This document shows, piece after piece, positions 1 to 64,000 of a DNA stretch of 64,000 bases. The first letter of the stretch is position 1; every line of letters starts with the position of its first letter. The notes under the pieces were generated by a model. It ran no database searches, was not told the origin of the DNA, and worked only from the letters and a program-made list of their open reading frames with translations. Position numbers and translations under genes: made by a program. Source of the DNA: Herbiconiux gentiana (GTDB lineage: Bacteria; Actinomycetota; Actinomycetes; Actinomycetales; Microbacteriaceae); the NCBI RefSeq assembly GCF_024978135.1, contig NZ_JANTEZ010000003.1:434001-498000 (forward strand). The letters are read 5' to 3'.

Positions 1-199
1 CCAGGGCATCCGTGAACTGGTTGTTGTTGTCGATGATCGCGAGGTAGCCGATGCCGGCCCCCACGAGCAGCACCGTCGCGAGGGCCGCCCAGGCGAGCAC
101 CCGCCAGCCCCGCCCGCGCGGCGCGGGGCCGCGGTGCGCGCCCACGCGCCCGGTCGGGGCGGGCAGGCGGTCGAAGCTGTCCTCGGGGAAACGTGGCAT
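1..199 (-). CDS. N-terminal part of a membrane-anchored protein, probably LytR C-terminal-domain family (cut by window edge)
   Basis: About 66 residues are visible, starting at an ATG at 197-199 and running off the left edge. A basic, proline- and glycine-rich cytoplasmic stretch is followed by one hydrophobic segment at roughly residues 36-56, then an Asn-rich start of the outside part, so it is a type II membrane protein. The domain that would name it lies outside the window. The LytR_C assignment rests on the next gene upstream being DUF3263, a neighbour pair I know from Microbacteriaceae genomes, so it is inference. An AGGA stands about 12 bases before the start. Confidence 0.55.
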   Translation of the reverse strand, partial: MPRFPEDSFDRLPAPTGRVGAHRGPAPRGRGWRVLAWAALATVLLVGAGIGYLAIIDNNNQFTDAL

Positions 200-213
200 G
201 GGGCGGCTATGTC

Positions 214-465
214 CTAGTCGTCGCGCGACAGCAGCCGGGCCGAACGCGCAGCGAGACGCGCCTCCCGAACCCGCTGAAGCCTCTTGATGAGCATCGGGTC
301 GTGCGCGAGAGCGGCCGGGGAGTCGATCAGCGCACCGAGAAGTTGATAGTAGCGGGCGGAGGAGAGGCCGAAGGTCTTGCGGATGGCCTGCTCCTTGGCA
401 CCGGCGTGGCGCCACCAGCTGCGTTCGAAGACGAGGATGCGGATGTCGCGCTCGCTGAGCTCCAT
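214..465 (-). CDS. DUF3263 family protein
   Basis: This 83-residue protein is almost entirely the DUF3263 domain. It carries the family's strongly conserved features: an N-terminal LSERD-type start, the FERSWWRHAG block, a putative helix-turn-helix ending in RYYQLL, and the ALAHDPMLIKRL segment. The helical, basic C-terminus suggests nucleic-acid binding, but no function is established for the family. It lies 15 bases before the envelope gene on the same strand, probably co-transcribed with it, and is divergent from msrB; the 137-base gap between them must hold both promoters. Confidence 0.9.
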   Translation of the reverse strand: MELSERDIRILVFERSWWRHAGAKEQAIRKTFGLSSARYYQLLGALIDSPAALAHDPMLIKRLQRVREARLAARSARLLSRDD

Positions 466-602
466 GCCCTGCCTTCCTGTCCCGATCCGGACATCCTATT
501 GGCGGGTACCTCAACGCCCGCCGATAGCCGCGCGGCACGCAGCTATTCCTGCGATGATCGTTCGCGGCCCCCGATCACCCGATCCCGTCACACAGGAGCA
601 TC

Positions 603-1004
603 ATGAGCTACCAGGTTTCCAAGTCCGACGACGAGTGGCGCGAGGAGCTCTCGGCCGACGAGTTCGCCGTGCTGCGGCAGGCCGCCACCGAGCGCCCCTG
701 GACGGGCGAGCTGCTCGACGAGCACCGCGAGGGCGTCTACCGCTGCAAGGCCTGCTCGGCCGAGCTGTTCCGCAGCGAGACCAAATTCGACTCGCACTGC
801 GGCTGGCCGAGCTTCTACGACCCGGCCGGCTCCGACGCGGTCGAGCTGATCGAGGACCGCTCGCTCGGCATGGTGCGCACCGAGGTGCGCTGCGCGCGCT
901 GCGGCTCGCACCTCGGCCACCTCTTCGACGACGCCCCGCAGACGCCGACCGGCGACCGCTACTGCATGAACTCCGTCTCGCTCACCTTCGACGAGGCCGA
1001 GTAG
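603..1004 (+). CDS. msrB: Peptide-methionine (R)-S-oxide reductase MsrB
   Basis: MsrB reduces the R epimer of methionine sulfoxide in oxidised proteins in the cytoplasm. At 133 residues it has the full family length. Visible are the structural zinc pairs Cys48/Cys51 and Cys97/Cys100, the CGWPSF block at residues 66-71, the GSHLGHLFDD segment at 101-110, and the catalytic Cys121 in RYCMNS. The ATG start is preceded by an AGGAG. The next gene begins two bases after its stop, so the two are probably one transcript and both may serve redox defence. Confidence 0.97.
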   Translation: MSYQVSKSDDEWREELSADEFAVLRQAATERPWTGELLDEHREGVYRCKACSAELFRSETKFDSHCGWPSFYDPAGSDAVELIEDRSLGMVRTEVRCARCGSHLGHLFDDAPQTPTGDRYCMNSVSLTFDEAE

Positions 1005-1006
1005 CC

Positions 1007-1558
1007 GTGCCCGGCGTCAGAGAGGCGATGCTCGCCCGGCGCTCGTCGTCGAAGGTGACGGATGCGGCACCCAGCCCCGCGCAGGTGGCGGCGGCCGTCG
1101 AGGCGGCCGGCCAGCTCGCCGACCACAGCGGGCTGCGCCCGTGGCGGGTGATCGAACTGCGCGCCGACGGCATCACCCGTCTCGGCCGCGGTCTCGCCGA
1201 CGCCGACGGCGCCAAGGAGAAGGACGTCGCGAAGTTCGTGGCCAAGGCCCACCGCGCGCCGCTCGTGCTGGCGATCGTCGTGTCGTACGCCCCGAAGCAC
1301 AAGGTGCCGAAGTGGGAGCAGGAGGCGGTCGCCGCCGGCGTGGCGCACAACCTCTCGCTCGTGCTCGATGACGAGGGCTGGGGCGTGTTCTGGCGCACCG
1401 GCGAGCACACCCGGTCCAAGGCCGTCAAGAAGGCCCACAAGCTGGGCAAGAACGAGGAGCTGCTCGGCTGGCTCTATGTGGGTGGCGTGCCGCCGCGTGG
1501 GCGGAAGCCCCGGGGCAGGGGGCGCATCCGCGTCTCGGAGCATCTCTCGACGCTCTGA
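1007..1558 (+). CDS. Nitroreductase family protein
   Basis: This 183-residue protein resembles the small YdjA-like nitroreductases, which bind FMN and reduce nitro or quinone compounds with NAD(P)H. Supporting features are an RRSSSKV start that matches the phosphate-binding Arg-Arg-Ser of the fold, a HSGLRPWRV segment near residues 40-48, an Ala-Pro-Leu-Val strand, and a GVFWRTG segment near the flavin pocket. The GTG at 1007 is chosen because it lies two bases after the msrB stop; a later in-frame ATG at 1028 would remove the first seven residues. The substrate cannot be told. Confidence 0.85.
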   Translation: MPGVREAMLARRSSSKVTDAAPSPAQVAAAVEAAGQLADHSGLRPWRVIELRADGITRLGRGLADADGAKEKDVAKFVAKAHRAPLVLAIVVSYAPKHKVPKWEQEAVAAGVAHNLSLVLDDEGWGVFWRTGEHTRSKAVKKAHKLGKNEELLGWLYVGGVPPRGRKPRGRGRIRVSEHLSTL

Positions 1559-1579
1559 CGGCCGTAGGCTGGTAGCACT

Positions 1580-2875
1580 GTGACCGATCTGGATCGTGCT
1601 CCGGTCAACGACGACTCCCTTCATCTTGCAGGTGGCTCCGCCGCTCAAGACCTCCCCGCCGGGCCGGCGCTCATCGACGTGCCCGCGGCGCGGCGGTGGC
1701 TCGCCATCCTCGCCCTCGCGCTCGGCGGCTTCGGCATCGGCGTCACCGAGTTCGTGACGATGGGGCTGCTGCCGAACATCGCGGCCGACCTGCTGCCCGG
1801 GCAGTACGCCGTCGACGCGGCGGGCGCCAACGCCAACGCCGGCCTGCTCGTCTCGGCCTACGCGCTGGGGGTCGTGGTCGGAGCCCCCACCATCGCCGCG
1901 GCCGCCGCACGCTGGCCGCGGAAGCGCCTGCTGCTCGTGCTCGTGACCGTCTTCGTCGTGGGCAACCTGCTGTCGGCGATCCTGCCCTCGTTCGGGCTGG
2001 TGCTCGCCGCCCGCTTCGTCAGCGCCCTGCCGCACGGCGCCTACTTCGGCATCGCCTCGCTCGTCGCCGCCTCGCTGATGGGGCCCGACAAGCGCGCCAG
2101 GGGTGTCGCCTTCGTGCTCGGCGGTCTCACCCTCGCGAACGTCGTGGGTGTGCCGTTCGGCACCTTCCTCGGCCAGAACTTCGGCTGGCGCAGCGCCTAC
2201 CTCCTGGTGGGCGTCATCTTCGCGGTGACTCTCGTCGCGATCGCGGTCACGGTGCCGTTCCGCCCGGGCGACCCCACGGCCACGATGCGCAACGAGCTGA
2301 AGGCCTTCACCCGCCTGCAGGTCTGGCTGACGCTCGCCGTCGGCTCGATCGGCTTTGGCGGCGTGTTCGCGGTCTACACCTACGTCGCCCCCGTGGTCAC
2401 CGACGTCACCCGGCAGGGCGACGGCTTCGTGCCCTGGGTGCTGGTGGCGTTCGGCGTGGGCATGACGATCGGCAACGCGCTGGCCGGCTGGCTGACCGAC
2501 CGCTCGGTCAAGCGCTCGCTCGTCATCGGGATCCTCGGCACCGGCCTGTCGGTGCTCGCTTTCGCCCTGACAGCGCACACCGTGGTCGGCCTGCTGGTGT
2601 CGATCTTCTTCGTCGGCGCCTTCGCCGGGTCGTGCTCCCCTGCCATCCAGACCCGCCTGATGGACGTGTCGCACAACGCGCAGACCATCGCCGCCGCGCT
2701 CAACCATTCGGCGCTGAACATCGGCAACACGCTGGGCGCGTTCCTCGGCGGCCTGGCGATCGCGGCCGGCTTCGGCTACCTCTCCCCCTCGTACGTGGGG
2801 GTGGGGCTGGCGGCGCTCGGCTTCGCGGCGCTGATGGTGTCGTTCGCAGTCGACCGGGTCCGCCGCGCGGGCTGA
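1580..2875 (+). CDS. MFS transporter, DHA1 / AraJ-like efflux permease
   Basis: This 431-residue integral membrane protein has about twelve hydrophobic segments after a hydrophilic tail of about 35 residues. The first helix carries the GVTEFVTMGLLPNIA motif of the AraJ/YdhP/Cmx branch of drug:H+ antiporters, and a basic RWPRKR loop follows helix 2 as in MFS motif A. It begins with GTG. It sits 21 bases after the nitroreductase gene on the same strand. Export of sugars, chloramphenicol-like drugs or other small molecules is known in the family; the substrate here is open. Confidence 0.88.
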   Translation: MTDLDRAPVNDDSLHLAGGSAAQDLPAGPALIDVPAARRWLAILALALGGFGIGVTEFVTMGLLPNIAADLLPGQYAVDAAGANANAGLLVSAYALGVVVGAPTIAAAAARWPRKRLLLVLVTVFVVGNLLSAILPSFGLVLAARFVSALPHGAYFGIASLVAASLMGPDKRARGVAFVLGGLTLANVVGVPFGTFLGQNFGWRSAYLLVGVIFAVTLVAIAVTVPFRPGDPTATMRNELKAFTRLQVWLTLAVGSIGFGGVFAVYTYVAPVVTDVTRQGDGFVPWVLVAFGVGMTIGNALAGWLTDRSVKRSLVIGILGTGLSVLAFALTAHTVVGLLVSIFFVGAFAGSCSPAIQTRLMDVSHNAQTIAAALNHSALNIGNTLGAFLGGLAIAAGFGYLSPSYVGVGLAALGFAALMVSFAVDRVRRAG

Positions 2876-2921
2876 GGCGCTGCTCCGACTCGGCCCGCTG
2901 GGGGTCGGCCTGCTGGTGGGC

Positions 2922-3137
2922 CTACTCCGACTCGGCGCCTTCGGGGTCGGCGTGCTCGGGGTCGATGATGGCCGGGTCGCCGCCCGGCCGCACCTCGGCG
3001 TCGTCGCGCACGTCGATGCGGGTGGTGCCGTCGGCCGTCGTCGAGACGTCGATCCGGGGGGCCGCGTCGGCCTCCGTCGCGTCGGGGGCACTGGTGAGCT
3101 GGTCGTGACGCTTCTCGGCGTCGGTGGGTTCGCGCAT
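2922..3137 (-). CDS. Small acidic hypothetical protein
   Basis: A 71-residue acidic protein with many Asp, Glu, Thr and Ala and no hydrophobic segment, so it is soluble and probably poorly structured. The middle holds two similar short pieces, PRIDVSTTADGT and TRIDVRDDAEV, which look like a small internal repeat of a beta hairpin. I chose the ATG at 3135-3137 because translation upstream is Arg/Pro-rich and unlike a real N-terminus. It is convergent with the MFS gene. I do not recognise a function. Confidence 0.6.
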   Translation of the reverse strand: MREPTDAEKRHDQLTSAPDATEADAAPRIDVSTTADGTTRIDVRDDAEVRPGGDPAIIDPEHADPEGAESE

Positions 3138-3295
3138 GGGCCAAGTCAACCCCGGGGGGCGGATGCGCGCACGGGGGCGGCCCGCGCATCCGCTCGTCGA
3201 CGCCCCTCGTGACCCCCGAACGCGGTACCAGATCTCACAGCATCCGTTCACATGCCCGCAATCAGGCTGTCGCTGAGGCGACGTAACCTGTCGTC

Positions 3296-3469
3296 ATGCC
3301 TTCGACGACGAGACGTCGCCGGAGGCGACGCGACTCCAGCCGCTACTACGTGAACCCGCAGCGCGATCAGGCGCTGCGCGTCGGCAAGGTCGTGCTCGTG
3401 GTGGTGATGGGAATCGTCGCCGTCGGCCTCGCCGTCATGGCGATGTACGGCGACCGCCTCCTCAGCTGA
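3296..3469 (+). CDS. Small single-pass membrane protein (57 aa)
   Basis: This short frame starts at an ATG at 3296 and ends with TGA at 3467-3469. It encodes a very basic head (seven consecutive arginines at residues 6-12), a conserved-looking YYVNPQRDQ segment, one hydrophobic helix at roughly residues 31-51, and a short tail. The positive-inside rule puts the arginines in the cytoplasm. A TAACCTG shortly upstream could be a -10 box, which would make the message nearly leaderless. Frame integrity, helix and context argue for a real gene; function is unknown. Confidence 0.65.
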   Translation: MPSTTRRRRRRRDSSRYYVNPQRDQALRVGKVVLVVVMGIVAVGLAVMAMYGDRLLS

Positions 3470-3537
3470 ACCGTCACCTCAGCGACACGAACCGCCGAGC
3501 GACTCGCCGAGCGACCCGCTGGGACGAGCGGATGTCG

Positions 3538-3613
3538 TGGGGCCGGCCACGGGACTCGAACCCGTAACCCCCGCTTTACAAGAGCGGTGCGCTACCAATT
3601 GCGCCAGGCCGGC
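3538..3613 (-). tRNA. tRNA-Thr (anticodon TGT)
   Basis: On the minus strand the acceptor stem GCCGGCC pairs fully with GGCCGGC. A D-arm (GCGC stem), anticodon arm CCGCT/AGCGG with loop CTTGTAA, and T-arm ACGGG/CCCGT with loop TTCGAGT are all present. The anticodon TGT reads threonine ACN codons. CCA follows the discriminator and so appears to be encoded (3538-3540). Confidence 0.95.
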
Positions 3614-3652
3614 TGGGGTGGAACACCTCACAGTGTAGCGAGGCGCCGGGTA

Positions 3653-4558
3653 TCAGCCCGCGGTGGGCGCGGGGGTCGGCGTCGCGGTGGAGTACGCCTC
3701 GCCCGAGACCTGCACCACGAAGGCGCTGAACGCGTCGGGGTCGGTGAGCGAGCCGGTGTACTTCTCGCCGTTCACGAGCACCGTCGGGGTGCCGGTGACC
3801 TTCGCCTCGTCGGTGTCGGGCAGCGGGCCCTCGAGCGCACGGGAGGTGGCGTCGGCCACCCAGCCGCGGAAGGTGGTGTCGTCGATGCACGACTCGATGT
3901 CGCCCTGGGCGCTCACCTTCGCCTCGCCGGCCAGGTCTTTCAGCTTCTGGTTGTCGAGGCCCTCGGTGTTCTCGGCCGGCTGGTTCTGGAACAGCAGCGA
4001 GTTGTAGTCCCAGTACTGGTCGGGCGAGTAGTTCGCCACGCAGGCGGCGGCGTTGGCCGCGCGGGTGGAGTACTTGGTGCCGAGCGAGGAGCGGTCGAGG
4101 ATCGACAGCGGGTGGATCTCGACGGTGGCGGCGCCCGACTGGATCCACTCCCCCATCTGGGTGTTGTTCGTGGCTTCGAACTGGCCGCAGTAGGGGCACA
4201 TGTAGTCGAGGTAGACGCGGATGTCGACGGTGCCGGAGGCCGGGTCGTTCACGGTGGGCACGGGGTCTTCGCCCGCGGCGAGGGCCGGGGTGGTCTCGGC
4301 GACGAAGCCGGTGGTGATCTGGATGCCGTCGCTCGCCATGTTCTGCGGGCCGGGGCCGGCGGGGCGGATGGTCGACACGATCACCAGGGCGACACCGACG
4401 ATGATGGCGATGACGACCACGCTGAGCGAGGAGATCAGGATGGCGCGGTTGCGCACCTCTTTCTTGCGCTGCTCCTCGCGGAGCTGCTTCGCCTTCTCCC
4501 GGGCGGCCTCACGTCGCTGGTTCTTGGACTGACGATCTCCGGATCCGTCGATGGTCAT
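3653..4558 (-). CDS. Membrane-anchored DsbA-family thiol-disulfide protein
   Basis: A 301-residue protein with a charged, coiled-coil-like cytoplasmic head (residues 8-37), one transmembrane helix (about 39-62) and an outside thioredoxin-fold domain. The redox motif is CPYC at residues 121-124, and the cis-proline loop is GTPT near the C-terminus, as in DsbA/Thioredoxin_4 proteins that form or shuffle disulfides in exported proteins. A Thr/Pro-rich tail follows. The ATG at 4558 has GGAG 11 bases upstream; a longer in-frame reading lacks such a site. A TACTAT (complement of 4624-4629) is a plausible -10 box. Confidence 0.92.
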   Translation of the reverse strand: MTIDGSGDRQSKNQRREAAREKAKQLREEQRKKEVRNRAILISSLSVVVIAIIVGVALVIVSTIRPAGPGPQNMASDGIQITTGFVAETTPALAAGEDPVPTVNDPASGTVDIRVYLDYMCPYCGQFEATNNTQMGEWIQSGAATVEIHPLSILDRSSLGTKYSTRAANAAACVANYSPDQYWDYNSLLFQNQPAENTEGLDNQKLKDLAGEAKVSAQGDIESCIDDTTFRGWVADATSRALEGPLPDTDEAKVTGTPTVLVNGEKYTGSLTDPDAFSAFVVQVSGEAYSTATPTPAPTAG

Positions 4559-4774
4559 GCGTGTTGACTCCGTGTGATGGTGTGCGAGTGCGGCCTGGCA
4601 GGACGGCCGGCGACCACTCAAGGATAGTAGGAACCCAGTCTGGGAACTCGCCACAGGGTCGCTGAACGCCACAGCTGTGCGAGAATGACCGGTGGACCTT
4701 CACCGTCGAAGGCCCGGTTCCATCCATCACAACGGATCGTCCGGCACGTACCTGCCGGTGAAGGAGAAATGAAC

Positions 4775-5872
<1,098 letters not shown>

Positions 5873-5886
5873 CCTGCCCCCATCTG

Positions 5887-5929
5887 AACGACGCTGCCGT
5901 GGCTCCCAGGGGCCACGGCAGCGTCGTTT
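5887..5929 (+). terminator. Rho-independent-type terminator after the ABC ATPase gene
   Basis: A perfect 17-bp inverted repeat (5887-5903 with 5912-5928) closes an 8-base loop and ends in TTT. It lies 15 bases after the ATPase stop and before the DUF4032 gene. Confidence 0.85.
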
Positions 5930-5953
5930 CCCCACGACGAGACGGATGACCCC

Positions 5954-7243
5954 ATGACGACCTCCCTGAACATCACCTCGGCCACCGCCGACCCGGCGCT
6001 GCTCGACCTGCCGTGGCAGCTGCCGCTCGACGACTGGGCCGACGAGTACATCGCCGCGCTGCCCAAGGGCATCTCCCGCCACCTCGTGCGCTTCGCGCAC
6101 CTCTCGGGCCACGTGATCGCCATCAAGGAGACCACCGACGAGATGGCCAAGCGGGAGTACGAGATGCTGCGCACCCTGCAGCGCCTCGACGTGCCCTGCG
6201 TCGACCCGCTTGCCGTCGTCACCAACCGACGCACCGACGACGGCGACGTGCTGAACTCGGCCCTCGTCACCCGGCACCTGAAGTTCTCGCTGCCCTACCG
6301 GGCCCTGTTCTCGCAGCAGCTGCGCCCCGACACGGCCACCCGCCTCGTCGACGCCCTCGCCGTGCTGCTCGTGCGCCTGCACGTGATCGGCTTCTTCTGG
6401 GGCGACGTCTCGCTCTCGAACACTTTGTTCCGGCGCGACGCCGGCGCCTTCGCCGCCTACCTCGTCGACGCCGAGACCGGTCAGCTCTACGACGGGCTCT
6501 CGAACGGCCAGCGCGAGAACGACCTCGAGATCGCCCGGGTGAACATCGCCGGCGAGCTGATGGACCTCGAGGCCGGCGGCCGCATCGACGAGGAGCTCGA
6601 CCCGATCACGGTCTCGAACGGCATCGTCGCCGCCTACCGCTCGCTCTGGAAGGAGCTCACGGGTTCCGAGTCGTTCTCGAGTTCCGAGCGCTGGCGCATC
6701 AACGAGCGCGTCGACCGCCTGAACGACCTCGGCTTCGACATCGAGGAGCTGGCGATCAAGACCACCGAGGGCGGCACCACGGTGCGCATCCAGCCCAAGG
6801 TGGTGGATGCGGGGCACCATCAGCGCCGTCTGCTGCGCCTGACCGGGCTCGACGCCCAGGAGAACCAGGCCAGGCGGCTGCTGAACGACCTCGACTCCTA
6901 CACGGCGAAGTACGGCCGCAAGGCGTTCGACGAGGAGATGCTCGCGCACGAGTGGCTGGCGAAGGTGTTCGAGCCGGTCATCCGCGCCATCCCCCGCGAC
7001 CTCAAGGGCAAGCTGGAGCCGGCGGAGATCTTCCATCAGCTGCTCGAGCACCGCTGGTACATGAGCCAGGCGCAGAACCGCGACGTGCCGCTGGCCGAGG
7101 CCCTGTCCTCCTACGTCGAGGACATCCTGCGCCACCGACGCGACGAGGCCACCGTGATCGAGCCCCCGACCGGGGCGATCACGATGGCCATCGAGGTGCA
7201 GGACGCCGCCTCCGACGACGAGGACTGGCGCCTGAAGGTCTAG
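5954..7243 (+). CDS. DUF4032 protein with a kinase-like N-terminal domain
   Basis: This 429-residue protein is of the actinobacterial DUF4032 family. The N-terminal half keeps kinase-fold landmarks: Lys58 in AIKE (ATP-binding lysine), Glu68 or Glu70 after it, a catalytic-loop-like stretch from His143 to Asn156 containing Gly150-Asp151, and Asp172 in LVDAETG in the place of DFG. The C-terminal half (about 215-429) is charged and helical, with no motif I know. It follows the sugar ATPase gene after a strong terminator, so it likely has its own promoter. No function is established; see findings. Confidence 0.85.
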   Translation: MTTSLNITSATADPALLDLPWQLPLDDWADEYIAALPKGISRHLVRFAHLSGHVIAIKETTDEMAKREYEMLRTLQRLDVPCVDPLAVVTNRRTDDGDVLNSALVTRHLKFSLPYRALFSQQLRPDTATRLVDALAVLLVRLHVIGFFWGDVSLSNTLFRRDAGAFAAYLVDAETGQLYDGLSNGQRENDLEIARVNIAGELMDLEAGGRIDEELDPITVSNGIVAAYRSLWKELTGSESFSSSERWRINERVDRLNDLGFDIEELAIKTTEGGTTVRIQPKVVDAGHHQRRLLRLTGLDAQENQARRLLNDLDSYTAKYGRKAFDEEMLAHEWLAKVFEPVIRAIPRDLKGKLEPAEIFHQLLEHRWYMSQAQNRDVPLAEALSSYVEDILRHRRDEATVIEPPTGAITMAIEVQDAASDDEDWRLKV

Positions 7244-7252
7244 CGAGCCGCG

Positions 7253-8284
7253 CTACTTCAGCGCCCGCTGCCTCGCGATCTCGTAGAGGGTGACCGAGGC
7301 CGCGATGCCCGCGTTCAGCGACTCGGTGCCCGAGGAGATCGGGATCGAGACGATGGCGTCGCAGGTCTCGGTGACCAGGCGCGACAGCCCCTTGCCCTCG
7401 TTGCCCACGACGATCACGATCGGGCCCGAGGCGAAGTCGAGGCCCGGCAGGTCGACGTCGCCGCCGCCGTCGAGGCCCACCACGAACACGCCGGCGGCCT
7501 TGAACGCCTTGAGGGTCTGGGTGAGGTTCGACGCCATCGCCACGGGGGTGCGGGCGGCGGCGCCGGCCGAGGTCTTCCAGGCCGAGGCCGTGACGCCCAC
7601 CGAGCGGCGCTGGGGCACGATCACGCCCTGGCCGCCGAACGCGGCGGTCGAGCGGATGATCGCCCCGAGGTTGCGCGGATCGGTGATGCCGTCCAGTGCC
7701 ACGAACAGCGGCGTCTTGCCCTGACGCGTGACCTGGTCGAGCAGGGTCTCGGGGTGCGCGTACTCGTACGGCGGCACCTTGAGGGCGAGCCCCTGGTGCA
7801 CCGCGTCGTGACCGGACAGCCGGTCGAGCTCGGGGCGCATGACCTCCATCACGGGGATGCCGCGCTTGTTCGCCAGCGACAGCGCCTCCTTGACGCGCTC
7901 GTCGACCTCGACGCGGAAGGCCACGTAGAGGGCGGTCGCGGGGATGTGCGCGCGCAGCGCCTCGACCACCGAGTTACGGCCGGTGACCATCTCGCTGTCG
8001 TCGGCCTTCTTCACGCGGCGGGCCGGCGCGGTGCGCGGAGCATCCTGGCCCCGCTCGCTCGACGAGCGCGCACCGGGGCGACCCTTGCCGCCGGCCGCGG
8101 CGAAACGGTCGCGGGCGGCCTTGGCCTTGCCGGCGGGGTGGTACGGGCGGTCCTCCGCCTTGGGCGTGGGCTTCTTGCCCTCGAGCGCCTGGCGCCCCTG
8201 CCCGCCCGAGCCGACGGCGCGGCCCTTGCTGCTCTTGCGTACGGCTCCGGCCCTCGAGGGGCGTGCCGATCCTGATTTAGCCAT
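7253..8284 (-). CDS. rlmB: 23S rRNA (guanosine-2'-O)-methyltransferase RlmB
   Basis: A SPOUT methyltransferase that by family methylates a guanosine ribose in 23S rRNA. The first ~95 residues are a basic, Lys/Arg/Gly-rich tail typical of actinobacterial versions. A substrate-binding domain follows (about 98-170), then the knot domain with [25 protein letters not shown] and [14 protein letters not shown], which build the SAM-binding trefoil knot. Its start overlaps the cysS end by 8 bases, so the pair is translationally coupled. It is convergent with the DUF4032 gene. Confidence 0.95.
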
Positions 8285-9701
8285 CGAGACTCCAGTGCGC
8301 GCCCGTGGGCGTGTCTTCTATCGAGATCCCCGCTTGTCCGAGTTCGTCCCGGATGCGGTCCGCGGTGGTGAAATCGCGGCTCTTGCGTGCCGTCTCCCGG
8401 TCGGAGACGAGTCGTTCCACGAGCGTGCCGAGCGCGCGCTCGGCCCCGCTGTCGGTTCGGGAGGCCCACTCGGGGGCCAGGGGGTTGATGCCGAGCACCT
8501 CGGTCATGGCGAGCACCTGGCCGAGCAGCGTGGCCGCCTCGGCGAAGTCCTCGTCGTCGAGCGCGGCGTTGCCGCGGCGCACCGTCTCGTGGATGACGGC
8601 CAGGGCCTGCGGCACACTGAGGTCGTCGTCCATCGCCTCGCGGAACTCGTCGGGGACGACCAGCACGGCGGTGCCCTGGAAGCGAGTGCCCTCGAGGCGG
8701 CGCTCGGCTCGCTCGAGGAAGCCCTCGATGCGCGACACCGCGGCCTCGGCCTCCTCCAGCGCACCCTCGTGGTACTCGAGGGTGGAGCGGTAGTGGGCGG
8801 CGCCGAGATAGTAGCGCAGCACCACCGGGCGGGCGGAGGCGATGAGCTCGGCCGCGAAGATCGAGTTGCCGAGCGACTTCGACATCTTCTGTCCCGTCAC
8901 CGACACCAGGCCGTTGTGGATCCAGAGATTGGCGAACGGGTCGCCGGCGGCGTGCGACTGGGCGAGCTCGTTCTCGTGGTGCGGAAAACGCAGGTCGAGG
9001 CCGCCGCCGTGGATGTCGAACTGCGCACCGAGATACTTCGTGGACATCGCCGAGCACTCGATGTGCCAGCCCGGACGGCCGGCGCCCCAGGGGCTCGGCC
9101 AGGAGGCCGACTGCGGCTCACCCTGCTTGTGCCCCTTCCAGAGGGCGAAGTCGCGCACGTCGCGCTTGCCGCGCGAGTCGGAGTCACCCGCCGGGGCCAT
9201 GTCGTCGAGCTTCTGCCGGGTGAGCTCGCCGTACGACGGCCACGACGCGGTGTCGAAGTAGACGTCTCCCGTGTCGTCGTCGGTGGCGTAGGCATGACCG
9301 TTCGCGATCAGGCGCGAGATGATCGCCTGCATCTCGGTGATGGAGGCGGTGGCCCGCGGCTCGTAGGTGGGCGGCAGCACGCCGATCGCCGAGTAGGCCG
9401 CGGTGAACTCGAGCTCGACGCGGTAGGCCAGCGCCCACCACTCCTCGGTCGTGCCCGCGGCGTTCATCAGGATCTTGTCGTCGATGTCGGTGACGTTGCG
9501 CACGAAGGTGACCACGTAACCGCTGTGATCGAGCCAGCGCCGCAGCTGGTCATAGACCAGGGCCGAGCGCAGGTGCCCGATGTGCGGGGACGACTGCACG
9601 GTCGGACCGCACACGTAGATGCCGACCCGGCCCGGAACGATGGGCGAGAAGTCGGTGAGCGCGTGGGCCTTCGAGTCGTAGAGTCGGATGGTCACCCCCA
9701 C
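8277..9701 (-). CDS. cysS: Cysteinyl-tRNA synthetase
   Basis: A class I aminoacyl-tRNA synthetase of 474 residues that charges tRNA-Cys. The nucleotide-binding HIGH is at 40-43 and KMSKS at 272-276. A zinc site is suggested by Cys31, the Cys in HIECSAMS, and HHENE. The C-terminal helical part carries the anticodon-binding elements. The paralogue MshC of mycothiol synthesis is shorter and differs, so this is the housekeeping enzyme. It stands between ispDF (20-base gap) and rlmB in the order carD-ispDF-cysS-rlmB, which is well conserved in actinobacteria. Confidence 0.97.
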
Positions 9702-9721
9702 AGTTTAGAGGGCCGCCCCGC

Positions 9722-10897
9722 TCAGTAGCTGCGTGTGACGCCCAGCACGAGGGCCGTCGCGACGGCCGTCAGCCCCTCGCCCCTCCCCACGGCGCCCAGC
9801 CCGTCGGTGGTGGTCGCCGAGACGCTGACCGGGGCGCCGAGCACCGCCGTCAGCAGCGCGTCGGCCTCGGCCTTGCGGGGCGAGAACCGGGGGCGGTTGC
9901 CGATCAGCTGCACCGAGACGTTGCCGACGCCGTACCCGTGCGCCGCGAGGATCTCGCGGGTGCGGCGCAGGAAGACCTCGCCGTGCGCTCCGGCGAGCTC
10001 GGGGTCGGCGGTGCCGAAGCGGCTGCCGAGGTCGCCCAGCCCGCTCGCGCCGAGCAGGGCGTCGCAGATGGCGTGCGCGACCACGTCGCCGTCGCTGTGA
10101 CCGGACAGGCCGCGCTCCCCCGGCCAGAACAGGCCGGCGAGCCAGAGCTCCTCGCCCTCGTCGGTCGAGAAGGCGTGGGCGTCGACACCCACGCCCGTGC
10201 GCATGGTGGGGCGGCTGCGGCGCAGCAGGTCGTCAGCACGGTCGAGGTCGTCGACGGTGGTGATTTTGAACGAGCGGCTGTCGCCGGCGACCACCGACAC
10301 CGGATGCCCCGCCTCGCGCAGCACGGCGGCGTCGTCGGTGAAGTCGCCGCCGGCCAGACGGTAGGCCTCGGTCAACTGATCGAAGGGGAACCCCTGCGGG
10401 GTCTGCACCGCGGTGAGGGTGGAGCGGTCGACCGTGTCGCGCACGGTGCCGTCGGTGGCCACACCCTTGATGGTGTCGGTGACGGGCAAGCCGGGGATGA
10501 CCCCGTGGCCGGTGGCGCGCACGGCCTCGATGACCCGGTCGAACACCTCGACCGGGGTGAAGGCGCGGGCCGCGTCGTGCACGAGCACGATGTCGGTGCC
10601 CTCGGGAACCGCGGCGAGACCGGCGGCCACCGACTGCTGCCGGGTGGCGCCGCCCGCGACCACGACCGCCGGCAGGTGGTCGAGCGGCTCGAGGGACTCG
10701 GTCGCCTGCTCCACCAGCGCCTCGGGCACCACGAACACGGCCAGCGAGAGATCGGCCAGCGCCCGGAGGGGCTCGATGCACCACGACAGGATGGTGCGCC
10801 CGCCGATCTCGACGAATGCCTTGGGCCGGTTCAGACCGAGGCGCGTGCCGGAACCGGCCGCGACGACGATGACCGCGACCGAGGAGTGACCCGGCAC
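9722..10897 (-). CDS. ispDF: Bifunctional IspDF (MEP cytidylyltransferase / MEcPP synthase)
   Basis: One 391-residue chain fuses two steps of the MEP isoprenoid pathway. Residues 1-230 are IspD (AAGSGTRLG nucleotide loop, [13 protein letters not shown]), which makes CDP-methylerythritol. From residue 232 comes IspF (GVGVDAHAF with metal Asp and His, [34 protein letters not shown]), which forms the cyclodiphosphate. IspE is not in the window. The GTG at 10897 lies 2 bases after the carD stop, so translation is probably coupled; upstream in-frame sequence belongs to carD in another frame. Confidence 0.95.
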
Positions 10898-10899
10898 CT

Positions 10900-11382
10900 C
10901 TAGGAGGCCAGGACCTCGTCGAGGACGAGCGACGCCTTCTCCTCGTCGGTCTTCTCGGCGAGCGCGAGCTCGGAGATGAGGATTTGACGGGCCTTCGCGA
11001 GCATGCGCTTCTCGCCGGCCGAGAGGCCGCGATCCTGATCGCGGCGCCACAGGTCGCGCACGACCTCGCTGACCTTGATCACGTCGCCGGAGGCGAGCTT
11101 CTCGAGGTTGGCCTTGTACCGGCGCGACCAGTTGGTGGGCTCTTCGGTGAACGGCGCGCGCAGCACCTCGAACACCTTGTCGAGACCCTCGCGACCGATG
11201 ACGTCGCGAACGCCGACCAGGTCGACGTTGTCGGCGGGCACCTCGATCGTGAGATCGCCCTGCGTGACACGGAGCTTCAGGTAGATCTTCTCTTCGCCCT
11301 TGATGACCCGGGTCTTCACCTCGGAGATCGTTGCGGCTCCGTGGTGGGGGTAAACGACAGTCTCGCCGACCTCAAAAAGCAT
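10900..11382 (-). CDS. carD: CarD family RNA polymerase-binding regulator
   Basis: CarD binds the RNA polymerase beta subunit and stabilises open promoter complexes, notably at rRNA promoters. The 160 residues comprise the Tudor-like RNAP-interaction domain (about 1-55, with [15 protein letters not shown]) and a helical DNA-interacting part with the conserved [13 protein letters not shown] segment. The ATG at 11382 is preceded by AAGGA at about 11 bases. It heads the carD-ispDF-cysS-rlmB cluster, matching the order in mycobacteria. Confidence 0.96.
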
Positions 11383-11508
11383 GTATGGATGTCCTTCCGT
11401 GACCTCTAGGATACCACAGCGGGCATGTACTAAGGGTGCCCTAACCAACCCCCCGCCGTCGCCGCGTTGTAGGGTGAAGTCAAAGCGTCTACGCCTCTGG
11501 AGGGTCTT

Positions 11509-12102
11509 GTGAGAGCTCGGTTCGCGGCATCCGTTCTGACGGCCGCACTCGTCGTCACCGGCACGGCCGGGTGCGCCTTCATCACGCCCCAGGTCACCGG
11601 TGAGATCAAGCAGGTCACCGACGGCGTCAACACCACCATCGGCGATGTCGACGTGCGCAACGCCACGCTGATCAGCGAGACCGGCGAGCTCGCGAGCCTG
11701 CTGGTCTCGTTCGTCAACAACACCGACCAGCCCCAGTCCGTCACGGTGCAGTACGAGAACGGGTCGACCGGTGAGCGCGTCACCCAGCAGGTCGAGCTCG
11801 AGGGCGACGCCGACAACATCGGAACAATCACGAGCTTCGGCGGCGCCGACTCCGAGCAGATCCTGCTCGACGACGTCTCCGTGCCCGGCAGCCTGTTCCC
11901 GGTCTACTTCCAGTACGGCGACGCCGAGGGCGTGCAGCTGATGGTGCCGGTGCTCAACACCTCGCTGCCCGAGTACGACGGCCTCGCCCCCACTGCGACC
12001 CCGACGCCGACGCCCACCGTGGCCCTCCCGACGCCCACCGTGGTGCCGACCCCCGACGCCACCGGCACCGGGACCGGCACCGAGGGCACCGAGGGCCAGT
12101 AG
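11509..12102 (+). CDS. Secreted lipoprotein of unknown function
   Basis: A 197-residue lipoprotein: signal peptide with a lipobox ending at Cys22 (TAGC). The body to about residue 160 is beta-rich with NATL, SFVNNT and SVTVQY segments that suggest an immunoglobulin-like or cupredoxin-like sandwich. The C-terminus (about 162-197) is a Thr-Pro-rich, low-complexity linker. A GTG start has GGAGGG just upstream. It is divergent from carD and convergent with the regX3-like gene. No function is recognised. Confidence 0.75.
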
Positions 12103-12113
12103 CCCCCGGGGCC

Positions 12114-12794
12114 TCAGGCCTCGAACCGGTAGCCCAGTCCGCGCACCGTCACCAGCAGCGTCGGCTCCGACGGCGTCTTCTCGATCTTCGAGCGGATGCG
12201 CTTGATGTGCACGTCGAGCGTCTTGGTGTCGCCGAAGTAGTCCGAGCCCCAGACCCGGTCGATCAGCTGCCCGCGGGTGAGCACGCGCCCGGCGTTCCGG
12301 AGGAGCAGCTCGAGCAACTCGAATTCCTTCAGCGGCATGGACACCTCGGTGCCGTCCACCGCGACGGTGTGGCGCTCGACGTCCATCGACACGGGGCCGG
12401 CCTTCAGCATCGGCTCCGCCGCGTCGAGCACCTCAAGCTGGCGCCGCATGACGGCCCGGATGCGCGCCAGCAGCTCCCGCGTCGAGTACGGCTTGGTGAC
12501 GTAGTCGTCGGCGCCGAGCTCGAGGCCCACGACGATGTCGATCTCCGAGTCCTTCGCGGTCAGCATGATGATCGGCACCGACGAGCGGGTGCGGATCTCC
12601 CGGCACACCTCGGTGCCCGGGATGCCCGGGATCATCAGGTCGAGCAGGATGATGTCGACCCCACCGCGGTCGAACTCGCTGAGCGCGCTCGGGCCGTCGG
12701 GGGCGACGGTCACCCCGTAGCCCTCGCGACGCAGCAGGTAGCTGAGCGGCTCGCTCAGCGCGGCTTCGTCTTCGACCAGCAGGATGTGGGTCAT
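12114..12794 (-). CDS. regX3: Response regulator, RegX3/PhoP type (OmpR family)
   Basis: A 226-residue regulator with a receiver domain (acidic pair Glu8-Asp9, phosphoacceptor Asp52, Thr in MLTA) and a C-terminal winged helix with the [21 protein letters not shown] and [14 protein letters not shown] blocks. Its start overlaps the sensor kinase stop by 4 bases (ATGA). With phoU next door and pst genes further on, it is the likely regulator of phosphate starvation and the best candidate for binding the Pho-box-like repeats at 14018-14050 and 27320-27341. Confidence 0.93.
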
Positions 12795-13945
12795 CGCTTC
12801 TCTCCTTGCAAGGCGGCTGCGGAGTTCGAGGCCTCCGGCAGCCGGATGGTGAACGTCGAGCCCTGGCCCATCTGCGACCAGGCCCGGATGTCGCCGCCGT
12901 GGTTCTGCACCACGTGCTTGACGATGCTGAGGCCGAGACCGGTGCCGCCCGTGTTGCGCGAGCGCGCCTGGTCGACCCGGAAGAACCGCTCGAAGACGCG
13001 GGGCAGGTCGTCCTCGGGGATGCCGATGCCCTGGTCGGTGATCGAGAGCTCGACGACCCCCTCCTCCAGCCGCACGCCGATGCCGATGCGCGAGCCGTCG
13101 GGCGAGTACTGGATGGCGTTGGCGATGAGGTTGTTGATCGCCAGCGTGAGCAGTGTCTCGTCGCCGTCGACCGCCACGTGCTTCTTGCCGCCGACCGCGA
13201 GGGTCATGCCGCGGGCGTCGGCAGCGACGTGGTTCTGGTCGACCGCGGTCGAGATGATGCCGTCGAGGTCGAGGCGCTTCGCGGTGCTGAGCACATCCGT
13301 CGCCTGGAGCCGGGAGAGCTCGATGATCTCGCGGGTGATCTGGGAGAGGCGCGTGGCCTCGGTACCCATGCGCCGGGCGAAGCGGCGCACCTGCTCGGGG
13401 TCGTCGGAGGCCGGCTCGAGCGCCTCGGCGAGCAGGGAGATGGCGCCGATCGGCGTCTTCAGCTCGTGGCTGATGTTCGCGATGAAGTCGCGGCGGGTCT
13501 CCTCGAGCCGGTAGGAGTCGGTGCGGTCGTCGGCGAGCACCATCACGTAGCGGCTGCCGAGCCGGGCGACCCGCACGTCGAGGTGGATCAGCGCCTCGCC
13601 GAACGGCCCGCGGGCGAGCGTGACCTCCTGGTCGACGGGCTCCCCCGTGCGCCGCACCCGGGCGACGAGTTCGTCGATCTCCGGATGCACGAGCACCTGG
13701 TTCGACACGAGACCGTAGGTGTAGGCGGCCGCCGAGGCTTTCACCACGTTGTTCGAGGGGTCGAGCACGAGGCCCGCCGACTCGATCGCGTCGATGACCT
13801 GGTCGACCCCGTCGGGGACGGCGCTCGAGGTCGCGGCGACGGCATTGCTCCCGCGCCGCTCGGCGACGTGCAGGAGGGCCATGAAACCTGCTCCGACGAC
13901 CAGGCCGAGTGCCACGGACAACAGCACCAACCAGCCTGTTTCCAT
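12791..13945 (-). CDS. senX3: Sensor histidine kinase, SenX3 type
   Basis: A 384-residue kinase with one N-terminal membrane helix (about 4-25), a PAS-like domain (about 45-145), a HisKA domain with His160 in ISHELKTP, and an HATPase_c domain (N box NLIANAIQYS, G1 DQGIGIP, G2 GTGLGLSI). It lacks a large external sensor, as known for SenX3, which takes its signal from PhoU and the Pst transporter. The ATG at 13945 begins the hydrophobic helix. The gene is divergent from phoU. Confidence 0.93.
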   Translation of the reverse strand: METGWLVLLSVALGLVVGAGFMALLHVAERRGSNAVAATSSAVPDGVDQVIDAIESAGLVLDPSNNVVKASAAAYTYGLVSNQVLVHPEIDELVARVRRTGEPVDQEVTLARGPFGEALIHLDVRVARLGSRYVMVLADDRTDSYRLEETRRDFIANISHELKTPIGAISLLAEALEPASDDPEQVRRFARRMGTEATRLSQITREIIELSRLQATDVLSTAKRLDLDGIISTAVDQNHVAADARGMTLAVGGKKHVAVDGDETLLTLAINNLIANAIQYSPDGSRIGIGVRLEEGVVELSITDQGIGIPEDDLPRVFERFFRVDQARSRNTGGTGLGLSIVKHVVQNHGGDIRAWSQMGQGSTFTIRLPEASNSAAALQGEKR

Positions 13946-14017
13946 GCTCACTACACTAGTGAGTCCGATCGGGGCCAGACTGGGCTCGAGGGCCAGAGGG
14001 GCGTCGCTTCGGCGACT

Positions 14018-14050
14018 GTTCAACTGACCGGCACCTGACGTTAACCTGGC
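14018..14050. promoter_or_regulatory. Pho-box-like triple direct repeat between senX3 and phoU
   Basis: Three adjacent 11-base units, GTTCAACTGAC, CGGCACCTGAC and GTTAACCTGGC, share the GTTCACC-type core of actinobacterial PHO boxes. They lie in the 207-base divergent gap, about 100 bases before phoU, where a RegX3/PhoP-type regulator would act. The middle unit is degenerate. Confidence 0.6.
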
Positions 14051-14152
14051 CCCGCGAGGATGGAGCCGTCGCCTGCCGATCGCGGCGGTGCGCCGCGCGC
14101 ACGCGTGGTCCCTGTCCGACGTGTCCGCCGTACCCAAGAAAGGACCACACGC

Positions 14153-14809
14153 ATGCGTGAGGTATTCCAGCAAGAGCTGCGCGAGGTTCAGGATCGTCTC
14201 GTCGAGATCTCCGAGCTCGTCACGGTCGCCATCACGAACGCCACCGCCGCGTTCAACGAGTCGAACGTCACCCTGGCCGAGAAGGTCATCGCCGAAGACC
14301 CCAAGATCGACGCGCTGGCCTCGAGCCTCGACGAGCTGGCCATCAACATCCTCGCCCTGCAGCAGCCGGTTGCCCGCGACCTGCGCATCGTCGTCACCGC
14401 GCTGCGCGTGAGCGCCTCGCTCGAGCGCATGGGCGACATCGCCGAGCACATCGCCCAGCTGGCGCGCTACCGCTACCCCGACAAGGTCGTGAAGAAGAGC
14501 CTGCGCCAGACCTTCGCCGAGATGGGCCGGCTCGACGTCGAGATCGCGAAGAAGCTCACCGTGCTGCTGAAGACCGAGGACATCGCCCTCGCCGACGAGA
14601 TGCGCAACGACGACGACGCGATCGACGAGCTGCACGTGAGCGTGTTCGACGCCGTGCTCGGCGCGCACTGGAAGGGCGAGGCGGTCGACACCGTCGACGT
14701 CACCCTTGCCAGCCGGTACCACGAGCGCTTCGCCGACCACGCGGTCTCGATCGCCAAGAAGGTGCAGTACCTCGCCACGGGCGAGTGGGTCGGCTCCAAC
14801 AACGCCTGA
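14153..14809 (+). CDS. phoU: Phosphate-specific transport accessory protein PhoU
   Basis: A 218-residue all-helical protein with two tandem PhoU domains; each carries a conserved E-x3-D-type metal motif region (for example AEDPKIDALASSLDE). PhoU links Pst transporter activity to the sensor kinase and lowers Pho signalling when phosphate is ample. The ATG at 14153 is preceded by AAAGGA. The gene lies away from pstSCAB but beside senX3/regX3, as in mycobacteria and relatives. Confidence 0.95.
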   Translation: MREVFQQELREVQDRLVEISELVTVAITNATAAFNESNVTLAEKVIAEDPKIDALASSLDELAINILALQQPVARDLRIVVTALRVSASLERMGDIAEHIAQLARYRYPDKVVKKSLRQTFAEMGRLDVEIAKKLTVLLKTEDIALADEMRNDDDAIDELHVSVFDAVLGAHWKGEAVDTVDVTLASRYHERFADHAVSIAKKVQYLATGEWVGSNNA

Positions 14810-14822
14810 TTCACCTCCCGTT

Positions 14823-14867
14823 CACGAAGAAGCCCCGGCCGCGTCAGCGGGCCGGGGCTTCTTCGTG
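14823..14867. terminator. Bidirectional terminator between phoU and gpmA
   Basis: A perfect 18-bp inverted repeat (14823-14840 with 14850-14867) with a 9-base loop lies between two convergent genes. It starts GAAGAA and ends TTCTTC, so each strand has a pyrimidine-rich end. Confidence 0.85.
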
Positions 14868-14887
14868 TTCAGGCGAACCGGGCGGGG

Positions 14888-15640
14888 CTACTTCTTGCCC
14901 TGGGCGGCGACGGCCGCGGCGCCCGCGGCGGCGGCCTCCGGGTCGAGGTACTCGGCCGGGGCGACGGGCACGAACGACTCGTCGAGGCGGTAGACGAGCG
15001 GGATGCCCGTGGGGATGTTCAGCTCGGCGATGTCGTCGTCGCTGATGCCGTCGAGGTGCTTCACCAGGGCGCGCAGCGAGTTGCCGTGCGCGGTGACGAG
15101 CACCGTCTTGCCGAGGGCGAGGTCGCCCTGGATGTCGCTCTCCCAGTAGGGCAGCATGCGGTCGATGACATCTTTCAGGCACTCGGTGCGGGGCACGGCG
15201 TCACCGAGGTCGGCGTAGCGCGGGTCACCGACCTGCGAGTACTGGTCGTCGTCGGCGATGGGCGGCGGCGGCACGTCGAAGGAGCGGCGCCAGGTCTGGA
15301 ACTGCTCGGGGCCGTACTCGGCGAGCGTCTGCGCCTTGTCCTTGCCCTGCAGCGCGCCGTAGTGGCGCTCGTTCAGGCGCCACGAGCGCTTGACGTCGAC
15401 CCAGAGGCGGTCGGCGACCTCGAGCGCGAGGTCGGCGGTCTGGATCGCACGGGTCAGGCGCGAGGTGTACAGCACGTCGGGCAGCAGCCCCGACTCGGCG
15501 AGCAGCTCGCCGGCGCGCTTGGCCTCGGCGACGCCCTGCTCGCTGAGCTTCACGTCGACCCAGCCGGTGAACAGGTTCTTCTGGTTCCAGTCGCTGTTGC
15601 CGTGGCGCAGCAGGATGAGGGTGTAGGGCTCTGTTGGCAT
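14888..15640 (-). CDS. gpmA: 2,3-bisphosphoglycerate-dependent phosphoglycerate mutase
   Basis: The glycolytic enzyme that interconverts 3- and 2-phosphoglycerate. The phosphohistidine is His13 in [21 protein letters not shown] and [10 protein letters not shown] carry the other active-site residues. Length (250) fits dPGM. The C-terminus ends in an Ala-rich tail. The gene is convergent with phoU and divergent from a methyltransferase gene; in several actinobacteria gpm lies beside senX3/regX3/phoU, and that arrangement holds here. Confidence 0.96.
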
Positions 15641-15717
15641 GGCTCCATCCTATCCAGGGGGCCCGCTCGCCCATCCAGGGGGTCCGGACGGGCATCCGCT
15701 CGTGCTTGGATGGACCC

Positions 15718-16530
15718 ATGCCGATCGGTGCCGTCACCCGCGGGACGACGGGCACCAACCGCCTGCGTCGCGTCGACCGCTTCATCGGCACGCTGCCGGT
15801 GCTGCGCCGGAGCGCCGATCCGCTCGTGGTCGACCTCGGCTACGGGGCGAGCGGGGTGACGGCGTTCGAGCTGCAGGCGCGGCTCGCCGGTGTGCGGCCC
15901 GAGGTCGAGGTGATCGGCTTCGAGATCGCTCCCGAGCGGGTGGCGACGGCGACCGCCCAGTTGAAGGACGTGCGCGACGGCCGCACCCCGTTCGACCGCG
16001 ACGCCCGCGTGTCGTTCGCCGTCGGGGGCTTCGAGGTGCCGCTGCCGTCCGGTCGCGACGCCGCGGTGATCCGCGCGTTCAACGTGCTGCGCCAGTACGA
16101 TGAGAGCGCCGTGCCCGATGCCTGGCAGCGGATGCTCGGCCGGCTGCAGCCCGATGGGCGCCTCGTCGAGGGCACCTGCAACGAGGTGGGCCGGGTGGCG
16201 AGCTGGGTGACGCTCGCGCCCGAGGGGCCGGAGAGCTTCACGGTGTCGTTGCGGCTGGCCGGGCTCGAGCATCCGTCGATCGTCGCGGAGCGACTGCCCA
16301 AGGCACTGATCCACCGCAACGTGCCGGGCGAGAACGTGCACCGCTTCCTGGCCGACCTCGACCGGTTCTGGCAGCACAACGCCGGGATCGGCAGCTACGG
16401 ACCGGTGCAGCGCTGGGTCGCCACCGTCGGGGCGATGGCCGACGCCGGCTGGTCGGTGCGCACGCCGGCCCGGCGACGACGGCTGGGCGAGCTCACGGTC
16501 GACTGGGCCGACGTCGCACCGCTGCGCTGA
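15718..16530 (+). CDS. Class I SAM-dependent methyltransferase-like protein
   Basis: A 270-residue protein with the SAM-binding motif VVDLGYGASG (residues 37-46), followed by an acidic strand end in IGFEIAPER and an aspartate-rich later strand, as in Rossmann-type methyltransferases. The C-terminal third is not a standard domain and may bind the substrate. The ATG at 15718 is chosen because upstream codons are unusual and repeat a Pro-Ile-Gln-Gly piece. The substrate is unknown. The gene is divergent from gpmA, with which it probably shares a 77-base promoter region. Confidence 0.75.
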   Translation: MPIGAVTRGTTGTNRLRRVDRFIGTLPVLRRSADPLVVDLGYGASGVTAFELQARLAGVRPEVEVIGFEIAPERVATATAQLKDVRDGRTPFDRDARVSFAVGGFEVPLPSGRDAAVIRAFNVLRQYDESAVPDAWQRMLGRLQPDGRLVEGTCNEVGRVASWVTLAPEGPESFTVSLRLAGLEHPSIVAERLPKALIHRNVPGENVHRFLADLDRFWQHNAGIGSYGPVQRWVATVGAMADAGWSVRTPARRRRLGELTVDWADVAPLR

Positions 16531-16535
16531 GTCCG

Positions 16536-16964
16536 TTACTTGATCGGGAGCTCGACCTCCTGGTCGCCCACGCGCACGACCAGCGGCTCGGCCGTGGTGA
16601 CGGTGTCGGGCGTCCAGAACACCGAGGTGTGCGGCACGAAGTCCATGGTGCAGGGGCCGCTCGAGATGGGCCGGGTGGTGATCTCGACCACGTTGCCCTC
16701 GTTCTCGGGCTCGATGACATCGATCTTCGACCCGACCACCGGGCACGTGGAGCTGCCCGAGATGGCGACCGCGATCTGCGAGCCCTCCTGCAGCCAGAAG
16801 GCCTGCAGGCCCTGGTCGGCGCCGCCCTCCGACTCGTTCACGATCTCCTCCTCGTCGGGGAGGCCGGAGAAGTTCTGGGTGGGGCCGGTCTCGGTGCACC
16901 CGGTGAGCACGAACGCGAAGGCGGTGGCGGCGAGAACGGCGGGAACGAGCTTTCGCATCTGCAT
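16536..16964 (-). CDS. Small secreted lipoprotein
   Basis: A 142-residue protein with a lipoprotein signal peptide (lipobox LTGC, Cys23). After a linker rich in Glu and Asn comes a beta-rich domain containing two cysteines (STCPVV and SGPCTMDF) that could form an external disulfide, fitting the DsbA-like protein encoded elsewhere in the window. It is convergent with the methyltransferase gene and lies 27 bases downstream of the FUSC gene on the same strand. No known family is recognised. Confidence 0.75.
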   Translation of the reverse strand: MQMRKLVPAVLAATAFAFVLTGCTETGPTQNFSGLPDEEEIVNESEGGADQGLQAFWLQEGSQIAVAISGSSTCPVVGSKIDVIEPENEGNVVEITTRPISSGPCTMDFVPHTSVFWTPDTVTTAEPLVVRVGDQEVELPIK

Positions 16965-16991
16965 GCCCCTACGGTATCGAATCCGCAGGCC

Positions 16992-18113
16992 TCACGTGGT
17001 GATGTCGGGCAGCGTGCGCCTGGCCTCCTCGAGGGGCATGCCGCTCGCCGCCAGCAGATCGAGCACCAGCGGCCGGATGGACAGCACGAGCGCCGCCTCG
17101 GCGAACGGCTGACCGGGCGTCAGCTCTCGCGGGTCGAGGCGGATGGCGACGAGCACGAGGCTCTGCCGCACCACCGGCCGCAGCTCGGGCCGGTCGATGC
17201 TCTGGCCCAGAAGAGCGGTGGCGCTCAGGATGCCCGCCAGCAGCTCGGCCAGCTCGGGGCGCTGGCGGCCGTCGCCGATCACGCTCAGCCGCCGGCTGAT
17301 CACGCGCAGGTTGCGCGCCGCGTGGTCGAGGTGCAGCTGCATTGTCTGCTGCTCGGCCAGCTCGGCCCGGTGCCGCCGGAGGAACGGTGAGATGCGGGCG
17401 ATGGCGGCGGCGGAGTCGAGCGAACCGCGCCACTGCTCCACGAGCACCTGGGTGCCGCGGGCCCGGCTGAGCACGAGCTCGGCGGTGTGCTGGTCGCCGA
17501 TGCGGAGCACCGTGACGAGCGACGACAGGATGGCGGTGAAGGCGGCGAAGAACTTCTGGCCCTCGCGCCGGGCGGCCCGGCGCGGATCGCGCGGGATGAG
17601 TGCCGTGCAGGCCAGGGCGACGAGGCCGCCCAGGACGGCGTCGGCCGTGCGGGTGAACGGGCCACCGGCCGGAAGCGGCATGAGCGAGACCAGCGAGGCC
17701 TGCACGGCGGCGAGGATCGGCAGCCCGGGTACCGGGGACAGGAAGCGGGTGACGGTGAGCGCCACGAGCACCGTCACCGCGAACTGCCAGAGGCCCTGGC
17801 CGGCGAGCAGCAGGATCACCTCGCTGAGCGCGATGCCGATGGTCATCGCGACGGCGGTCTCGGCTACCCGGCGGGGACGCGCATCCAGCACCAGCCCGAG
17901 GCTCGACAGCGTCACGGTCACCGCGGCGATCGGGTAGGGGTGCTCGAGCAGGAAGTGCGCCAGCGCGTAGGCGATCGTGACCGCGACGGCGAGCTGGAGC
18001 AGGGCGGGGCCGCTCGCCACGGTGCGCTCGGTGGAGGCCCGGGTCAGGGCGGCCCAGCGGGCGCGCAGCGGCAGCGGGCCGTCGTCGGCGGCCGGGGCGA
18101 CGGGCGCGGTCAC
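16992..18113 (-). CDS. FUSC family membrane protein (aromatic-acid exporter-like)
   Basis: A 373-residue protein with about six hydrophobic segments in the first half (about 33-190), containing the PRDPRR-type basic loop that ends the membrane part in the FUSC/ArAE family, then a soluble helical C-terminal half of about 180 residues. Relatives export aromatic acids or act in envelope stress; the cargo here is unknown. The GTG start shares one base with the ygfZ stop, so translation is coupled. Confidence 0.8.
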   Translation of the reverse strand: MTAPVAPAADDGPLPLRARWAALTRASTERTVASGPALLQLAVAVTIAYALAHFLLEHPYPIAAVTVTLSSLGLVLDARPRRVAETAVAMTIGIALSEVILLLAGQGLWQFAVTVLVALTVTRFLSPVPGLPILAAVQASLVSLMPLPAGGPFTRTADAVLGGLVALACTALIPRDPRRAARREGQKFFAAFTAILSSLVTVLRIGDQHTAELVLSRARGTQVLVEQWRGSLDSAAAIARISPFLRRHRAELAEQQTMQLHLDHAARNLRVISRRLSVIGDGRQRPELAELLAGILSATALLGQSIDRPELRPVVRQSLVLVAIRLDPRELTPGQPFAEAALVLSIRPLVLDLLAASGMPLEEARRTLPDITT

Positions 18114-19282
18114 TACCGCGTTCGGGCGCCCAGACGCGGCAGCCGCACCCGGCCGACCGCGGCACCGGCGTCGGGCCCCACGATCGTGTCGGCCGAGGCG
18201 GCCACGTCACCGGCCTCGGTGCGCACGACGAGGGGCTCCCCCTCGGGCGCCTGACGACGGAGCACGGCGAGCGCGACGGGGCCCCACTCGTGGTGGTTGC
18301 CCACCGAGGTGACCAGCCCGAGCGGTTCGGGGGCGGCGTCGGCCGGCAGCGCGGCGTCGGCCGCGAGCAGCACCGGATCGCCCGCGGCCGGCAGCACCGC
18401 GTCGGACCCGTCGAGCTGCAGCTGCACGAGGCGCCGGGGCGGGTGGCCGAGGTTGTGCACCTTCGCCACCGTCTCCTGACCGCGGTAGCAGCCCTTCGCG
18501 AGGTGGACGGCCGAGCGCATCCAGTCGAGCTCGTGCGGGATGCTGCGGTCGTCGACCTCGGTCGACAGGCGCGGGCGCCAGGCGACGATGCGCAGCGCCT
18601 CGGCCGCGAGCACGCCCGCCGCGCCGACCTCGCCGCGACGCACCGCGTCGGCCAGCGCCGGCAGCGACACCCGCGGCACGAGCGTCTCGTGCCAGAACCA
18701 GGTGGCCCCCGGGTGCTCGTCGACCGAGGCGTACTGCACTCCCCCGGCCACGATCTCGGGCCACGGGTCGGCCCAGTCGAGCACGACGCCCGACGGCGCA
18801 GCGGCCACGGCGGCGAGCGCCGGCGGCACCGGATCGCCCGCCCGGGCAGCAAGGCGCCCGACGGTCGCGAACTCCTCGCTGCGGTCGGCGATCTCGACCC
18901 GCAGCATGAACCGCATGCGCTGAAGCCACGCCTCGAGCGGCGCGGTCTCGGCCGCGTCGACGAGCAGCCACGCCGTCACGCCGTCGTCGAACAGCCGGAT
19001 GGCGTGCTCGATGCGGCCGTTGGCCGAGAGCAGCAGGGTCTCGGCGGAGGAGGCGGGCGAGAGGCCCTTGAGGCTCTGGCTGGTGACGGAGTCGAGCCAG
19101 CTCAACCGGTCGGGACCCTCGACCGAGATGACACCTCGCGAGGAGAGGTCGACGATCGCGCGGCCTGCGGCGAGCATCCGCTGCTCGGAGACGGGGTTGC
19201 CGTAGTGGGCCGGCACCCCGGGATCGGGGTCGGTGCCGGCGACGGCGCCGGGGAGGTCGAGGAAGGCGGAGCGCCCCGCCAC
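18113..19282 (-). CDS. ygfZ: Folate-binding YgfZ/GcvT-like protein
   Basis: A 389-residue protein of the YgfZ branch of the GcvT aminomethyltransferase fold. It contains the diagnostic KGCYRGQE motif with Cys265. YgfZ proteins bind tetrahydrofolate and support repair or assembly of Fe-S enzymes, rather than glycine cleavage. It starts at 19282, one base after the nitrobindin-like gene ends, and overlaps the FUSC gene, so the three form a compact operon. The ATG gives the normal family length. Confidence 0.92.
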   Translation of the reverse strand: MAGRSAFLDLPGAVAGTDPDPGVPAHYGNPVSEQRMLAAGRAIVDLSSRGVISVEGPDRLSWLDSVTSQSLKGLSPASSAETLLLSANGRIEHAIRLFDDGVTAWLLVDAAETAPLEAWLQRMRFMLRVEIADRSEEFATVGRLAARAGDPVPPALAAVAAAPSGVVLDWADPWPEIVAGGVQYASVDEHPGATWFWHETLVPRVSLPALADAVRRGEVGAAGVLAAEALRIVAWRPRLSTEVDDRSIPHELDWMRSAVHLAKGCYRGQETVAKVHNLGHPPRRLVQLQLDGSDAVLPAAGDPVLLAADAALPADAAPEPLGLVTSVGNHHEWGPVALAVLRRQAPEGEPLVVRTEAGDVAASADTIVGPDAGAAVGRVRLPRLGARTR

Positions 19283-19283
19283 C

Positions 19284-19922
19284 TCAGTCGACCTTCGCGA
19301 GCCGGGCCGAGGCGTGGGTGCGGAGGTCTTGGCCGAGGGCCGCGATGTCCCACGCCCAGAGCAGGTGGTTGTCGACGAGACCGTAGAGACGGGTGGCGGC
19401 CGCGTACTCCTTGGCCGAGCGGGTGCGCACGACCGCGTCGGTGGCGAGGTCGATGCGCGGGCCCTTGACCTGGCCGAGGTAGAGCTCGCTGACGCCGGTG
19501 GGATGCACGATGGCCACCTCGATGTCGAAGCCCTCGGCCGCGTTGCGGAGTGTCTCGACCGACTGGGCGGTGTTGAACGGGCGCGGGCCCTCGCCCGGGA
19601 GCATGCCGGGGCCGGTGTCGCCCTCGATGTGCAGACGGCTGAGGCGCCAGAACCCGGTCTCGGCGGTGAGCGGCGTGGGCTCGGTCTCGTCGCCCTGGGG
19701 CAGCAGCCAGCTCGACGAGCTGTAGTTCAGGAACGGCAGGCCGTCATGGCTGAAGCTGATGCGCTGGCCGAACTCGCGCGAGATGCGCGTGGGCTCGGTG
19801 CCCTCGTCGGTGCCCTCGGGCGGGTCGATGGCGTAGTCGATGACGCCGGTGCCCTCCCACACGCCGATCAGCCAGGAGAGGGGGACGAGTTCTGCGGGGA
19901 GCCCCGTCGGGATCTCGATCAC
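19284..19922 (-). CDS. FABP-like / nitrobindin family protein
   Basis: A 212-residue protein predicted as a ten-stranded beta barrel of the DUF1794 (nitrobindin, heme-binding-like) family. The family marks are WLIGVWEGTG near the N-terminus, GFWRLSRLH in the middle and ATRLYGLV...LLWAWDIAA near the C-terminus. True nitrobindins bind heme through a C-terminal histidine in this last block; I do not see an obvious one at that place, so heme binding is doubtful. It lies one base upstream of ygfZ, a pairing seen in other actinobacteria. Confidence 0.85.
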   Translation of the reverse strand: MIEIPTGLPAELVPLSWLIGVWEGTGVIDYAIDPPEGTDEGTEPTRISREFGQRISFSHDGLPFLNYSSSSWLLPQGDETEPTPLTAETGFWRLSRLHIEGDTGPGMLPGEGPRPFNTAQSVETLRNAAEGFDIEVAIVHPTGVSELYLGQVKGPRIDLATDAVVRTRSAKEYAAATRLYGLVDNHLLWAWDIAALGQDLRTHASARLAKVD

Positions 19923-19938
19923 GCTCGAGCCCGCCCGC

Positions 19939-20052
19939 TCAGCGCTGGCCGCGGAAGAGCTTGTAGATGACGACCCCGGAGGTCCAGGCGATCGCGAGAG
20001 ACGCGAGCCCGAGAAGGCCGATGAACAGGAGTTCGAGCGCGACGTAGGACAT
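19939..20052 (-). CDS. Very small membrane protein (37 aa)
   Basis: An ATG at 20050-20052 opens a 37-residue frame: a short MSYVALE head, one hydrophobic helix of about 24 residues, and a basic YKLFRGQR tail ending at TGA 19939-19941. It sits two bases after the next gene upstream and 17 bases before the nitrobindin-like gene, all on one strand. That tight packing and the clean positive-inside helix argue for a real gene. Function unknown. Confidence 0.65.
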   Translation of the reverse strand: MSYVALELLFIGLLGLASLAIAWTSGVVIYKLFRGQR

Positions 20053-20054
20053 GA

Positions 20055-20342
20055 CTAGATCTTAGCCCCCGCCGCGAACGCGATGGGCGCGAGCACGGCC
20101 GTCGCCACGGCCAGGATGACCACCGCGCCGCCGAGGCTCGCCGAGACGCGGTCGACGAAACCCTTGCGCACGGGCACCAGCAGCTGCACCCCGAAGGTGA
20201 CGACGAGCGCCAGCCCCAGCACCACGGGCAGGAAGACCAGGAAGCTCGCGGGCGGCACGAACAGCCCGACCGCGACGACCGCCACGAGGGACAGGATCCA
20301 CACCGGCACTACGCTTCTCATGAGCAGACTCATACCCGCCAT
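20055..20342 (-). CDS. Small multi-pass membrane protein
   Basis: A 95-residue hydrophobic protein with three likely membrane segments (about 9-31, 34-55 and 66-90) separated by a basic VPVRKGF loop. No known domain is recognised. ATG codons at 20342, 20333 and 20321 are all possible; no clear ribosome site precedes the first, and a TACTAC-like -10 about 10 bases before it would make the message leaderless. It heads the operon that continues through the 37-residue protein, nitrobindin-like, ygfZ and FUSC genes. It is divergent from glnR. Confidence 0.7.
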   Translation of the reverse strand: MAGMSLLMRSVVPVWILSLVAVVAVGLFVPPASFLVFLPVVLGLALVVTFGVQLLVPVRKGFVDRVSASLGGAVVILAVATAVLAPIAFAAGAKI

Positions 20343-20388
20343 TCTGCCCGAGTAGTATGAAGCGCAGTCATTCTCTGGAGGATCCCAC

Positions 20389-21081
20389 GTGGCGCAGTTG
20401 TTGATCCTGACCTCTGCGGTCGACCGCGAGGTGCTTCCGGCGCTCTCGCTCCTCAGTCATCGAACGCGCCAGATCCCCGCTGAACCCTCGCAGCTCGTGA
20501 ACACCCCGAACAGCGACCTCATCTTCGTCGACGCCCGGCACGACCTCGCCTCGGCCCGCTCGCTCTGCAAGATCCTCAGCACCACCGGCATCGGCGTGCC
20601 GGTCGTGCTCATCCTCACCGAGGGCGGGCTCACCGCCGTCAGCGCCGAGTGGGGCGCGGCCGACGTGGTGCTCGAATCGGCCGGTCCGGCCGAGGTCGAC
20701 ACGCGCATCCGGCTCGCCATCGGCCGTCAGGTGCAAGACCAGTCGACCTCGAAGATCCAGGCCTCGGGAGTCGTCATCGACGAGGCCAGCTACTCGGCCC
20801 GCGTGCACGGGCGTCCGCTCGACCTCACCTTCAAGGAGTTCGAGCTGCTGCGCTTCTTCGCCATGCACCCATCCCGGGTGTTCACCCGCGAGCAGCTGCT
20901 CAGCGAGGTGTGGGGCTACGACTACTTCGGCGGCACCCGCACGGTCGACGTGCACGTGCGGCGCCTCCGCGCGAAGCTCGGCGACCTCGAGTCGTTGATC
21001 GGCACCGTGCGCAACGTCGGCTACCGGTTCAACTTCTTCGAGGACGACAATGACCGACTCGCTCACACTCTCGGTCAGTAG
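20389..21081 (+). CDS. glnR: GlnR-like atypical response regulator
   Basis: A 230-residue OmpR-type regulator. The N-terminal receiver has an aspartate at position 48 (LIFVDARHD) but lacks the usual acidic pair at the first strand, the hallmark of GlnR, which works without a partner kinase. The winged helix (about 128-222) has [23 protein letters not shown] and [16 protein letters not shown]. GlnR controls nitrogen assimilation genes in actinomycetes. The segments [22 protein letters not shown] and [14 protein letters not shown] match the GlnR pattern. The GTG start has GGAGG upstream. A neighbouring mshD matches the mycobacterial order. Confidence 0.9.
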
Positions 21082-21946
21082 CCCCGACGAGGCGCGGGAG
21101 CCGTTCCTCCGACTCGTCGCCCGGGCGGCGCTCGTCGACGGACAGCACCCCTTCAACGATCAGGCTCAGATCGACGCGGGCAAGGGCGCCCGGTCGCTGC
21201 TGCTCGCCGAGCGCGGCGGCACCGTGGTGGGTGCGGCGATCGTAGGCCAGGGCGAGCTCGAGTTCGTGATCGACCCCGAGTGGCGCGGAGAGGGCCTCGG
21301 CCGTCAGCTGCTCAGCATCGTGCTGCGCAACAACGCGCAGGGTCCGCTGCTCGCCTGGGCGCACGGCGACCACCCGGCCAGCCGCCGGCTCGCCGAGAAC
21401 TACCGCTTCGACGCCGTGCGCACACTGCTGCAGCTGCGCCGCGACCTGTCGCCCGGGGTGTCCGCCCCGCGCACCGAGATCCCCTCGGGCTTCGAGGTCG
21501 TGCCCTACCGCGGTGGCCGCGACGCCGACGACTGGGTCGAACTGAACTCCCGCGTCTTCGCCGGCCACGCCGAGCAGGGTTCGATCACGGCCGACGACCT
21601 GCGCTTCCGCCAGTCGGAGGCCTGGTTCGACCCCGACGACTTCCTGCTGCTGCGCGACGACCGCGGCCGCCTCATCGGCTACAACTGGCTGAAGATCGAG
21701 CCGGGCGACACGGTGGGCGAGATCTACGTGATCGGGGTCGAGGAGGGTCACGCCGGGCAGGGGCTCGGCCGCCATCTGATGAACGCCGGCCTCAGCCGCC
21801 TCGCTGAACGCGGCTGCACCCAGGCCGCCCTCTACGTCGACGCCGACAACACGCGGGCCGTCGCGCTCTACCGCTCGCTCGGCTTCACCGACCACACCAT
21901 CGACGTGCAGTACGCGCAGCGCACGGCGCGACGGTCGGCCCGGTAG
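21050..21946 (+). CDS. mshD: Mycothiol synthase MshD
   Basis: MshD acetylates Cys-GlcN-Ins to finish mycothiol, the main low-molecular-weight thiol of actinobacteria. The 298 residues hold two tandem GNAT domains (about 10-140 and 150-298). The C-terminal one keeps the acetyl-CoA loop GQGLGRHLM near residue 235 and [14 protein letters not shown] before it; the N-terminal one has [11 protein letters not shown]. The start overlaps glnR by 32 bases in another frame. Confidence 0.94.
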
Positions 21947-21950
21947 CGGC

Positions 21951-24143
21951 ATGGGGGCGCCGCGCGGGCGACGACGGCTGGCCGCGGGCATCGCCCTGGC
22001 GCTCGGCGCCCTGCTGGCGCTGACGCCGCTGAACCCCGGGGCCGTGCCGTCGGCGAGCGCCGCCGACTCCCCGGCCCGGCCGTTCGGCTCGCACCCGGTA
22101 CCGCGCGCTTCCGGTGCCGCCTCCCCGCCCGGCGGCGTCTCGGCTGCCGATTCCGCCACCGCGGCCGCCTACGACGCGTGGAAGTCGCGCTATCTGAAGG
22201 CGGGGTGCGGTGACGGCCGCTACTACGTCGACGCCTCCACGGCGACGAAGTACCTCGTGGTCTCCGAGGGGCAGGGCTACGGGATGGTCGTCACCGCCCT
22301 GATGGCCGGCCACGACCCGAAGGCGCGAGCGTACTTCGACGGGCTCTACCGCTACGTGCTCGACCACCCGAGCTCGGGCGACCCGCAGCTGATGGCCTGG
22401 CACCAGCTGAAGGACTGCAGCGACGAGCCGGGCAGCGACAGCTCGGCGAGCGACGGCGACCTCGACATCGCCTACGCGCTCCTGCTCGCCGACACCCAGT
22501 GGGGTTCGGCCGGTGCCGTGGACTACGCCGGCGAGGCCCGCCGGGTGATCGCGGCGATCAAGCGCAGCGCCATGAGCCCCGACACCGCACTCCCCCTGCT
22601 CGGCGACTGGGTCGGCCCCGACAGCGACTACCGCGACGGGGTGCGCACCTCCGACCTCATGGTCGGTCACTTCCGGGCCTTCCAGGCGGCGACGGGCGAC
22701 CCGTACTGGGGCGAGGCGGCCACGGCGGCGCTCGACCTGGTCGAGACGCTGCAGCGCACGGCGGCTGCAGACACGGGCCTCCTCCCCGACTTCGCGATCC
22801 GCACCGGCACGACTCCCGTGCCCGCTCCCCCGAAGTACCTGGAATCGGTGAACGACGGCACCTTCGGCTACAACGCCTGCCGCACCCCGTGGCGACTCGC
22901 CTCCTCGGCGCTGCTCGCCGGCGACACCCGCGCCGCGGCCGCGGCCGGGCGGATGGCGGGCTGGGCCGTCGGCGCCACGAAGGGCGACCCCGCCCTCCTG
23001 CGCGCGGGCTACCAGCTCGACGGCACCCCCACCGCGGACTTCTCCGACGTCGCCTTCCTCGCGCCCATGGTCGCCGGCGCCGCCGTCTCCTCCAGCCGGC
23101 AGAGCTGGGTGAACGCGGGCTGGCCCCAGCTCGTCACAGCGGGGACCGCCGGCTACTATTCGGACACCCTCCGCCTCCAGGCGATGCTGCTCGTCTCGAA
23201 CAACGCCTGGCAGCCGACCACGCGAGCACCGGCGGGAGTGCATCGCATCGGCGGCGCCGACCGCTTCGTGGTCTCCGCGGCCATCTCCGCCGCGTCCTTC
23301 CCGCGCGGTACGCCCACCGTCTACGTCGCCTCGGGCGAGAACTTCCCCGACGCCCTCTCGGCCTCCGCCGCGGCAGGAGCGTTCGGCGGCCCGGTGCTGC
23401 TGGTGCGGCGCGACTCCCTGCCGCCCGACGTTCTGAACGAGCTCACCCGACTCGAGCCCGACCGCATCGTGCTGCTCGGCGGCCCCAACTCCGTCGGCGC
23501 CGCCGTCGAGCGAGCCCTCGCCGCCGTCGCCCCCGTCACCCGCATCGGCGGCGCCGACCGCTTCGAGGTCTCGGCCCGCGTGTCGGCGGCGGCGTTCCCG
23601 CGCGGCGCCGGAACCGTCTACGTCGCCTCGGGCGAGACCTTCCCCGACGCCCTCGCCGGCTCGGCCGCCGCCGGCCACGACCGCGGTCCGGTGCTGCTCG
23701 TGCGCCGCGACGGCGTGCCGACGCCGATCGGCATCGAGCTGCGCCGCCTGCAGCCGACGTCCATCGTGCTCCTCGGCGGTCCGAACGCCGTCTCCGAGAC
23801 CACGAAGGCCGCGCTGGCGACGATCGCCCCCGTCTCGCGGGTCTCCGGCGCCGACCGCTTCGCCGTGGCCGCCTCGCTCTCGGCCCGCGTCTTCCCCGCG
23901 CCCGGCACCTCCACCGTCTACGTCGCCTCGGGTGCCACCTTCCCCGACGCCCTGTCGGGCTCGGCCGCGGCGATCGCGGTCGGCGCCCCCGTGCTCCTCG
24001 TCACGCGCGACGCGATCCCCGCCGCCATCGCGGCCGAGCTGAAGCGCCTGAAGCCGGCTCGCATCGTCGTGCTCGGCGGAACCGCCCCGGTCTCCTCGGC
24101 GACCGAGGCCGCCCTGCGGGCCTATCTCGCCCCGTCGGGCTGA
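21951..24143 (+). CDS. Secreted family 8 glycoside hydrolase with cell-wall-binding repeats
   Basis: A 730-residue protein: signal peptide (about 1-42), a family 8 hydrolase domain (about 65-420), and three C-terminal cell-wall-binding type 2 repeats. In the catalytic part Glu106 in SEGQGYGM and Asp168 in SDGDLDIAYALLLAD match the acid and a conserved aspartate of GH8 enzymes (endoglucanase, xylanase, chitosanase, bacterial cellulose-synthesis BcsZ). Repeats with (I/V)(G/S)GADRF starts near 430, 529 and 628 should hold it on the cell surface. The substrate cannot be read. It starts four bases after mshD yet shares no obvious function with it. Confidence 0.88.
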   Translation: MGAPRGRRRLAAGIALALGALLALTPLNPGAVPSASAADSPARPFGSHPVPRASGAASPPGGVSAADSATAAAYDAWKSRYLKAGCGDGRYYVDASTATKYLVVSEGQGYGMVVTALMAGHDPKARAYFDGLYRYVLDHPSSGDPQLMAWHQLKDCSDEPGSDSSASDGDLDIAYALLLADTQWGSAGAVDYAGEARRVIAAIKRSAMSPDTALPLLGDWVGPDSDYRDGVRTSDLMVGHFRAFQAATGDPYWGEAATAALDLVETLQRTAAADTGLLPDFAIRTGTTPVPAPPKYLESVNDGTFGYNACRTPWRLASSALLAGDTRAAAAAGRMAGWAVGATKGDPALLRAGYQLDGTPTADFSDVAFLAPMVAGAAVSSSRQSWVNAGWPQLVTAGTAGYYSDTLRLQAMLLVSNNAWQPTTRAPAGVHRIGGADRFVVSAAISAASFPRGTPTVYVASGENFPDALSASAAAGAFGGPVLLVRRDSLPPDVLNELTRLEPDRIVLLGGPNSVGAAVERALAAVAPVTRIGGADRFEVSARVSAAAFPRGAGTVYVASGETFPDALAGSAAAGHDRGPVLLVRRDGVPTPIGIELRRLQPTSIVLLGGPNAVSETTKAALATIAPVSRVSGADRFAVAASLSARVFPAPGTSTVYVASGATFPDALSGSAAAIAVGAPVLLVTRDAIPAAIAAELKRLKPARIVVLGGTAPVSSATEAALRAYLAPSG
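23239..24138 (+). repeat. Three tandem cell-wall-binding type 2 repeats (within the GH8 gene)
   Basis: Three units of about 98 codons each begin at 23239, 23535 and 23832. Every unit has GADRF, VYVASGxxFPDALxxSAAA, PVLLVxRDxxP and IVLLGG or IVVLGG. This is the CW_binding_2 domain that anchors clostridial and actinobacterial surface proteins. Confidence 0.9.
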
Positions 24144-24186
24144 CCCGTTCATCCGCTGGACACGTCGTGGGTGACATGATGTTCGC

Positions 24187-26363
<2,177 letters not shown>

Positions 26364-26367
<4 letters not shown>

Positions 26368-27290
26368 CGGTCTTCGCCGCGGGAGCGGTGTGCTGGCGGG
26401 TCGTCGACGGCAAGGTGAAGGTGCTGGTCATCCACCGTTCGGCCCACCGCGACGTCTCGCTGCCGAAGGGCAAGGTCGACCCCGGCGAGACCCTGCCGCA
26501 GACCGCCGTGCGCGAGGTCGTCGAGGAGACCGGGCTCGCCGTCACCCTCGGCGTGCCCCTCGGCATGACGAACTACACCATGCCGAACGGCCGCGAGAAG
26601 GTCGTGCACTACTGGGCCGCCGAGGTCACCGACGCCGCCGTGCTCGCGTCGTCGTTCCTGCCCAACGGCGAGGTCGCGGCGCTCGAGTGGCTGCCCATCC
26701 GCAAGGCCCTCTCGGCCCTCACCTACGAGCGCGACGCCGAGATCGTCGAGCGGTTCAGGATGCTCGTCGACGAGGGTGTCACGCGCACCTTCGCCGTGAT
26801 CGCCCTCCGCCACGCCAAGGCCGTCCCGCCCTACCAGTTCGACGGGCCCGACGCCTCCCGGCACCTCACCGAACGCGGACGCGGCGAGGCGAAGTCCATC
26901 GTCCCCGCCCTCGCCAGCTTCGGCCCCGCGCGCATCGTCAGCTCGACCGCGAAGCGCTGCCGGCAGACCGTCGAACCGCTCTCGAAGACCCTGCACCTCG
27001 ACGTCAAGACGACGGATGCGATCAGCCAAGACGCGTTCGAGTCGGGCGACGACGGAATCCGCGAGGTGGTCGGCAAGCGCATCCGCAAGCGCATCACGAC
27101 GGTGCTCTGCAGCCACGGCCCCGTGCTGCCCGAGATCGTGCGCGAGGTCGCCCTGGCCACCGGAACGGCGTCGCGCGTGAGCGCCTCGCGGGCCGGCGAC
27201 CTGCCGGTGGCGGGCTTCTCGGTGCTGCACCTCTCGGTCGACCGCCCGGGCTCCGGCATCATCGCGATCGAGACGCACGTGCCGCAGTAG
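26364..27290 (+). CDS. Nudix hydrolase fused to histidine phosphatase (MutT1-like)
   Basis: A 308-residue two-domain protein. The Nudix domain (about 1-140) carries the full box [20 protein letters not shown]. The C-terminal domain is a histidine phosphatase with the RHAKA active-site start near residue 155 and a later SHGP histidine. This architecture is that of mycobacterial MutT1, which cleans oxidised guanine nucleotides and hydrolyses diadenosine polyphosphates. The GTG start overlaps the ppk stop (GTGA), so the pair is coupled; both handle phosphoanhydrides. Confidence 0.92.
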
Positions 27291-27319
27291 GCACGGCACC
27301 CTCACGAGGAACTCCGGCT

Positions 27320-27341
27320 GTTCACCTTCCGTTCACCCCTG
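27320..27341 (+). promoter_or_regulatory. Pho box upstream of pstS
   Basis: Two adjacent 11-base direct repeats, GTTCACCTTCC and GTTCACCCCTG, match the actinobacterial PHO-box pattern closely. They end 88 bases before the pstS start and are the expected binding site for the RegX3/PhoP-type regulator under phosphate limitation. Confidence 0.8.
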
Positions 27342-27429
27342 GGCGGCAGGCTCTTAAGCCGTGGCGCTTAGCGTCTCAGACGGGCCCGCACCGGCCCGAC
27401 CTGACATCACTCCGAAAGGGAGATTCCTC

Positions 27430-28533
27430 GTGAAGCTCAAGCGCTATGCCGCCCCCGCGGTCATCGCCATCACCGCAGCCCTCGCCCTGAGCGCCTGCGC
27501 CTCGAACGAAGGCGGCGCTCCCGCCGCCGGCGGCTCCTCCGACGCCGCCGCCTCGACTCTCACCGGCACCCTGACCGGTATCGGCTCCTCGGCCCAGGGC
27601 TCGGCCCAGGAGGCCTGGATCGCCGCGTTCCAGACCGCGAACCCCGACGTCACCGTCAACTACGACCCGCAGGGCTCCGGCGCCGGTCGCGAGAGCTTCA
27701 TCTCCGGCGCGTCCGCCTTCGCCGGCTCCGACTCGGCCCTGAACGACGACGAGCTCGCCGGCTCGTTCGCCAGCTGCGCCCCCGACACCAAGGCGATCGA
27801 CCTGCCGGTCTACATCTCGCCGATCGCCGTCGTGTTCAACGTCGAGGGCGTGAAGGACCTGAACCTCGACGCGACCACCATCGCGAACATCTTCTCGGGC
27901 AAGATCACCACCTGGAACGACCCGGCCATCGCCGCGCTGAACGCCGACGCGACGCTCCCCTCGGCCCCGATCACCGCCGTTCACCGTTCGGACGACTCGG
28001 GCACCACGAAGAACTTCACCGACTACCTCGGCAAGGTCGCCCCCGAGGCGTGGGCCGAGAAGGCCGCCGACGCGTTCCCCTTCCAGTCGGGTGAGGGCGC
28101 GCAGGGCACCTCCGGTGTCATCCAGGCCGTCACCAACGGCGTGAACACCATCGGCTACGCCGACGCCTCGAAGGCCGGCGACCTCGGTGTCGCCAAGATC
28201 AAGGTCGGCGACGAGTTCGTCGAGTACACCGCCGAGGGCGCTGCCGCCGTCGTCGAGGAGTCGCCGCTGGTCGAGGGCCGTGAGGCCAACGACCTCGCCG
28301 TCGCCCTCGACCGCTCGACCACCGACCCGAGCCACTACCCGCTGGTGCTCGTGTCGTACGCGATCGCGTGCCAGGAGTACGCCGACGCCGCCCAGGCCGA
28401 CCTCGTGAAGGCCTACATCGGCTACATCGCCTCGGAGGAGGGCCAGCAGGTGGCCGCCGACGCCGCCGGTGCCGCGCCGCTCTCGGCCGACCTGTCGTCG
28501 AAGGTCGCCGCCGCGATCGAGACCATCAAGTAA
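27430..28533 (+). CDS. pstS: Phosphate ABC transporter substrate-binding lipoprotein PstS
   Basis: PstS captures phosphate outside the membrane. The 367 residues start with a lipoprotein signal (lipobox LSAC, Cys23). The phosphate pocket motifs TGIGSSAQGSAQEAW, SGAGRESF, FAGSDSALN and HRSDDSGTTKNF are present. The GTG at 27430 is chosen because AAAGGGAG lies just upstream and it opens directly into a signal peptide. A Pho box precedes the gene and a strong hairpin follows it. Confidence 0.96.
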   Translation: MKLKRYAAPAVIAITAALALSACASNEGGAPAAGGSSDAAASTLTGTLTGIGSSAQGSAQEAWIAAFQTANPDVTVNYDPQGSGAGRESFISGASAFAGSDSALNDDELAGSFASCAPDTKAIDLPVYISPIAVVFNVEGVKDLNLDATTIANIFSGKITTWNDPAIAALNADATLPSAPITAVHRSDDSGTTKNFTDYLGKVAPEAWAEKAADAFPFQSGEGAQGTSGVIQAVTNGVNTIGYADASKAGDLGVAKIKVGDEFVEYTAEGAAAVVEESPLVEGREANDLAVALDRSTTDPSHYPLVLVSYAIACQEYADAAQADLVKAYIGYIASEEGQQVAADAAGAAPLSADLSSKVAAAIETIK

Positions 28534-28548
28534 CACCGCTTGTCACCT

Positions 28549-28591
28549 CTGTCCGGTTCCGGTCCCCGCTCGGGGATCCGGAACCGGACAG
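28549..28591 (+). terminator. Strong hairpin between pstS and pstC (leaky terminator or RNA-stabilising stem)
   Basis: A stem of about 19 bp (28549-28567 with 28572-28591, one extra T on the right arm) closes a 4-base loop. There is no T run after it. It lies 15 bases after pstS and is best read as a partial terminator or 3'-end protector that gives more PstS than PstCAB. Confidence 0.65.
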
Positions 28592-28673
28592 AACCGGGTC
28601 AGGGCCCAACCCGAACCCCGCCCCACACCAGCACCCGATGACTCCTCACCCAGGACGACAGGAGACGAGCTCC

Positions 28674-29630
28674 ATGACCACCGCCCCCGTCAAGCCGGCC
28701 GCACCGCCGCGGCTCAAGGCCAAGCAACGGCCGGGTGACCGCATCTTCTCGACCGCCACGGTCGCCGCGGGCTCGCTCATCCTCGTCACCCTCGCCGCCG
28801 TCACGATCTTCCTGATCGCCCAGAGCATCCCCGCCTTCACCGCGGAGCCGGGCGACCTCAAGGGCGGCGCCGAGAACTTCTGGGCCTACGTCGGCCCGCT
28901 GGTGTTCGGCACCATCTGGGCGGCGTTCCTCGCCCTGCTGATCGCCGTGCCGCTCGCCATCGGCATCGCCCTCTTCATCTCGCACTACGCGCCCCGCCGG
29001 CTCGCCCAGGGCCTCGGCTACGTGATCGACCTGCTGGCCGCCGTGCCGAGTGTCGTCTTCGGCCTCTGGGGCATCACGGTGCTCGCACCGTTCGTGCAGC
29101 CCTTCTGGTCCACGCTGGTCGACCTGTTCGGCTGGTTCCCGCTCTTCGCCGGCCCGGTCTCCGGCACCGGCCGCACCATCCTCACCGTCGCCATCGTGCT
29201 GGCGGTGATGATCCTGCCGATCATCACCGCCCTCAGCCGCGAGATCTTCCTGCAGACGCCGAAGCTGCACGAGGAGGCCGCCCTGGCCCTCGGCGCCACC
29301 CGCTGGGAGATGATCCGCACGGCCGTGCTGCCGTTCGGCCGCCCCGGCATCGTGTCCGCCTCGATGCTCGGCCTCGGCCGCGCGCTCGGCGAGACCATGG
29401 CCGTCGCGATGGTGCTCTCGCCCCAGGTTCTGATCTCCTTCGCCCTGCTGCAGTCGACGAACCCCACCACGATCGCCGCGAACATCGCCCTGAACTTCCC
29501 CGAGGCCCACGGCGTCGGGGTGAACGTGCTGATCGCGACCGGCCTCATCCTCTTCGTCATCACCTTCGCGGTGAACTTCATCGCCCGTGCCATCGTCAAC
29601 CGCCGCAAGGCCTTCTCGGGAGCCAACTAG
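28674..29630 (+). CDS. pstC: Phosphate ABC transporter permease PstC
   Basis: A 318-residue membrane protein with about six helices, one half of the phosphate channel. The EAA-type loop is EEAALALGATRWEMIRTAVLP, which docks to PstB, and GLGRALGETMAVAMV is a family signature. The ATG at 28674 follows an AGGAGACGAG about 7 bases upstream; a frame that runs further upstream into the pstS end has no start signal. pstA begins two bases after its stop. Confidence 0.95.
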   Translation: MTTAPVKPAAPPRLKAKQRPGDRIFSTATVAAGSLILVTLAAVTIFLIAQSIPAFTAEPGDLKGGAENFWAYVGPLVFGTIWAAFLALLIAVPLAIGIALFISHYAPRRLAQGLGYVIDLLAAVPSVVFGLWGITVLAPFVQPFWSTLVDLFGWFPLFAGPVSGTGRTILTVAIVLAVMILPIITALSREIFLQTPKLHEEAALALGATRWEMIRTAVLPFGRPGIVSASMLGLGRALGETMAVAMVLSPQVLISFALLQSTNPTTIAANIALNFPEAHGVGVNVLIATGLILFVITFAVNFIARAIVNRRKAFSGAN

Positions 29631-29632
29631 TC

Positions 29633-30733
29633 ATGACGACGACCACCACTCCCCCCACGCGGCAGGCGGAGCCCATCGCCAACTCGCTCACCACGGGCAT
29701 CCTGCCCAAGTACGTGCCGTGGCTGCTGCTCGTCACCAGCTGGGTCATCGTCGGCTCGGTCTTCGTCATCCTGATGGCCGCCGGCGTCAACGAGAACTTC
29801 AACGTCGTCGGTGCCGTGTTCTTCGGCACCGTGCTCTGGGTGATCGTCAACTACGTCGTCTCCCGGGTCTACGAGGGCCCGCGGCCCGCGATGAACCGCT
29901 TCGTCACCTCACTGGTGTCGCTCGCCTTCGTGATCGCACTGCTGCCGCTGATCTCGCTGCTGTACACCGTGATCTCGAACGGCATCCCCCGCTTCGACCT
30001 GCCGTTCTTCAGCGAGTCGATGCGCAACGTGGTGGGCGAGGGCGGCGGCGCGCTGCACGCCATCGTCGGCACGCTCGAGATCACGGGCATGGCCACGCTG
30101 ATCTCGGTGCCGGTGGGCCTGCTCACCGCCATCTACCTGGTCGAGTACGGCCGCGGACACCTCGCCCGCGCGATCACCTTCCTCGTCGACGTGATGACGG
30201 GCATCCCCTCGATCGTCGCCGGACTGTTCGCCTTCGCGTTCTTCGCGCTCATCCTGAACCAGCCGGGTATCCGCTTCGGCTTCGGCGGCGCCGTCGCGCT
30301 GTCGGTGTTGATGATCCCGGTGGTGGTGCGCTCGAGCGAGGAGATGCTGAAGCTCGTGCCGAACGAGCTGCGCGAGGCGGCCTACGCCCTCGGCGTGCCG
30401 AAGTGGCTCACCATCGTCAAGGTCGTGCTGCCCACCTCGATCGCCGGCATCACGACCGGTGTGATGCTCGCCATCTCCCGCGTCATCGGCGAGACCGCGC
30501 CGCTGCTCATCATCGCCGGCTTCACGCAGAGCATGAACTACAACTTGTTCAGCGAGCGCATGATGACGCTGCCGGTGTTCGTCTACACCCAGTACGCCAA
30601 CCAGGGCACGGATGCCCAGGCCTACCTCGACCGCGCGTGGGCCGGCGCCCTCACCCTCGTCGTGATCGTGATGGCCCTGAACCTCGTGGCGCGCATCGTC
30701 GCCAAGGTCTTCTCCCCCAAGCTCGGCCGCTGA
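29633..30733 (+). CDS. pstA: Phosphate ABC transporter permease PstA
   Basis: A 366-residue partner of PstC. It has a hydrophilic head, two early helices (about 24-75) that extend it beyond the minimal family length, and then the six-helix permease core. The docking loop is REAAYALGVPKWLTIVKVVLP, and the family signature ISRVIGETAPLLIIAGF follows. It starts two bases after pstC and precedes pstB by 39 bases, which completes the standard pstSCAB order. Confidence 0.95.
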   Translation: MTTTTTPPTRQAEPIANSLTTGILPKYVPWLLLVTSWVIVGSVFVILMAAGVNENFNVVGAVFFGTVLWVIVNYVVSRVYEGPRPAMNRFVTSLVSLAFVIALLPLISLLYTVISNGIPRFDLPFFSESMRNVVGEGGGALHAIVGTLEITGMATLISVPVGLLTAIYLVEYGRGHLARAITFLVDVMTGIPSIVAGLFAFAFFALILNQPGIRFGFGGAVALSVLMIPVVVRSSEEMLKLVPNELREAAYALGVPKWLTIVKVVLPTSIAGITTGVMLAISRVIGETAPLLIIAGFTQSMNYNLFSERMMTLPVFVYTQYANQGTDAQAYLDRAWAGALTLVVIVMALNLVARIVAKVFSPKLGR

Positions 30734-30772
30734 CCCGGCCTGTCGAACCCACCGCAACCCGAAGGAACTCGA

Positions 30773-31552
30773 GTGTCCAAGCGCATCGAAGTCAACGATC
30801 TCAACGTCTACTACAGCAGCTTCCTGGCCGTCGAGGGCGTCTCGCTCACGATCGAGCCCCGCACCGTCACCGCCTTCATCGGCCCGTCGGGCTGCGGCAA
30901 GTCCACCTTCCTGCGCACGCTGAACCGCATGCACGAGGTCATCCCCGGCGCCCACGTCGAGGGTGAGGTGCTGATCGACGGCAACAACCTCTACGGCCCC
31001 GGCGTCGACCCGGTGCTCGTGCGCCGTCAGGTGGGCATGGTGTTCCAGCGCCCGAACCCGTTCCCCACCATGTCGATCGGCGAGAACGTGCTGGCCGGCG
31101 TGAAGCTGAACAACAAGCGCATGTCGAAGAGCGACTCCGACGCGCTGATCGAGAAGTCGCTGCGCGGCGCCAACCTCTGGAACGAGGTCAAGGACCGCCT
31201 GAACGCCCCCGGCTCCGGCCTCTCGGGCGGTCAGCAGCAGCGCCTGTGCATCGCCCGCGCGATCGCCGTCTCCCCCGACGTCATCCTGATGGACGAGCCG
31301 TGCTCGGCCCTCGACCCCATCTCGACGCTCGCGATCGAAGACCTGATCGAGGAGCTCAAGTCGGAGTACACGGTCGTCATCGTGACCCACAACATGCAGC
31401 AGGCCTCGCGCGTCAGCGACCGCACCGCGTTCTTCAACATCGCGGGCACGGGCAAGCCCGGCAAGCTGATCGAGTACGCCGACACCACGACGATCTTCTC
31501 GAACCCGACCGTGAAGGACACCGAGGACTACGTGAGCGGTCGTTTCGGATGA
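30773..31552 (+). CDS. pstB: Phosphate ABC transporter ATPase PstB
   Basis: The 259-residue ATPase that powers phosphate import. Walker A is GPSGCGKST at 37-45, the signature LSGGQQQR, Walker [13 protein letters not shown], and the switch histidine in VTHNMQQA; the last two are typical of PstB rather than sugar ATPases. The GTG start is preceded by AAGGAA. A terminator-like hairpin follows 22 bases after the stop. Confidence 0.97.
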
Positions 31553-31573
31553 GCTGACGCTCCCCGCACACGA

Positions 31574-31610
31574 CGAAGCCCCCTCCCGATCGGATCGGAA
31601 GGGGGCTTCG
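31574..31610. terminator. Terminator between pstB and rskA (bidirectional)
   Basis: An 11-bp perfect stem CGAAGCCCCCT / AGGGGGCTTCG (31574-31584 with 31600-31610) closes a loop that holds a short inner palindrome. It separates two convergent operons. Confidence 0.8.
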
Positions 31611-31643
31611 GTCTGTGCGGGGCCGTGGCCCTGAGGTCGCCGG

Positions 31644-32549
31644 CTAGGCCGACTGCACCGCGAAGATGGGCTCGGTGGTGGGCTGCTGCGAGCCGCCCGC
31701 CGGCTCGACCGTGACGCCGACGACGTCGCCGGCGCTCATCGTGCCCTCGAGCACGTGCCACGACGTTCCGGCCGAGGCGGCGCTGAACGTGCCGGCCGCG
31801 ACGGGGCCCTTCGAGTCGATGTACCAGGCCTCGTAGACCTTGCCCTCGGGCAGCTCGGGCAGGCCCTCGGCGAGCACCGCCGAGCGGCCGAGCTCGTTCG
31901 ACCAGACGACGGTGGCGTTGCCGCCGCCGGCGACGGGAACCGAGGCGCGCTGCACGTCGGAGGCCGCCGTGATGCGGGCGAGCTCGCCGGCCGAGGAGTC
32001 GGCCACGTCGGAGGTGGAGGTGCCGTTGACCAGGGCGCTGCCGACGAAGCCGCCGCCGACGAACAGGGCGGCGGCAGCGGCGACCGCGGCCACGAGGGTG
32101 GTGGGCCGGGCGAACCAGCGCAGGCGGGCACGGTTCTCGGCGCCTCCGGCCGGGCGCGCCTCGACGGGGGCCGCTTGCCCCACGGCGGTCGGCAGGCCCT
32201 CGTCGGAGGGGGCGGCGGGGGTGATGTCGGGGAGGGCGGCACGCGCATCCGCCACCGTCTCGGCCTCGGCCGTGCGGGTGGGGAGCGCGGGAAGCTGGGG
32301 CGTGAGCAGCAGCTTCGCCATCAGCTCGCGCTTGAGCTCGGGCGAGGGCTCCACCGGGGTGACCGACAGCCCGATCAGGGCGGCGGTCTCCCGCAGCTCG
32401 TCGGTCTCCTCGCGCAGGGAGGCCGACGTGCGGACCGCCTGCTCGAACTCGGCGGTCTCGGCTGCGGAGAGGGCATCGAGAGCGTAGGCGCCGGTGGAGA
32501 CGCGGGGGTCGAAGCCCTCGCCGTTCGTGTCGTCGGTGCGGTCGGTCAT
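31644..32549 (-). CDS. rskA: Anti-sigma factor, RskA family
   Basis: A 301-residue membrane protein. The N-terminal anti-sigma domain (about 15-85, with AYALDALSAAETAEFE) binds SigK in the cytoplasm; a long Pro/Ala linker leads to one helix at about 150-172; the outside domain has the RskA fold with VVWSNELGRSAVLAEGLP and KVYEAWYIDSKGP. Regulated proteolysis is the known release route. The ATG overlaps the sigK stop by 4 bases, the classic pairing. Confidence 0.92.
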   Translation of the reverse strand: MTDRTDDTNGEGFDPRVSTGAYALDALSAAETAEFEQAVRTSASLREETDELRETAALIGLSVTPVEPSPELKRELMAKLLLTPQLPALPTRTAEAETVADARAALPDITPAAPSDEGLPTAVGQAAPVEARPAGGAENRARLRWFARPTTLVAAVAAAAALFVGGGFVGSALVNGTSTSDVADSSAGELARITAASDVQRASVPVAGGGNATVVWSNELGRSAVLAEGLPELPEGKVYEAWYIDSKGPVAAGTFSAASAGTSWHVLEGTMSAGDVVGVTVEPAGGSQQPTTEPIFAVQSA

Positions 32550-33151
32550 GATGTCACCCCCAGGGCGTCTCGAAGTCGGATCATTCCATCGCGCAATCGT
32601 GTCTTGACCGTGCCCACGGGCACGGAGAGCAGGGCGGCGACCTCGGTGTGGCTGTAGCCGCCGTAGTAGGCGAGCGAGATGGCCTCGCGCTGGAGGGCGG
32701 TGAGCTGTGTCATGGCCCGCTTCACCCTCTCGTGCTCGATGCGGATCTCGACGGTCTCGCTGACGCTGTCGTAATCCGCCTCGATGTCGCGGAGGCCGAT
32801 TTTCTCGTCGCGGTCATGACTGGACTGCGACGAGCGCACCCGGTCGACCGCGCGGCGGTGGGCCATCGTGAGGATCCACGCCATGGCGCTGCCGCGTGCC
32901 TGCTCGAAGCGCGACGCCGTGCGCCAGACCTCGAGCAGCACCTCCTGAGTGACCTCCTCGGATTGCGAGTGGTCGATCAGGACGCGCCTGACGAGACCGA
33001 GCACCCGGGCCGCCACGCGGTCGTAGAGCTCGGAGAACGACTGGGCGTCGCCCTGGGCCACCTGCAGCAGCAGGCTCTCGAGGGTCGCCGCGGAGTCGAC
33101 GCCCTCGGCGTCGTCGCGCTGCCCTCTGTCGGTCGTCACGAGTTCAAGCAT
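32546..33151 (-). CDS. sigK: ECF sigma factor SigK
   Basis: A 201-residue extracytoplasmic-function sigma factor. Region 2 (about 38-105) includes FSELYDRVAARVLGLVRRVL and MAWILTMAHRRAVDRVR; region 4 (about 140-195) has the helix-turn-helix YGGYSHTEVAALLSVPVGTVKTRLRDG split over two helices. It is held inactive by the RskA protein encoded next to it. The targets in this organism are unknown; mycobacterial SigK controls secreted antigens. The gap of 240 bases upstream (33152-33391) probably holds its promoter but I saw no convincing ECF motif. Confidence 0.92.
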   Translation of the reverse strand: MLELVTTDRGQRDDAEGVDSAATLESLLLQVAQGDAQSFSELYDRVAARVLGLVRRVLIDHSQSEEVTQEVLLEVWRTASRFEQARGSAMAWILTMAHRRAVDRVRSSQSSHDRDEKIGLRDIEADYDSVSETVEIRIEHERVKRAMTQLTALQREAISLAYYGGYSHTEVAALLSVPVGTVKTRLRDGMIRLRDALGVTS

Positions 33152-33391
33152 GACAGGTCACGCTCTCTTCCGTGTCGATGGCGCCTCGTCTGGTCACGAT
33201 CGTTATTCGGAACCGTGCGGGCCGTGGATTGCCCTTCGGCCTCACGGATTCGGAGGAGATCGGCAGGCGGGGGCGCCGACACCGGGTGGAGAGGTGCCGG
33301 GCCGCAGAAACGCCTCTCGGCGGAAGGCCGCTCGTAGCGGCGAATTTTGGAGCCCGGGGTTACTGCGGCCCGACAGCTCCATTTTACAACG

Positions 33392-34021
33392 TCAGTCGAG
33401 CCCGTCGTGCCGCCAGAGCGAGGCCGACTCGGCCAGATCGTCACCGATCGTCTCGAACCGCAAGGCCCTGGTGGTGAGCGTCGTCGCGGTCTCGGGCGCC
33501 CCGATCTCGGCGTCGTCGGCGATGCTCACGCAGCCCTGCGCCATGATGCGGCAGAACGCGGCCGCCCGATCCAGCGCCGCCGCGAAGTCACCCGTGAACA
33601 GTCCGCGCAAGATGCGGTCGGCCAGCTCGGTGATCTCCTTCGGCCCGGTCGGCGACTCGGCGCCGGCGACCACCGGGTCGATGCCCTGCGTCATCGTGGT
33701 GCCGCGCTCGAAGAAGTAGCTGGCGAGCTCCGGGTCCTGCCTGATCAGCACCCGCAGCAGGTAGATACGCCAGAGGCTCCCGGGCAGAGAATGAGCGGAT
33801 GCTCGCGCCCACAGCTCGGCGATCGCATCGATCCCGTGGTCGTCGGTGAACGCCAGCAGCCGCTCGATCACCTCGGGCTGCGGGTCGTCGCGCACCCGGC
33901 TCAGCAGCGCGCCGGCGGTCTCATGCGCGACCCGGTTCACTGTGGCGGGGTCGTCGCCGCCCTGGAAGGCCTCGAAGGCGGAGCTGGTGAAGAGCACGGG
34001 GCGGTGGAAGTCGTCTGCCAT
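33392..34021 (-). CDS. Conserved actinobacterial hypothetical protein
   Basis: A 209-residue soluble, mostly helical protein starting MADDFHRPVLFTSSAF. I know close relatives from Microbacteriaceae and related genomes, often with misleading automatic names, but no function. The middle segment ELWARASAHSLPGSLWRIYLLR and following RQDPE form a helical repeat-like block. The ATG at 34021 is supported by the well-conserved start; a longer reading runs into the tRNA-Lys gene. There is no membrane helix or known motif. Confidence 0.75.
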   Translation of the reverse strand: MADDFHRPVLFTSSAFEAFQGGDDPATVNRVAHETAGALLSRVRDDPQPEVIERLLAFTDDHGIDAIAELWARASAHSLPGSLWRIYLLRVLIRQDPELASYFFERGTTMTQGIDPVVAGAESPTGPKEITELADRILRGLFTGDFAAALDRAAAFCRIMAQGCVSIADDAEIGAPETATTLTTRALRFETIGDDLAESASLWRHDGLD

Positions 34022-34135
34022 ACGGTGATGTCCTGCCGGTCGGCGGTTAGCGGTCGCAGTTTCCAACGCTAGCCACCCTCCCCGCCTTCCCGCACCGCCC
34101 GAAGCCCCAGCATTTCGCGCTACCCTTGAGCCCGA

Positions 34136-34208
34136 GGGCCTGTAGCTCAGTTGGCAGAGCATCGGACTTTTAATCCGCGGGTCGAGGGTTCGAGCCCCTC
34201 CGGGCCCA
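34136..34208 (+). tRNA. tRNA-Lys (anticodon TTT)
   Basis: The acceptor stem GGGCCTG pairs with CGGGCCC (one G-T pair), the D-arm is AGCTC...GAGC, the anticodon loop is CTTTTAA, and the T-loop is TTCGAGC. The anticodon TTT reads lysine. The discriminator A at 34208 is followed by CCC, so CCA is not encoded. Confidence 0.96.
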
Positions 34209-34233
34209 CCCTCCCGTGCAATGCTGCTTCTAC

Positions 34234-35535
34234 TCAGAGCAGGGTGCCGATGCCCAGCTGCTCGGCGGCCTGGCGGGCCCGCACGGGCATCCATTCGACG
34301 GCCCGGGCGACGATGTCGGTCTGCAGCCGCGGCGGCATCGTCGAGGCGACCTCGGCCATGACGTCGGAGATGTCGATCAGCTGCGCGGCGACGAGCGCGA
34401 GCAGCTCGTCTCCCGGCAGACCGCAGCGACGGGCCACGACGCCGAGTTCGAAGCGCGCCACGTCACGGGCGAGGTAGCTCGCCCCGTAGCGCACGGCCAG
34501 GTTGCGATCGCCCGCTCGATCGAGCAGGGATGGGAGGTCGAGCAGGCGATCCGGTCCGAGGTAGGGGATCACCGACGAGGCGTCGTAGAGGGGCGTCAAC
34601 CGCGCGCCGTCGGGCTCGATGAAGATCGAGAAGTTCTTGGCGTGGGCGTCGGTCGACAGCACGATCCACGAGAAGAACAGCATCGTGGCATAGCGACGGC
34701 GGGAGTCCCGATCGGCCTGGGCGGCCAACAGCCCCGCGATGTCGTCGATCCCCGGCCCGCCGTGCTTCTCGAACTTGAGCAGTCTCGGACGGCCGAGCGC
34801 CTGGAGCAGGTCCTCCTGATGCAGCCGGACGGTCGACGGGCCCTCGGTGCGGCGGTCGAATCGCTCGACGACCAGGGAGTGCTGCTCGTCGTGGTCGAAC
34901 AGCTCGACGCGGGCGGTCGGGATGCCGAGCAGATAGGCGGTCCGCATGACCAGGTACTCGATCAGCTCGCCGTCCCTCACGCCCGTGACCTGCGGTTTGA
35001 ACAGGTGCGTCGACGCGTCCGACCCCGTCGTCTCGAACCAGCGGTCGTCGTGACGCGCCAATGAGAACTTCGACTGGGCTCCGCCGAGCGAGAACTGGCC
35101 TGCGACGTCGACGAGCTCGTCGTGCCACGCCGCATCGTCCTCGCGAATGACCCGGATCCGGTCTGCGACGTCATCGGAGCTCATCGGCCGCCGGCCCCCG
35201 ACAGCAGGCGATCCTTCCGGCCGGAAGGAGGCGGCGCCGGCCACGTCCTGCCCGTACTCGCGGAGCAGGAAGAACGGCTCGACGGTGTCGAGACCGGCAT
35301 CGGTCGCCCAGCGCTGACGCACCTCCGGGTCGTCCGGGAGGAGGTTGTCGAGGTAATCCGCCACCGTGCGTCCGCGATGGCGGCGGCTGCCGAGCGGCAG
35401 CGACAGCGATAGCGGCACCGCGTTCTCGGCGTCGGTCCACTCGGGCCGGTACTCGAGGGTGTAATCCTCCACGCCGTCTCGCCTCAGCTGCGCGATGGGA
35501 TGCTCGGAGAGCAGGACGTCGAGGGTCTCAGTCAT
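34234..35535 (-). CDS. hipA: HipA-family serine/threonine kinase toxin
   Basis: A 433-residue toxin of a type II toxin-antitoxin pair. The N-terminal subdomain (about 1-100) is followed by the kinase core: GGAQSKFSL nucleotide loop, STDAHAKNFSIF catalytic loop with Asp and Asn, and LTPLYDASS in the DFG position. HipA kinases in other bacteria phosphorylate aminoacyl-tRNA synthetases and induce dormancy. The ATG at 35535 has GGAG seven bases upstream; the ATG at 35547 is an alternative. The start lies within the hipB end, so translation is coupled. The stop is 26 bases from tRNA-Lys. Confidence 0.92.
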   Translation of the reverse strand: MTETLDVLLSEHPIAQLRRDGVEDYTLEYRPEWTDAENAVPLSLSLPLGSRRHRGRTVADYLDNLLPDDPEVRQRWATDAGLDTVEPFFLLREYGQDVAGAASFRPEGSPAVGGRRPMSSDDVADRIRVIREDDAAWHDELVDVAGQFSLGGAQSKFSLARHDDRWFETTGSDASTHLFKPQVTGVRDGELIEYLVMRTAYLLGIPTARVELFDHDEQHSLVVERFDRRTEGPSTVRLHQEDLLQALGRPRLLKFEKHGGPGIDDIAGLLAAQADRDSRRRYATMLFFSWIVLSTDAHAKNFSIFIEPDGARLTPLYDASSVIPYLGPDRLLDLPSLLDRAGDRNLAVRYGASYLARDVARFELGVVARRCGLPGDELLALVAAQLIDISDVMAEVASTMPPRLQTDIVARAVEWMPVRARQAAEQLGIGTLL

Positions 35536-35938
35536 CGTCCGCTCCATGGGCGCCGTGGGTCGCCGGCGGCAGCTGGGCGATCTTCTCGCGCAGCGACCGC
35601 AGCAGCTTGTCGTCGCCGATGCCACGGACCTGATCCGCCGAGCGCTGGAGCAGGCCGTCGTCGACCTGCGGGAGGGTGATCGACCCGACGACGTGGTCGT
35701 CGGCGCGGGTGCGCGCCGCGGCCGGCGAAGGCGGTGCCGCGACGCGGACGGAGAGACCGAGTTCGCGGAGCACCGCGAACACCTTCGACAGGGAGACCTC
35801 GGTGTTGCCCCGTTCGAATCGGACCAGCCACTGCCGGGTGACCTCCGCCCGCTCGGCGAGCTCGTTCTGCGACAGCGCCAGCTCGCGTCGACGCTGGCGG
35901 ACGACGCCGCCCAGCTCATCGGTCGATCTGATCCGCAC
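35528..35938 (-). CDS. hipB: HipB-like antitoxin, XRE-type DNA-binding protein
   Basis: A 136-residue protein with an N-terminal XRE helix-turn-helix (about 8-62; LSQNELAERAEVTRQWLVRFERG) and a C-terminal part of about 70 residues ending in an acidic tail that may bind HipA. The GTG at 35938 follows AGGAGG after four bases; a longer reading starting at 35983 is possible but lacks such a site. HipB homologues repress their own operon; repeated sequences upstream are listed as the candidate operator. Confidence 0.85.
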   Translation of the reverse strand: MRIRSTDELGGVVRQRRRELALSQNELAERAEVTRQWLVRFERGNTEVSLSKVFAVLRELGLSVRVAAPPSPAAARTRADDHVVGSITLPQVDDGLLQRSADQVRGIGDDKLLRSLREKIAQLPPATHGAHGADDD

Positions 35939-35976
35939 GCGACCTCCTTCTGTAACACCAATGCGACTTCTGCGAA

Positions 35977-36021
35977 ATGTCACACTGATCGTACATCATG
36001 GAGATGTCATGCGGATCGTAC
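35977..36021. promoter_or_regulatory. Pair of direct repeats upstream of hipBA (candidate HipB operator)
   Basis: Two 18-base units, ATGTCAcactGATCGTAC (35977-35994) and ATGTCAtgcgGATCGTAC (36004-36021), match at 14 positions with starts 27 bases apart. Read on the minus strand each contains TACGAT, a possible -10. They lie 39 bases before hipB and also 52 bases before the divergent M50 gene, so they could govern both. Confidence 0.6.
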
Positions 36022-36072
36022 TTTTCAGATGCGACCAGGGGCGGGTTCAGGGGGGCGGGGTAGCGTTCGGGG

Positions 36073-36783
36073 GTGGGCGCGGTATGGGAGGTGCTGGTGG
36101 CGCGGGCCGGTGCGCCGTCGGGGGTGGGGGTGGTCGGCGCCGTGGGGGTGGCGTTGGTGGTCGTGGGGGTCGGGCCCGTGTGGCGGGTGGCGCGGTTCGT
36201 CGTGACGTTGGCGCACGAGGGCGGGCATGCCCTGGCGGCGGTGCTGACGGGGCGGCGGCTGGCGGGCATCCGGGTGCATTCGGACACGAGTGGGCTGACC
36301 GTGTCGCGCGGGCGACCCCGGGGGCCCGGGATGGTGCTGACGGCCGCCGCCGGTTACCCCGCGCCGGGGCTGCTGGGGCTGGCCGGGGTGTGGCTGACGG
36401 TCGAGGGGCAGGCGGTCGCCGTGGCGGCCGGGCTCGGGGCGCTGCTGCTCGCGGCGCTCGTGCTCGTGCTCGTGCGGAACGTCGTCGGCGCGATCGTGGT
36501 GCTCGGCACCGCGGCCGGGCTGGTGGGCGGGTTGCTGCTGCTGCCGAGCGGCGTGGGGTCGGCGCTGCCGCTCGTGCTGTGCCTGGTGCTCGTGGCGGGG
36601 GCCGTGCGGTCGACGGTCGAGCTGGGGCGTTCGAGGCGGCGGGGCCGGGGCACGTCCGACGCGGATGCTCTGGCCCGCCTCACCCACGTGCCCGCCGCCC
36701 TGTGGGTGGCCGCCTTCGTGGGGGTCACGGGTGGGGCGGCGGTCGCGACGGCTTTAGTGCTCGGGCTGGCCGAGCTCCCGTGA
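36073..36783 (+). CDS. M50-family membrane metalloprotease
   Basis: A 236-residue membrane protein with about six helices. The zinc motif HEGGH (in TLAHEGGHALAAV, about residues 49-53) matches the M50B/SpoIVFB-like HExxH. A later GxxxPGLxGL segment would fit the second metal ligand region, though I do not see the usual Asp clearly. It starts with GTG. Codon use is odd: many GGG and GTG codons compared with the GGC and GTC of neighbours. Its last 30 bases overlap the convergent DUF4436 gene. Confidence 0.75.
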   Translation: MGAVWEVLVARAGAPSGVGVVGAVGVALVVVGVGPVWRVARFVVTLAHEGGHALAAVLTGRRLAGIRVHSDTSGLTVSRGRPRGPGMVLTAAAGYPAPGLLGLAGVWLTVEGQAVAVAAGLGALLLAALVLVLVRNVVGAIVVLGTAAGLVGGLLLLPSGVGSALPLVLCLVLVAGAVRSTVELGRSRRRGRGTSDADALARLTHVPAALWVAAFVGVTGGAAVATALVLGLAELP

Positions 36784-37686
36784 CTTCGGTGTCGCCCGGG
36801 TGCCCCAGCGGTTCCAGGCGAGGATGTAGATCGTGAGGCCCGTGACGAGGCCGACGATCACCCACAGCACGACGAGGTAGTCGATCCACGAGCCGACCGG
36901 CGGCGAACCGGGCAGGAAGTTGCGGAGCGGGATCGTGGCGAAGATCATCGCTCCGATCCAGCTGGTGAGGGTCGCCTCGACCTTGCGCCGGCCGGTGTAG
37001 GCGCTGATCGCCACGAAGAGCACGAGCACCGGCACGACCGCCATCAGGCCGAGCAGCACGATGCCGAAGGCCACGGTGCTGGCGGAGCGGGTGGCGGTGA
37101 TGACGACGGACGGCAGGGGGATCTCCCCGCTCTCGACGGTCACCCTGTTGCCGGTAACGTCGAGGCGCTCGATGTCGAGCTGCCAGCCGGGCACCGAGTC
37201 GTGCAGACAGACGACGGTGGGGACCGCCACGCGGTCGGCGCCTTCGCCCGTGAACGCGAAGGTGGTGAGCTCCGAACGGTAGCTGTCGAAGGGCCACTCC
37301 TCCACCACGCCCTCGGCGTAGTCCGACTGCAGCGAGCTCGCCAGCGCCTCGCCTTCGGCGAACGACTGCACGCGCGTGCCGTCGACCGGGAAGGTCAGCA
37401 GGCTGATGCGGTGCTTGGGCGTGTAGTTGTCGTCGGACATCAGGCTCTTGGCGGGCTCCAGCGACACCTGGAACTCCAGCCGCTGCGCCGCCGCCTGAAC
37501 GGCCGCCGGCTGCAGCAGCACGGTCACCCCGTCGTCGCCCTCGATCACCGTCTCGCACCCGTTGCTCGACGACCGCAGCCCGCTCGCGTACAGCAGCACG
37601 ACGACGGCGTAGACCACGACGGCGACGACCGCGACGAGCACCGTCAGCCATCTCCGGCGCCTGGGCCGGGGGCTGAGCTCAGTCAT
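36754..37686 (-). CDS. DUF4436 family membrane protein
   Basis: A 310-residue protein with one N-terminal helix (about 13-35), a large external domain (about 40-195) with two cysteines that could pair, and three C-terminal helices. The family mark PLRNFLPGSPPVGSWIDY is near residue 265. The family is widespread in actinobacteria and has no known function. The predicted ends overlap the M50 gene tail by 30 bases. Confidence 0.85.
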   Translation of the reverse strand: MTELSPRPRRRRWLTVLVAVVAVVVYAVVVLLYASGLRSSSNGCETVIEGDDGVTVLLQPAAVQAAAQRLEFQVSLEPAKSLMSDDNYTPKHRISLLTFPVDGTRVQSFAEGEALASSLQSDYAEGVVEEWPFDSYRSELTTFAFTGEGADRVAVPTVVCLHDSVPGWQLDIERLDVTGNRVTVESGEIPLPSVVITATRSASTVAFGIVLLGLMAVVPVLVLFVAISAYTGRRKVEATLTSWIGAMIFATIPLRNFLPGSPPVGSWIDYLVVLWVIVGLVTGLTIYILAWNRWGTRATPKSRELGQPEH

Positions 37687-37713
37687 AGGCCGAGCATAGC
37701 GATCAGCGAGCGC

Positions 37714-38025
37714 TCAGCTCTCGCCGTCGGGCAGCGGTTCCGGCATGATCCGCAGATCGCCGCGATTGGCCGCCTGCACCATCTGCTCGATCCACGCGCG
37801 GTTGATGGCGGCGTGCCGGCTGCCGTAGAAGCGGAACCGCAGCGGGATGGACGGATGCACCCACAGCGTCTCGCGTCCGCTACCCTGTCCGGGCTCCAGC
37901 GTCCACGACAGCGAGAAGGCCTCGTGGTTGCGCATCTTGGTCAGGATGACCAGGCGCAGGTGGGCGAGCAGGCGGTCGTCCAGCTCGATCTCCGCCGACA
38001 TCGGCCCATAGATCAACAGGCCCAA
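37714..38025 (-). CDS. Small Microbacteriaceae protein (DUF7882-like)
   Basis: A 103-residue soluble protein with the pattern MGLLIYGP...ELDDRLLAHLRLVILTKMRNHEAF...SLSW...WVHPSIPLRFRFYGSR...AINRAWIE. I know this family from Microbacteriaceae, where automatic pipelines often call it ATP-dependent DNA ligase; nothing in the sequence supports a ligase (no KxDG). The function is unknown. Multiple copies per genome are common. The 114-base stretch upstream (38026-38139) is AT-richer and holds only its presumed promoter. Confidence 0.75.
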   Translation of the reverse strand: MGLLIYGPMSAEIELDDRLLAHLRLVILTKMRNHEAFSLSWTLEPGQGSGRETLWVHPSIPLRFRFYGSRHAAINRAWIEQMVQAANRGDLRIMPEPLPDGES

Positions 38026-38139
38026 GCCACACTCCCGAAAACGTCACCGGAGCCCCAGCCGCACTCCTGAAATCGAGCCTAACGGCGCGAGAAATCCTCC
38101 CCAAAAAATCTGGCCGGGGCTTGACAACGCCCGTGATCG

Positions 38140-39069
38140 TCAGGCGCTGGCGACGAAGCGGATGCCCCAGGCGAGCTCCCACCGCTCCCCCGGCGCGAGC
38201 CAGCGAAGGCCCGCCCCGCTGTTGAGTGCGTCGGCCGGCGCGGTCATCGGCTCGATCGCCACGGCCCGCCGCGGCCCGTCGATCGACGCGAAGGCCGGAG
38301 GCGTGAACACCTGCGCGTAGCCGAACTCCGCGTCGGCCCAGAGCTCGACCGCACGGCCGTCGGGGGCCTCGACCCGATGGCGGCTGCGGCCATTCGTCAC
38401 CCGCACCGAGCCGTAGCCCTGGTCGATGGTGAGGTCGCCGATGCGCCGGCCGCCCGACAGGTCGAACTCGGTGCCGGCGACGGGCTCCTCCGTCACCGGG
38501 ATCTGCTTCTCGTCGGTGACGAAGCGGGTGGCCGCGTCGACCGTGAGGGTCAGCTCCTCGACGGGCACGTCGCCGACCCTGAGATACGGATGCGCGCCCA
38601 CCGCCACGGGCGCCGCCGCGGTGCCGGCGTTCGAGAGAGTGTGCGTCACGGTCATCCCGTCGGCCGTGAGCCGGTGCTCGACCGTGGTGTCGACGAGGAA
38701 CGGATACCCGTGCTGCGGGTGCACGGTGGCCGCCTGCCGCACGCGGTGCCCCTCCTGCTCGAGCACGCGGTAGGCGGTGTTGCGCAGCAGCCCGTGGATG
38801 GCGTTGCCCGCCTTCGGCTCCGTCAGGTCGAGCTGCTGCGGCTCGCCGTCGAGCGTCCACCGCCCGTCCCTGACCCGGTTCGGCCACGGCACGAGCACGA
38901 TGCCGGCCCCGCCCGGCGGGATGGCCGACTCGGCGAAGGGCTCCACGAGATCGACCCCGTCGATCGAGAGCGAGCGGATGCCCGCCGCCACCTCGGTGAC
39001 GACGGCCGACACCCGGCGCCCCTCGGCCGCGAGCTCGAGGCGGTACTGGTCTCCGGTGGGTGCGCGCAT
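38140..39069 (-). CDS. Aldose 1-epimerase (galactose mutarotase-like)
   Basis: A 309-residue beta-supersandwich protein that interconverts alpha and beta sugars. Family marks are LVPWPNRVRDGRW near residue 60, NAIHGLLRN with the catalytic-region His near 95, AVGAHPYL with the second His near 175, and a late Glu in VAIEPMTAPADALN. The substrate is not clear; hexoses such as galactose or glucose are usual. It is not part of the fucose island but could feed it. Confidence 0.9.
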   Translation of the reverse strand: MRAPTGDQYRLELAAEGRRVSAVVTEVAAGIRSLSIDGVDLVEPFAESAIPPGGAGIVLVPWPNRVRDGRWTLDGEPQQLDLTEPKAGNAIHGLLRNTAYRVLEQEGHRVRQAATVHPQHGYPFLVDTTVEHRLTADGMTVTHTLSNAGTAAAPVAVGAHPYLRVGDVPVEELTLTVDAATRFVTDEKQIPVTEEPVAGTEFDLSGGRRIGDLTIDQGYGSVRVTNGRSRHRVEAPDGRAVELWADAEFGYAQVFTPPAFASIDGPRRAVAIEPMTAPADALNSGAGLRWLAPGERWELAWGIRFVASA

Positions 39070-39153
39070 GGCTCCACCCTAGGACGGCGGCGGACGCCGG
39101 TCGACGGGTGCCAGCAGAGGTGCGCCGCCGACGGGCGAACCCCGTCGGGTGGC

Positions 39154-40035
39154 TCAGCCCGCCCGGCGCTCCGCCTCGTCGATCACGTTCGCCAGCAGCA
39201 TCGCGCGCGTCATCGGCCCGACCCCGCCGGGAACCGGCGACAGGTGACCCGCCACCGAGGCGACCCCGGGATCGACGTCGCCGATCAGCCGCGCCTTGCC
39301 GGTCTCCTCGTTCACGACGCGGGTGATGCCCACGTCGAGCACGGCGGCCCCGGGCTTCACCCAGTCGGGCTGGATGAGACCGGGCACGCCCACCGCGGCG
39401 ACGACCACGTCGGCCCGCCGCACCTCGGCGGCCAGGTCGGCCGTGCGCGAGTGGGTGAGGGTGACCGTGGCGTCGACGCCCTTGCGGGTGAGCAGCAGCC
39501 CCAGCGGGCGCCCGACCGTGAGGCCGCGGCCGACGACCACGACGTGCTTGCCCGCGAGCGGCACGTCGTAGCGACCCAGCATCTCGACGATGCCGGCCGG
39601 GGTGCAGGGCAGCGGCGAGTGGAGCTCGCCGCCGACGCCGAGCACCAGGCGCCCGAGATTCGTGGGGTGCAGGCCGTCGGCGTCCTTCGCGGGGTCGATC
39701 AGCTCGAGCATCGCGTTCTCGTCGATGCCGTTCGGCAGCGGCAGCTGCACGATGTAGCCCGTGACCGAGTCGTCGGCGTTCAGCTGCTCGATCGCCGCGC
39801 GCACGTCGGCCTCGGTGGCCGTGTCGGGCAGGTCGACGCGCACCGACTCGATGCCGACCTCGGCGCAGTCGCGGTGCTTGCCGGCGACGTACGAGATCGA
39901 CCCGGGGTCGGAGCCCACGAGCAGCGTGCCGAGCCCCGGGCGGATGCCGCGCTCACGTAGGGCGTCGACCCGCGCGCGGATCTCGTTCTTCAGCGCGGAG
40001 GCGGTGGCGACACCGTCGAGTCGCTCGGCTACCAC
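39154..40035 (-). CDS. folD: Methylenetetrahydrofolate dehydrogenase/cyclohydrolase FolD
   Basis: A 293-residue bifunctional enzyme that interconverts methylene-, methenyl- and formyl-tetrahydrofolate. Marks are YVAGKHRDC with the catalytic lysine, [36 protein letters not shown] (NADP site) and the C-terminal [10 protein letters not shown]. The GTG start overlaps the glyA stop by 7 bases. With glyA and purU nearby it forms a one-carbon group. Confidence 0.96.
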
Positions 40036-41303
40036 TGCTCGAGGCCCGGGTACAGCGGGAAGCCGTCGGTGAGCGTCAGCACGCGGGCGCGCAGGGCCTC
40101 GACGTCGGGCGCGGGCTTCAGCGCGGTGGCGATGATGTCGGCCACCTCGGTGAACTCGGCGTCGCCGAAACCGCGCGTGGCGAGGGCCGGCGTGCCGATG
40201 CGGAGGCCGGAGGTGACCATCGGCGGGCGCGGGTCGAAGGGCACCGAGTTGCGGTTCACCGTGATGCCCACCTCGTGCAGGATGTCCTCGGCCTGCTGGC
40301 CGTCGAGCTCCGAGGTGCGGAGGTCGGCGAGCACGAGGTGCACGTCGGTTCCACCGGTGAGCACGTCGACGCCGGCGGCGCGGGTGTCGTCGGCGACGAG
40401 GCGCTCGGCCAGGATGCGCGCGCCGCTCAGGGTGCGCACTTGGCGGTCGTGGAACTCCGGCTCGGCCGCGAGCTTGAACGCGGTGGCCTTGGCGGCGATG
40501 ACGTGCATCAGGGGGCCGCCCTGCTGGCCGGGGAAGACGTTCGAGTTGAGCTTCTTGGCCAGCTCGGTGTCGCGGCTGACGATGAAGCCGGAGCGCGGGC
40601 CGCCGATGGTCTTGTGCACCGTCGACGAGACGACGTCGGCGAAGGGCACGGGCGAGGGGTGCAGGCCCGCGGCCACGAGGCCGGCGAAGTGGGCCATGTC
40701 GACCCAGAGCTTCGCGCCGACCTCGTCGGCGATGGCGCGGAAGGCGGCGAAGTCGAGCTGGCGCGGGTAGGCCGACCAGCCGGCGATGATGACCTGCGGC
40801 TTGTGCTCGAGGGCCTTGTCGCGCACCACGTTCATGTCGACGAGGAAGGTCTCGGGGTCGACGCCGTACGACACCGCGTTGTAGAGCTTGCCCGAGAAGT
40901 TGAGCTTCATGCCGTGGGTGAGGTGCCCGCCGTGGGCGAGCTCGAGGCCGAGGATCGTGTCGCCGGGGGTGGCGATGGCCGAGAGCACGGCCGCGTTCGC
41001 GGTGGCGCCGGAGTGGGGCTGCACGTTGGCGTACTCGGCGCCGAACAGCGACTTGGCGCGGGCGATGGCGAGCTCTTCGGCGATGTCGACGAACTCGCAG
41101 CCGCCGTAGTAGCGGCGCCCGGGGTAGCCCTCGGCGTACTTGTTGGTGAGCACGGAGCCCTGCGACTCGAGCACCGCGCGGGGCACGAAGTTCTCGGAGG
41201 CGATCATCTCGAGGGTGCCGCGCTGGCGGCCGAGCTCGAGCTTCAGCACCTCGGCGATCTCGGGGTCGACCTCGGAGAGGGGCAGATTGAACGTGTCGGA
41301 CAT
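40029..41303 (-). CDS. glyA: Serine hydroxymethyltransferase
   Basis: A 424-residue PLP enzyme that moves a one-carbon unit from serine to tetrahydrofolate. The cofactor lysine is in [16 protein letters not shown]; other marks are [27 protein letters not shown] and DMAHFAGL. The ATG at 41303 has AAAAGGAG just upstream; a longer reading begins in the 5' leader. The leader of about 130 bases (41304-41434) shows no riboswitch I recognise. Confidence 0.97.
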
Positions 41304-41434
41304 GACGGGCTCCTTTTCGGCGTGACGGACGTGAAGGGGAGGATTCGTATCGACCCAGGCGCGCGGCCGAATCCCTGTCCGTCGCTTCCCGATGGTGACC
41401 ATCTGAACGCCAGTTGCGACGGGGTCAGCCTACC

Positions 41435-42685
41435 TCAGGAGCGGGCCGCGCGGCGAGTGATCATCGGGGTCGCGAGCAGCAGCGAGGCGCCGAGCACGAT
41501 GGCCACGAGGTCGACCCAGGGCAGCACCTCGAGCCCGAAGGCGTCGAGGAAGAGGGCGCCCACCACGGCGCCGAGTCCGATCCCGATGTTGAAGGCGGTG
41601 GAGTAGAACGCGCTCGACGCGTCGCGGATCGCCGGGTCGGCCACGTGCATCAGCCGCGTCGCCATGAGCGTCGGGATGATGCCGAACACCACTCCCCACA
41701 GCGCGAACGAGCCGATGGCGATGACGGGGTTCGACGTGAACACGGCGAGCACCAGCACGGAGGCGGCCGTGACGGCGAGCGAGATCAGCAGCCCGGTCGA
41801 CGGGCGCTTGCCGAACACCGATCCGGCGATGACTAGCCCGATGGCTCCGGCCACGCCGTAGACGAGCAGCAGCAGGCCGACGTCGCCCTCGGCGACGCCC
41901 ATGCGGTCGATCATGAACGGCGCGATGTAGGTGTAGAAGGAGTAGTGCCCGACGGTGACCACGGCGGCGAAGATGCAGACGAGGGCCACGGCGGGGATGC
42001 TGTCGTTCCAGACGAAACGGCGTCGGCGGCCGGACTCGGTGAGCCGTGCATCCGTCGCCGCGTGCTTGAGGTGGTCGACTCGGGGCAGCATGAACCAGAG
42101 CAGCACGGCGCCCAGGAGGGCGAGGAGCCCCACCGCGAGGAACGGGATGCGCCAGCCGAAGGCGTGACCGACCGCCGTGGCGAGCGGCACGCCGAGCACG
42201 AAGGCCAGCGTTCCGCCGCCGGTGGTGAGGGCGACGGCGCGGCCGATCTGCTCCTTCGGCACGAGGTGCGCGGAGTAGGCGCCGACGACGCCCCAGAACA
42301 CGCCGTGCGCCATGCCGCCGATGACGCGCACCACGACGAGGAACTCGTAGCCCGGGGCGAATGAGGCGAGCACGCTCGTGACGGCCACGACGACGAGCAC
42401 GCCGACGAGCAGCAGGTGCCGGGGCACCCGTCGGAAGAGGAGGCTCAGCGGCACGCTGGTGAGCACGACCGCGAAGGCGAAGAAGCTGATCAGCAGACCG
42501 GTCTGCGACTCGGTCACGCCGAGGCTCGAGCTCATCTCGGGCAGGAGGCCGGTGGGGATCATCTCGGCCGTGACCGAGAGGAAGACGGCGGTGGCGAGGA
42601 TGATCAGGCCGCCCCAGGGGAAACGCTTGACGACCGGCATCGAACCGGTCTGAGGAAGAAATGTGGTCACAGCAGTGCGCACCAT
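41435..42685 (-). CDS. MFS transporter, DHA1 type
   Basis: A membrane protein of about 416 residues with twelve helices. The first helix carries TAEMIPTGLLPEMSSSLG, as in sugar-efflux and drug antiporters of the AraJ/SotB group; GVFWGVVGAYSAHLVP and a basic RRVPRH loop also fit. The ATG at 42685 has GAGAAG upstream; an internal ATG at 42640 would begin right at the first helix and is an alternative. It lies between glyA and purU. Substrate unknown. Confidence 0.88.
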   Translation of the reverse strand: MVRTAVTTFLPQTGSMPVVKRFPWGGLIILATAVFLSVTAEMIPTGLLPEMSSSLGVTESQTGLLISFFAFAVVLTSVPLSLLFRRVPRHLLLVGVLVVVAVTSVLASFAPGYEFLVVVRVIGGMAHGVFWGVVGAYSAHLVPKEQIGRAVALTTGGGTLAFVLGVPLATAVGHAFGWRIPFLAVGLLALLGAVLLWFMLPRVDHLKHAATDARLTESGRRRRFVWNDSIPAVALVCIFAAVVTVGHYSFYTYIAPFMIDRMGVAEGDVGLLLLVYGVAGAIGLVIAGSVFGKRPSTGLLISLAVTAASVLVLAVFTSNPVIAIGSFALWGVVFGIIPTLMATRLMHVADPAIRDASSAFYSTAFNIGIGLGAVVGALFLDAFGLEVLPWVDLVAIVLGASLLLATPMITRRAARS

Positions 42686-42894
42686 TCGAAGACTTCTCGA
42701 AATTCGGCGGACAGAGGAGGCTCGAGTGCCCGTTCCTGACGACCTGAAGCGCCGACTTGACGACCCCGCGTGAAGGTCATGGCGAGAAGGTGCTCGCAGA
42801 CGGCGACGACTTCGTACATGCCCGTGGCCGGACGATGACCGCGCGACCATTCACTATTCTAGCGGAGAGCCCGTTCCAGGCAAGAGGAGAACCG

Positions 42895-43752
42895 ATGTCG
42901 CTGCCGCGAAACCACTGGGTGCTGACGTTCGTCTGCGCCGATCTTCCCGGGATCGTGCACGCGGTCAGCGGAGCGGTGGTCGAGTCGGGCGGCAACATCA
43001 CCGAGAGTCAGCAGTTCTCCTCCTCCGACACCGGCCGCTTCTTCATGCGCCTCCAGGTCGAGTCGGAGGCCGGCCGCGAGGTGTTCGAGGCGGCCCTCGC
43101 CCCCGTGGTCGAGCGCTACGCGATGGACTGGCGGCTCGACACCGTCGGCCGGCCCCTGCGCACCCTCGTGCTCGGCTCGACGGCGGCGCACTGCGTGAAC
43201 GACCTGCTGTTCCGGCGCCGGGCGGGTCAGCTTCCTGTCGAGATCCCGCTGGTGCTGTCGAACCACGGGGTGCTGCGCGACCTGGCCGGCTTCTACGACG
43301 TGCCGTTCGAGTCGCTGCCCGTCACCTCGCCCGAGTCGAAGGCCGCTTTCGAGCGCCGGGTGCTCGAGGTCGTCGAGGAGCACGACATCGAGCTGGTCGT
43401 GCTCGCGCGCTACATGCAGATCGTCTCGCCCGAGCTCTGCGAGAGGCTGGCGGGGCGGATGATCAACATCCACCACTCCTTCCTGCCGGGCTTCAAGGGG
43501 GCGAACCCCTACAAGCAGGCGCACGCCCGCGGCGTGAAGCTCATCGGCGCCACCGCCCACTTCGTCACCAGCGACCTCGACGAGGGCCCGATCATCGAGC
43601 AGAACGTCGTGCGTGTCGACCACACCCGCACCCCGGCCGAGCTGGTCGCGATCGGGCAGGACGAGGAGAGCCGCACGCTGACGACCGCGGTGACCTGGTT
43701 CGCCGAGCACCGGGTGCTGCTCGACGGCGCGCGCACGATCATCTTCCGGTAG
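42895..43752 (+). CDS. purU: Formyltetrahydrofolate deformylase PurU
   Basis: PurU hydrolyses 10-formyl-tetrahydrofolate to formate and tetrahydrofolate and balances the one-carbon pool. The 285 residues hold an N-terminal ACT domain (about 8-85) and a formyltransferase domain with the catalytic Asn-His-Asp set (INIHHSFLPGFKGANPY, TAHFVTSDLDEGPIIEQ). The ATG at 42895 follows AGAGGAGA; a TATTCT about 40 bases upstream may be the -10. It is divergent from the MFS gene. Confidence 0.96.
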   Translation: MSLPRNHWVLTFVCADLPGIVHAVSGAVVESGGNITESQQFSSSDTGRFFMRLQVESEAGREVFEAALAPVVERYAMDWRLDTVGRPLRTLVLGSTAAHCVNDLLFRRRAGQLPVEIPLVLSNHGVLRDLAGFYDVPFESLPVTSPESKAAFERRVLEVVEEHDIELVVLARYMQIVSPELCERLAGRMINIHHSFLPGFKGANPYKQAHARGVKLIGATAHFVTSDLDEGPIIEQNVVRVDHTRTPAELVAIGQDEESRTLTTAVTWFAEHRVLLDGARTIIFR

Positions 43753-43770
43753 GGCGCCAGGCGGCGGGGG

Positions 43771-43798
43771 CGGGGCGCCGCCAACGAGCGGCGCCCCG
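43771..43798. terminator. Terminator-like hairpin between purU and the SDR gene
   Basis: A perfect 11-bp GC stem (43771-43781 with 43788-43798) with a CAACGA loop sits between two convergent genes and can serve both strands. Confidence 0.75.
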
Positions 43799-43802
43799 CG
43801 TC

Positions 43803-44552
43803 TCAGCGCCGCACGCGCAGGTGCGTGACGCCCCCGTCGACCTCGAGCGCGGTGCCGGTGGTCGACGCCGACAGCGGGCTGGCGAGGTAGAGGATCGCCT
43901 GGGCGACCTCGTCGGGCGTGACCATCCGACCGGTGGCCTGACGCGCGTCCAGTGCCGCCCGCTCGGCCACCGGGTCGTCGAAGCCCTGCAGCATGCGCTC
44001 GACGAACGGGGTGGCCACCGTGCCGGGCGAGACCGCGTTGACGCGCACCCCGTCGGCGACGTGGTCGGTGGCCATCGCGAAGGTGAGCGCGAGCACCGCA
44101 CCCTTCGAGGCGCTGTAGAGCGCGCGGTCGGGCAGCCCGTTCAACGCGGCGATCGAGCACAGGTTGACGATCGCGGCGTGCTCCGAGCGGCGCAGCCACG
44201 GCAGCGCGGCGGCCGAGACGCGGGCCATGCCGACGACGTTGACGTCGAGCACCCGCGCCCACTGCTCGTCGTCGTTCTGCTCGACGGTGCCGACGGCGCT
44301 GATGCCGGCGTTGTTCACCACGATGTCGAGCCCGCCGAGCGCTTCGCCGGCGGTGTCGACGGCCTGCTGCACCGAGGCGCGGTCGGTGACGTCGGCGGTG
44401 ACGAGCACCGCACCCTCGGGCGCACCCTCGGTCGAGCGGTCGAGCACGGCGACGCGGGCCCCGGCGGCGAGCAGCGCGGTCGCGGTGGCGGCTCCGATCC
44501 CGGATGCGCCTCCCGTGACGATCGCGGCGAGGCCGTCGAACGCGCCGCTCAT
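43803..44552 (-). CDS. SDR dehydrogenase, probable 2-keto-3-deoxy-L-fuconate dehydrogenase
   Basis: A 249-residue short-chain dehydrogenase: GGASGIG nucleotide loop (about 14-20), NNAGIS, and the catalytic Ser with YSASK. In the L-fucose pathway an SDR oxidises C4 of 2-keto-3-deoxy-L-fuconate to the 2,4-diketo acid with NAD; the gene starts inside the stop of the FAH hydrolase that would use this product, so the assignment is strong by context. The ATG overlaps the hydrolase stop by 4 bases. It ends the operon. Confidence 0.85.
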   Translation of the reverse strand: MSGAFDGLAAIVTGGASGIGAATATALLAAGARVAVLDRSTEGAPEGAVLVTADVTDRASVQQAVDTAGEALGGLDIVVNNAGISAVGTVEQNDDEQWARVLDVNVVGMARVSAAALPWLRRSEHAAIVNLCSIAALNGLPDRALYSASKGAVLALTFAMATDHVADGVRVNAVSPGTVATPFVERMLQGFDDPVAERAALDARQATGRMVTPDEVAQAILYLASPLSASTTGTALEVDGGVTHLRVRR

Positions 44553-45391
44553 GCCTGCACCATCGTCTGCTCGGCGCGGCCGAGGCCGTCGATCTCGAGG
44601 GCGACCGTGGAGCCGGCGCGCAGGTACGGCTTGTCGGGCAGGCCGAGTGCGACCCCGGCCGGGGTGCCGGTGTTGATCAGGTCTCCCGGGCGCAGCACCA
44701 TGAACTGGCTGAGGTACCAGATCACGTGGTCGATGCCGAAGATCATGTTCGCGGTGCTGCCGTTCTGGCGCTGCACCCCGTCGACCCAGAGCCGCAGGCC
44801 CAGGTTCTGCGGGTCGGCGACCTCGTCGGCGGTGACGAGCACAGGGCCGAGCGGGTTGAAGGTCTCGCAGCTCTTGCCCTTGTCCCACTGGCCGCCGCGC
44901 TCGAGCTGGAACTCCCGCTCGGAGACGTCGTGCGAGAGCACGTAGCCGGCGATGTGGGCCCGGGCGTCGGCGGGCGAGTCGAGGTAGCGGGCGGTCTCGC
45001 CGATGACGACGCCGAGCTCGACCTCCCAGTCGGTCTTGGTCGAGGCGCGCGGGATGAGCACGTCGTCGAAGGGCCCGACGATGGTCGAGGGGTCCTTCAT
45101 GAAGATGACGGGCTCCGCCGGGTAGGCGGCTCCGGTCTCGTCGGCGTGGTCGCGGTAGTTCAGACCGATGCAGACGATCTTGCCGGGGGCCGCGAGCGGG
45201 GCACCGATGCGCCCCCCGGCGGGCAGCTCGGGCAGGGAGCCCGCAGCCAGCGCCGCGGCGGCGGCGTCGAGTCCTCCGGTGAGGAACGCCCCGTCGATGT
45301 CGCGGGTGACCGTCGAGAGGTCGTAGTACGTCCCGTCGAGCTCGACCGCGGGGGTCTCGTGTCCGGGGGCGCCGATCCGGCTGAATCTCAT
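44549..45391 (-). CDS. FAH-family hydrolase, probable 2,4-diketo-3-deoxy-L-fuconate hydrolase
   Basis: A 280-residue fumarylacetoacetate-hydrolase-fold protein. Metal and active-site marks are KIVCIGLNYRDHADETG, PVIFMKDPSTIVGP, DWEVELGVVIGETARY, KGKSCETFNPLGP and LINTGTPAGVALG. In the non-phosphorylating L-fucose route this enzyme cleaves the 2,4-diketo acid into pyruvate and L-lactate. It overlaps both neighbours by 4 bases (ATGA at each end), between an aldo/keto reductase and the SDR. Confidence 0.88.
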   Translation of the reverse strand: MRFSRIGAPGHETPAVELDGTYYDLSTVTRDIDGAFLTGGLDAAAAALAAGSLPELPAGGRIGAPLAAPGKIVCIGLNYRDHADETGAAYPAEPVIFMKDPSTIVGPFDDVLIPRASTKTDWEVELGVVIGETARYLDSPADARAHIAGYVLSHDVSEREFQLERGGQWDKGKSCETFNPLGPVLVTADEVADPQNLGLRLWVDGVQRQNGSTANMIFGIDHVIWYLSQFMVLRPGDLINTGTPAGVALGLPDKPYLRAGSTVALEIDGLGRAEQTMVQA

Positions 45392-46407
45392 CGCGTGCTG
45401 TCCTTCGTCGTGAGGGGGGTGGTCGGGGTGGCCGGCGGGCGGGGCACGAGGCCGGCCTCGTCGAGCTCGCTCCAGAGCTCGTCGGGCACGGGAGCCGTGA
45501 ACCGCTCGGCGGTCGAGGAGGCCTGGGCCGCGGAGCGCACCCCGGCGACGACACTGACGACGCCGCGGAAGCCGAGCGGGTACTGCAGCGCCGCCGCGGG
45601 CAAGGGGACGCCGTGCCGGGCGCAGACCTCGGCGATCGACCGCGCGCGCTGCAGCAGCTCGGCGGGGGCCTGGGCGTAGTCGAAGGTCGCGGCCTCCGGC
45701 ACCCGGTCGCTGCTCAGCAGACCGGAGTTGAACGGGGCCGCCGCCACCACGCCGACGCCCCGCTCGACCGCGAGCGGGAGCAGCTCGTCGGAGGCGCTGC
45801 GGTCGAGCAGCGTCAGCCGGCCCGCGGCCATCACCACGTCGACGTCGGTGCGCCGCACGAACTCGACGAGCATCGCCGTCTGGTTCATCCCGGCCCCGAT
45901 CGCACCCACGACGCCCTGCTCGCGCAGCTCGACGAGGGTGTCGACGCCGGTCGTCGACGCGGCCTCCCAGTGCTCGTCGGGGTCGTGCAGATAGGCGATG
46001 TCGAGCCGGTCGGTGCCGAGCCGGGCGAGGCTGGCCTCGACCGAGCGCAGGATGCCGTCACGGCTGTAGTCCCAGACCCGCCGCACGGAGGCGGGCACCA
46101 CGAAGCCCTCGTCGTCGAGCCGGTCGGCCGTCTCCGGGCTGTCGACGAGCAGCTTGCCGACCTTCGACGAGAGCACGATCTCGTCTCGGCTGCGGGTCGC
46201 GGCGAGCGCCGCCCCGAGCCGCCGCTCCGAGAGCCCGAGCCCGTAGTGGGGCGCTGTGTCGAAGTAGCGCACGCCGGCGGCGAAGCCGGCGTCGTAGGCG
46301 CCGGCGGCCTCGTCGTCGGTGGTCTCCTTGAACAGGTTGCCGAACTGGGCGGTGCCGAGGCCCAGCTCGGTCAGGGCCAGGCCGGTGCGGAGGGAGCGGG
46401 TCTTCAC
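45388..46407 (-). CDS. Aldo/keto reductase, probable L-fucose dehydrogenase
   Basis: A 339-residue TIM-barrel oxidoreductase. It resembles D-threo-aldose 1-dehydrogenases, which oxidise L-fucose, and often L-galactose and D-arabinose, to the lactone. Marks are GLGTAQFGNLF at the start, VRYFDTAPHYGLGLSERRLG with the catalytic Asp and Tyr, LSSKVGK with the Lys, and DIAYLHDPDEHW with the His. The GTG at 46407 lies in the fuconate dehydratase stop (GTGA). Gene context strongly supports the fucose role. Confidence 0.88.
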   Translation of the reverse strand: MKTRSLRTGLALTELGLGTAQFGNLFKETTDDEAAGAYDAGFAAGVRYFDTAPHYGLGLSERRLGAALAATRSRDEIVLSSKVGKLLVDSPETADRLDDEGFVVPASVRRVWDYSRDGILRSVEASLARLGTDRLDIAYLHDPDEHWEAASTTGVDTLVELREQGVVGAIGAGMNQTAMLVEFVRRTDVDVVMAAGRLTLLDRSASDELLPLAVERGVGVVAAAPFNSGLLSSDRVPEAATFDYAQAPAELLQRARSIAEVCARHGVPLPAAALQYPLGFRGVVSVVAGVRSAAQASSTAERFTAPVPDELWSELDEAGLVPRPPATPTTPLTTKDSTR

Positions 46408-47729
46408 CGAACGGCCTCCACGGCGGGTGTCAGGGCACGGCTCCAATAGCCGCCGTCGGGGAAGGAGTACTCGGCCACGGACTGCTCGTACATCTCGGCA
46501 GAGTACCCCGGCAGGCCCGGCAGCACATAGTTCCCGTCGATGACGATGCAGGGATCGGTGAAGTGCTCGTGCAGGTGGTCGACGTACTCGGTGACCCGCC
46601 CCTCGAGCGATCCCGACACGGCCACGTAGTCGAAGATCGACAGGTGCTGCACCAGCTCGCACAGCCCGACGCCGCCCGCGTGCGGGCAGACGGGCACGCC
46701 GAACTTCTTCGCCATCAGGTACACGGCGAGGATCTCGTTGATGCTCGCGAGCCGCGCGGAGTCGAGCTGGCAGAAGTCGATGGCCTCGGCCTGGAACATC
46801 TGCTTGAACAGCACCCGGTTCATCCCGTGCTCGCCGGTCGCCACACCGATCGGTGCGACCGCGCGGCGCACGGCGGCGTGACCGAGCACGTCGTCGGGAC
46901 TCGTCGGCTCCTCGATCCAGAGCGGCTTGAACTCGGCGAGCCGGTTGACCCACTCGATCGCCTGCGGCACGTCCCAGACCTGGTTCGCGTCGATCATCAG
47001 GTGGGCGTCCCAGCCGATCACCTCGCGGGCGATGCCGAGGCGCCGGATGTCGTCCTCGAGGTTCGCGCCGACCTTGAGCTTCAGGTGCCGGTAGCCCTCG
47101 TCGACCGACTCCTGCAGCAGTCGGCGCAGCTTGTCGTCGCTGTAGCCGAGCCAGCCGGCACTGGTCGTGTAGCAGGGGTAGCCGCCGCGGGCCTCCAGGT
47201 CGGCGATCCGCTCGCCTCGGGTCGGCTCCATCTCGCGCAGCATCTCGAGCGCCTCGTCGCGGGTGAGCGCGTCGGAGAGGTACTGCAGGTCGGCCACGTC
47301 GACGAGCTCCTCGGGGGACATCTCGGCGAGCATCCGCCACAGGGGCTTGCCGGCCTTGCGGGCGGCGAGGTCCCAGACCGCGTTCATCACGGCCGCCATG
47401 GCGAGGTGCTCGACACCCTTCTCCGGGCCGAGCCAGCGCAGCTGCGAGTCGGACTTGAGCGAGCGGTAGGTGCCGCCGAGGTCGCCGACCAGCTCGTCGA
47501 TGTCGCGGCCGATCAGCGGCAGGGCGCGCTGCCGGGAGGCCTCGACGCAGAGGTCGTTGCCGCGGCCGATGGTGAACGTGAAGCCGTGGCCGCGCAGCTC
47601 GCCGTCGGTGCGCAGCACGACGTAGGCGGCGGAGTAGTCGCCGTCCTTGTTCATGGCGTCCGAGCCGTCCTGGCTGAGGGAGGTGGGGAAGCGGACGTCG
47701 TAGACGTCCACGCCGGTGATCTGTGTCAT
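46404..47729 (-). CDS. L-fuconate dehydratase (enolase superfamily)
   Basis: A 441-residue enolase-superfamily acid-sugar dehydratase that turns L-fuconate into 2-keto-3-deoxy-L-fuconate. Marks are NKDGDYSAAYVVLRTD at the N-terminus, the catalytic Lys219 in KLKVGA, the metal-site MIDANQVWD and WIEEPTSPDD, and His350 in CPHAGGVGLCE. The Lys and His fall one residue from the K220 and H351 that I recall for the Xanthomonas enzyme. Known enzymes also take L-galactonate and D-arabinonate. A 69-base gap upstream holds an inverted repeat and likely a promoter. Confidence 0.93.
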   Translation of the reverse strand: MTQITGVDVYDVRFPTSLSQDGSDAMNKDGDYSAAYVVLRTDGELRGHGFTFTIGRGNDLCVEASRQRALPLIGRDIDELVGDLGGTYRSLKSDSQLRWLGPEKGVEHLAMAAVMNAVWDLAARKAGKPLWRMLAEMSPEELVDVADLQYLSDALTRDEALEMLREMEPTRGERIADLEARGGYPCYTTSAGWLGYSDDKLRRLLQESVDEGYRHLKLKVGANLEDDIRRLGIAREVIGWDAHLMIDANQVWDVPQAIEWVNRLAEFKPLWIEEPTSPDDVLGHAAVRRAVAPIGVATGEHGMNRVLFKQMFQAEAIDFCQLDSARLASINEILAVYLMAKKFGVPVCPHAGGVGLCELVQHLSIFDYVAVSGSLEGRVTEYVDHLHEHFTDPCIVIDGNYVLPGLPGYSAEMYEQSVAEYSFPDGGYWSRALTPAVEAVR

Positions 47730-47752
47730 GAGTCATTCCGTGTCATCAGGGT

Positions 47753-47766
47753 GAACCGTTCGGTTC
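47753..47766. promoter_or_regulatory. Inverted repeat upstream of the L-fuconate dehydratase gene
   Basis: GAACCG-TT-CGGTTC is a perfect 6-bp inverted repeat with a 2-base centre, placed 24 bases before the dehydratase start, in the only sizeable gap of this gene string. It looks like a half-size repressor operator; it differs from the CAAWCGTTTG sites elsewhere in the island. Confidence 0.45.
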
Positions 47767-47798
47767 GCGGTGGAAAAGGGGCCGAGGAGCGGGGACGC

Positions 47799-48122
47799 TC
47801 AGTCGGTGTGGAAGACCTCGGGCAGTTCCTGCCACCACTCCCCCGGGGCGCGGCTCTCGAGCGGGCGCTGCAGCGGCTCCTGCACCGCCCACCAGCGCTG
47901 GGTGGCCTCGTCGGCGGCGATCGCGGCCATGTCGGCCTCGTAATCGTCGCCGGTGTACTCGAAGTACGAGAACAGCAGCGCGCCGAAGCGGAAGATCGAG
48001 TAGTTGTGCACGTGGCTCGCGGCGAGACGGGCGAGCACCTCGGGCCAGACGGCCGCGTGGTACGCCTCGTACTCCTCGCGGTTCTCGGGCGGCAGCCCGA
48101 TCACCGACGCGACCCGCTTCAC
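47799..48122 (-). CDS. L-fucose/L-rhamnose mutarotase-like protein
   Basis: A 107-residue RhaM-fold (DUF718) protein that interconverts the anomers of 6-deoxy sugars. Marks are REEYEAYHAAVWPEVLARL with a conserved His, HNYSIF with the second His, and WWAVQEPLQRPL near the end. In L-fucose clusters it supplies the anomer for the dehydrogenase. The GTG at 48122 sits inside the stop of the oxidoreductase gene upstream (GTGA); a 4-base overlap is used at nearly every junction here. Confidence 0.88.
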   Translation of the reverse strand: MKRVASVIGLPPENREEYEAYHAAVWPEVLARLAASHVHNYSIFRFGALLFSYFEYTGDDYEADMAAIAADEATQRWWAVQEPLQRPLESRAPGEWWQELPEVFHTD

Positions 48123-49222
48123 GAGGTCACCGCCACGCGTAGGGGAACGCCCTCGCGCTCGTCGGACTCGTAGGCGGCCTCGACGACCGCCATCGTGTGC
48201 AGCACGTCCTCGACCGAGGTGGGCAGGGTGTCGACCGAGCCCTCCACGTAGCGCTGCAGGGCGCCCATCGAGCCGATGAAGGCGTCGGGGAACCACGAGC
48301 CCTCGAACGGCAGGGGCGTCCAGCCCTTCTCCCCCGCCACGGCGAGCTCCAGCGAGTCCTCCCGGCCCCGCGGGTAGTCGAGCAGCAGGCCGAGCTGGGC
48401 GCGGATCGCGCCCTTCGTGCCCTCCCACTTGATGAAGCTCTCCTCGTGCGCCGGCCCGTAGTCGTGGTCGTGGTTCGTGCTCACGACGGCCCGCAGGTCA
48501 CGTCCCCGATAGCGCAGGATGATCGTGGAGCGCGTCGTGGCGATGTCGGTCTTCTCGGGGTGGCGCCTCGTCACCGCGCTGACGCCGCCGGGGTCGCCGA
48601 AGAAGGAGCGCACGAGGTCGAGGTAGTGCACGCTGTGCATCGTCAGCTCGAGCCGCTCCATGCCGAACACGTGCGGGAAGAGGTGCCACGGGGTGTCGAC
48701 CGAGACGCGCACCTCCAGGTCGTGCACCTCGCCGATGGCACCCGCGGCGATCAGCCGCCGGGCCTCGGCGACATAGGGCGCGAAGCGCAGCTGGGTGTTC
48801 ACCGCGGCCACGAGACCCTTGCGCCGGCACAGGGCGGCGAGCGCCTCCCCCTGCTCGAGGCTGTGGCCGAGCGGCTTCTGGATGAGCACGGGTGCCCCGT
48901 CGGGCAGCGCCTCGAGGGCCGCCTCGTACTGCTCCGGCATCAGCGCGATGTCGTAGACGGCGTCGGCGGGGGCCGCGGCGACGGCCGCCTCGACGGTGCC
49001 GAAGACGTGTTCGATGCCGAACTCGGCGGCGAGGGCATCCGCTCTCTCGACGGTGCGGTTGACGATGCCCCAGACCGGGTAGCCCGCCTTGCGGTAGGCC
49101 GGGAGGTGGGCGTCCTTGACGATGCCGCCCGCGCCGATGACGACGATGGGCCTCGGCCGCTCGGGCGGCGCCGGCGTGTAGGCCGCGGCCGGGTGGCGTT
49201 CGGGGAGGTCGTCGGGGCTCAT
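48119..49222 (-). CDS. Gfo/Idh/MocA-family oxidoreductase
   Basis: A 367-residue NAD(P)-dependent sugar oxidoreductase. The Rossmann loop VVIGAGGIVKDAHLP is at about 27-41 and the catalytic-lysine motif appears as QKPLG instead of the usual EKP. The C-terminal half has MHSVHYLDLVRSFFGDP, which matches the active-site His of this superfamily. It may oxidise a further sugar, or be a second dehydrogenase for the same island; the exact substrate is open. It overlaps the permease gene upstream by 4 bases. Confidence 0.85.
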   Translation of the reverse strand: MSPDDLPERHPAAAYTPAPPERPRPIVVIGAGGIVKDAHLPAYRKAGYPVWGIVNRTVERADALAAEFGIEHVFGTVEAAVAAAPADAVYDIALMPEQYEAALEALPDGAPVLIQKPLGHSLEQGEALAALCRRKGLVAAVNTQLRFAPYVAEARRLIAAGAIGEVHDLEVRVSVDTPWHLFPHVFGMERLELTMHSVHYLDLVRSFFGDPGGVSAVTRRHPEKTDIATTRSTIILRYRGRDLRAVVSTNHDHDYGPAHEESFIKWEGTKGAIRAQLGLLLDYPRGREDSLELAVAGEKGWTPLPFEGSWFPDAFIGSMGALQRYVEGSVDTLPTSVEDVLHTMAVVEAAYESDEREGVPLRVAVTS

Positions 49223-50154
49223 CCCTTCACCGCCCCGATGGTCTGGCCCCGCACGAGGAAGCGCTGGGCCCCGATGAACATCGCCAGGAGCGGCACCATC
49301 GAGATGACGGTGGCCAGGGCGAGCTGGGGCAGGTAGAGCTTCACGTCGAGGCCGGCGGCCACGGTGGCGTTGAAGAGCGGGCTGGCGCCGATGAGCTCCT
49401 GGATGCCGATCGAGATGGTCTTGTTCTGCTGGCTGGAGGTCAGCAGGGCGAGCGGCAGGAAGAAGTTCGTCCAGTTCGCCACGAAGCTGAAGAACGCCAC
49501 CAGTGCGATGGCCTGCTTCGAGATGGGCAGGGCGATCTCGAAGAAGGTGCGCAGCTCGCTCAGCCCGTCGATGCGGGCCGCCTCGACCAGCTCGTGCGGC
49601 ATCGTGGTCATGAAGTGGATGTACGCGAGGTAGACGCCGAAGGGGTAGAAGCCCATGATCACCGCGACCGGCCAGAGCTGACCCACCGCGTTCACGGCGT
49701 TCACCTCGAGGAAGATCGGGATGACGAGCACCGTGTTGGGCATCACCATCGCGAGCAGGGTGGCCATCAGGAAGGCCTTGCGGAAGCGGAAGCGCAACCG
49801 GGCGAAGGCGTAGCCGGCGGGGATGCCGGCGACCAGCGCGAGGGCCGCGCCACCGACCGAGACGATGGCCGAGTTGATCATCCACTGCTGGAACAGGCCG
49901 CCGTCGCCGGGGCCGAAACCGGTGATCTGGTTCCAGCTGTAGACCACGTTCTCCCACGACATGCCGCCGAGGTTGAGGAAGCCGCTGGCACCGGATTCGA
50001 TGTTCTCCTGGCTGCCGAAGGCCAGGGCGATGAAGCCGACGATCGGCAGGATGAACCCTGCCGCGATCACCACCATCACGACGATGCGCGCGATGCGGCC
50101 GGCGTTCCACCGGTGGGAGCCGACGACGCGGGGGACGTCACTGACGCGGGTCAT
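49219..50154 (-). CDS. Sugar ABC transporter permease, MalG type
   Basis: A 311-residue membrane protein with six helices. The ATPase-docking EAA loop is VEAARIDGLSELRTFFEIALP. The head has a MTRVSDVP start, and the C-terminus ends QTIGAVKG as in MalG/UgpE-type permeases. It lies just after a MalF-type permease and a sugar-binding lipoprotein gene, so these three form the importer. No ATPase gene follows. The ATG is in the stop of the other permease (4-base overlap). Confidence 0.93.
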   Translation of the reverse strand: MTRVSDVPRVVGSHRWNAGRIARIVVMVVIAAGFILPIVGFIALAFGSQENIESGASGFLNLGGMSWENVVYSWNQITGFGPGDGGLFQQWMINSAIVSVGGAALALVAGIPAGYAFARLRFRFRKAFLMATLLAMVMPNTVLVIPIFLEVNAVNAVGQLWPVAVIMGFYPFGVYLAYIHFMTTMPHELVEAARIDGLSELRTFFEIALPISKQAIALVAFFSFVANWTNFFLPLALLTSSQQNKTISIGIQELIGASPLFNATVAAGLDVKLYLPQLALATVISMVPLLAMFIGAQRFLVRGQTIGAVKG

Positions 50155-51182
50155 GCGGTCCTCCTCTCCTTGCGCTGGGCGCGGGTCGGGCGGGTGCGGG
50201 CCTCGTCGCCGAACAGTCCGCTGCGGGTGACGATGATCATGCCGATGCCGAGCGTGATCAGCAGCAGGATGATCGACAGCGCGGCCGCGGCCGGGAAGTT
50301 GCGGTTGGTGAACGCGAATGCGTAACCGAGCTGGGTGGGCGCCCACTCGGCGACCACCGAACCCGAGGAGATCTGCCGGAGCAGATAGGGCTCGAGGAAG
50401 AGCTGGAAGCCGTAGGCCAGGTTCATCAGCGCGGCGTAGCCGACCCAGGGCCGGATCAGCGGGAGCTTGACGTGCCAGGCGAGCTGCCAGGCGTTCGCCC
50501 CGTCGATGCGGGCCGCCTCGAGCACCTCGTCGGAGATGCCGTTCAGGCCGCCGTTGACCACGACGATCCAGGTTCCGATGCCCTGGAAGAAGAGCATCGC
50601 GGTGAGGATGAAGGGCATGTTGCCCGGGGTGATCACCTCCTTGTAGGTGCTCGCCCCCATGCCCTGCCAGAGGAAGGCGATGGGCGAGTTCACCGGGTCG
50701 ATCAGGTAGACCCAGAGCACGAAGTTGGCGATGCCGCCCAGGGCGCCCGGGATGTAGTACACGAAGCGCATCGCGCCGCCGAAGCGGCCCGGGCTCGCGT
50801 GGATGAGGAGCGCGAGGGCCACGATGCCGACGATCATGATCGGCAGCCAGATCGCCATCAGCGTGAAGATGTTGATGAACGTCGACCAGAAGCGATAGTC
50901 GCCGACGACGGTGGCGAAGGAGTCGAGCCCGCCGAACCCGGAGTTCGGGTTCACCAGCGTCGGCGCCTTCTGCAGGCTGATCGCGAAGGCGTAGCCGATC
51001 GGGATGGCGGCGGCCACGAGGAAGAGGATCGTGTAGGGCGCCAGCAGCACCCAGGCCCCGAGGGTCTCGTCGCGGCGGAGCCACGAGCGGCGGCGGCGGG
51101 CGGCTGGGCCCCCGCCCTTGGTGTCGGAGGACGTCGCGGTCGTCGTCGCCGACGCCCGGTCCTCCAGTACGTGATTGGTCAC
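50151..51182 (-). CDS. Sugar ABC transporter permease, MalF type
   Basis: A 343-residue membrane protein with six to seven helices after a hydrophilic head of about 40 residues. The EAA loop is LEAARIDGANAWQLAWHVKLP. The GxYAFAISLQKAP segment and the GxxxGIGTWIVV helix fit MalF/UgpA-type permeases. It pairs with the MalG-type protein encoded next to it. The gene starts 59 bases downstream of the binding protein gene, separated from it by a strong hairpin. Confidence 0.93.
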   Translation of the reverse strand: MTNHVLEDRASATTTATSSDTKGGGPAARRRRSWLRRDETLGAWVLLAPYTILFLVAAAIPIGYAFAISLQKAPTLVNPNSGFGGLDSFATVVGDYRFWSTFINIFTLMAIWLPIMIVGIVALALLIHASPGRFGGAMRFVYYIPGALGGIANFVLWVYLIDPVNSPIAFLWQGMGASTYKEVITPGNMPFILTAMLFFQGIGTWIVVVNGGLNGISDEVLEAARIDGANAWQLAWHVKLPLIRPWVGYAALMNLAYGFQLFLEPYLLRQISSGSVVAEWAPTQLGYAFAFTNRNFPAAAALSIILLLITLGIGMIIVTRSGLFGDEARTRPTRAQRKERRTA

Positions 51183-51197
51183 AGTGTGTTCCCCTGT

Positions 51198-51227
51198 GGC
51201 GGGCGCCGACCGAGGCCGGCGCCCGCC
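51198..51227 (-). terminator. Hairpin between the sugar-binding protein and permease genes
   Basis: An 11-bp perfect stem GGCGGGCGCCG / CGGCGCCCGCC (51198-51208 with 51217-51227) with an 8-base loop and no T run. It probably sets the ratio of binding protein to permease, as the hairpin behind pstS does. Confidence 0.6.
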
Positions 51228-51241
51228 CGCTCGGTGTTCGG

Positions 51242-52561
51242 CTACTCGGTCACGATCGTGTAGCCGACGGACTTGGCCTGGTTGACGAGCTCGTCGCCGA
51301 ACGCCTTGATCGCGTCGGTGGCGGAGCCTCCGCCGATCAACGTCGACGGCACCGTCTGGGTCCAGACCGAACCGGTGTCGTAGAGCATGTACGAGTACGG
51401 CTGCACGTCACCGAGCGCCGACTTGAAGGCGGCCTGCGTGGTGGGGATGTCGGCGAAGTACTTGTCGTCGGCGATCTTGGCGAGCCAGTCCTCCTGCACC
51501 GGGCCGTAGCCGGGCAGGCCCGTGCTCAGGTCGACCTGCCAGCGCGGGTCGGTGGCCACGAACTTGGCGAAGGTGAGCGTGTTCTCGAGCTGCTTGCCCG
51601 TGATGTGCGAGGAGACGCCCCAGAGTCCGCCGCCCTCGTTGCCGGTCGAGGCCTTCGAGTCGCCCTCCCACTTCAGGGGTGCGGCGGCCGTCATCTGACC
51701 GGCCGGGATCTTCCAGGTGTCGCGGAAGAGGTAGTTGCCCCACCACACCGCACCGGGGCTCATCACCAGGTTGGCGCCGGCCTCGGCGGCGTCGCCGTCG
51801 AAGATGCCCTGGGTCGAGAGCGCTCCGCCGGCCTGCATCGTGTCGAGCAGCTTCGTCGCCTTGACGCAGCCGTCGGCGGACAGGTCGATGTGGGCCTCCG
51901 ACTCCGACACGCGGTCGTTGGTCGGGCATCCCGCGGCCTGCAGATAGCGGTTGATCGCGTAGGCGTCGCCGAGGAAGCCCGAGATCTTGCCCGGGTTCTC
52001 CTGGGCGATCTTCACGGCCAGGTCGCCGTACTCCTCCCAGGTGGTGGGAACGGTGTAGCCCTTCTCGTCGAAGAACGCCTTGTTGTACCAGAACACGTCG
52101 GGCGCGGCGTCGTTGCGGAGGCAGCGGATCTTGCCGTCGATGTCGCAGAACGAGATGACCGCGGGGTCGTAACCCTCGATGGTGTCGGACATCAGCTCGG
52201 TGAGGTCGGCGGCGTAGTTGCTGGTCGAGTTCGTCGCCCAGGCGATGTCGTCGTTCGACGGGAAGAAGATGGCGTCGGGCCAGCCCTTCCCGGCCGAGTC
52301 GAAGTTCGCGAACGACTGCCGCACCGTCTGACCGCCGACGGTGCCGTCGATCTGCACGATGTCGATGTCGATGTCGGGGTAGGCCTCCTTGAAGGCCTCG
52401 GCCGCGGGCACCCGGGGCGGGTCGACCCAGACCGTGATCTTGCCGCCGGAGTCGGTCTGCGCGCCTCCGGACGTGGTGGAACCACCACTCGCGCAACCCG
52501 CCATCAGAAGGGCGGTTGCGGCAAGGGCGACACCTGCTGTGAGGAATCTTGTTGTCTTCAT
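51242..52561 (-). CDS. Sugar ABC transporter substrate-binding lipoprotein
   Basis: A 439-residue lipoprotein: signal with lipobox MAGC (Cys23), then a family 1 solute-binding fold (ITVWVDPPRVPAAEAFKEAYPDI at the first strand; WYNKAFFDEKGYTVPTTWEEYGDLA in the hinge region). Four internal cysteines (SFCDIDGKIRC and AAGCP...DGC) could form disulfides. It probably binds L-fucose or a fucosyl or galactosyl oligosaccharide given the genes around it; the ligand is not shown. The ATG follows AGGGAG. A LacI-type operator lies 114 bases upstream. Confidence 0.9.
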   Translation of the reverse strand: MKTTRFLTAGVALAATALLMAGCASGGSTTSGGAQTDSGGKITVWVDPPRVPAAEAFKEAYPDIDIDIVQIDGTVGGQTVRQSFANFDSAGKGWPDAIFFPSNDDIAWATNSTSNYAADLTELMSDTIEGYDPAVISFCDIDGKIRCLRNDAAPDVFWYNKAFFDEKGYTVPTTWEEYGDLAVKIAQENPGKISGFLGDAYAINRYLQAAGCPTNDRVSESEAHIDLSADGCVKATKLLDTMQAGGALSTQGIFDGDAAEAGANLVMSPGAVWWGNYLFRDTWKIPAGQMTAAAPLKWEGDSKASTGNEGGGLWGVSSHITGKQLENTLTFAKFVATDPRWQVDLSTGLPGYGPVQEDWLAKIADDKYFADIPTTQAAFKSALGDVQPYSYMLYDTGSVWTQTVPSTLIGGGSATDAIKAFGDELVNQAKSVGYTIVTE

Positions 52562-52675
52562 TGACACTCCCTGTTGAGAGCAGTGCGGGCAAGGGCCGGA
52601 CACTGCGGTTTGCCTGGCGAACGGGATTCCCCGCTTGGTGCCGGTGTCACGTTATCCCGATGAAGGCCCGCTAGT

Positions 52676-52685
52676 CAAACGTTTG
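52676..52685. promoter_or_regulatory. LacI-type operator, site A (CAAACGTTTG)
   Basis: A perfect 10-bp palindrome with a central CG, the standard form for LacI-family repressors. It is followed by CTC on the plus strand. It lies between the binding-protein gene (start 52561) and the lactonase gene stop. Confidence 0.75.
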
Positions 52686-52691
52686 CTCAAA

Positions 52692-53576
52692 TCAATTCGC
52701 GGCGGGGCCCGCGAGGCCCAGACGAGCGGGGTCGAGGGCGTAGAACGTGGCCGCTGTGCGGCCGAGCAGCTGCTCCCGATCGGCGTCGGAGAGCTCGGCG
52801 AACAGCGGCGCGAGGCCCTGCCAGACGCGGGTGTAGCCGCCCGCCAGCACCGAGATCGGCCAGTCGCCGCCGTACATCAGCCGGTCGGCGCCGAACACCT
52901 CCAGGGCCCGTTCGAGGGCCGGCCGCACCGAGTCGGTGGTCCAGGATCCCGGGTCGGCCGTGGCGGAGTAGAGACCGCTGACCTTGCCGTACACGGTGGG
53001 CACGGCGGCGGCTTCGGCGATCAGCGTCGACCACGGCTCCCAGGAGTCCAGCCCGATCGGCGGCTTGGAGAGGTGGTCGATCACCATCCGCAGCCGCGGA
53101 TGCCGCTCGGCGATGATCGGGACCAGCTCCAGGTGGCGCGGCAGCACGGCCACCACGTCGAACGGCAGCCCCGCCTCCTCGAGTAGCCCGAGCCCCTCGT
53201 CGACCTCGGGGCGCAGCAGCCAGTCGGCGTCGGCGCGGTCGTGGATGAGGTTGCGCACCCCCACCATCACGCTGTCACCCCGCCATCCCGCGAGCGTCGC
53301 GGCAGCCTCATCGGGGCGGTCGAGCGGCACCCAGCCGACGATGCCGGCGACCTCGGGATGCGCGGCCGCCGACTCCCGCATCAGCTCCGTGTCGGCGCTG
53401 TTGTCAGCCGACTGCACCTGCACCGTGAAGGCGACTCCGGCCGCCTCGAGCTCGGGCTGCAGCTCGTCGAACGTCATCGCCCCGTCGATCGGCGCGTGCT
53501 GCGGGCCGAGCCAGCTGTACTCGGCGCGAGCCGGGTCCCAGACGTGCTGGTGGCTGTCGATGATGGGAAAGGGCAT
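52692..53576 (-). CDS. Amidohydrolase, probable L-fucono-1,5-lactonase
   Basis: A 294-residue amidohydrolase-fold protein. Marks are IDSHQHVWDP with the metal-binding HxH-type motif, SWLGP, MVIDHLSKPPIG with a catalytic His, YGKVSG, and MYGGDWPIS with the catalytic Asp. Proteins of this subgroup hydrolyse sugar lactones, and in L-fucose clusters the enzyme opens L-fucono-1,5-lactone (also L-galactono-lactone). It lies between the repressor gene and the importer, all on one strand, with operators on both sides. Confidence 0.9.
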   Translation of the reverse strand: MPFPIIDSHQHVWDPARAEYSWLGPQHAPIDGAMTFDELQPELEAAGVAFTVQVQSADNSADTELMRESAAAHPEVAGIVGWVPLDRPDEAAATLAGWRGDSVMVGVRNLIHDRADADWLLRPEVDEGLGLLEEAGLPFDVVAVLPRHLELVPIIAERHPRLRMVIDHLSKPPIGLDSWEPWSTLIAEAAAVPTVYGKVSGLYSATADPGSWTTDSVRPALERALEVFGADRLMYGGDWPISVLAGGYTRVWQGLAPLFAELSDADREQLLGRTAATFYALDPARLGLAGPAAN

Positions 53577-53616
53577 GGGTTCCTCCTCGAACTCAGGTCT
53601 CCGCCGTGCGGATGCA

Positions 53617-53626
53617 CAAACGATTG
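53617..53626. promoter_or_regulatory. LacI-type operator, site B (CAAACGATTG)
   Basis: This near-palindrome with a central CG (one mismatched pair) is 41 bases before the lactonase start and 45 bases after the repressor gene. On the minus strand it reads CAATCGTTTG, identical in core to site C. Confidence 0.7.
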
Positions 53627-53670
53627 TTCATCACCGGCGCCGTCGCGTCGAGAGCAGCGCCGTTCCGTCG

Positions 53671-54681
53671 TCAGGGTCGCGGCGCGACGGTCGACTCGCG
53701 GATGATCAGCTGCGGCGCCGGGTCGGAGACCACGAGCCGCGGCACCGTGCCGCCGTGGATGCGGTCGTACAGCGCCGCCATCGCCCGCCGCCCGAGCTCG
53801 TAGCGCGGCATCTTCACCGTGGTCAGCGGAGGCCAGGTGTTGTCCGCCGTCCACGCGTCGTGCATCGCCACCACCGAGACGTCGTGCGGCACGCTCACCC
53901 CGCGACTGCGCAGTTCGAGCAGCACACCGAAGGCGGCGTTGATGTTGGCGACCACGATGGCGGTCGGCCGGGCATCCGCGTCGAGCAGCCGGCCCGCCGC
54001 GGCCCGGCCCACGACGAGCTCGTAACCGAGGGACGTGACCAGGCGCTCGTCGACGGGCAGGCGCGCGCTCGCCATCTCGTCGCGGAAGCCCCGCTCGCGG
54101 CGGCGGCCGGTGACCGAGGAGGGCAGCCCGCCCACGAGGCCGATGCGCTTGTGGCCGAGGCCGATCAGGTGGCGGGTTGCGATGCGGGTGCCGAGCTCGT
54201 CCTCGAGGTCGACGTAGCCGCCGTCGGCCGGGTGGTTGGAGTTGACGTAGACGACGGGCAGGCGGCTGTCGATCTGCTCGCTCAGCTCGGCCGGCTCCAT
54301 CGCGTCGGCGGCCTGCACGAGGGCGCCGTCGATGCGGCCCTCGCCGATCAGGCGCGGCAGCGCGTACTCCTCGAGCTCGCTCTCGGCCCGGGCGAGCAGC
54401 ACCATGTACTTGCGCTCGTAGCCCTCGTCCTCGACGCCGCGCATCAGTTCGCTCACGATCGCGTTGGTGAGGTCGGGCACCACGAGCGCGACCACGTTGG
54501 TGCGCGAGAACTTCAGCGCCCGGGCGGCGTAGTTCGGCCGGTAGTCGAGTTCGCGGGCTGCGTCGGTGATGCGCTTGCGGGTCGCGTCGCTGACCCGGGC
54601 GTCCGCCGCGCCGGTGAGCACGCGCGAGACGGCCGACACCGACACCCCGGCCATGGTCGCCACGTCGCTGAGGGTCGCCAT
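53671..54681 (-). CDS. LacI-family transcriptional repressor
   Basis: A 336-residue repressor: N-terminal helix-turn-helix and hinge helix (LSDVATMAGVSVSAVSRVLTG, about 4-24; hinge YRPNYAARALK), then a periplasmic-binding-fold effector domain (about 60-336). The nearby CAAWCGTTTG palindromes are its natural targets. It likely responds to a sugar of the pathway or its lactone, but the effector cannot be told. A second regulator for the island is not visible. Confidence 0.93.
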   Translation of the reverse strand: MATLSDVATMAGVSVSAVSRVLTGAADARVSDATRKRITDAARELDYRPNYAARALKFSRTNVVALVVPDLTNAIVSELMRGVEDEGYERKYMVLLARAESELEEYALPRLIGEGRIDGALVQAADAMEPAELSEQIDSRLPVVYVNSNHPADGGYVDLEDELGTRIATRHLIGLGHKRIGLVGGLPSSVTGRRRERGFRDEMASARLPVDERLVTSLGYELVVGRAAAGRLLDADARPTAIVVANINAAFGVLLELRSRGVSVPHDVSVVAMHDAWTADNTWPPLTTVKMPRYELGRRAMAALYDRIHGGTVPRLVVSDPAPQLIIRESTVAPRP

Positions 54682-54717
54682 GCGCTCAGTCTAGATTCAG
54701 GCGGATCGGCGTCATGC

Positions 54718-55167
54718 TCAGGCGCGCACCGACACCAGGTAGAGGTGGGTGAGCACGAGCACCGTCTCCTGCCGCTGGTTGGTCACGGTGACGAGCTCGT
54801 GCACGTAGCCGAACTCCTCCGGGCGCTTGGCGTGCGGCGACTTCTCGACGATCTCGGCGCTGACGCGGACGGTGTCGCCGATGAAGACGGGCTTGATGAA
54901 GCGGATGCGGTCGTAGCCGTAGCTCATCGCCTGCGGGTTGATGTCGCCCGCCGTCATGCCGACCGCGACCGAGAGGATGAGGGTGCCGTGGGCGATGCGC
55001 TGTCCGGCCGGCTGGGTGGCCATCCACTCCGCGTCCATGTGGTGCGGGAAGAAGTCGCCGGTCTGGCCGGCGTGCAGCACGATGTCGGCCTCGGTGATGG
55101 TGCGGCCGGTGGTCTCGCGGCGCTCGCCGATGGCGATGTCGTCGTAGTAGCGGTCGACGGTGCTCAC
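54718..55167 (-). CDS. MaoC-like hot-dog-fold dehydratase
   Basis: A 149-residue protein of the MaoC/R-hydratase fold. The hydratase motif region [13 protein letters not shown] supplies Asp and His, and [13 protein letters not shown] fits the substrate tunnel. Such enzymes hydrate or dehydrate acyl-CoA thioesters. The GTG start follows AAGGAGAG and overlaps the stop of the next upstream gene by 4 bases. It is last in an operon with a CoA-transferase, which supports a CoA-ester substrate. Confidence 0.85.
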
Positions 55168-56312
55168 GGGGTTCTCTCCTTCTCGGTGCCGAGGTGGCGC
55201 ACGACGGCGTCGTCGAGGCGGCGGCGCAGCTCGTCCTCGTCGAACTCGCCGAGCAGGGCCGCGGTGACGTGCTCGGAGGCCTCGTTCTGCAGTTCGATGT
55301 AGTGCGGGTGCTGCGGGCGCAGGTAGGCGCCCTCGAGCGTCGCGCGGGTTTCGCGGAAGAAGTCGAGGCTGTCGGCGTTGGTGCGTTCGCTCTCCCATGC
55401 CACGGCGTTGCCGGGCTGGCCGCCGCCGTCGTAGTACACGCCCTCCTGCACCGCGGCCGAAGCCAGCCAGAACGCGTGGGCGATGGCTTCGTCCGGATGC
55501 TCGGTCGAGGCCGACACGGCGATGCCGGCACCCCCGAGCAGCGAACCCCGAACGCCGTCCCGCGAGCGCGGGATGTCGGTGTACTTCAGCCGGTGCATCC
55601 GGAAGCCCGCCCGGCTGTAGTTCGTGTAGCCGAACAGCAGCGGTGAGTAGGCCCAGCGGTCGCCTTCACTGAGGGCGTCGGCGGTCTGGATCGGGTTCCA
55701 GCCGGCATTCTCGCGCGGAACGAGTGCGGCGAGGCGCCGGAGCAGCGTCATCGCGGCGCCCAGCGTCTCGGCGCCGAGGAACACACCGGGGGTGCGCATC
55801 GGCTCCTCCCCCAGGCCGGAGGCCACCGTCACCAGGCTCGAGAAGGCGTCGACCGGCTTGTAGGGCCAGAGCACGCGGCCCTCCTCGGCGAGTGCGATCA
55901 CCGCGTCCCAGTCGGCCGGCGGGGCGTCGAGCAGGTCGGGGCGGTAGGCCGAGACCTGGGCGGCGGCGTCGCTGGCGAGGCCCCACTGGCGACCGGCGTA
56001 GGAGTAGGAGCGGTGCGAGGCGCCGACGGACTGGCGGGCGAGGAGCGCGAGCTCGTCGTCGTGGCCGGTTCCGTCGAGCGGGGCGAAGAGCCCCTCGGTG
56101 GCCGCGATCGGGATGTGCGGGTGGTCGATGACGAGGAGGTCGTAGCGATCGGCGAGCTTCTCGAGGGGGTAGTCGGCGAAGGCCTGCAAGGAGCGGTACT
56201 CCCAGATCACCTCGACGTCGGGGGCGACGGCGCGGTAGGCCTGGGCGGCCGCGACGACGCTGCCGTGACCGCGGGCGTGCTCCCAGGTCATGCCGCGGAG
56301 GGTGACGGTCAT
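55164..56312 (-). CDS. Solute-binding-protein-like protein without a signal peptide
   Basis: A 382-residue protein resembling family 1 sugar-binding proteins ([16 protein letters not shown] first strand, [13 protein letters not shown]-like [10 protein letters not shown] helix, [21 protein letters not shown]). It lacks a signal peptide and lipobox: the start MTVTLRGMT goes straight into the fold. There is no permease next to it. It is tightly coupled between a CoA-transferase and a MaoC gene (4-base overlap on each side), so a cytoplasmic role, perhaps binding or acting on a small acid, is more likely than transport. Confidence 0.8.
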
Positions 56313-57517
56313 GCTGCGCCCTCGCCGACGGTGGCGGCGGTCGTGACCGCAGCGGCCGCCGCGCCGCCGAACTCGGCGCGCACGCGGTCGTCGTCCTCGC
56401 CGAGCAGCGGGGCGGCCTTGCGGCTCGTGAGCACCTTCCCGTCGACCCGCAGCGGGCTACGGGTGGTCGTCAGGGTGGTGCCCCGCCGCTCCACCTCCTG
56501 CGTCATGCGGATGGCCGCGAACCCCTCGCTGTCGAGCAGCTCGTCGAGCGTCAGCACCGGCGCGCACCAGACGTCGGCCGCGTCGAGCACGGCGAGCCAC
56601 TGATCCGTGCTGCCCGTGGCGAAGCGCTCGGCGAGCAGGGCCTCGATGCGCTCCTGCTCGTCCCACGCCTGCTGCGGATCGACCATGCCCACCAGCTCGG
56701 GCAGCTCCAGCAGCTCGCCGAGCTTCGGGATCGGGTTCATCGCCAGCGCGATATACCCGTCGAGCGTGGGGTAGGTGCCGTAGGGCGCCGCGAGGAAGGC
56801 GTGCGCCGAGTGCTCGCCGTGCCGCTTCACCGCGATGGAGTCGTCGTTCAGCCGCACGCTGAGCAGCTCGAACTGCAGGTCGAGCATCGACTCGAGCAGG
56901 CTCGACTCGACGTGCCCGCCCTCCCCGGTGCGGAAGCGCCGCACGAGCAGCGCGGTCACCCCCTGGGCGATGTGGCAGCTCAGCAGGTGGTCGGCGATCG
57001 AGAGCCCCACCGGCACCGGTCCGTCGGCGGCCGAGCCGCTCAGCCAGGGCAGGCCGGCGACCGACTGGGCGAGCAGGTCCTGCCCGGGCCTCGTGGCCCA
57101 GGGCCCCTCGGAGCCGTAGCCCGTGGCGCTGGCGTAGACGATCGTGGGGTTGAGCTCCCGCACCGACTCGTAGTCGAGCCCGATCCGCTCCATCACGCCC
57201 GGCCGGAAGTTCTGGATGATGACGTCGGCCTTCGCCACGAGCGTCTTGACGTACTCGAGGTCGTCGGGCTTCTTCAGGTCGGCCGCGATTGACTCCTTGT
57301 TGCGGTTCATCGCGTGGAACGAGACCGTGTCGCCGTCGGCGGTGCGGCCCGCGAAGGCGAGCGTGCGGCCGATGTCGCCGCTGCCCGGCCGCTCCACCTT
57401 GATCACCCGCGCACCGAGGTCGGCGAGCCGCATGGCCGCCACGGGCCCGGCCAGGAACTGGCTGAAATCGAGAACGAGAATGCCGTCCAGCGGCAGTGCT
57501 CCTCGTGCAGTGGTCAC
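56309..57517 (-). CDS. CaiB/BaiF family (class III) CoA-transferase
   Basis: A 402-residue class III CoA-transferase. Marks are VLDFSQFLAGPVAAMRLADLGARVIKVE near the start (split over strand and helix), QNFRPGVMERIGLDYE with the conserved catalytic-region Asp downstream in LSIADHLL, YASATGYGSEGPWA, and DVWCAPVLTLDELL. The enzyme moves CoA between carboxylic acids; substrates cannot be told. The GTG start follows a GGGAGACGAC. It heads the CaiB/SBP-like/MaoC operon, divergent from the Zn-dehydrogenase operon, with operator C between them. Confidence 0.9.
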   Translation of the reverse strand: MTTARGALPLDGILVLDFSQFLAGPVAAMRLADLGARVIKVERPGSGDIGRTLAFAGRTADGDTVSFHAMNRNKESIAADLKKPDDLEYVKTLVAKADVIIQNFRPGVMERIGLDYESVRELNPTIVYASATGYGSEGPWATRPGQDLLAQSVAGLPWLSGSAADGPVPVGLSIADHLLSCHIAQGVTALLVRRFRTGEGGHVESSLLESMLDLQFELLSVRLNDDSIAVKRHGEHSAHAFLAAPYGTYPTLDGYIALAMNPIPKLGELLELPELVGMVDPQQAWDEQERIEALLAERFATGSTDQWLAVLDAADVWCAPVLTLDELLDSEGFAAIRMTQEVERRGTTLTTTRSPLRVDGKVLTSRKAAPLLGEDDDRVRAEFGGAAAAAVTTAATVGEGAA

Positions 57518-57557
57518 GTCGTCTCCCTGTCCGCATCGTTGCGGCGAGCCCTTTGCT

Positions 57558-57567
57558 CAATCGTTTG
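57558..57567. promoter_or_regulatory. LacI-type operator, site C (CAATCGTTTG)
   Basis: The site is in the 137-base divergent gap between the CoA-transferase and Zn-dehydrogenase operons, 40 bases before the former and 88 before the latter. It is followed by CTC as at site A. TTTGCTCA also occurs twice here (57552-57559 and 57564-57571). Confidence 0.7.
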
Positions 57568-57654
57568 CTCATGCTACTGTCGCGACGTGTCGATGCGCAA
57601 GGCGCGGCCTCAGGGCCCGCGGCGCACGACCTCCGACGACGGAAGGACTAGTCA

Positions 57655-58680
57655 GTGCTGACTGCCAGCTACGTGCGCAACCGCACCATCGAGATCGCCG
57701 AGGCGGAGACCACCCCGCCCCCGCCGCCCGGCTCCGTGCAGATCGCGGTCTCGCACGTCGGGCTCTGCGGCACCGACCTCCACATCTTCCACGGCTCGAT
57801 GGATGCCCGGGTGGGCACCCCGCTCGTGTTCGGCCACGAGATGAGCGGCGAGATCGCCGCGATCGGCGACGGCGTGACCGGGTGGTCGGTCGGCGACCCC
57901 GTCACCGTGATGCCGCTGGACTGGGACGGCACCTGCCCCGCCTGCCTCGCGGGCAACGAGCACATCTGCCAGAACCTCGACTTCATCGGCATCGACTCCC
58001 CCGGCGCGCTGCAGCCGCTCTGGAACGTGCCGGCGTCGACCCTCGTGGCACTGCCGGCGGGCATCCGGCTCGACCACGCCGCGCTCGTCGAGCCCGTCGC
58101 GGTAGCCGTGCACGACGTGCGCCGCGCCGAGCTGAAGCCCGGCGAGAAGGCGGTCGTGATCGGCGGCGGCCCGATCGGCGTGCTGATCGCCACGGTGGCC
58201 CGCTCGATCGGCGCCGAGGTCGCGGTGATCGAGCTCGACGGCGCACGCCGCGAGCAGGTCGACGCCCTCGGCTTCACCACCGTCGACCCCCGCGCCGTCG
58301 ACCAGACGGCCTGGGTCGAGGAGTGGACGGGCGGCGTCGGCGCCGACGTCGTGTTCGAGGTCTCGGGCGCGGCCGCCGCGGTGCTCGGCGCGACCGCGCT
58401 GGCGAAGGTGCGGGGCACGCTCGTCGTGGTCGCCATCCACCCGACACCGCGCGAGATCGACCTGCAGCGCGTGTTCTGGCGCGAGCTCACCATCAAGGGC
58501 GCCCGCGTGTACCAGCGCACCGACTTCGAGCGCGCGGTCGAGCTGGTGGCCGACGGCACCGTGCCGGCCGAGGTGCTCATCACGAGCCGCGTGCCACTCT
58601 CCGAGACCCAGGCGGCGCTCGAGGAGCTCGAGAGCGGTCGTGCCATGAAGATCCTCGTCGACGTGGCGGGCAAGGCATGA
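57655..58680 (+). CDS. Zinc-dependent medium-chain alcohol dehydrogenase
   Basis: A 341-residue MDR dehydrogenase. The catalytic zinc site is Cys39-type in GLCGTDLH and GHEMSGE; structural-zinc cysteines occur in TCPACLAGNEHIC; the NAD loop is VVIGGGPIGVLIA. It is like threonine/sorbitol/butanediol or L-galactonate/idonate-type dehydrogenases. In this operon, with a KduD-like SDR after it, it could oxidise the C5 hydroxyl of a keto-deoxy acid. The GTG has GGAAGGA upstream. Confidence 0.88.
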   Translation: MLTASYVRNRTIEIAEAETTPPPPPGSVQIAVSHVGLCGTDLHIFHGSMDARVGTPLVFGHEMSGEIAAIGDGVTGWSVGDPVTVMPLDWDGTCPACLAGNEHICQNLDFIGIDSPGALQPLWNVPASTLVALPAGIRLDHAALVEPVAVAVHDVRRAELKPGEKAVVIGGGPIGVLIATVARSIGAEVAVIELDGARREQVDALGFTTVDPRAVDQTAWVEEWTGGVGADVVFEVSGAAAAVLGATALAKVRGTLVVVAIHPTPREIDLQRVFWRELTIKGARVYQRTDFERAVELVADGTVPAEVLITSRVPLSETQAALEELESGRAMKILVDVAGKA

Positions 58681-59444
58681 GCGGCACGGCTGATCTGTTC
58701 TCGCTCGAGGGCACGACCTCGGTGGTCACCGGCGCGAGCCGGGGCATCGGCCGCGCCATGGCGGTCGCCCTGGCTGAGGCCGGGTCCGACGTCATCGGCG
58801 TGAGCACGACCCTTCCTGCGTCGGGCAGCGAGGTGGGCGCCGCCGTCGAGGCGACCGGGCGCCGCTTCGAGGGCCTGGCGTGCGACTTCGCCGACCCCGC
58901 CGCGGTCGACGCCCTCGCGACCACCCTCGCCGAGCGCGACATCGACGTGCTGGTGAACAACGCCGGCACCATCGAGCGCTCACCGGCGGCCGAGCATCCG
59001 CTCGAGTCGTGGTACCGGGTGATCGAGATCAACCTGTCGAGCCAGTTCCGGCTGACCCAGGCGGTCGGGCGACGGATGCTCGACCGCGGCCGCGGCAAGG
59101 TGATCTTCACGGCGTCCCTGCTCAGCTTCCAGGGCGGCATCAACGTGCCGGGCTACACGGCGGCGAAGTCGGGCATCGCCGGGCTCACCAAGGCCCTGTC
59201 GAACGAGTGGTCGTCGCGGGGCGTGAACGTGAACGCCATCGCGCCCGGCTACATCGCGACCGACAACACCTCGGCGCTGCGAGCCGACCCCTCGCGCTCT
59301 CAGTCGATCCTCGACCGCATCCCGGCCGGACGGTGGGGCGAGGCCTCCGACCTGGCGGGCGCCACCGTCTTCCTGGCCTCCCGCGCCTCGGACTACGTCG
59401 ACGGCATCACCCTGCCCGTCGACGGCGGCTGGCTGGGCCGATGA
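58677..59444 (+). CDS. SDR dehydrogenase, KduD-like
   Basis: A 255-residue short-chain dehydrogenase with TGASRGIG (about 19-26), NNAGTIERSPAAEHP, the catalytic Ser in FTASLLSFQGG, and YTAAK. The RSPAAEHPLESWYRVIEINLSS pattern is that of the KduD group, 2-keto-3-deoxy-D-gluconate 5-dehydrogenases. It starts in the stop of the Zn-dehydrogenase gene (ATGA). Followed by an aldolase and a KDG-type kinase, it most likely forms KDG from a 2,5-diketo-3-deoxy acid. Confidence 0.85.
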   Translation: MSGTADLFSLEGTTSVVTGASRGIGRAMAVALAEAGSDVIGVSTTLPASGSEVGAAVEATGRRFEGLACDFADPAAVDALATTLAERDIDVLVNNAGTIERSPAAEHPLESWYRVIEINLSSQFRLTQAVGRRMLDRGRGKVIFTASLLSFQGGINVPGYTAAKSGIAGLTKALSNEWSSRGVNVNAIAPGYIATDNTSALRADPSRSQSILDRIPAGRWGEASDLAGATVFLASRASDYVDGITLPVDGGWLGR

Positions 59445-60076
59445 GCGGGGCGCCGGCGTCGCTCGCGGGGCAGCCGATCGTGCCGGTCGTCGTGATCGAC
59501 GACGCGGCCCAGGCCGTGGGGCTGGCCGAGGCGCTGCTGGCCGGCGGCATCGGCTGCGCGGAGTTCACCCTGCGCACCCCGGCGGCGCTCGACGCCCTGG
59601 CGGCCGTCTCGGCCGTGCCCGGTTTCGTCGCGGGGGTCGGCACCGTGATCACCCCGTCGCAGCTGCACGCGGCGGCCGACGCCGGGGCGCGCTTCGCGGT
59701 GGCGCCCGGCTTCGACGAGGAGGTCGTGGCGCTCGGCCTCGAGCGCGGCCTCGACGTGGTGCCCGGGGTCGCGACGCCCAGTGAGCTGTCCCGGGCGCTC
59801 CGCGCGGGCATCGACCACGTGAAGCTCTACCCCGCGGGGGCGCTCGGCGGCACGGACTACCTCGATGCGCTGGTGGGACCGTTCCCCGGGGTGCGGTTCC
59901 TGCCGAGCGGTGGGGTGAACGCCTCGACGGCTGCGACGTGGGCCGGGCATCCGGCGGTCTTCGCCATCAGCGGCAGCTGGATGGTGCCCCGCGACGCGAT
60001 CGCCGCCGGCGACTTCGGGCGCATCGCGGAGCTCGCGCGCGCGGCCGTCGTCTCGATCGCGGAGGTGACGCGATGA
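59441..60076 (+). CDS. eda: 2-keto-3-deoxy-6-phosphogluconate (KDPG) aldolase family protein
   Basis: A 211-residue class I aldolase barrel. The Schiff-base lysine is Lys128 in HVKLYPAG, the glutamate of the active site is in CAEFTLRTP, and GVGTVITPSQ and FLPSGGVNAS complete the phosphate and substrate pocket. It would split KDPG into pyruvate and glyceraldehyde-3-phosphate. The ATG overlaps the SDR stop and the next gene overlaps its own stop, both by 4 bases. Confidence 0.92.
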   Translation: MSGAPASLAGQPIVPVVVIDDAAQAVGLAEALLAGGIGCAEFTLRTPAALDALAAVSAVPGFVAGVGTVITPSQLHAAADAGARFAVAPGFDEEVVALGLERGLDVVPGVATPSELSRALRAGIDHVKLYPAGALGGTDYLDALVGPFPGVRFLPSGGVNASTAATWAGHPAVFAISGSWMVPRDAIAAGDFGRIAELARAAVVSIAEVTR

Positions 60077-61074
60077 GCGGGGCCGCGGTGGCCGGTTCGG
60101 CGGCGCCGGGGGCTTCGGCGGCGGGGGCGGTGCTGACGCTCGGCGAGAGCATGGCGCTGATCCGGGGCGACGGGGTCGCGGGGCTGGAGCACCTCGCGAC
60201 CGCGCGGATCGAGACCGGCGGCGCCGAGGGCAACGTGGCCGTCGGCCTGACCCGCCTCGGTGTCGACGCCACCTGGCTCGGCCGGGTCGGCGACGACGCC
60301 CTCGGGCGACGGGTCGCCGGCGAACTGCGCGGCGAGGGCGTGCACGTCGTGGCGATCGCCGACCCGGCGGCGCCCACGGGGCTGATGATCAAGAACACCC
60401 CGCACGCGGGTCGCACCGCCGTGACGTACTACCGGGCCGGCAGCGCCGGGAGCCGGCTCTCGCCCGCCGACCTCGACCGCGTCGACTTCGCCCGGTTCTC
60501 GCTGCTGCACCTGACCGGCATCATCCCGGCGCTCTCGGCGTCGGCCCGCGAGACGGCCTTCGCCGCCGTCGAGCGCGCCCGTGCCGCCGGCTGCACGATC
60601 TCGTTCGACGTGAACCTGCGGGCGTCGCTCTGGCGCGACGAGGATCCGGCGCCGGTGCTGCGCTCGCTCGCCGCCCTCGCCGATATCGTCATCGCGGGGG
60701 ACGACGAGGCCCGGCTGGTCACCGGTTCGCCGTCGGCGCTCGACGACCCGACGGCACTGCTCGCGGCGCTGCGCGACCTCGGTCCGCGCGAGGCGGTCGT
60801 GAAGCGGGGGCCGCACGGCGCGAGCGCGTCGGCGGGCGGCGAGGTCGTGCACCAGGCCGCCTTCGCGGTGCCGGTCGTCGACACGGTCGGCGCCGGCGAC
60901 GCGTTCACCGCCGCGTATCTGGCGCGGCGCCTCGAGGGCGCCCCGCTCGCCGAGGCGGTGCGGGTCGCGGCGATCGCCGGGGCCATCGCGTGCACGCATC
61001 CGAGCGACTGGTTGGGCTACGCCCGCCCGGCCGACCTGGCGGCCTTCGACGCGGTCGACCCCGTCCGGCGCTGA
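60073..61074 (+). CDS. kdgK: PfkB-family sugar kinase, probable 2-keto-3-deoxygluconate kinase
   Basis: A 333-residue ribokinase-fold kinase. Marks are GGAEGNVAVGLTRLG near the N-terminus, SFDVNLRASLW, and the ATP/catalytic motif DTVGAGDAFTAAYL with the catalytic Asp. Order after KDPG aldolase and the KduD-like SDR makes KDG the likely substrate. The first ~20 residues are Ala/Gly-rich and may be extra. A terminator-like hairpin follows the gene. Confidence 0.9.
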   Translation: MSGAAVAGSAAPGASAAGAVLTLGESMALIRGDGVAGLEHLATARIETGGAEGNVAVGLTRLGVDATWLGRVGDDALGRRVAGELRGEGVHVVAIADPAAPTGLMIKNTPHAGRTAVTYYRAGSAGSRLSPADLDRVDFARFSLLHLTGIIPALSASARETAFAAVERARAAGCTISFDVNLRASLWRDEDPAPVLRSLAALADIVIAGDDEARLVTGSPSALDDPTALLAALRDLGPREAVVKRGPHGASASAGGEVVHQAAFAVPVVDTVGAGDAFTAAYLARRLEGAPLAEAVRVAAIAGAIACTHPSDWLGYARPADLAAFDAVDPVRR

Positions 61075-61100
61075 GCCGCTGAGTCGCTGCGCCGACTTCG

Positions 61101-61137
61101 GCCCGGGCCCACGCGCTTGCGATCGCGCGGGCCCGCG
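61101..61137. terminator. Hairpin between kdgK-like gene and nagB (bidirectional)
   Basis: GC-rich inverted arms CGGGCCC (61104-61110) and GGGCCCG (61129-61135), extended on both sides by GC pairs and by an inner GCGC/GCGC with a two-base bulge. It lies between convergent genes. Confidence 0.6.
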
Positions 61138-61141
61138 CCCG

Positions 61142-61930
61142 CTACAGGATGATCGGGTCCCAGATCGGCTTCTGCGCGAAGGCGTCGCGGTAGTACTCGA
61201 GCTCGGCGAGCTCGGCGGCGGCCTCCTCGTCGACCACCACCGTCGCGCGCGGGTGCAGCTGAATCGCCGAGGCCGGCACGCTCGCCGTTAGCGGACCCTC
61301 CACCGCCGCGGCGACCGCCCGCGCCTTGCCCCGCCCGAAGGCGAGCAGCACCAGGCGGCGCGCGCGCAGGATCGTGCCGAGCCCCTGCGTGATGCTGTGC
61401 ACCGGCACCTGCTCGACGTCGTCGAAGAACCGCGCGTTGTCCTCGCGGGTCTGCCGGGTGAGCGTCTTCACGCGTGTCAGCGAGGCGAACGACGAGCCGG
61501 GCTCGTTGAAGCCGATGTGCCCGTCGGTGCCGATGCCGAGCAGCTGCAGGTCGACCCCGCCGGCCGCGAGGATCGCGTCCTCGTAGCGCTCGCCCGCGGT
61601 CTCGATGCCGAGCGGACGGCCGTCCGGCACGTGCACGGCGGCGGGTTCGAGCCCGAGCGGCCCGGTCACCTGCCGGGCGATCACCGCGTGGTAGCTCTCG
61701 GGATGGGTGACCGGCAGACCGACGTACTCGTCGAGCGCGAACCCCCGCACCCGCGACAGGTCGAGCCCGGCGCGCACCCTCTCGGCGAGCGCCCGGTAGA
61801 CCGGGAGAGGTGTGTCACCGGTCGCGAGGCCCAGCACGGCGTCGGGGCGCTGCTGCACGAGCCGCTCGATCGCCTCGGCGACGAGCGCTCCGGCAGCACT
61901 CCGGCTGCCCACGACGATCACTTCTGCCAC
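61142..61930 (-). CDS. nagB: Glucosamine-6-phosphate deaminase
   Basis: A 262-residue enzyme that turns glucosamine-6-phosphate into fructose-6-phosphate and ammonia. Marks are LGLATGDTPLPVYRAL, the catalytic Asp in ALDEYVGLP, GIGTDGHIGFNEPGSS and the lid-region SVPASAIQLH. The GTG at 61930 has GAGAGG upstream and overlaps the ROK kinase end by 13 bases. NagA is not in the window, so the operon may start from glucosamine rather than GlcNAc, or nagA lies elsewhere. Confidence 0.94.
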   Translation of the reverse strand: MAEVIVVGSRSAAGALVAEAIERLVQQRPDAVLGLATGDTPLPVYRALAERVRAGLDLSRVRGFALDEYVGLPVTHPESYHAVIARQVTGPLGLEPAAVHVPDGRPLGIETAGERYEDAILAAGGVDLQLLGIGTDGHIGFNEPGSSFASLTRVKTLTRQTREDNARFFDDVEQVPVHSITQGLGTILRARRLVLLAFGRGKARAVAAAVEGPLTASVPASAIQLHPRATVVVDEEAAAELAELEYYRDAFAQKPIWDPIIL

Positions 61931-62895
61931 GTGGGGATCCTCTCGTCCGTGTCGTCGGCGGCTGCCGGAGCGGTGCTCGGCGCCCCGACCAGGGCGGCCC
62001 CGACGGCGGCCGCCGGGAACCCGGCCGGCACGAGCAGCACCCGGCTCTCGAGCCCGAGCGACGCCAGGAACGGCGACTCCTCGGCCCAGGATGCCAGAAC
62101 CCGTCGCACCTCGTCGAGCAGCCACTCCCCCAGGTTCGACAGCCCGCCGCCGATCATCACGATCTCCACGTCGACCGTCAGCACCAAGACGCGCACGGCA
62201 GCCGCGACGTTGTCGACGAGCAGCGAGCGGATGGCGACGGCCTCCGGGTCACCGGCGTCGGCGGCCGCCATCAGCGAGCGGGCGGGGATCGGGTCGGCGG
62301 CCCCCGGCGAGGTCCACTGCCGGGCGATCGCGCTGCCGGAGGCCACCGTCTCGAGGCAGCCCCGCTGCCCGCACGGGCAGAGCACCCCGTTCGGGTCGAC
62401 GGGGATGTGTCCGATCTCCCCGGCCGCCCCGCGCGCGCCGCGCCAGAGCCGCCCGTCGATCACGAGCCCGGCCGCGAGTCCGGTGCCGAGGTTGAGATAG
62501 GCCATCGAGCGGGCCGTGAGCTGCGGCTGCGCGGTCATCAGGTGGTATGCGCCCAGCGCCGCCGCCTTGACGTCGTTCTCGACCTTGACCGGGCAGCCGA
62601 GCCGTTCGCCGAGCAGCGGCCCCAGCGACAGCTCGTCGAAGCCCAGGTTGACGGCGTGCGAGACGGTGCCCGCGGTGACGTCGACCTGCCCCGGGATGCC
62701 GATGCCGATCGATTCGAACTCCTCCGGCGCCCGCCCGGTCAGCTCGGCGACGCGCGCGATCCCGGCGAGCGCCGTCGACACCACCGCCTCCGCCCCGAAG
62801 CCCGTCGGCAGGCGCACGCGCTCCACCACCGTTCCCCGGTCGTCGACCGCGACGGCATCGGTCTTGGTGCCGCCGATGTCGAGCCCCAGCCTCAT
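61918..62895 (-). CDS. ROK-family sugar kinase
   Basis: A 325-residue kinase. The ATP loop DIGGTKTDA is at 6-14, and the ROK zinc motif CPCGQRGCLETV follows GHIP with its histidine. The catalytic Asp is in VENDVKAAALGA. It lacks the N-terminal winged helix of ROK repressors, so it is a kinase. Placed between nagZ and nagB, N-acetylglucosamine or a related amino sugar is the likely substrate. It overlaps nagZ by 4 bases. Confidence 0.88.
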   Translation of the reverse strand: MRLGLDIGGTKTDAVAVDDRGTVVERVRLPTGFGAEAVVSTALAGIARVAELTGRAPEEFESIGIGIPGQVDVTAGTVSHAVNLGFDELSLGPLLGERLGCPVKVENDVKAAALGAYHLMTAQPQLTARSMAYLNLGTGLAAGLVIDGRLWRGARGAAGEIGHIPVDPNGVLCPCGQRGCLETVASGSAIARQWTSPGAADPIPARSLMAAADAGDPEAVAIRSLLVDNVAAAVRVLVLTVDVEIVMIGGGLSNLGEWLLDEVRRVLASWAEESPFLASLGLESRVLLVPAGFPAAAVGAALVGAPSTAPAAADDTDERIPTWQK

Positions 62896-64000
62896 GAGCG
62901 CACCTCCCGCTCGGCGAGCACCTGGGCGAACGCCTCGCCGACCAACGCCGAGGCGCCGAAGGTGGCGATGCCGGCGTAGCGCGCATCCTCGCCGGGCCAG
63001 CCCATGTCGACCACGACGACCTGCGGATGCCGGGCCCGAAGCTCCTCGACCAGGGCGACGACCTCGGGCCGACGCTCGTTGTCCTTGCCGATCACGAGCA
63101 CGTATGCCTCGTGGGAAATGTTCTCGATGTCGTCGCGCCAAGAGGCCTCGAGCACCTCGTGCCCGACCAGGTGCACACCGAGGTCGTGGAGCGCCGCGAA
63201 CGGCCCCCACGGCACGACGCCGATCGCGCTGTTCGCCGCGGTGTCGATCCGGACGAACTGCCAGCCGGAGCCGTGCAGCGCCTCGTCGGCGTCGGGAGAC
63301 CAGCGGAACGCCGAGGCGACGGCACGGGCATCCGGAACCCCGGTCACTGCGTCGGCCCGTGCCGCGTCTGCCTGTGCCGCGCCGTCCCGTGCCGCGTCGA
63401 CCGCGGCCACATCGGTCGGCGGCTCACTCGCCCACTCGGCCAGCGCGCGATTGCGCTCGGCGGCCTCGACCACCCGCGAGGCGGGCAGGTGCCCACCGTC
63501 GATCGCCGCCTGCACGGCGTCGACGATCCCGTCGAGCTGCGGCCCCGTGTTCTTCGTGCCGATGCAGAGCAGGTCGCACCCGGCCGCGAGCGCGGCCACC
63601 GCCGCCGCGGGGATGCCGATCGTCCCGCTCGCCCCCGCCATGTCCAGGGCGTCGCTCACGATCACCCCGCCGAAGCCGAGCTCCCCACGCAGCACACCCT
63701 CCAGGATCGGCCGGGAGAACGTGGCCGGCGTGCCCGGATCGAGCTGCGTCAGCACGATGTGACTCGTCATCACCGTGCGCGCGCCCGCCGTCACCCCGGC
63801 GGCGAACGGCACGAGCTCACGCGACCGCAGAACGGGCGCGGATGCGTTCAACGTCGGCAGGGCCAGGTGCGAGTCCTGCGCCGTGTCGCCGTGGCCCGGG
63901 AAGTGCTTGAGGCAGGCCGCCACCCCGGCGGCCTGCAGCCCCTCGGTCCAGGCCACGGTGTGACGCGCCGCGAGCGCGGGGTCGGCACCGAAACTGCGCA
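62892..64000 (-). CDS. nagZ: Beta-N-acetylhexosaminidase, glycoside hydrolase family 3 (NagZ-type, cut by window edge)
   Basis: The C-terminal 368 residues are visible; the start is outside the window. The GH3 signatures are RSFGADP at the edge, KHFPGHGDTAQDSHLALP with the His-Asp dyad of NagZ, and FGGVIVSDALDMAG with the nucleophile Asp. A C-terminal domain of about 170 residues (DTAANSAIGVVPWGP onward) is an addition seen in actinobacterial versions. It removes GlcNAc from glycans or cell-wall fragments. Whether it is exported cannot be told. Confidence 0.92.
   Translation of the reverse strand, partial: RSFGADPALAARHTVAWTEGLQAAGVAACLKHFPGHGDTAQDSHLALPTLNASAPVLRSRELVPFAAGVTAGARTVMTSHIVLTQLDPGTPATFSRPILEGVLRGELGFGGVIVSDALDMAGASGTIGIPAAAVAALAAGCDLLCIGTKNTGPQLDGIVDAVQAAIDGGHLPASRVVEAAERNRALAEWASEPPTDVAAVDAARDGAAQADAARADAVTGVPDARAVASAFRWSPDADEALHGSGWQFVRIDTAANSAIGVVPWGPFAALHDLGVHLVGHEVLEASWRDDIENISHEAYVLVIGKDNERRPEVVALVEELRARHPQVVVVDMGWPGEDARYAGIATFGASALVGEAFAQVLAEREVRS

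Follow-up and report, generated by a model that had tools for sequence, protein, structure and literature searches.

The 64,000-nucleotide window of Herbiconiux gentiana analyzed here raises the question of why the genes of an L-fucose route lie beside an operon that would lead to KDG and its cleavage. The 18-gene LacI-type island at 43803-61074 contained an L-fucose upper route, an SDR/FAH exit (exit A), and a Zn-dehydrogenase/KduD-like/KDPG-aldolase/KDG-kinase operon (exit B). Judged from its sequence, this co-regulated island looks able to degrade both L-fucose and L-galactose through a common entry and two separate exits.

Gene content and regulation

The island contained the following genes and operators:

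43803..44552, minus: sdrF, SDR dehydrogenase, putative L-2-keto-3-deoxyfuconate 4-dehydrogenase, exit A (PF13561/PF00106)
44549..45391, minus: fah, FAH-family hydrolase, putative 2,4-diketo-3-deoxyfuconate hydrolase, exit A (PF01557, 227 bits)
45388..46407, minus: AKR sugar 1-dehydrogenase, L-fucose/L-galactose dehydrogenase type (PF00248)
46404..47729, minus: fucD, L-fuconate dehydratase, enolase superfamily (PF13378/PF02746; 2hxt/1yey match)
47799..48122, minus: RhaM/FucM-type sugar mutarotase (PF05336, 105.6 bits)
48119..49222, minus: Gfo/Idh/MocA oxidoreductase (PF01408)
49219..50154, minus: ABC sugar permease 2 (PF00528)
50151..51182, minus: ABC sugar permease 1 (PF00528)
51242..52561, minus: importer solute-binding protein, lipoprotein-like N-terminus (PF01547; MKTTRFL...AGC by eye)
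52672..52689, minus: LacI-type operator TGAGCAAACGTTTGACTA, before importer operon (1 mismatch to pattern)
52692..53576, minus: amidohydrolase-family lactonase (PF04909)
53613..53630, minus: LacI-type operator TGAACAATCGTTTGTGCA, before lactonase (1 mismatch to pattern)
53671..54681, minus: LacI-family regulator of the island (PF00356/PF13377)
54718..55167, minus: maoC, MaoC-type hydratase (PF01575, 80.7 bits; PF19315, 27.5 bits)
55164..56312, minus: sbpX, solute-binding-protein fold without signal peptide (PF13416)
56309..57517, minus: coaT, CoA-transferase family III (PF02515, 325.6 bits)
57554..57571, no strand: LacI-type operator TGAGCAAACGATTGAGCA, common to coaT and znDH (exact pattern match)
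57655..58680, plus: znDH, Zn-dependent MDR dehydrogenase, putative C5 dehydrogenase, exit B (PF08240/PF00107)
58677..59444, plus: KduD-like SDR, putative C5 reductase, exit B (TIGR01832, 331 bits)
59441..60076, plus: KDPG/KHG aldolase (TIGR01182, 212 bits, cut-off 156.05)
60073..61074, plus: PfkB kinase, KDG-kinase type (PF00294)

The genes named in an earlier note on this DNA all exist as open frames where it placed them, with Pfam/NCBIfam family support. It omitted the Gfo/Idh/MocA oxidoreductase and the coaT-sbpX-maoC genes, which fall within the coordinates that it gave, and left the LacI gene (53671-54681) unnamed; the CoA-transferase/SBP/MaoC genes are likewise absent from its interpretation, which as a whole is partly supported. 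The matching operators of which it spoke are real: the near-identical palindromes TGAGCAAACGTTTGACTA, TGAACAATCGTTTGTGCA, and TGAGCAAACGATTGAGCA precede the importer, the lactonase, and the divergent coaT/znDH operon, respectively. A genome-wide pattern search allowing up to three mismatches gave 16 matches, six of which were the three island sites, each counted once per strand; the remaining 10 had three mismatches apiece, and no site with fewer was found in the genome outside the island. Sites with three mismatches are at chance level because a backwards-read control pattern gave 13 matches in the same search. Among the scanned loci with an ortholog of the LacI regulator (49-96% identity), the palindrome preceded coaT in 20 of 21 (scores 19.5-24.5; exception G191), and it was also common to znDH wherever these relatives had znDH. 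The seven scanned loci without this ortholog gave only three palindrome matches (scores 9.7-12.0). The coaT-sbpX-maoC genes are divergent from znDH and have the operator in common with it. No palindrome lies directly before the fucD-akr-fah-sdrF genes; these begin 69 nt after the mutarotase gene on the same strand, a position that makes them putative members of the regulon.

Proposed two-exit pathway

This LacI regulon probably serves L-galacto-configured sugars, with L-fucose leaving by exit A and L-galactose by exit B through C5 inversion of L-KDGal. The ABC importer, mutarotase, AKR 1-dehydrogenase, lactonase, and L-fuconate dehydratase would convert L-fucose or L-galactose to 2-keto-3-deoxy acids. 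The SDR and then the FAH enzyme would take the 6-deoxy product to pyruvate and L-lactate. The Zn-dehydrogenase and KduD-like SDR would invert C5 of the 6-hydroxy product via a 5-keto intermediate to form KDG; KdgK would phosphorylate this, and Eda would cleave the product into pyruvate and glyceraldehyde 3-phosphate. What the sequences show is gene content, gene overlaps, common operators, and the conserved association with the upper route; we infer all the substrates, as well as whether the two dehydrogenases act before or after dehydration. If true, one actinobacterial regulon handles L-fucose and the rarer L-galactose, the L-galactose exit relies not on altronate enzymes but on two enzymes that had been proposed to act together in agar degraders, and sequence markers exist for an L-galactose trait in Microbacteriaceae.

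Upper route and exit A

As described in the available text of PMC11199699, the non-phosphorylating L-fucose route 3 (FucM-A-B-C-F-G) of Xanthomonas, Herbaspirillum, and Acidovorax has the same reaction order as the minus-strand genes, with matching enzyme families. The island differs from it in the AKR 1-dehydrogenase, the LacI regulator, the extra Gfo and CoA-transferase/SBP/MaoC genes, and the attached exit B. The dehydratase matched the solved L-fuconate dehydratases 2hxt/1yey (E 1.4e-175, residues 3-434), and the top five of 54 solved relatives of the AKR were named L-galactose dehydrogenase. The mutarotase was above the PF05336 cut-off and scored 52.7 bits with TIGR02625 (cut-off 99.6). 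The best NCBIfam models were L-fucono-1,5-lactonase (FuconLaconase; 175.9 bits, cut-off 400) for the lactonase and 2,4-didehydro-3-deoxy-L-rhamnonate hydrolase (306.7 bits, cut-off 500) for fah, the stop of which overlaps the sdrF start by 4 nt. The exit-A SDR reached no NCBIfam cut-off among the best 25 models listed, and its match to solved L-KDFDH (8y11 group) was distant (E 3.1e-30), ranking behind many other SDRs. Both the SDR and the FAH protein fall in the expected superfamilies, and neither reached an equivalog cut-off among the models listed.

An AKR active on D-arabinose, L-fucose, and L-galactose belongs to a gene cluster that D-arabinose alone induced. A single AKR might not act on L-fucose and L-galactose alike, because the L-galactose dehydrogenase of Luteolibacter (LguA), which groups with the plant enzyme and in this resembles the island AKR, had no activity with L-fucose (PMC12632266, in the text available).

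Exit B and its substrate

The znDH, kduD, aldolase, and kinase genes are adjacent, each overlapping the next by 4 nt. ZnDH reached no functional-family cut-off among the best 25 NCBIfam models listed. The KduD-like SDR, taken without its first two residues, fell below the KduD cut-off (TIGR01832, 331.0 vs 338.85 bits), and its best solved matches were 4hp8 and 4z9y. PF01081 matched one protein in the genome, the KDPG aldolase, and the best solved match of the PfkB kinase was 1v19, a KDG kinase (E 4e-47). Exit B points to a 6-hydroxy substrate, since KDG kinase needs the 6-OH. L-galactose is suggested because the AKR is closest to L-galactose dehydrogenases and a search of the genome for UxuA, UxaA (PF04295), and KduI gave no match to any; among 19 ZnDH genomes, these were found in 1, 2, and 8, respectively. 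Together with the enzyme families of agar degraders, these points support indirectly the proposal of the earlier note that exit B is an L-galactose exit; the support comes from comparison and is short of proof.

In agar degraders, the lower route for 3,6-anhydro-L-galactose comprises EC 1.1.1.389, KduD, KdgK, and Eda, and a Zn-MDR-type enzyme with KduD has been proposed for L-KDGal to KDG, as in the island (PMC5943477, PMC10163077). According to the available parts of these papers, the agar PUL of Aquimarina ERC-38 has both genes with neighboring locus tags, annotated EC 1.1.1.389 and 1.1.1.127, and an equivalent route was predicted in Paraglaciecola; the precedent consists of annotation and of earlier work as cited there. 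By contrast, a 2024 review on how KDGal is broken down gives aldolase or kinase-plus-aldolase routes, and the word "diketo" is absent from it. Unlike these systems, the island has 18 genes without an agarase or AHG-dehydrogenase-type gene, and its L-KDGal would derive from L-galactonate.

The same operon could take KDG from uronate, gluconate, or galactonate metabolism and have merely been captured by the regulon, which we regard as unlikely. KduD, KdgK, and Eda typically serve in uronate catabolism, and KDG could have another source because the genome holds further enolase-superfamily proteins: there are nine MR_MLE matches, one nearest galactonate dehydratase (217.5 bits, cut-off 311). However, none of the seven scanned MR_MLE proteins reached the gluconate, galactonate, or mannonate dehydratase cut-off, a scan of N-terminally trimmed pieces that understates scores and is separate from Edd/IlvD-type dehydratases, which lay outside the search. 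The missing UxuA, UxaA, and KduI matches also argue against such a source, as does the operator, which is the same as that of the importer genes. ZnDH relatives of 55-62% identity do occur in clusters without the AKR, but close ZnDH orthologs are nearly always near it.

Conservation of the two exits

An AKR at least 50% identical was present in the ZnDH region of 18 of the 19 loci read with ZnDH at least 67% identical, which share ancestry and are not independent observations, and in none of the five read with ZnDH at most 62% identical. Among 199 genomes, 10 had both ZnDH (>=67%) and FAH (>=66%), nine had that ZnDH only, and 10 had that FAH only, a split which suggests that the exits assort as modules. 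Weaker FAH (51-60%) occurred elsewhere in eight of the nine ZnDH-only genomes, and weaker ZnDH (56-61%) in four of the 10 FAH-only genomes. The KDPG aldolase family was present in all 19 ZnDH genomes vs 8 of 11 others. In Microbacterium sp. 2FI, znDH-kduD-fah-sdrF share a strand, and no gap between them exceeds 54 nt (our own ORF calls), apparently placing both exits in one operon. The operators, the AKR-ZnDH association, and this operon lend good support to the suggestion of the earlier note that an upper route with two exits forms a single regulon. On the other hand, two exit-B clusters with FucD (G150, G165) point to fucose and against L-galactose, because GH29 alpha-L-fucosidase genes adjoin them.

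The earlier statement that the second set makes no sense for a 6-deoxy sugar was too strong: the characterized L-KDF 4-dehydrogenase of Herbaspirillum also oxidizes L-KDGal, with a 5.3-fold lower kcat/Km (PMC11199699, available text). With such an exit-A enzyme, L-galactose might not need exit B. It could leave by exit A with L-fucose while exit B takes a third sugar acid, perhaps made by a Gfo/CoA-transferase/MaoC branch. The divergence of ZnDH/kduD from a close coaT in five loci (this island, G197, G082, G007, and G091), which are all those in the 199-genome draw with close coaT seen beside ZnDH/kduD, fits this improbable arrangement, as does a distant coaT/sbpX pair (35-41%) within 20 kb at four ZnDH loci (G102, G142, G025, G071). 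However, 14 of 18 other ZnDH loci (>=67%) had no coaT at 55% or more within 12 kb, and for 10 of those 14 the 20 kb read contained neither a coaT nor an sbpX match scoring over 80 bits.

Order of dehydration and C5 inversion

With L-galactose as the substrate of exit B, C5 could also be inverted first, so that L-KDGal is never an intermediate: C5 oxidation of L-galactonate by the Zn-dehydrogenase would give D-tagaturonate, which the SDR would reduce to D-altronate, and the fuconate dehydratase would convert D-altronate to KDG. We give this order a modest chance. The L-fuconate dehydratase of Xanthomonas accepts D-altronate, which counts for it, as does a bacterial dehydratase outside the enolase superfamily that takes both D-altronate and L-galactonate. 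A 2019 paper on an L-galactose pathway reportedly found that two dehydrogenases epimerize L-galactonate at C5 in Acidovorax, which would fit as well. Co-located L-fuconate/L-galactonate loci are already in print: in Halomonas they were thought likely co-regulated, as in the island, and inversion first was proposed with lgoD/uxaB/uxaA (PMC5507952, available text). That L-galactonate arm has lgoD, uxaA, uxaB (or uxaF), and a TRAP importer (PMC5507952, same text), whereas the island has Zn-MDR, KduD-like SDR, Eda, and KdgK and its genome gave no UxaA match, which argues against inversion first. The Luteolibacter lguA-H genes for L-glucose/L-galactose resemble the island in KDG kinase and KDPG aldolase and in its proposed C5 oxidation and reduction; the inversion-first order rests there on purified enzymes and gene disruptions, and, unlike the island, the intermediates are tagaturonate and altronate and the available text describes no L-fucose exit (PMC12632266). 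The SDR of the island is KduD-like, a family named for a 3-deoxy substrate, and dehydration before C5 inversion, the order given in the earlier note, is moderately favored here against the Luteolibacter and Halomonas precedents.

CoA-transferase, sbpX, and MaoC genes

The CoA-transferase/SBP/MaoC set poses a larger question than the L-galactose exit. Our literature search, with subscription journals mostly outside it, gave no tie of these genes to sugar-acid breakdown. The sbpX start overlaps the coaT stop by 4 nt, and maoC scored 27.5 bits with PF19315, mesaconyl-CoA hydratase (cut-off 26.5). The predicted structure of sbpX (pLDDT 94.9) has its first strand from residue 3, and its best structural matches were sugar-binding SBPs. 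Relatives of sbpX occurred in at least 504 stretches in a scan of named genomes, and CoA-transferase and MaoC relatives were both present in 57 of the 58 longer sbpX loci kept.

In the CaiB/CaiD carnitine system, a family III CoA-transferase stands beside an enoyl-CoA-hydratase-type enzyme. The trio is similar in that a family III transferase (PF02515, 325.6 bits) stands beside a hydratase-type enzyme, and differs in having MaoC instead of crotonase, a sugar context, and an SBP fold as third gene; CaiB matched coaT weakly (E 3.7e-11). By this analogy, the trio might form a branch of aldonate catabolism that runs through CoA thioesters and in sum dehydrates a sugar acid or epimerizes it at C3, a tentative reading that we hold to be doubtful. 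CoA would first be loaded onto the sugar acid by the transferase; MaoC would then remove the 3-OH or re-add it with the other stereochemistry, after which the transferase would pass CoA to the next sugar acid. The sugar-binding-protein fold, having no signal peptide, would work in the cytosol, either carrying the acid or activating it. Glu209 of coaT, in what we take to be the place of the family III catalytic Asp, is conserved in 74 of 74 aligned sequences; among solved relatives, this column holds Asp in 4ed9, Glu in the best match u380, and Ser in succinate-HMG transferase entries. The CoA-thioester reading predicts a dehydratase gap at a second copy of the trio in the same genome (C10), where the 38 kb taken contained no MR_MLE-type dehydratase, IlvD/Edd types being outside the search. 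This copy adjoins enoyl-CoA hydratase, FAA-hydrolase-family, aldehyde dehydrogenase, SDR, and Gfo genes.

Gene Organization and Regulation of the Island

The 18-gene island is probably a LacI-controlled system for L-fucose and L-galactose, in which exit A (the SDR sdrF and the FAH-family hydrolase fah) would take the 6-deoxy product, 2-keto-3-deoxyfuconate (L-KDF), and exit B (znDH-kduD-eda-kdgK) would take the 6-hydroxy product, 2-keto-3-deoxy-L-galactonate (L-KDGal), via KDG; both substrates are predicted from the sequence. The window corresponds to positions 434001-498000 of contig C11 in a 3.85-Mb genome and contains the following features:

43803-61074, both strands: island of 18 genes
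54718-57517, minus strand: coaT-sbpX-maoC (CoA-transferase family III, SBP-fold protein, and MaoC-type hydratase; hereafter the trio)
52672-52689, 53613-53630, and 57554-57571: LacI-type palindromes
4685-5872: ABC ATPase gene, MalK/MsiK type
4715-4773: msiK RNA motif

Gene starts were adjusted from the overlaps between neighboring genes, and 11/16 same-strand neighboring pairs overlapped by 4 nt. In the order of transcription, the minus strand carries coaT-sbpX-maoC-lacI, the lactonase gene, an importer block (SBP, two permeases, the Gfo/Idh/MocA oxidoreductase gfo, and mutarotase), and the genes for L-fuconate dehydratase (FucD), the sugar 1-dehydrogenase AKR, FAH, and SDR. The plus strand carries znDH-kduD-eda-kdgK, divergent from coaT. 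Among the matches listed from the named genome collection, the closest relatives of sbpX occurred in two Herbiconiux genomes (93% and 85-86%), and the same two genomes held the closest relatives of the Zn-dependent dehydrogenase ZnDH (97% and 87%).

The three palindromes are located ahead of sbp, ahead of the lactonase gene, and between coaT and znDH. A whole-genome pattern search detected no fourth site within two mismatches, which rules out a chance origin and bears out the matching operators described in the earlier note. Membership of fucD-akr-fah-sdrF in this regulon is assigned by position only, because no palindrome immediately precedes fucD. When a matrix built from the three sites was applied to related loci, a palindrome was found ahead of coaT in 20/21 loci with a LacI ortholog (scores of 19.5-24.5; the exception, G191, had only a 14.2 site), and usually ahead of the importer as well. 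The seven scanned loci without this LacI gave three matches in total, with scores of 9.7-12.0. At a threshold of 9.5, mononucleotide shuffling of 10 of the related loci gave a background of 0.8 matches per 40 kb.

None of the 18 island genes encodes an ATPase. The MalK/MsiK-type ATPase encoded elsewhere in the window is a plausible shared motor for the island importer. Its true gene start is probably downstream of the listed ORF start, because the msiK motif overlaps the latter.

Association of Exit B With the Upper Pathway

A search of 199 genomes of the family identified full-length ZnDH orthologs (≥67% identity) in 19 genomes, including that of the window, and about 20 to 38 kb was read around each. 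An AKR relative of ≥50% identity was found near ZnDH in 18/19 of these loci, the exception being G028, and was absent from all five read loci with a ZnDH of lower identity (55-62%). ZnDH matches occurred in 28 genomes, and loci were read in all except G073, G096, G085 (53-59%), and G192. The last, outside the 19 with a partial ZnDH match (71% over 233 residues), had AKR matches of 48% and 44%, the 44% match being about 12 kb from ZnDH; with G192 included, the count becomes 18/20. The estimated chance that a random 20-kb stretch contains an AKR of this kind is about 0.3%; this value, derived from roughly 100 listed AKR matches and a mean genome size of 3.3 Mb, ignores shared ancestry. In the search for AKR, up to 10 candidates were scored for each genome, and AKR matches of 43-49% and FAH matches of 48-62% were common and were excluded as orthologs.

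A kduD relative was located within 12 kb of znDH in 29/29 rows. On the other hand, relatives of eda and kdgK were missing within this distance in 11/29 and 12/29 rows, respectively, which rules them out as constant parts of the exit-B operon; eda was found elsewhere in all eight searched genomes lacking it near znDH. The gene caller was home-made and missed some genes, such as eda in G165, which was recovered by an aldolase-family search. The dehydratases found near znDH were FucD orthologs (≥80%) or belonged to a second type of the enolase superfamily; the read part of some znDH loci showed neither. A tree of the 29 rows required four AKR label changes, with 0/500 shuffles as low. However, it is given little weight because of long branches, near-copies, and three wrong AKR labels: the tree and the 12-kb table mark the window, L115, and L116 as lacking AKR, which is present in the same region at a distance of ≥11 kb.

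In Microbacterium sp. 2FI, znDH-kduD-fah-sdrF lie on one strand with gaps of at most 54 nt (home-made gene calls), divergent from coaT-sbpX-maoC-lacI-akr-fucD; therefore, both exits seem to share one operon in this strain. GH29 alpha-L-fucosidase genes adjoin two ZnDH clusters (G165 and G150), and a GH29 match was present in 6/19 ZnDH genomes, including that of the window (C2:1457). Next to three other clusters are beta-helix-type proteins whose GH141 signal is weak, below the model cut-off in each case.

Other neighborhoods were also recorded. At L111 (13323-18875), a ZnDH-KduD-Eda-KdgK cassette of 60% identity lacks AKR and has a GH35 beta-galactosidase gene and a short frame of the sulfatase family nearby, a setting that may point to a sulfated galactan. 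At L103:5996-7243 and L104:10747-12000, adjoining kdgK, akr, and znDH genes, two further SBP-family proteins (415-417 aa) are encoded in which no signal peptide is evident by eye.

The two exits assort as modules. ZnDH (≥67%) and FAH (≥66%) occurred together in 10 of the 199 genomes, that ZnDH only in nine, and that FAH only in 10; a weaker FAH (51-60%) was present elsewhere in 8/9 ZnDH-only genomes, and a weaker ZnDH (56-61%) in 4/10 FAH-only genomes. The ZnDH cluster of G150 contained FucD, lactonase, AKR, and GH29, and a search of this genome detected no FAH match at E 1e-70. A KDPG aldolase family match was found in 19/19 ZnDH genomes versus 8/11 others of the same search, a weak contrast. 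In many related clusters, such as L117:15851-17714, the lactonase gene has two additional neighbors, another enolase-superfamily gene and one for an RraA-like aldolase, which may provide a third exit through retro-aldol cleavage; neither of the two is present among the 18 island genes of the window.

L-Galactose as the Proposed Substrate of Exit B

KDG kinase acts on the 6-OH group of its substrate and therefore cannot use a 6-deoxy sugar. L-KDGal and KDG differ, as worked out by hand, only at C5. The five best matches of AKR among 54 solved sequences are all named L-galactose dehydrogenase. The canonical uronate route, another entry to KDG, is ruled out for this genome, in which UxuA, UxaA, and KduI had no match. 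The genome contained nine enolase-superfamily matches, including FucD. Seven proteins were scanned as pieces trimmed at the N-terminus: the cut-off of a sugar-acid dehydratase was reached by none of them, and two exceeded o-succinylbenzoate synthase cut-offs.

Because co-located and L-galactose routes have been published, the joining of L-fucose and L-galactose(-onate) catabolism in one pathway is known in principle, and the variant here lies in the enzyme set and the host group. In Acidovorax, two dehydrogenases reportedly epimerise L-galactonate at C5, according to a 2019 paper on the L-galactose pathway. Other reports describe L-fucose, L-fuconate, and L-galactonate genes of Halomonas that are co-located and likely co-regulated, the set including lgoD, uxaA, and uxaB or uxaF (PMC5507952), and support an altronate route for L-galactose in Luteolibacter (PMC12632266). 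A cluster induced by D-arabinose only encodes an AKR that accepts D-arabinose, L-fucose, and L-galactose (PMC6336799), and the Streptomyces anhydrogalactose enzymes are covered as far as KDGal (PMC9706016). In agar degraders, L-KDGal is assigned to a Zn-MDR-type enzyme (EC 1.1.1.389) and KduD, by similarity to a 2014 study (PMC10163077, PMC5943477). In contrast, the available text of a review gives the fate of KDGal as an aldolase or a kinase plus aldolase and does not contain the word diketo (PMC11219438). This review and the Luteolibacter L-galactose dehydrogenase, which was inactive on L-fucose (PMC12632266), make the proposed L-fucose/L-galactose function slightly less secure. The island described in the earlier note is borne out, and the two exits proposed there remain reasonable, with comparative support from the AKR beside ZnDH (18/19). 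A characterized exit-A dehydrogenase, from Herbaspirillum, also takes L-KDGal, with kcat/Km values of 7900 (L-KDF) versus 1480 (L-KDGal) per min per mM (PMC11199699).

The CoA-Transferase/SBP/MaoC Trio

The trio, which the earlier note did not mention, is the most surprising part of the island. Its genes overlap by 4 nt at each junction and have an operator in common with znDH. The start of sbpX lies inside the coaT stop, thus leaving little room for a signal peptide, and the structure model (pLDDT 94.9) begins directly at the mature fold. The model resembles sugar-binding proteins such as SmoF (TM about 0.8 and 14-19% identity; 50 matches listed).

Relatives of sbpX were encoded in at least 504 stretches of the named genomes, of which the best 80 were kept. 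Judged by record titles, most came from Actinomycetota and Alphaproteobacteria, and a few were MAGs from other groups. Of the kept loci, 58 were at least 19 kb long; 57 of these had both coaT and a MaoC relative, 41 a gfo, 40 a lactonase, and 33 a mutarotase (tblastn, ≥60 bits), and 18 had a FucD relative (≥45%). Glu209 of the CoA-transferase (56309-57517) was Glu in 74/74 aligned homologs (the window and 73/80 loci, the remainder having weaker or stop-holding matches), Asp in 4ed9, and Glu or Ser in other solved relatives. MaoC matched the Pfam mesaconyl-CoA hydratase model just above the cut-off.

A second sbpX/coaT pair is located in the same genome (C10:543447-544520, L068/L069; sbpX 36% identical), with neighboring genes for an enoyl-CoA hydratase, an FAA-hydrolase-family protein, an aldehyde dehydrogenase, DUF4432, an SDR, a TIM-barrel isomerase, and Gfo. 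No MR_MLE-type (enolase-superfamily) dehydratase was found in the 38 kb taken around it. By analogy with CaiB/CaiD, the trio might act as a net dehydratase or epimerase of sugar acids, although we regard this as unlikely. Among titles and the opening parts of abstracts, nothing was found that links CoA-transferase/SBP/MaoC genes to sugar-acid breakdown.

Other Features of the Window

A ZMP/ZTP riboswitch and two genes were also observed:

41346-41427, minus strand: ZMP/ZTP riboswitch, located where the SHMT gene begins
40029-41402: SHMT gene
42757-43752: formyl-transferase/ACT gene (purU-like), near the riboswitch and the SHMT gene
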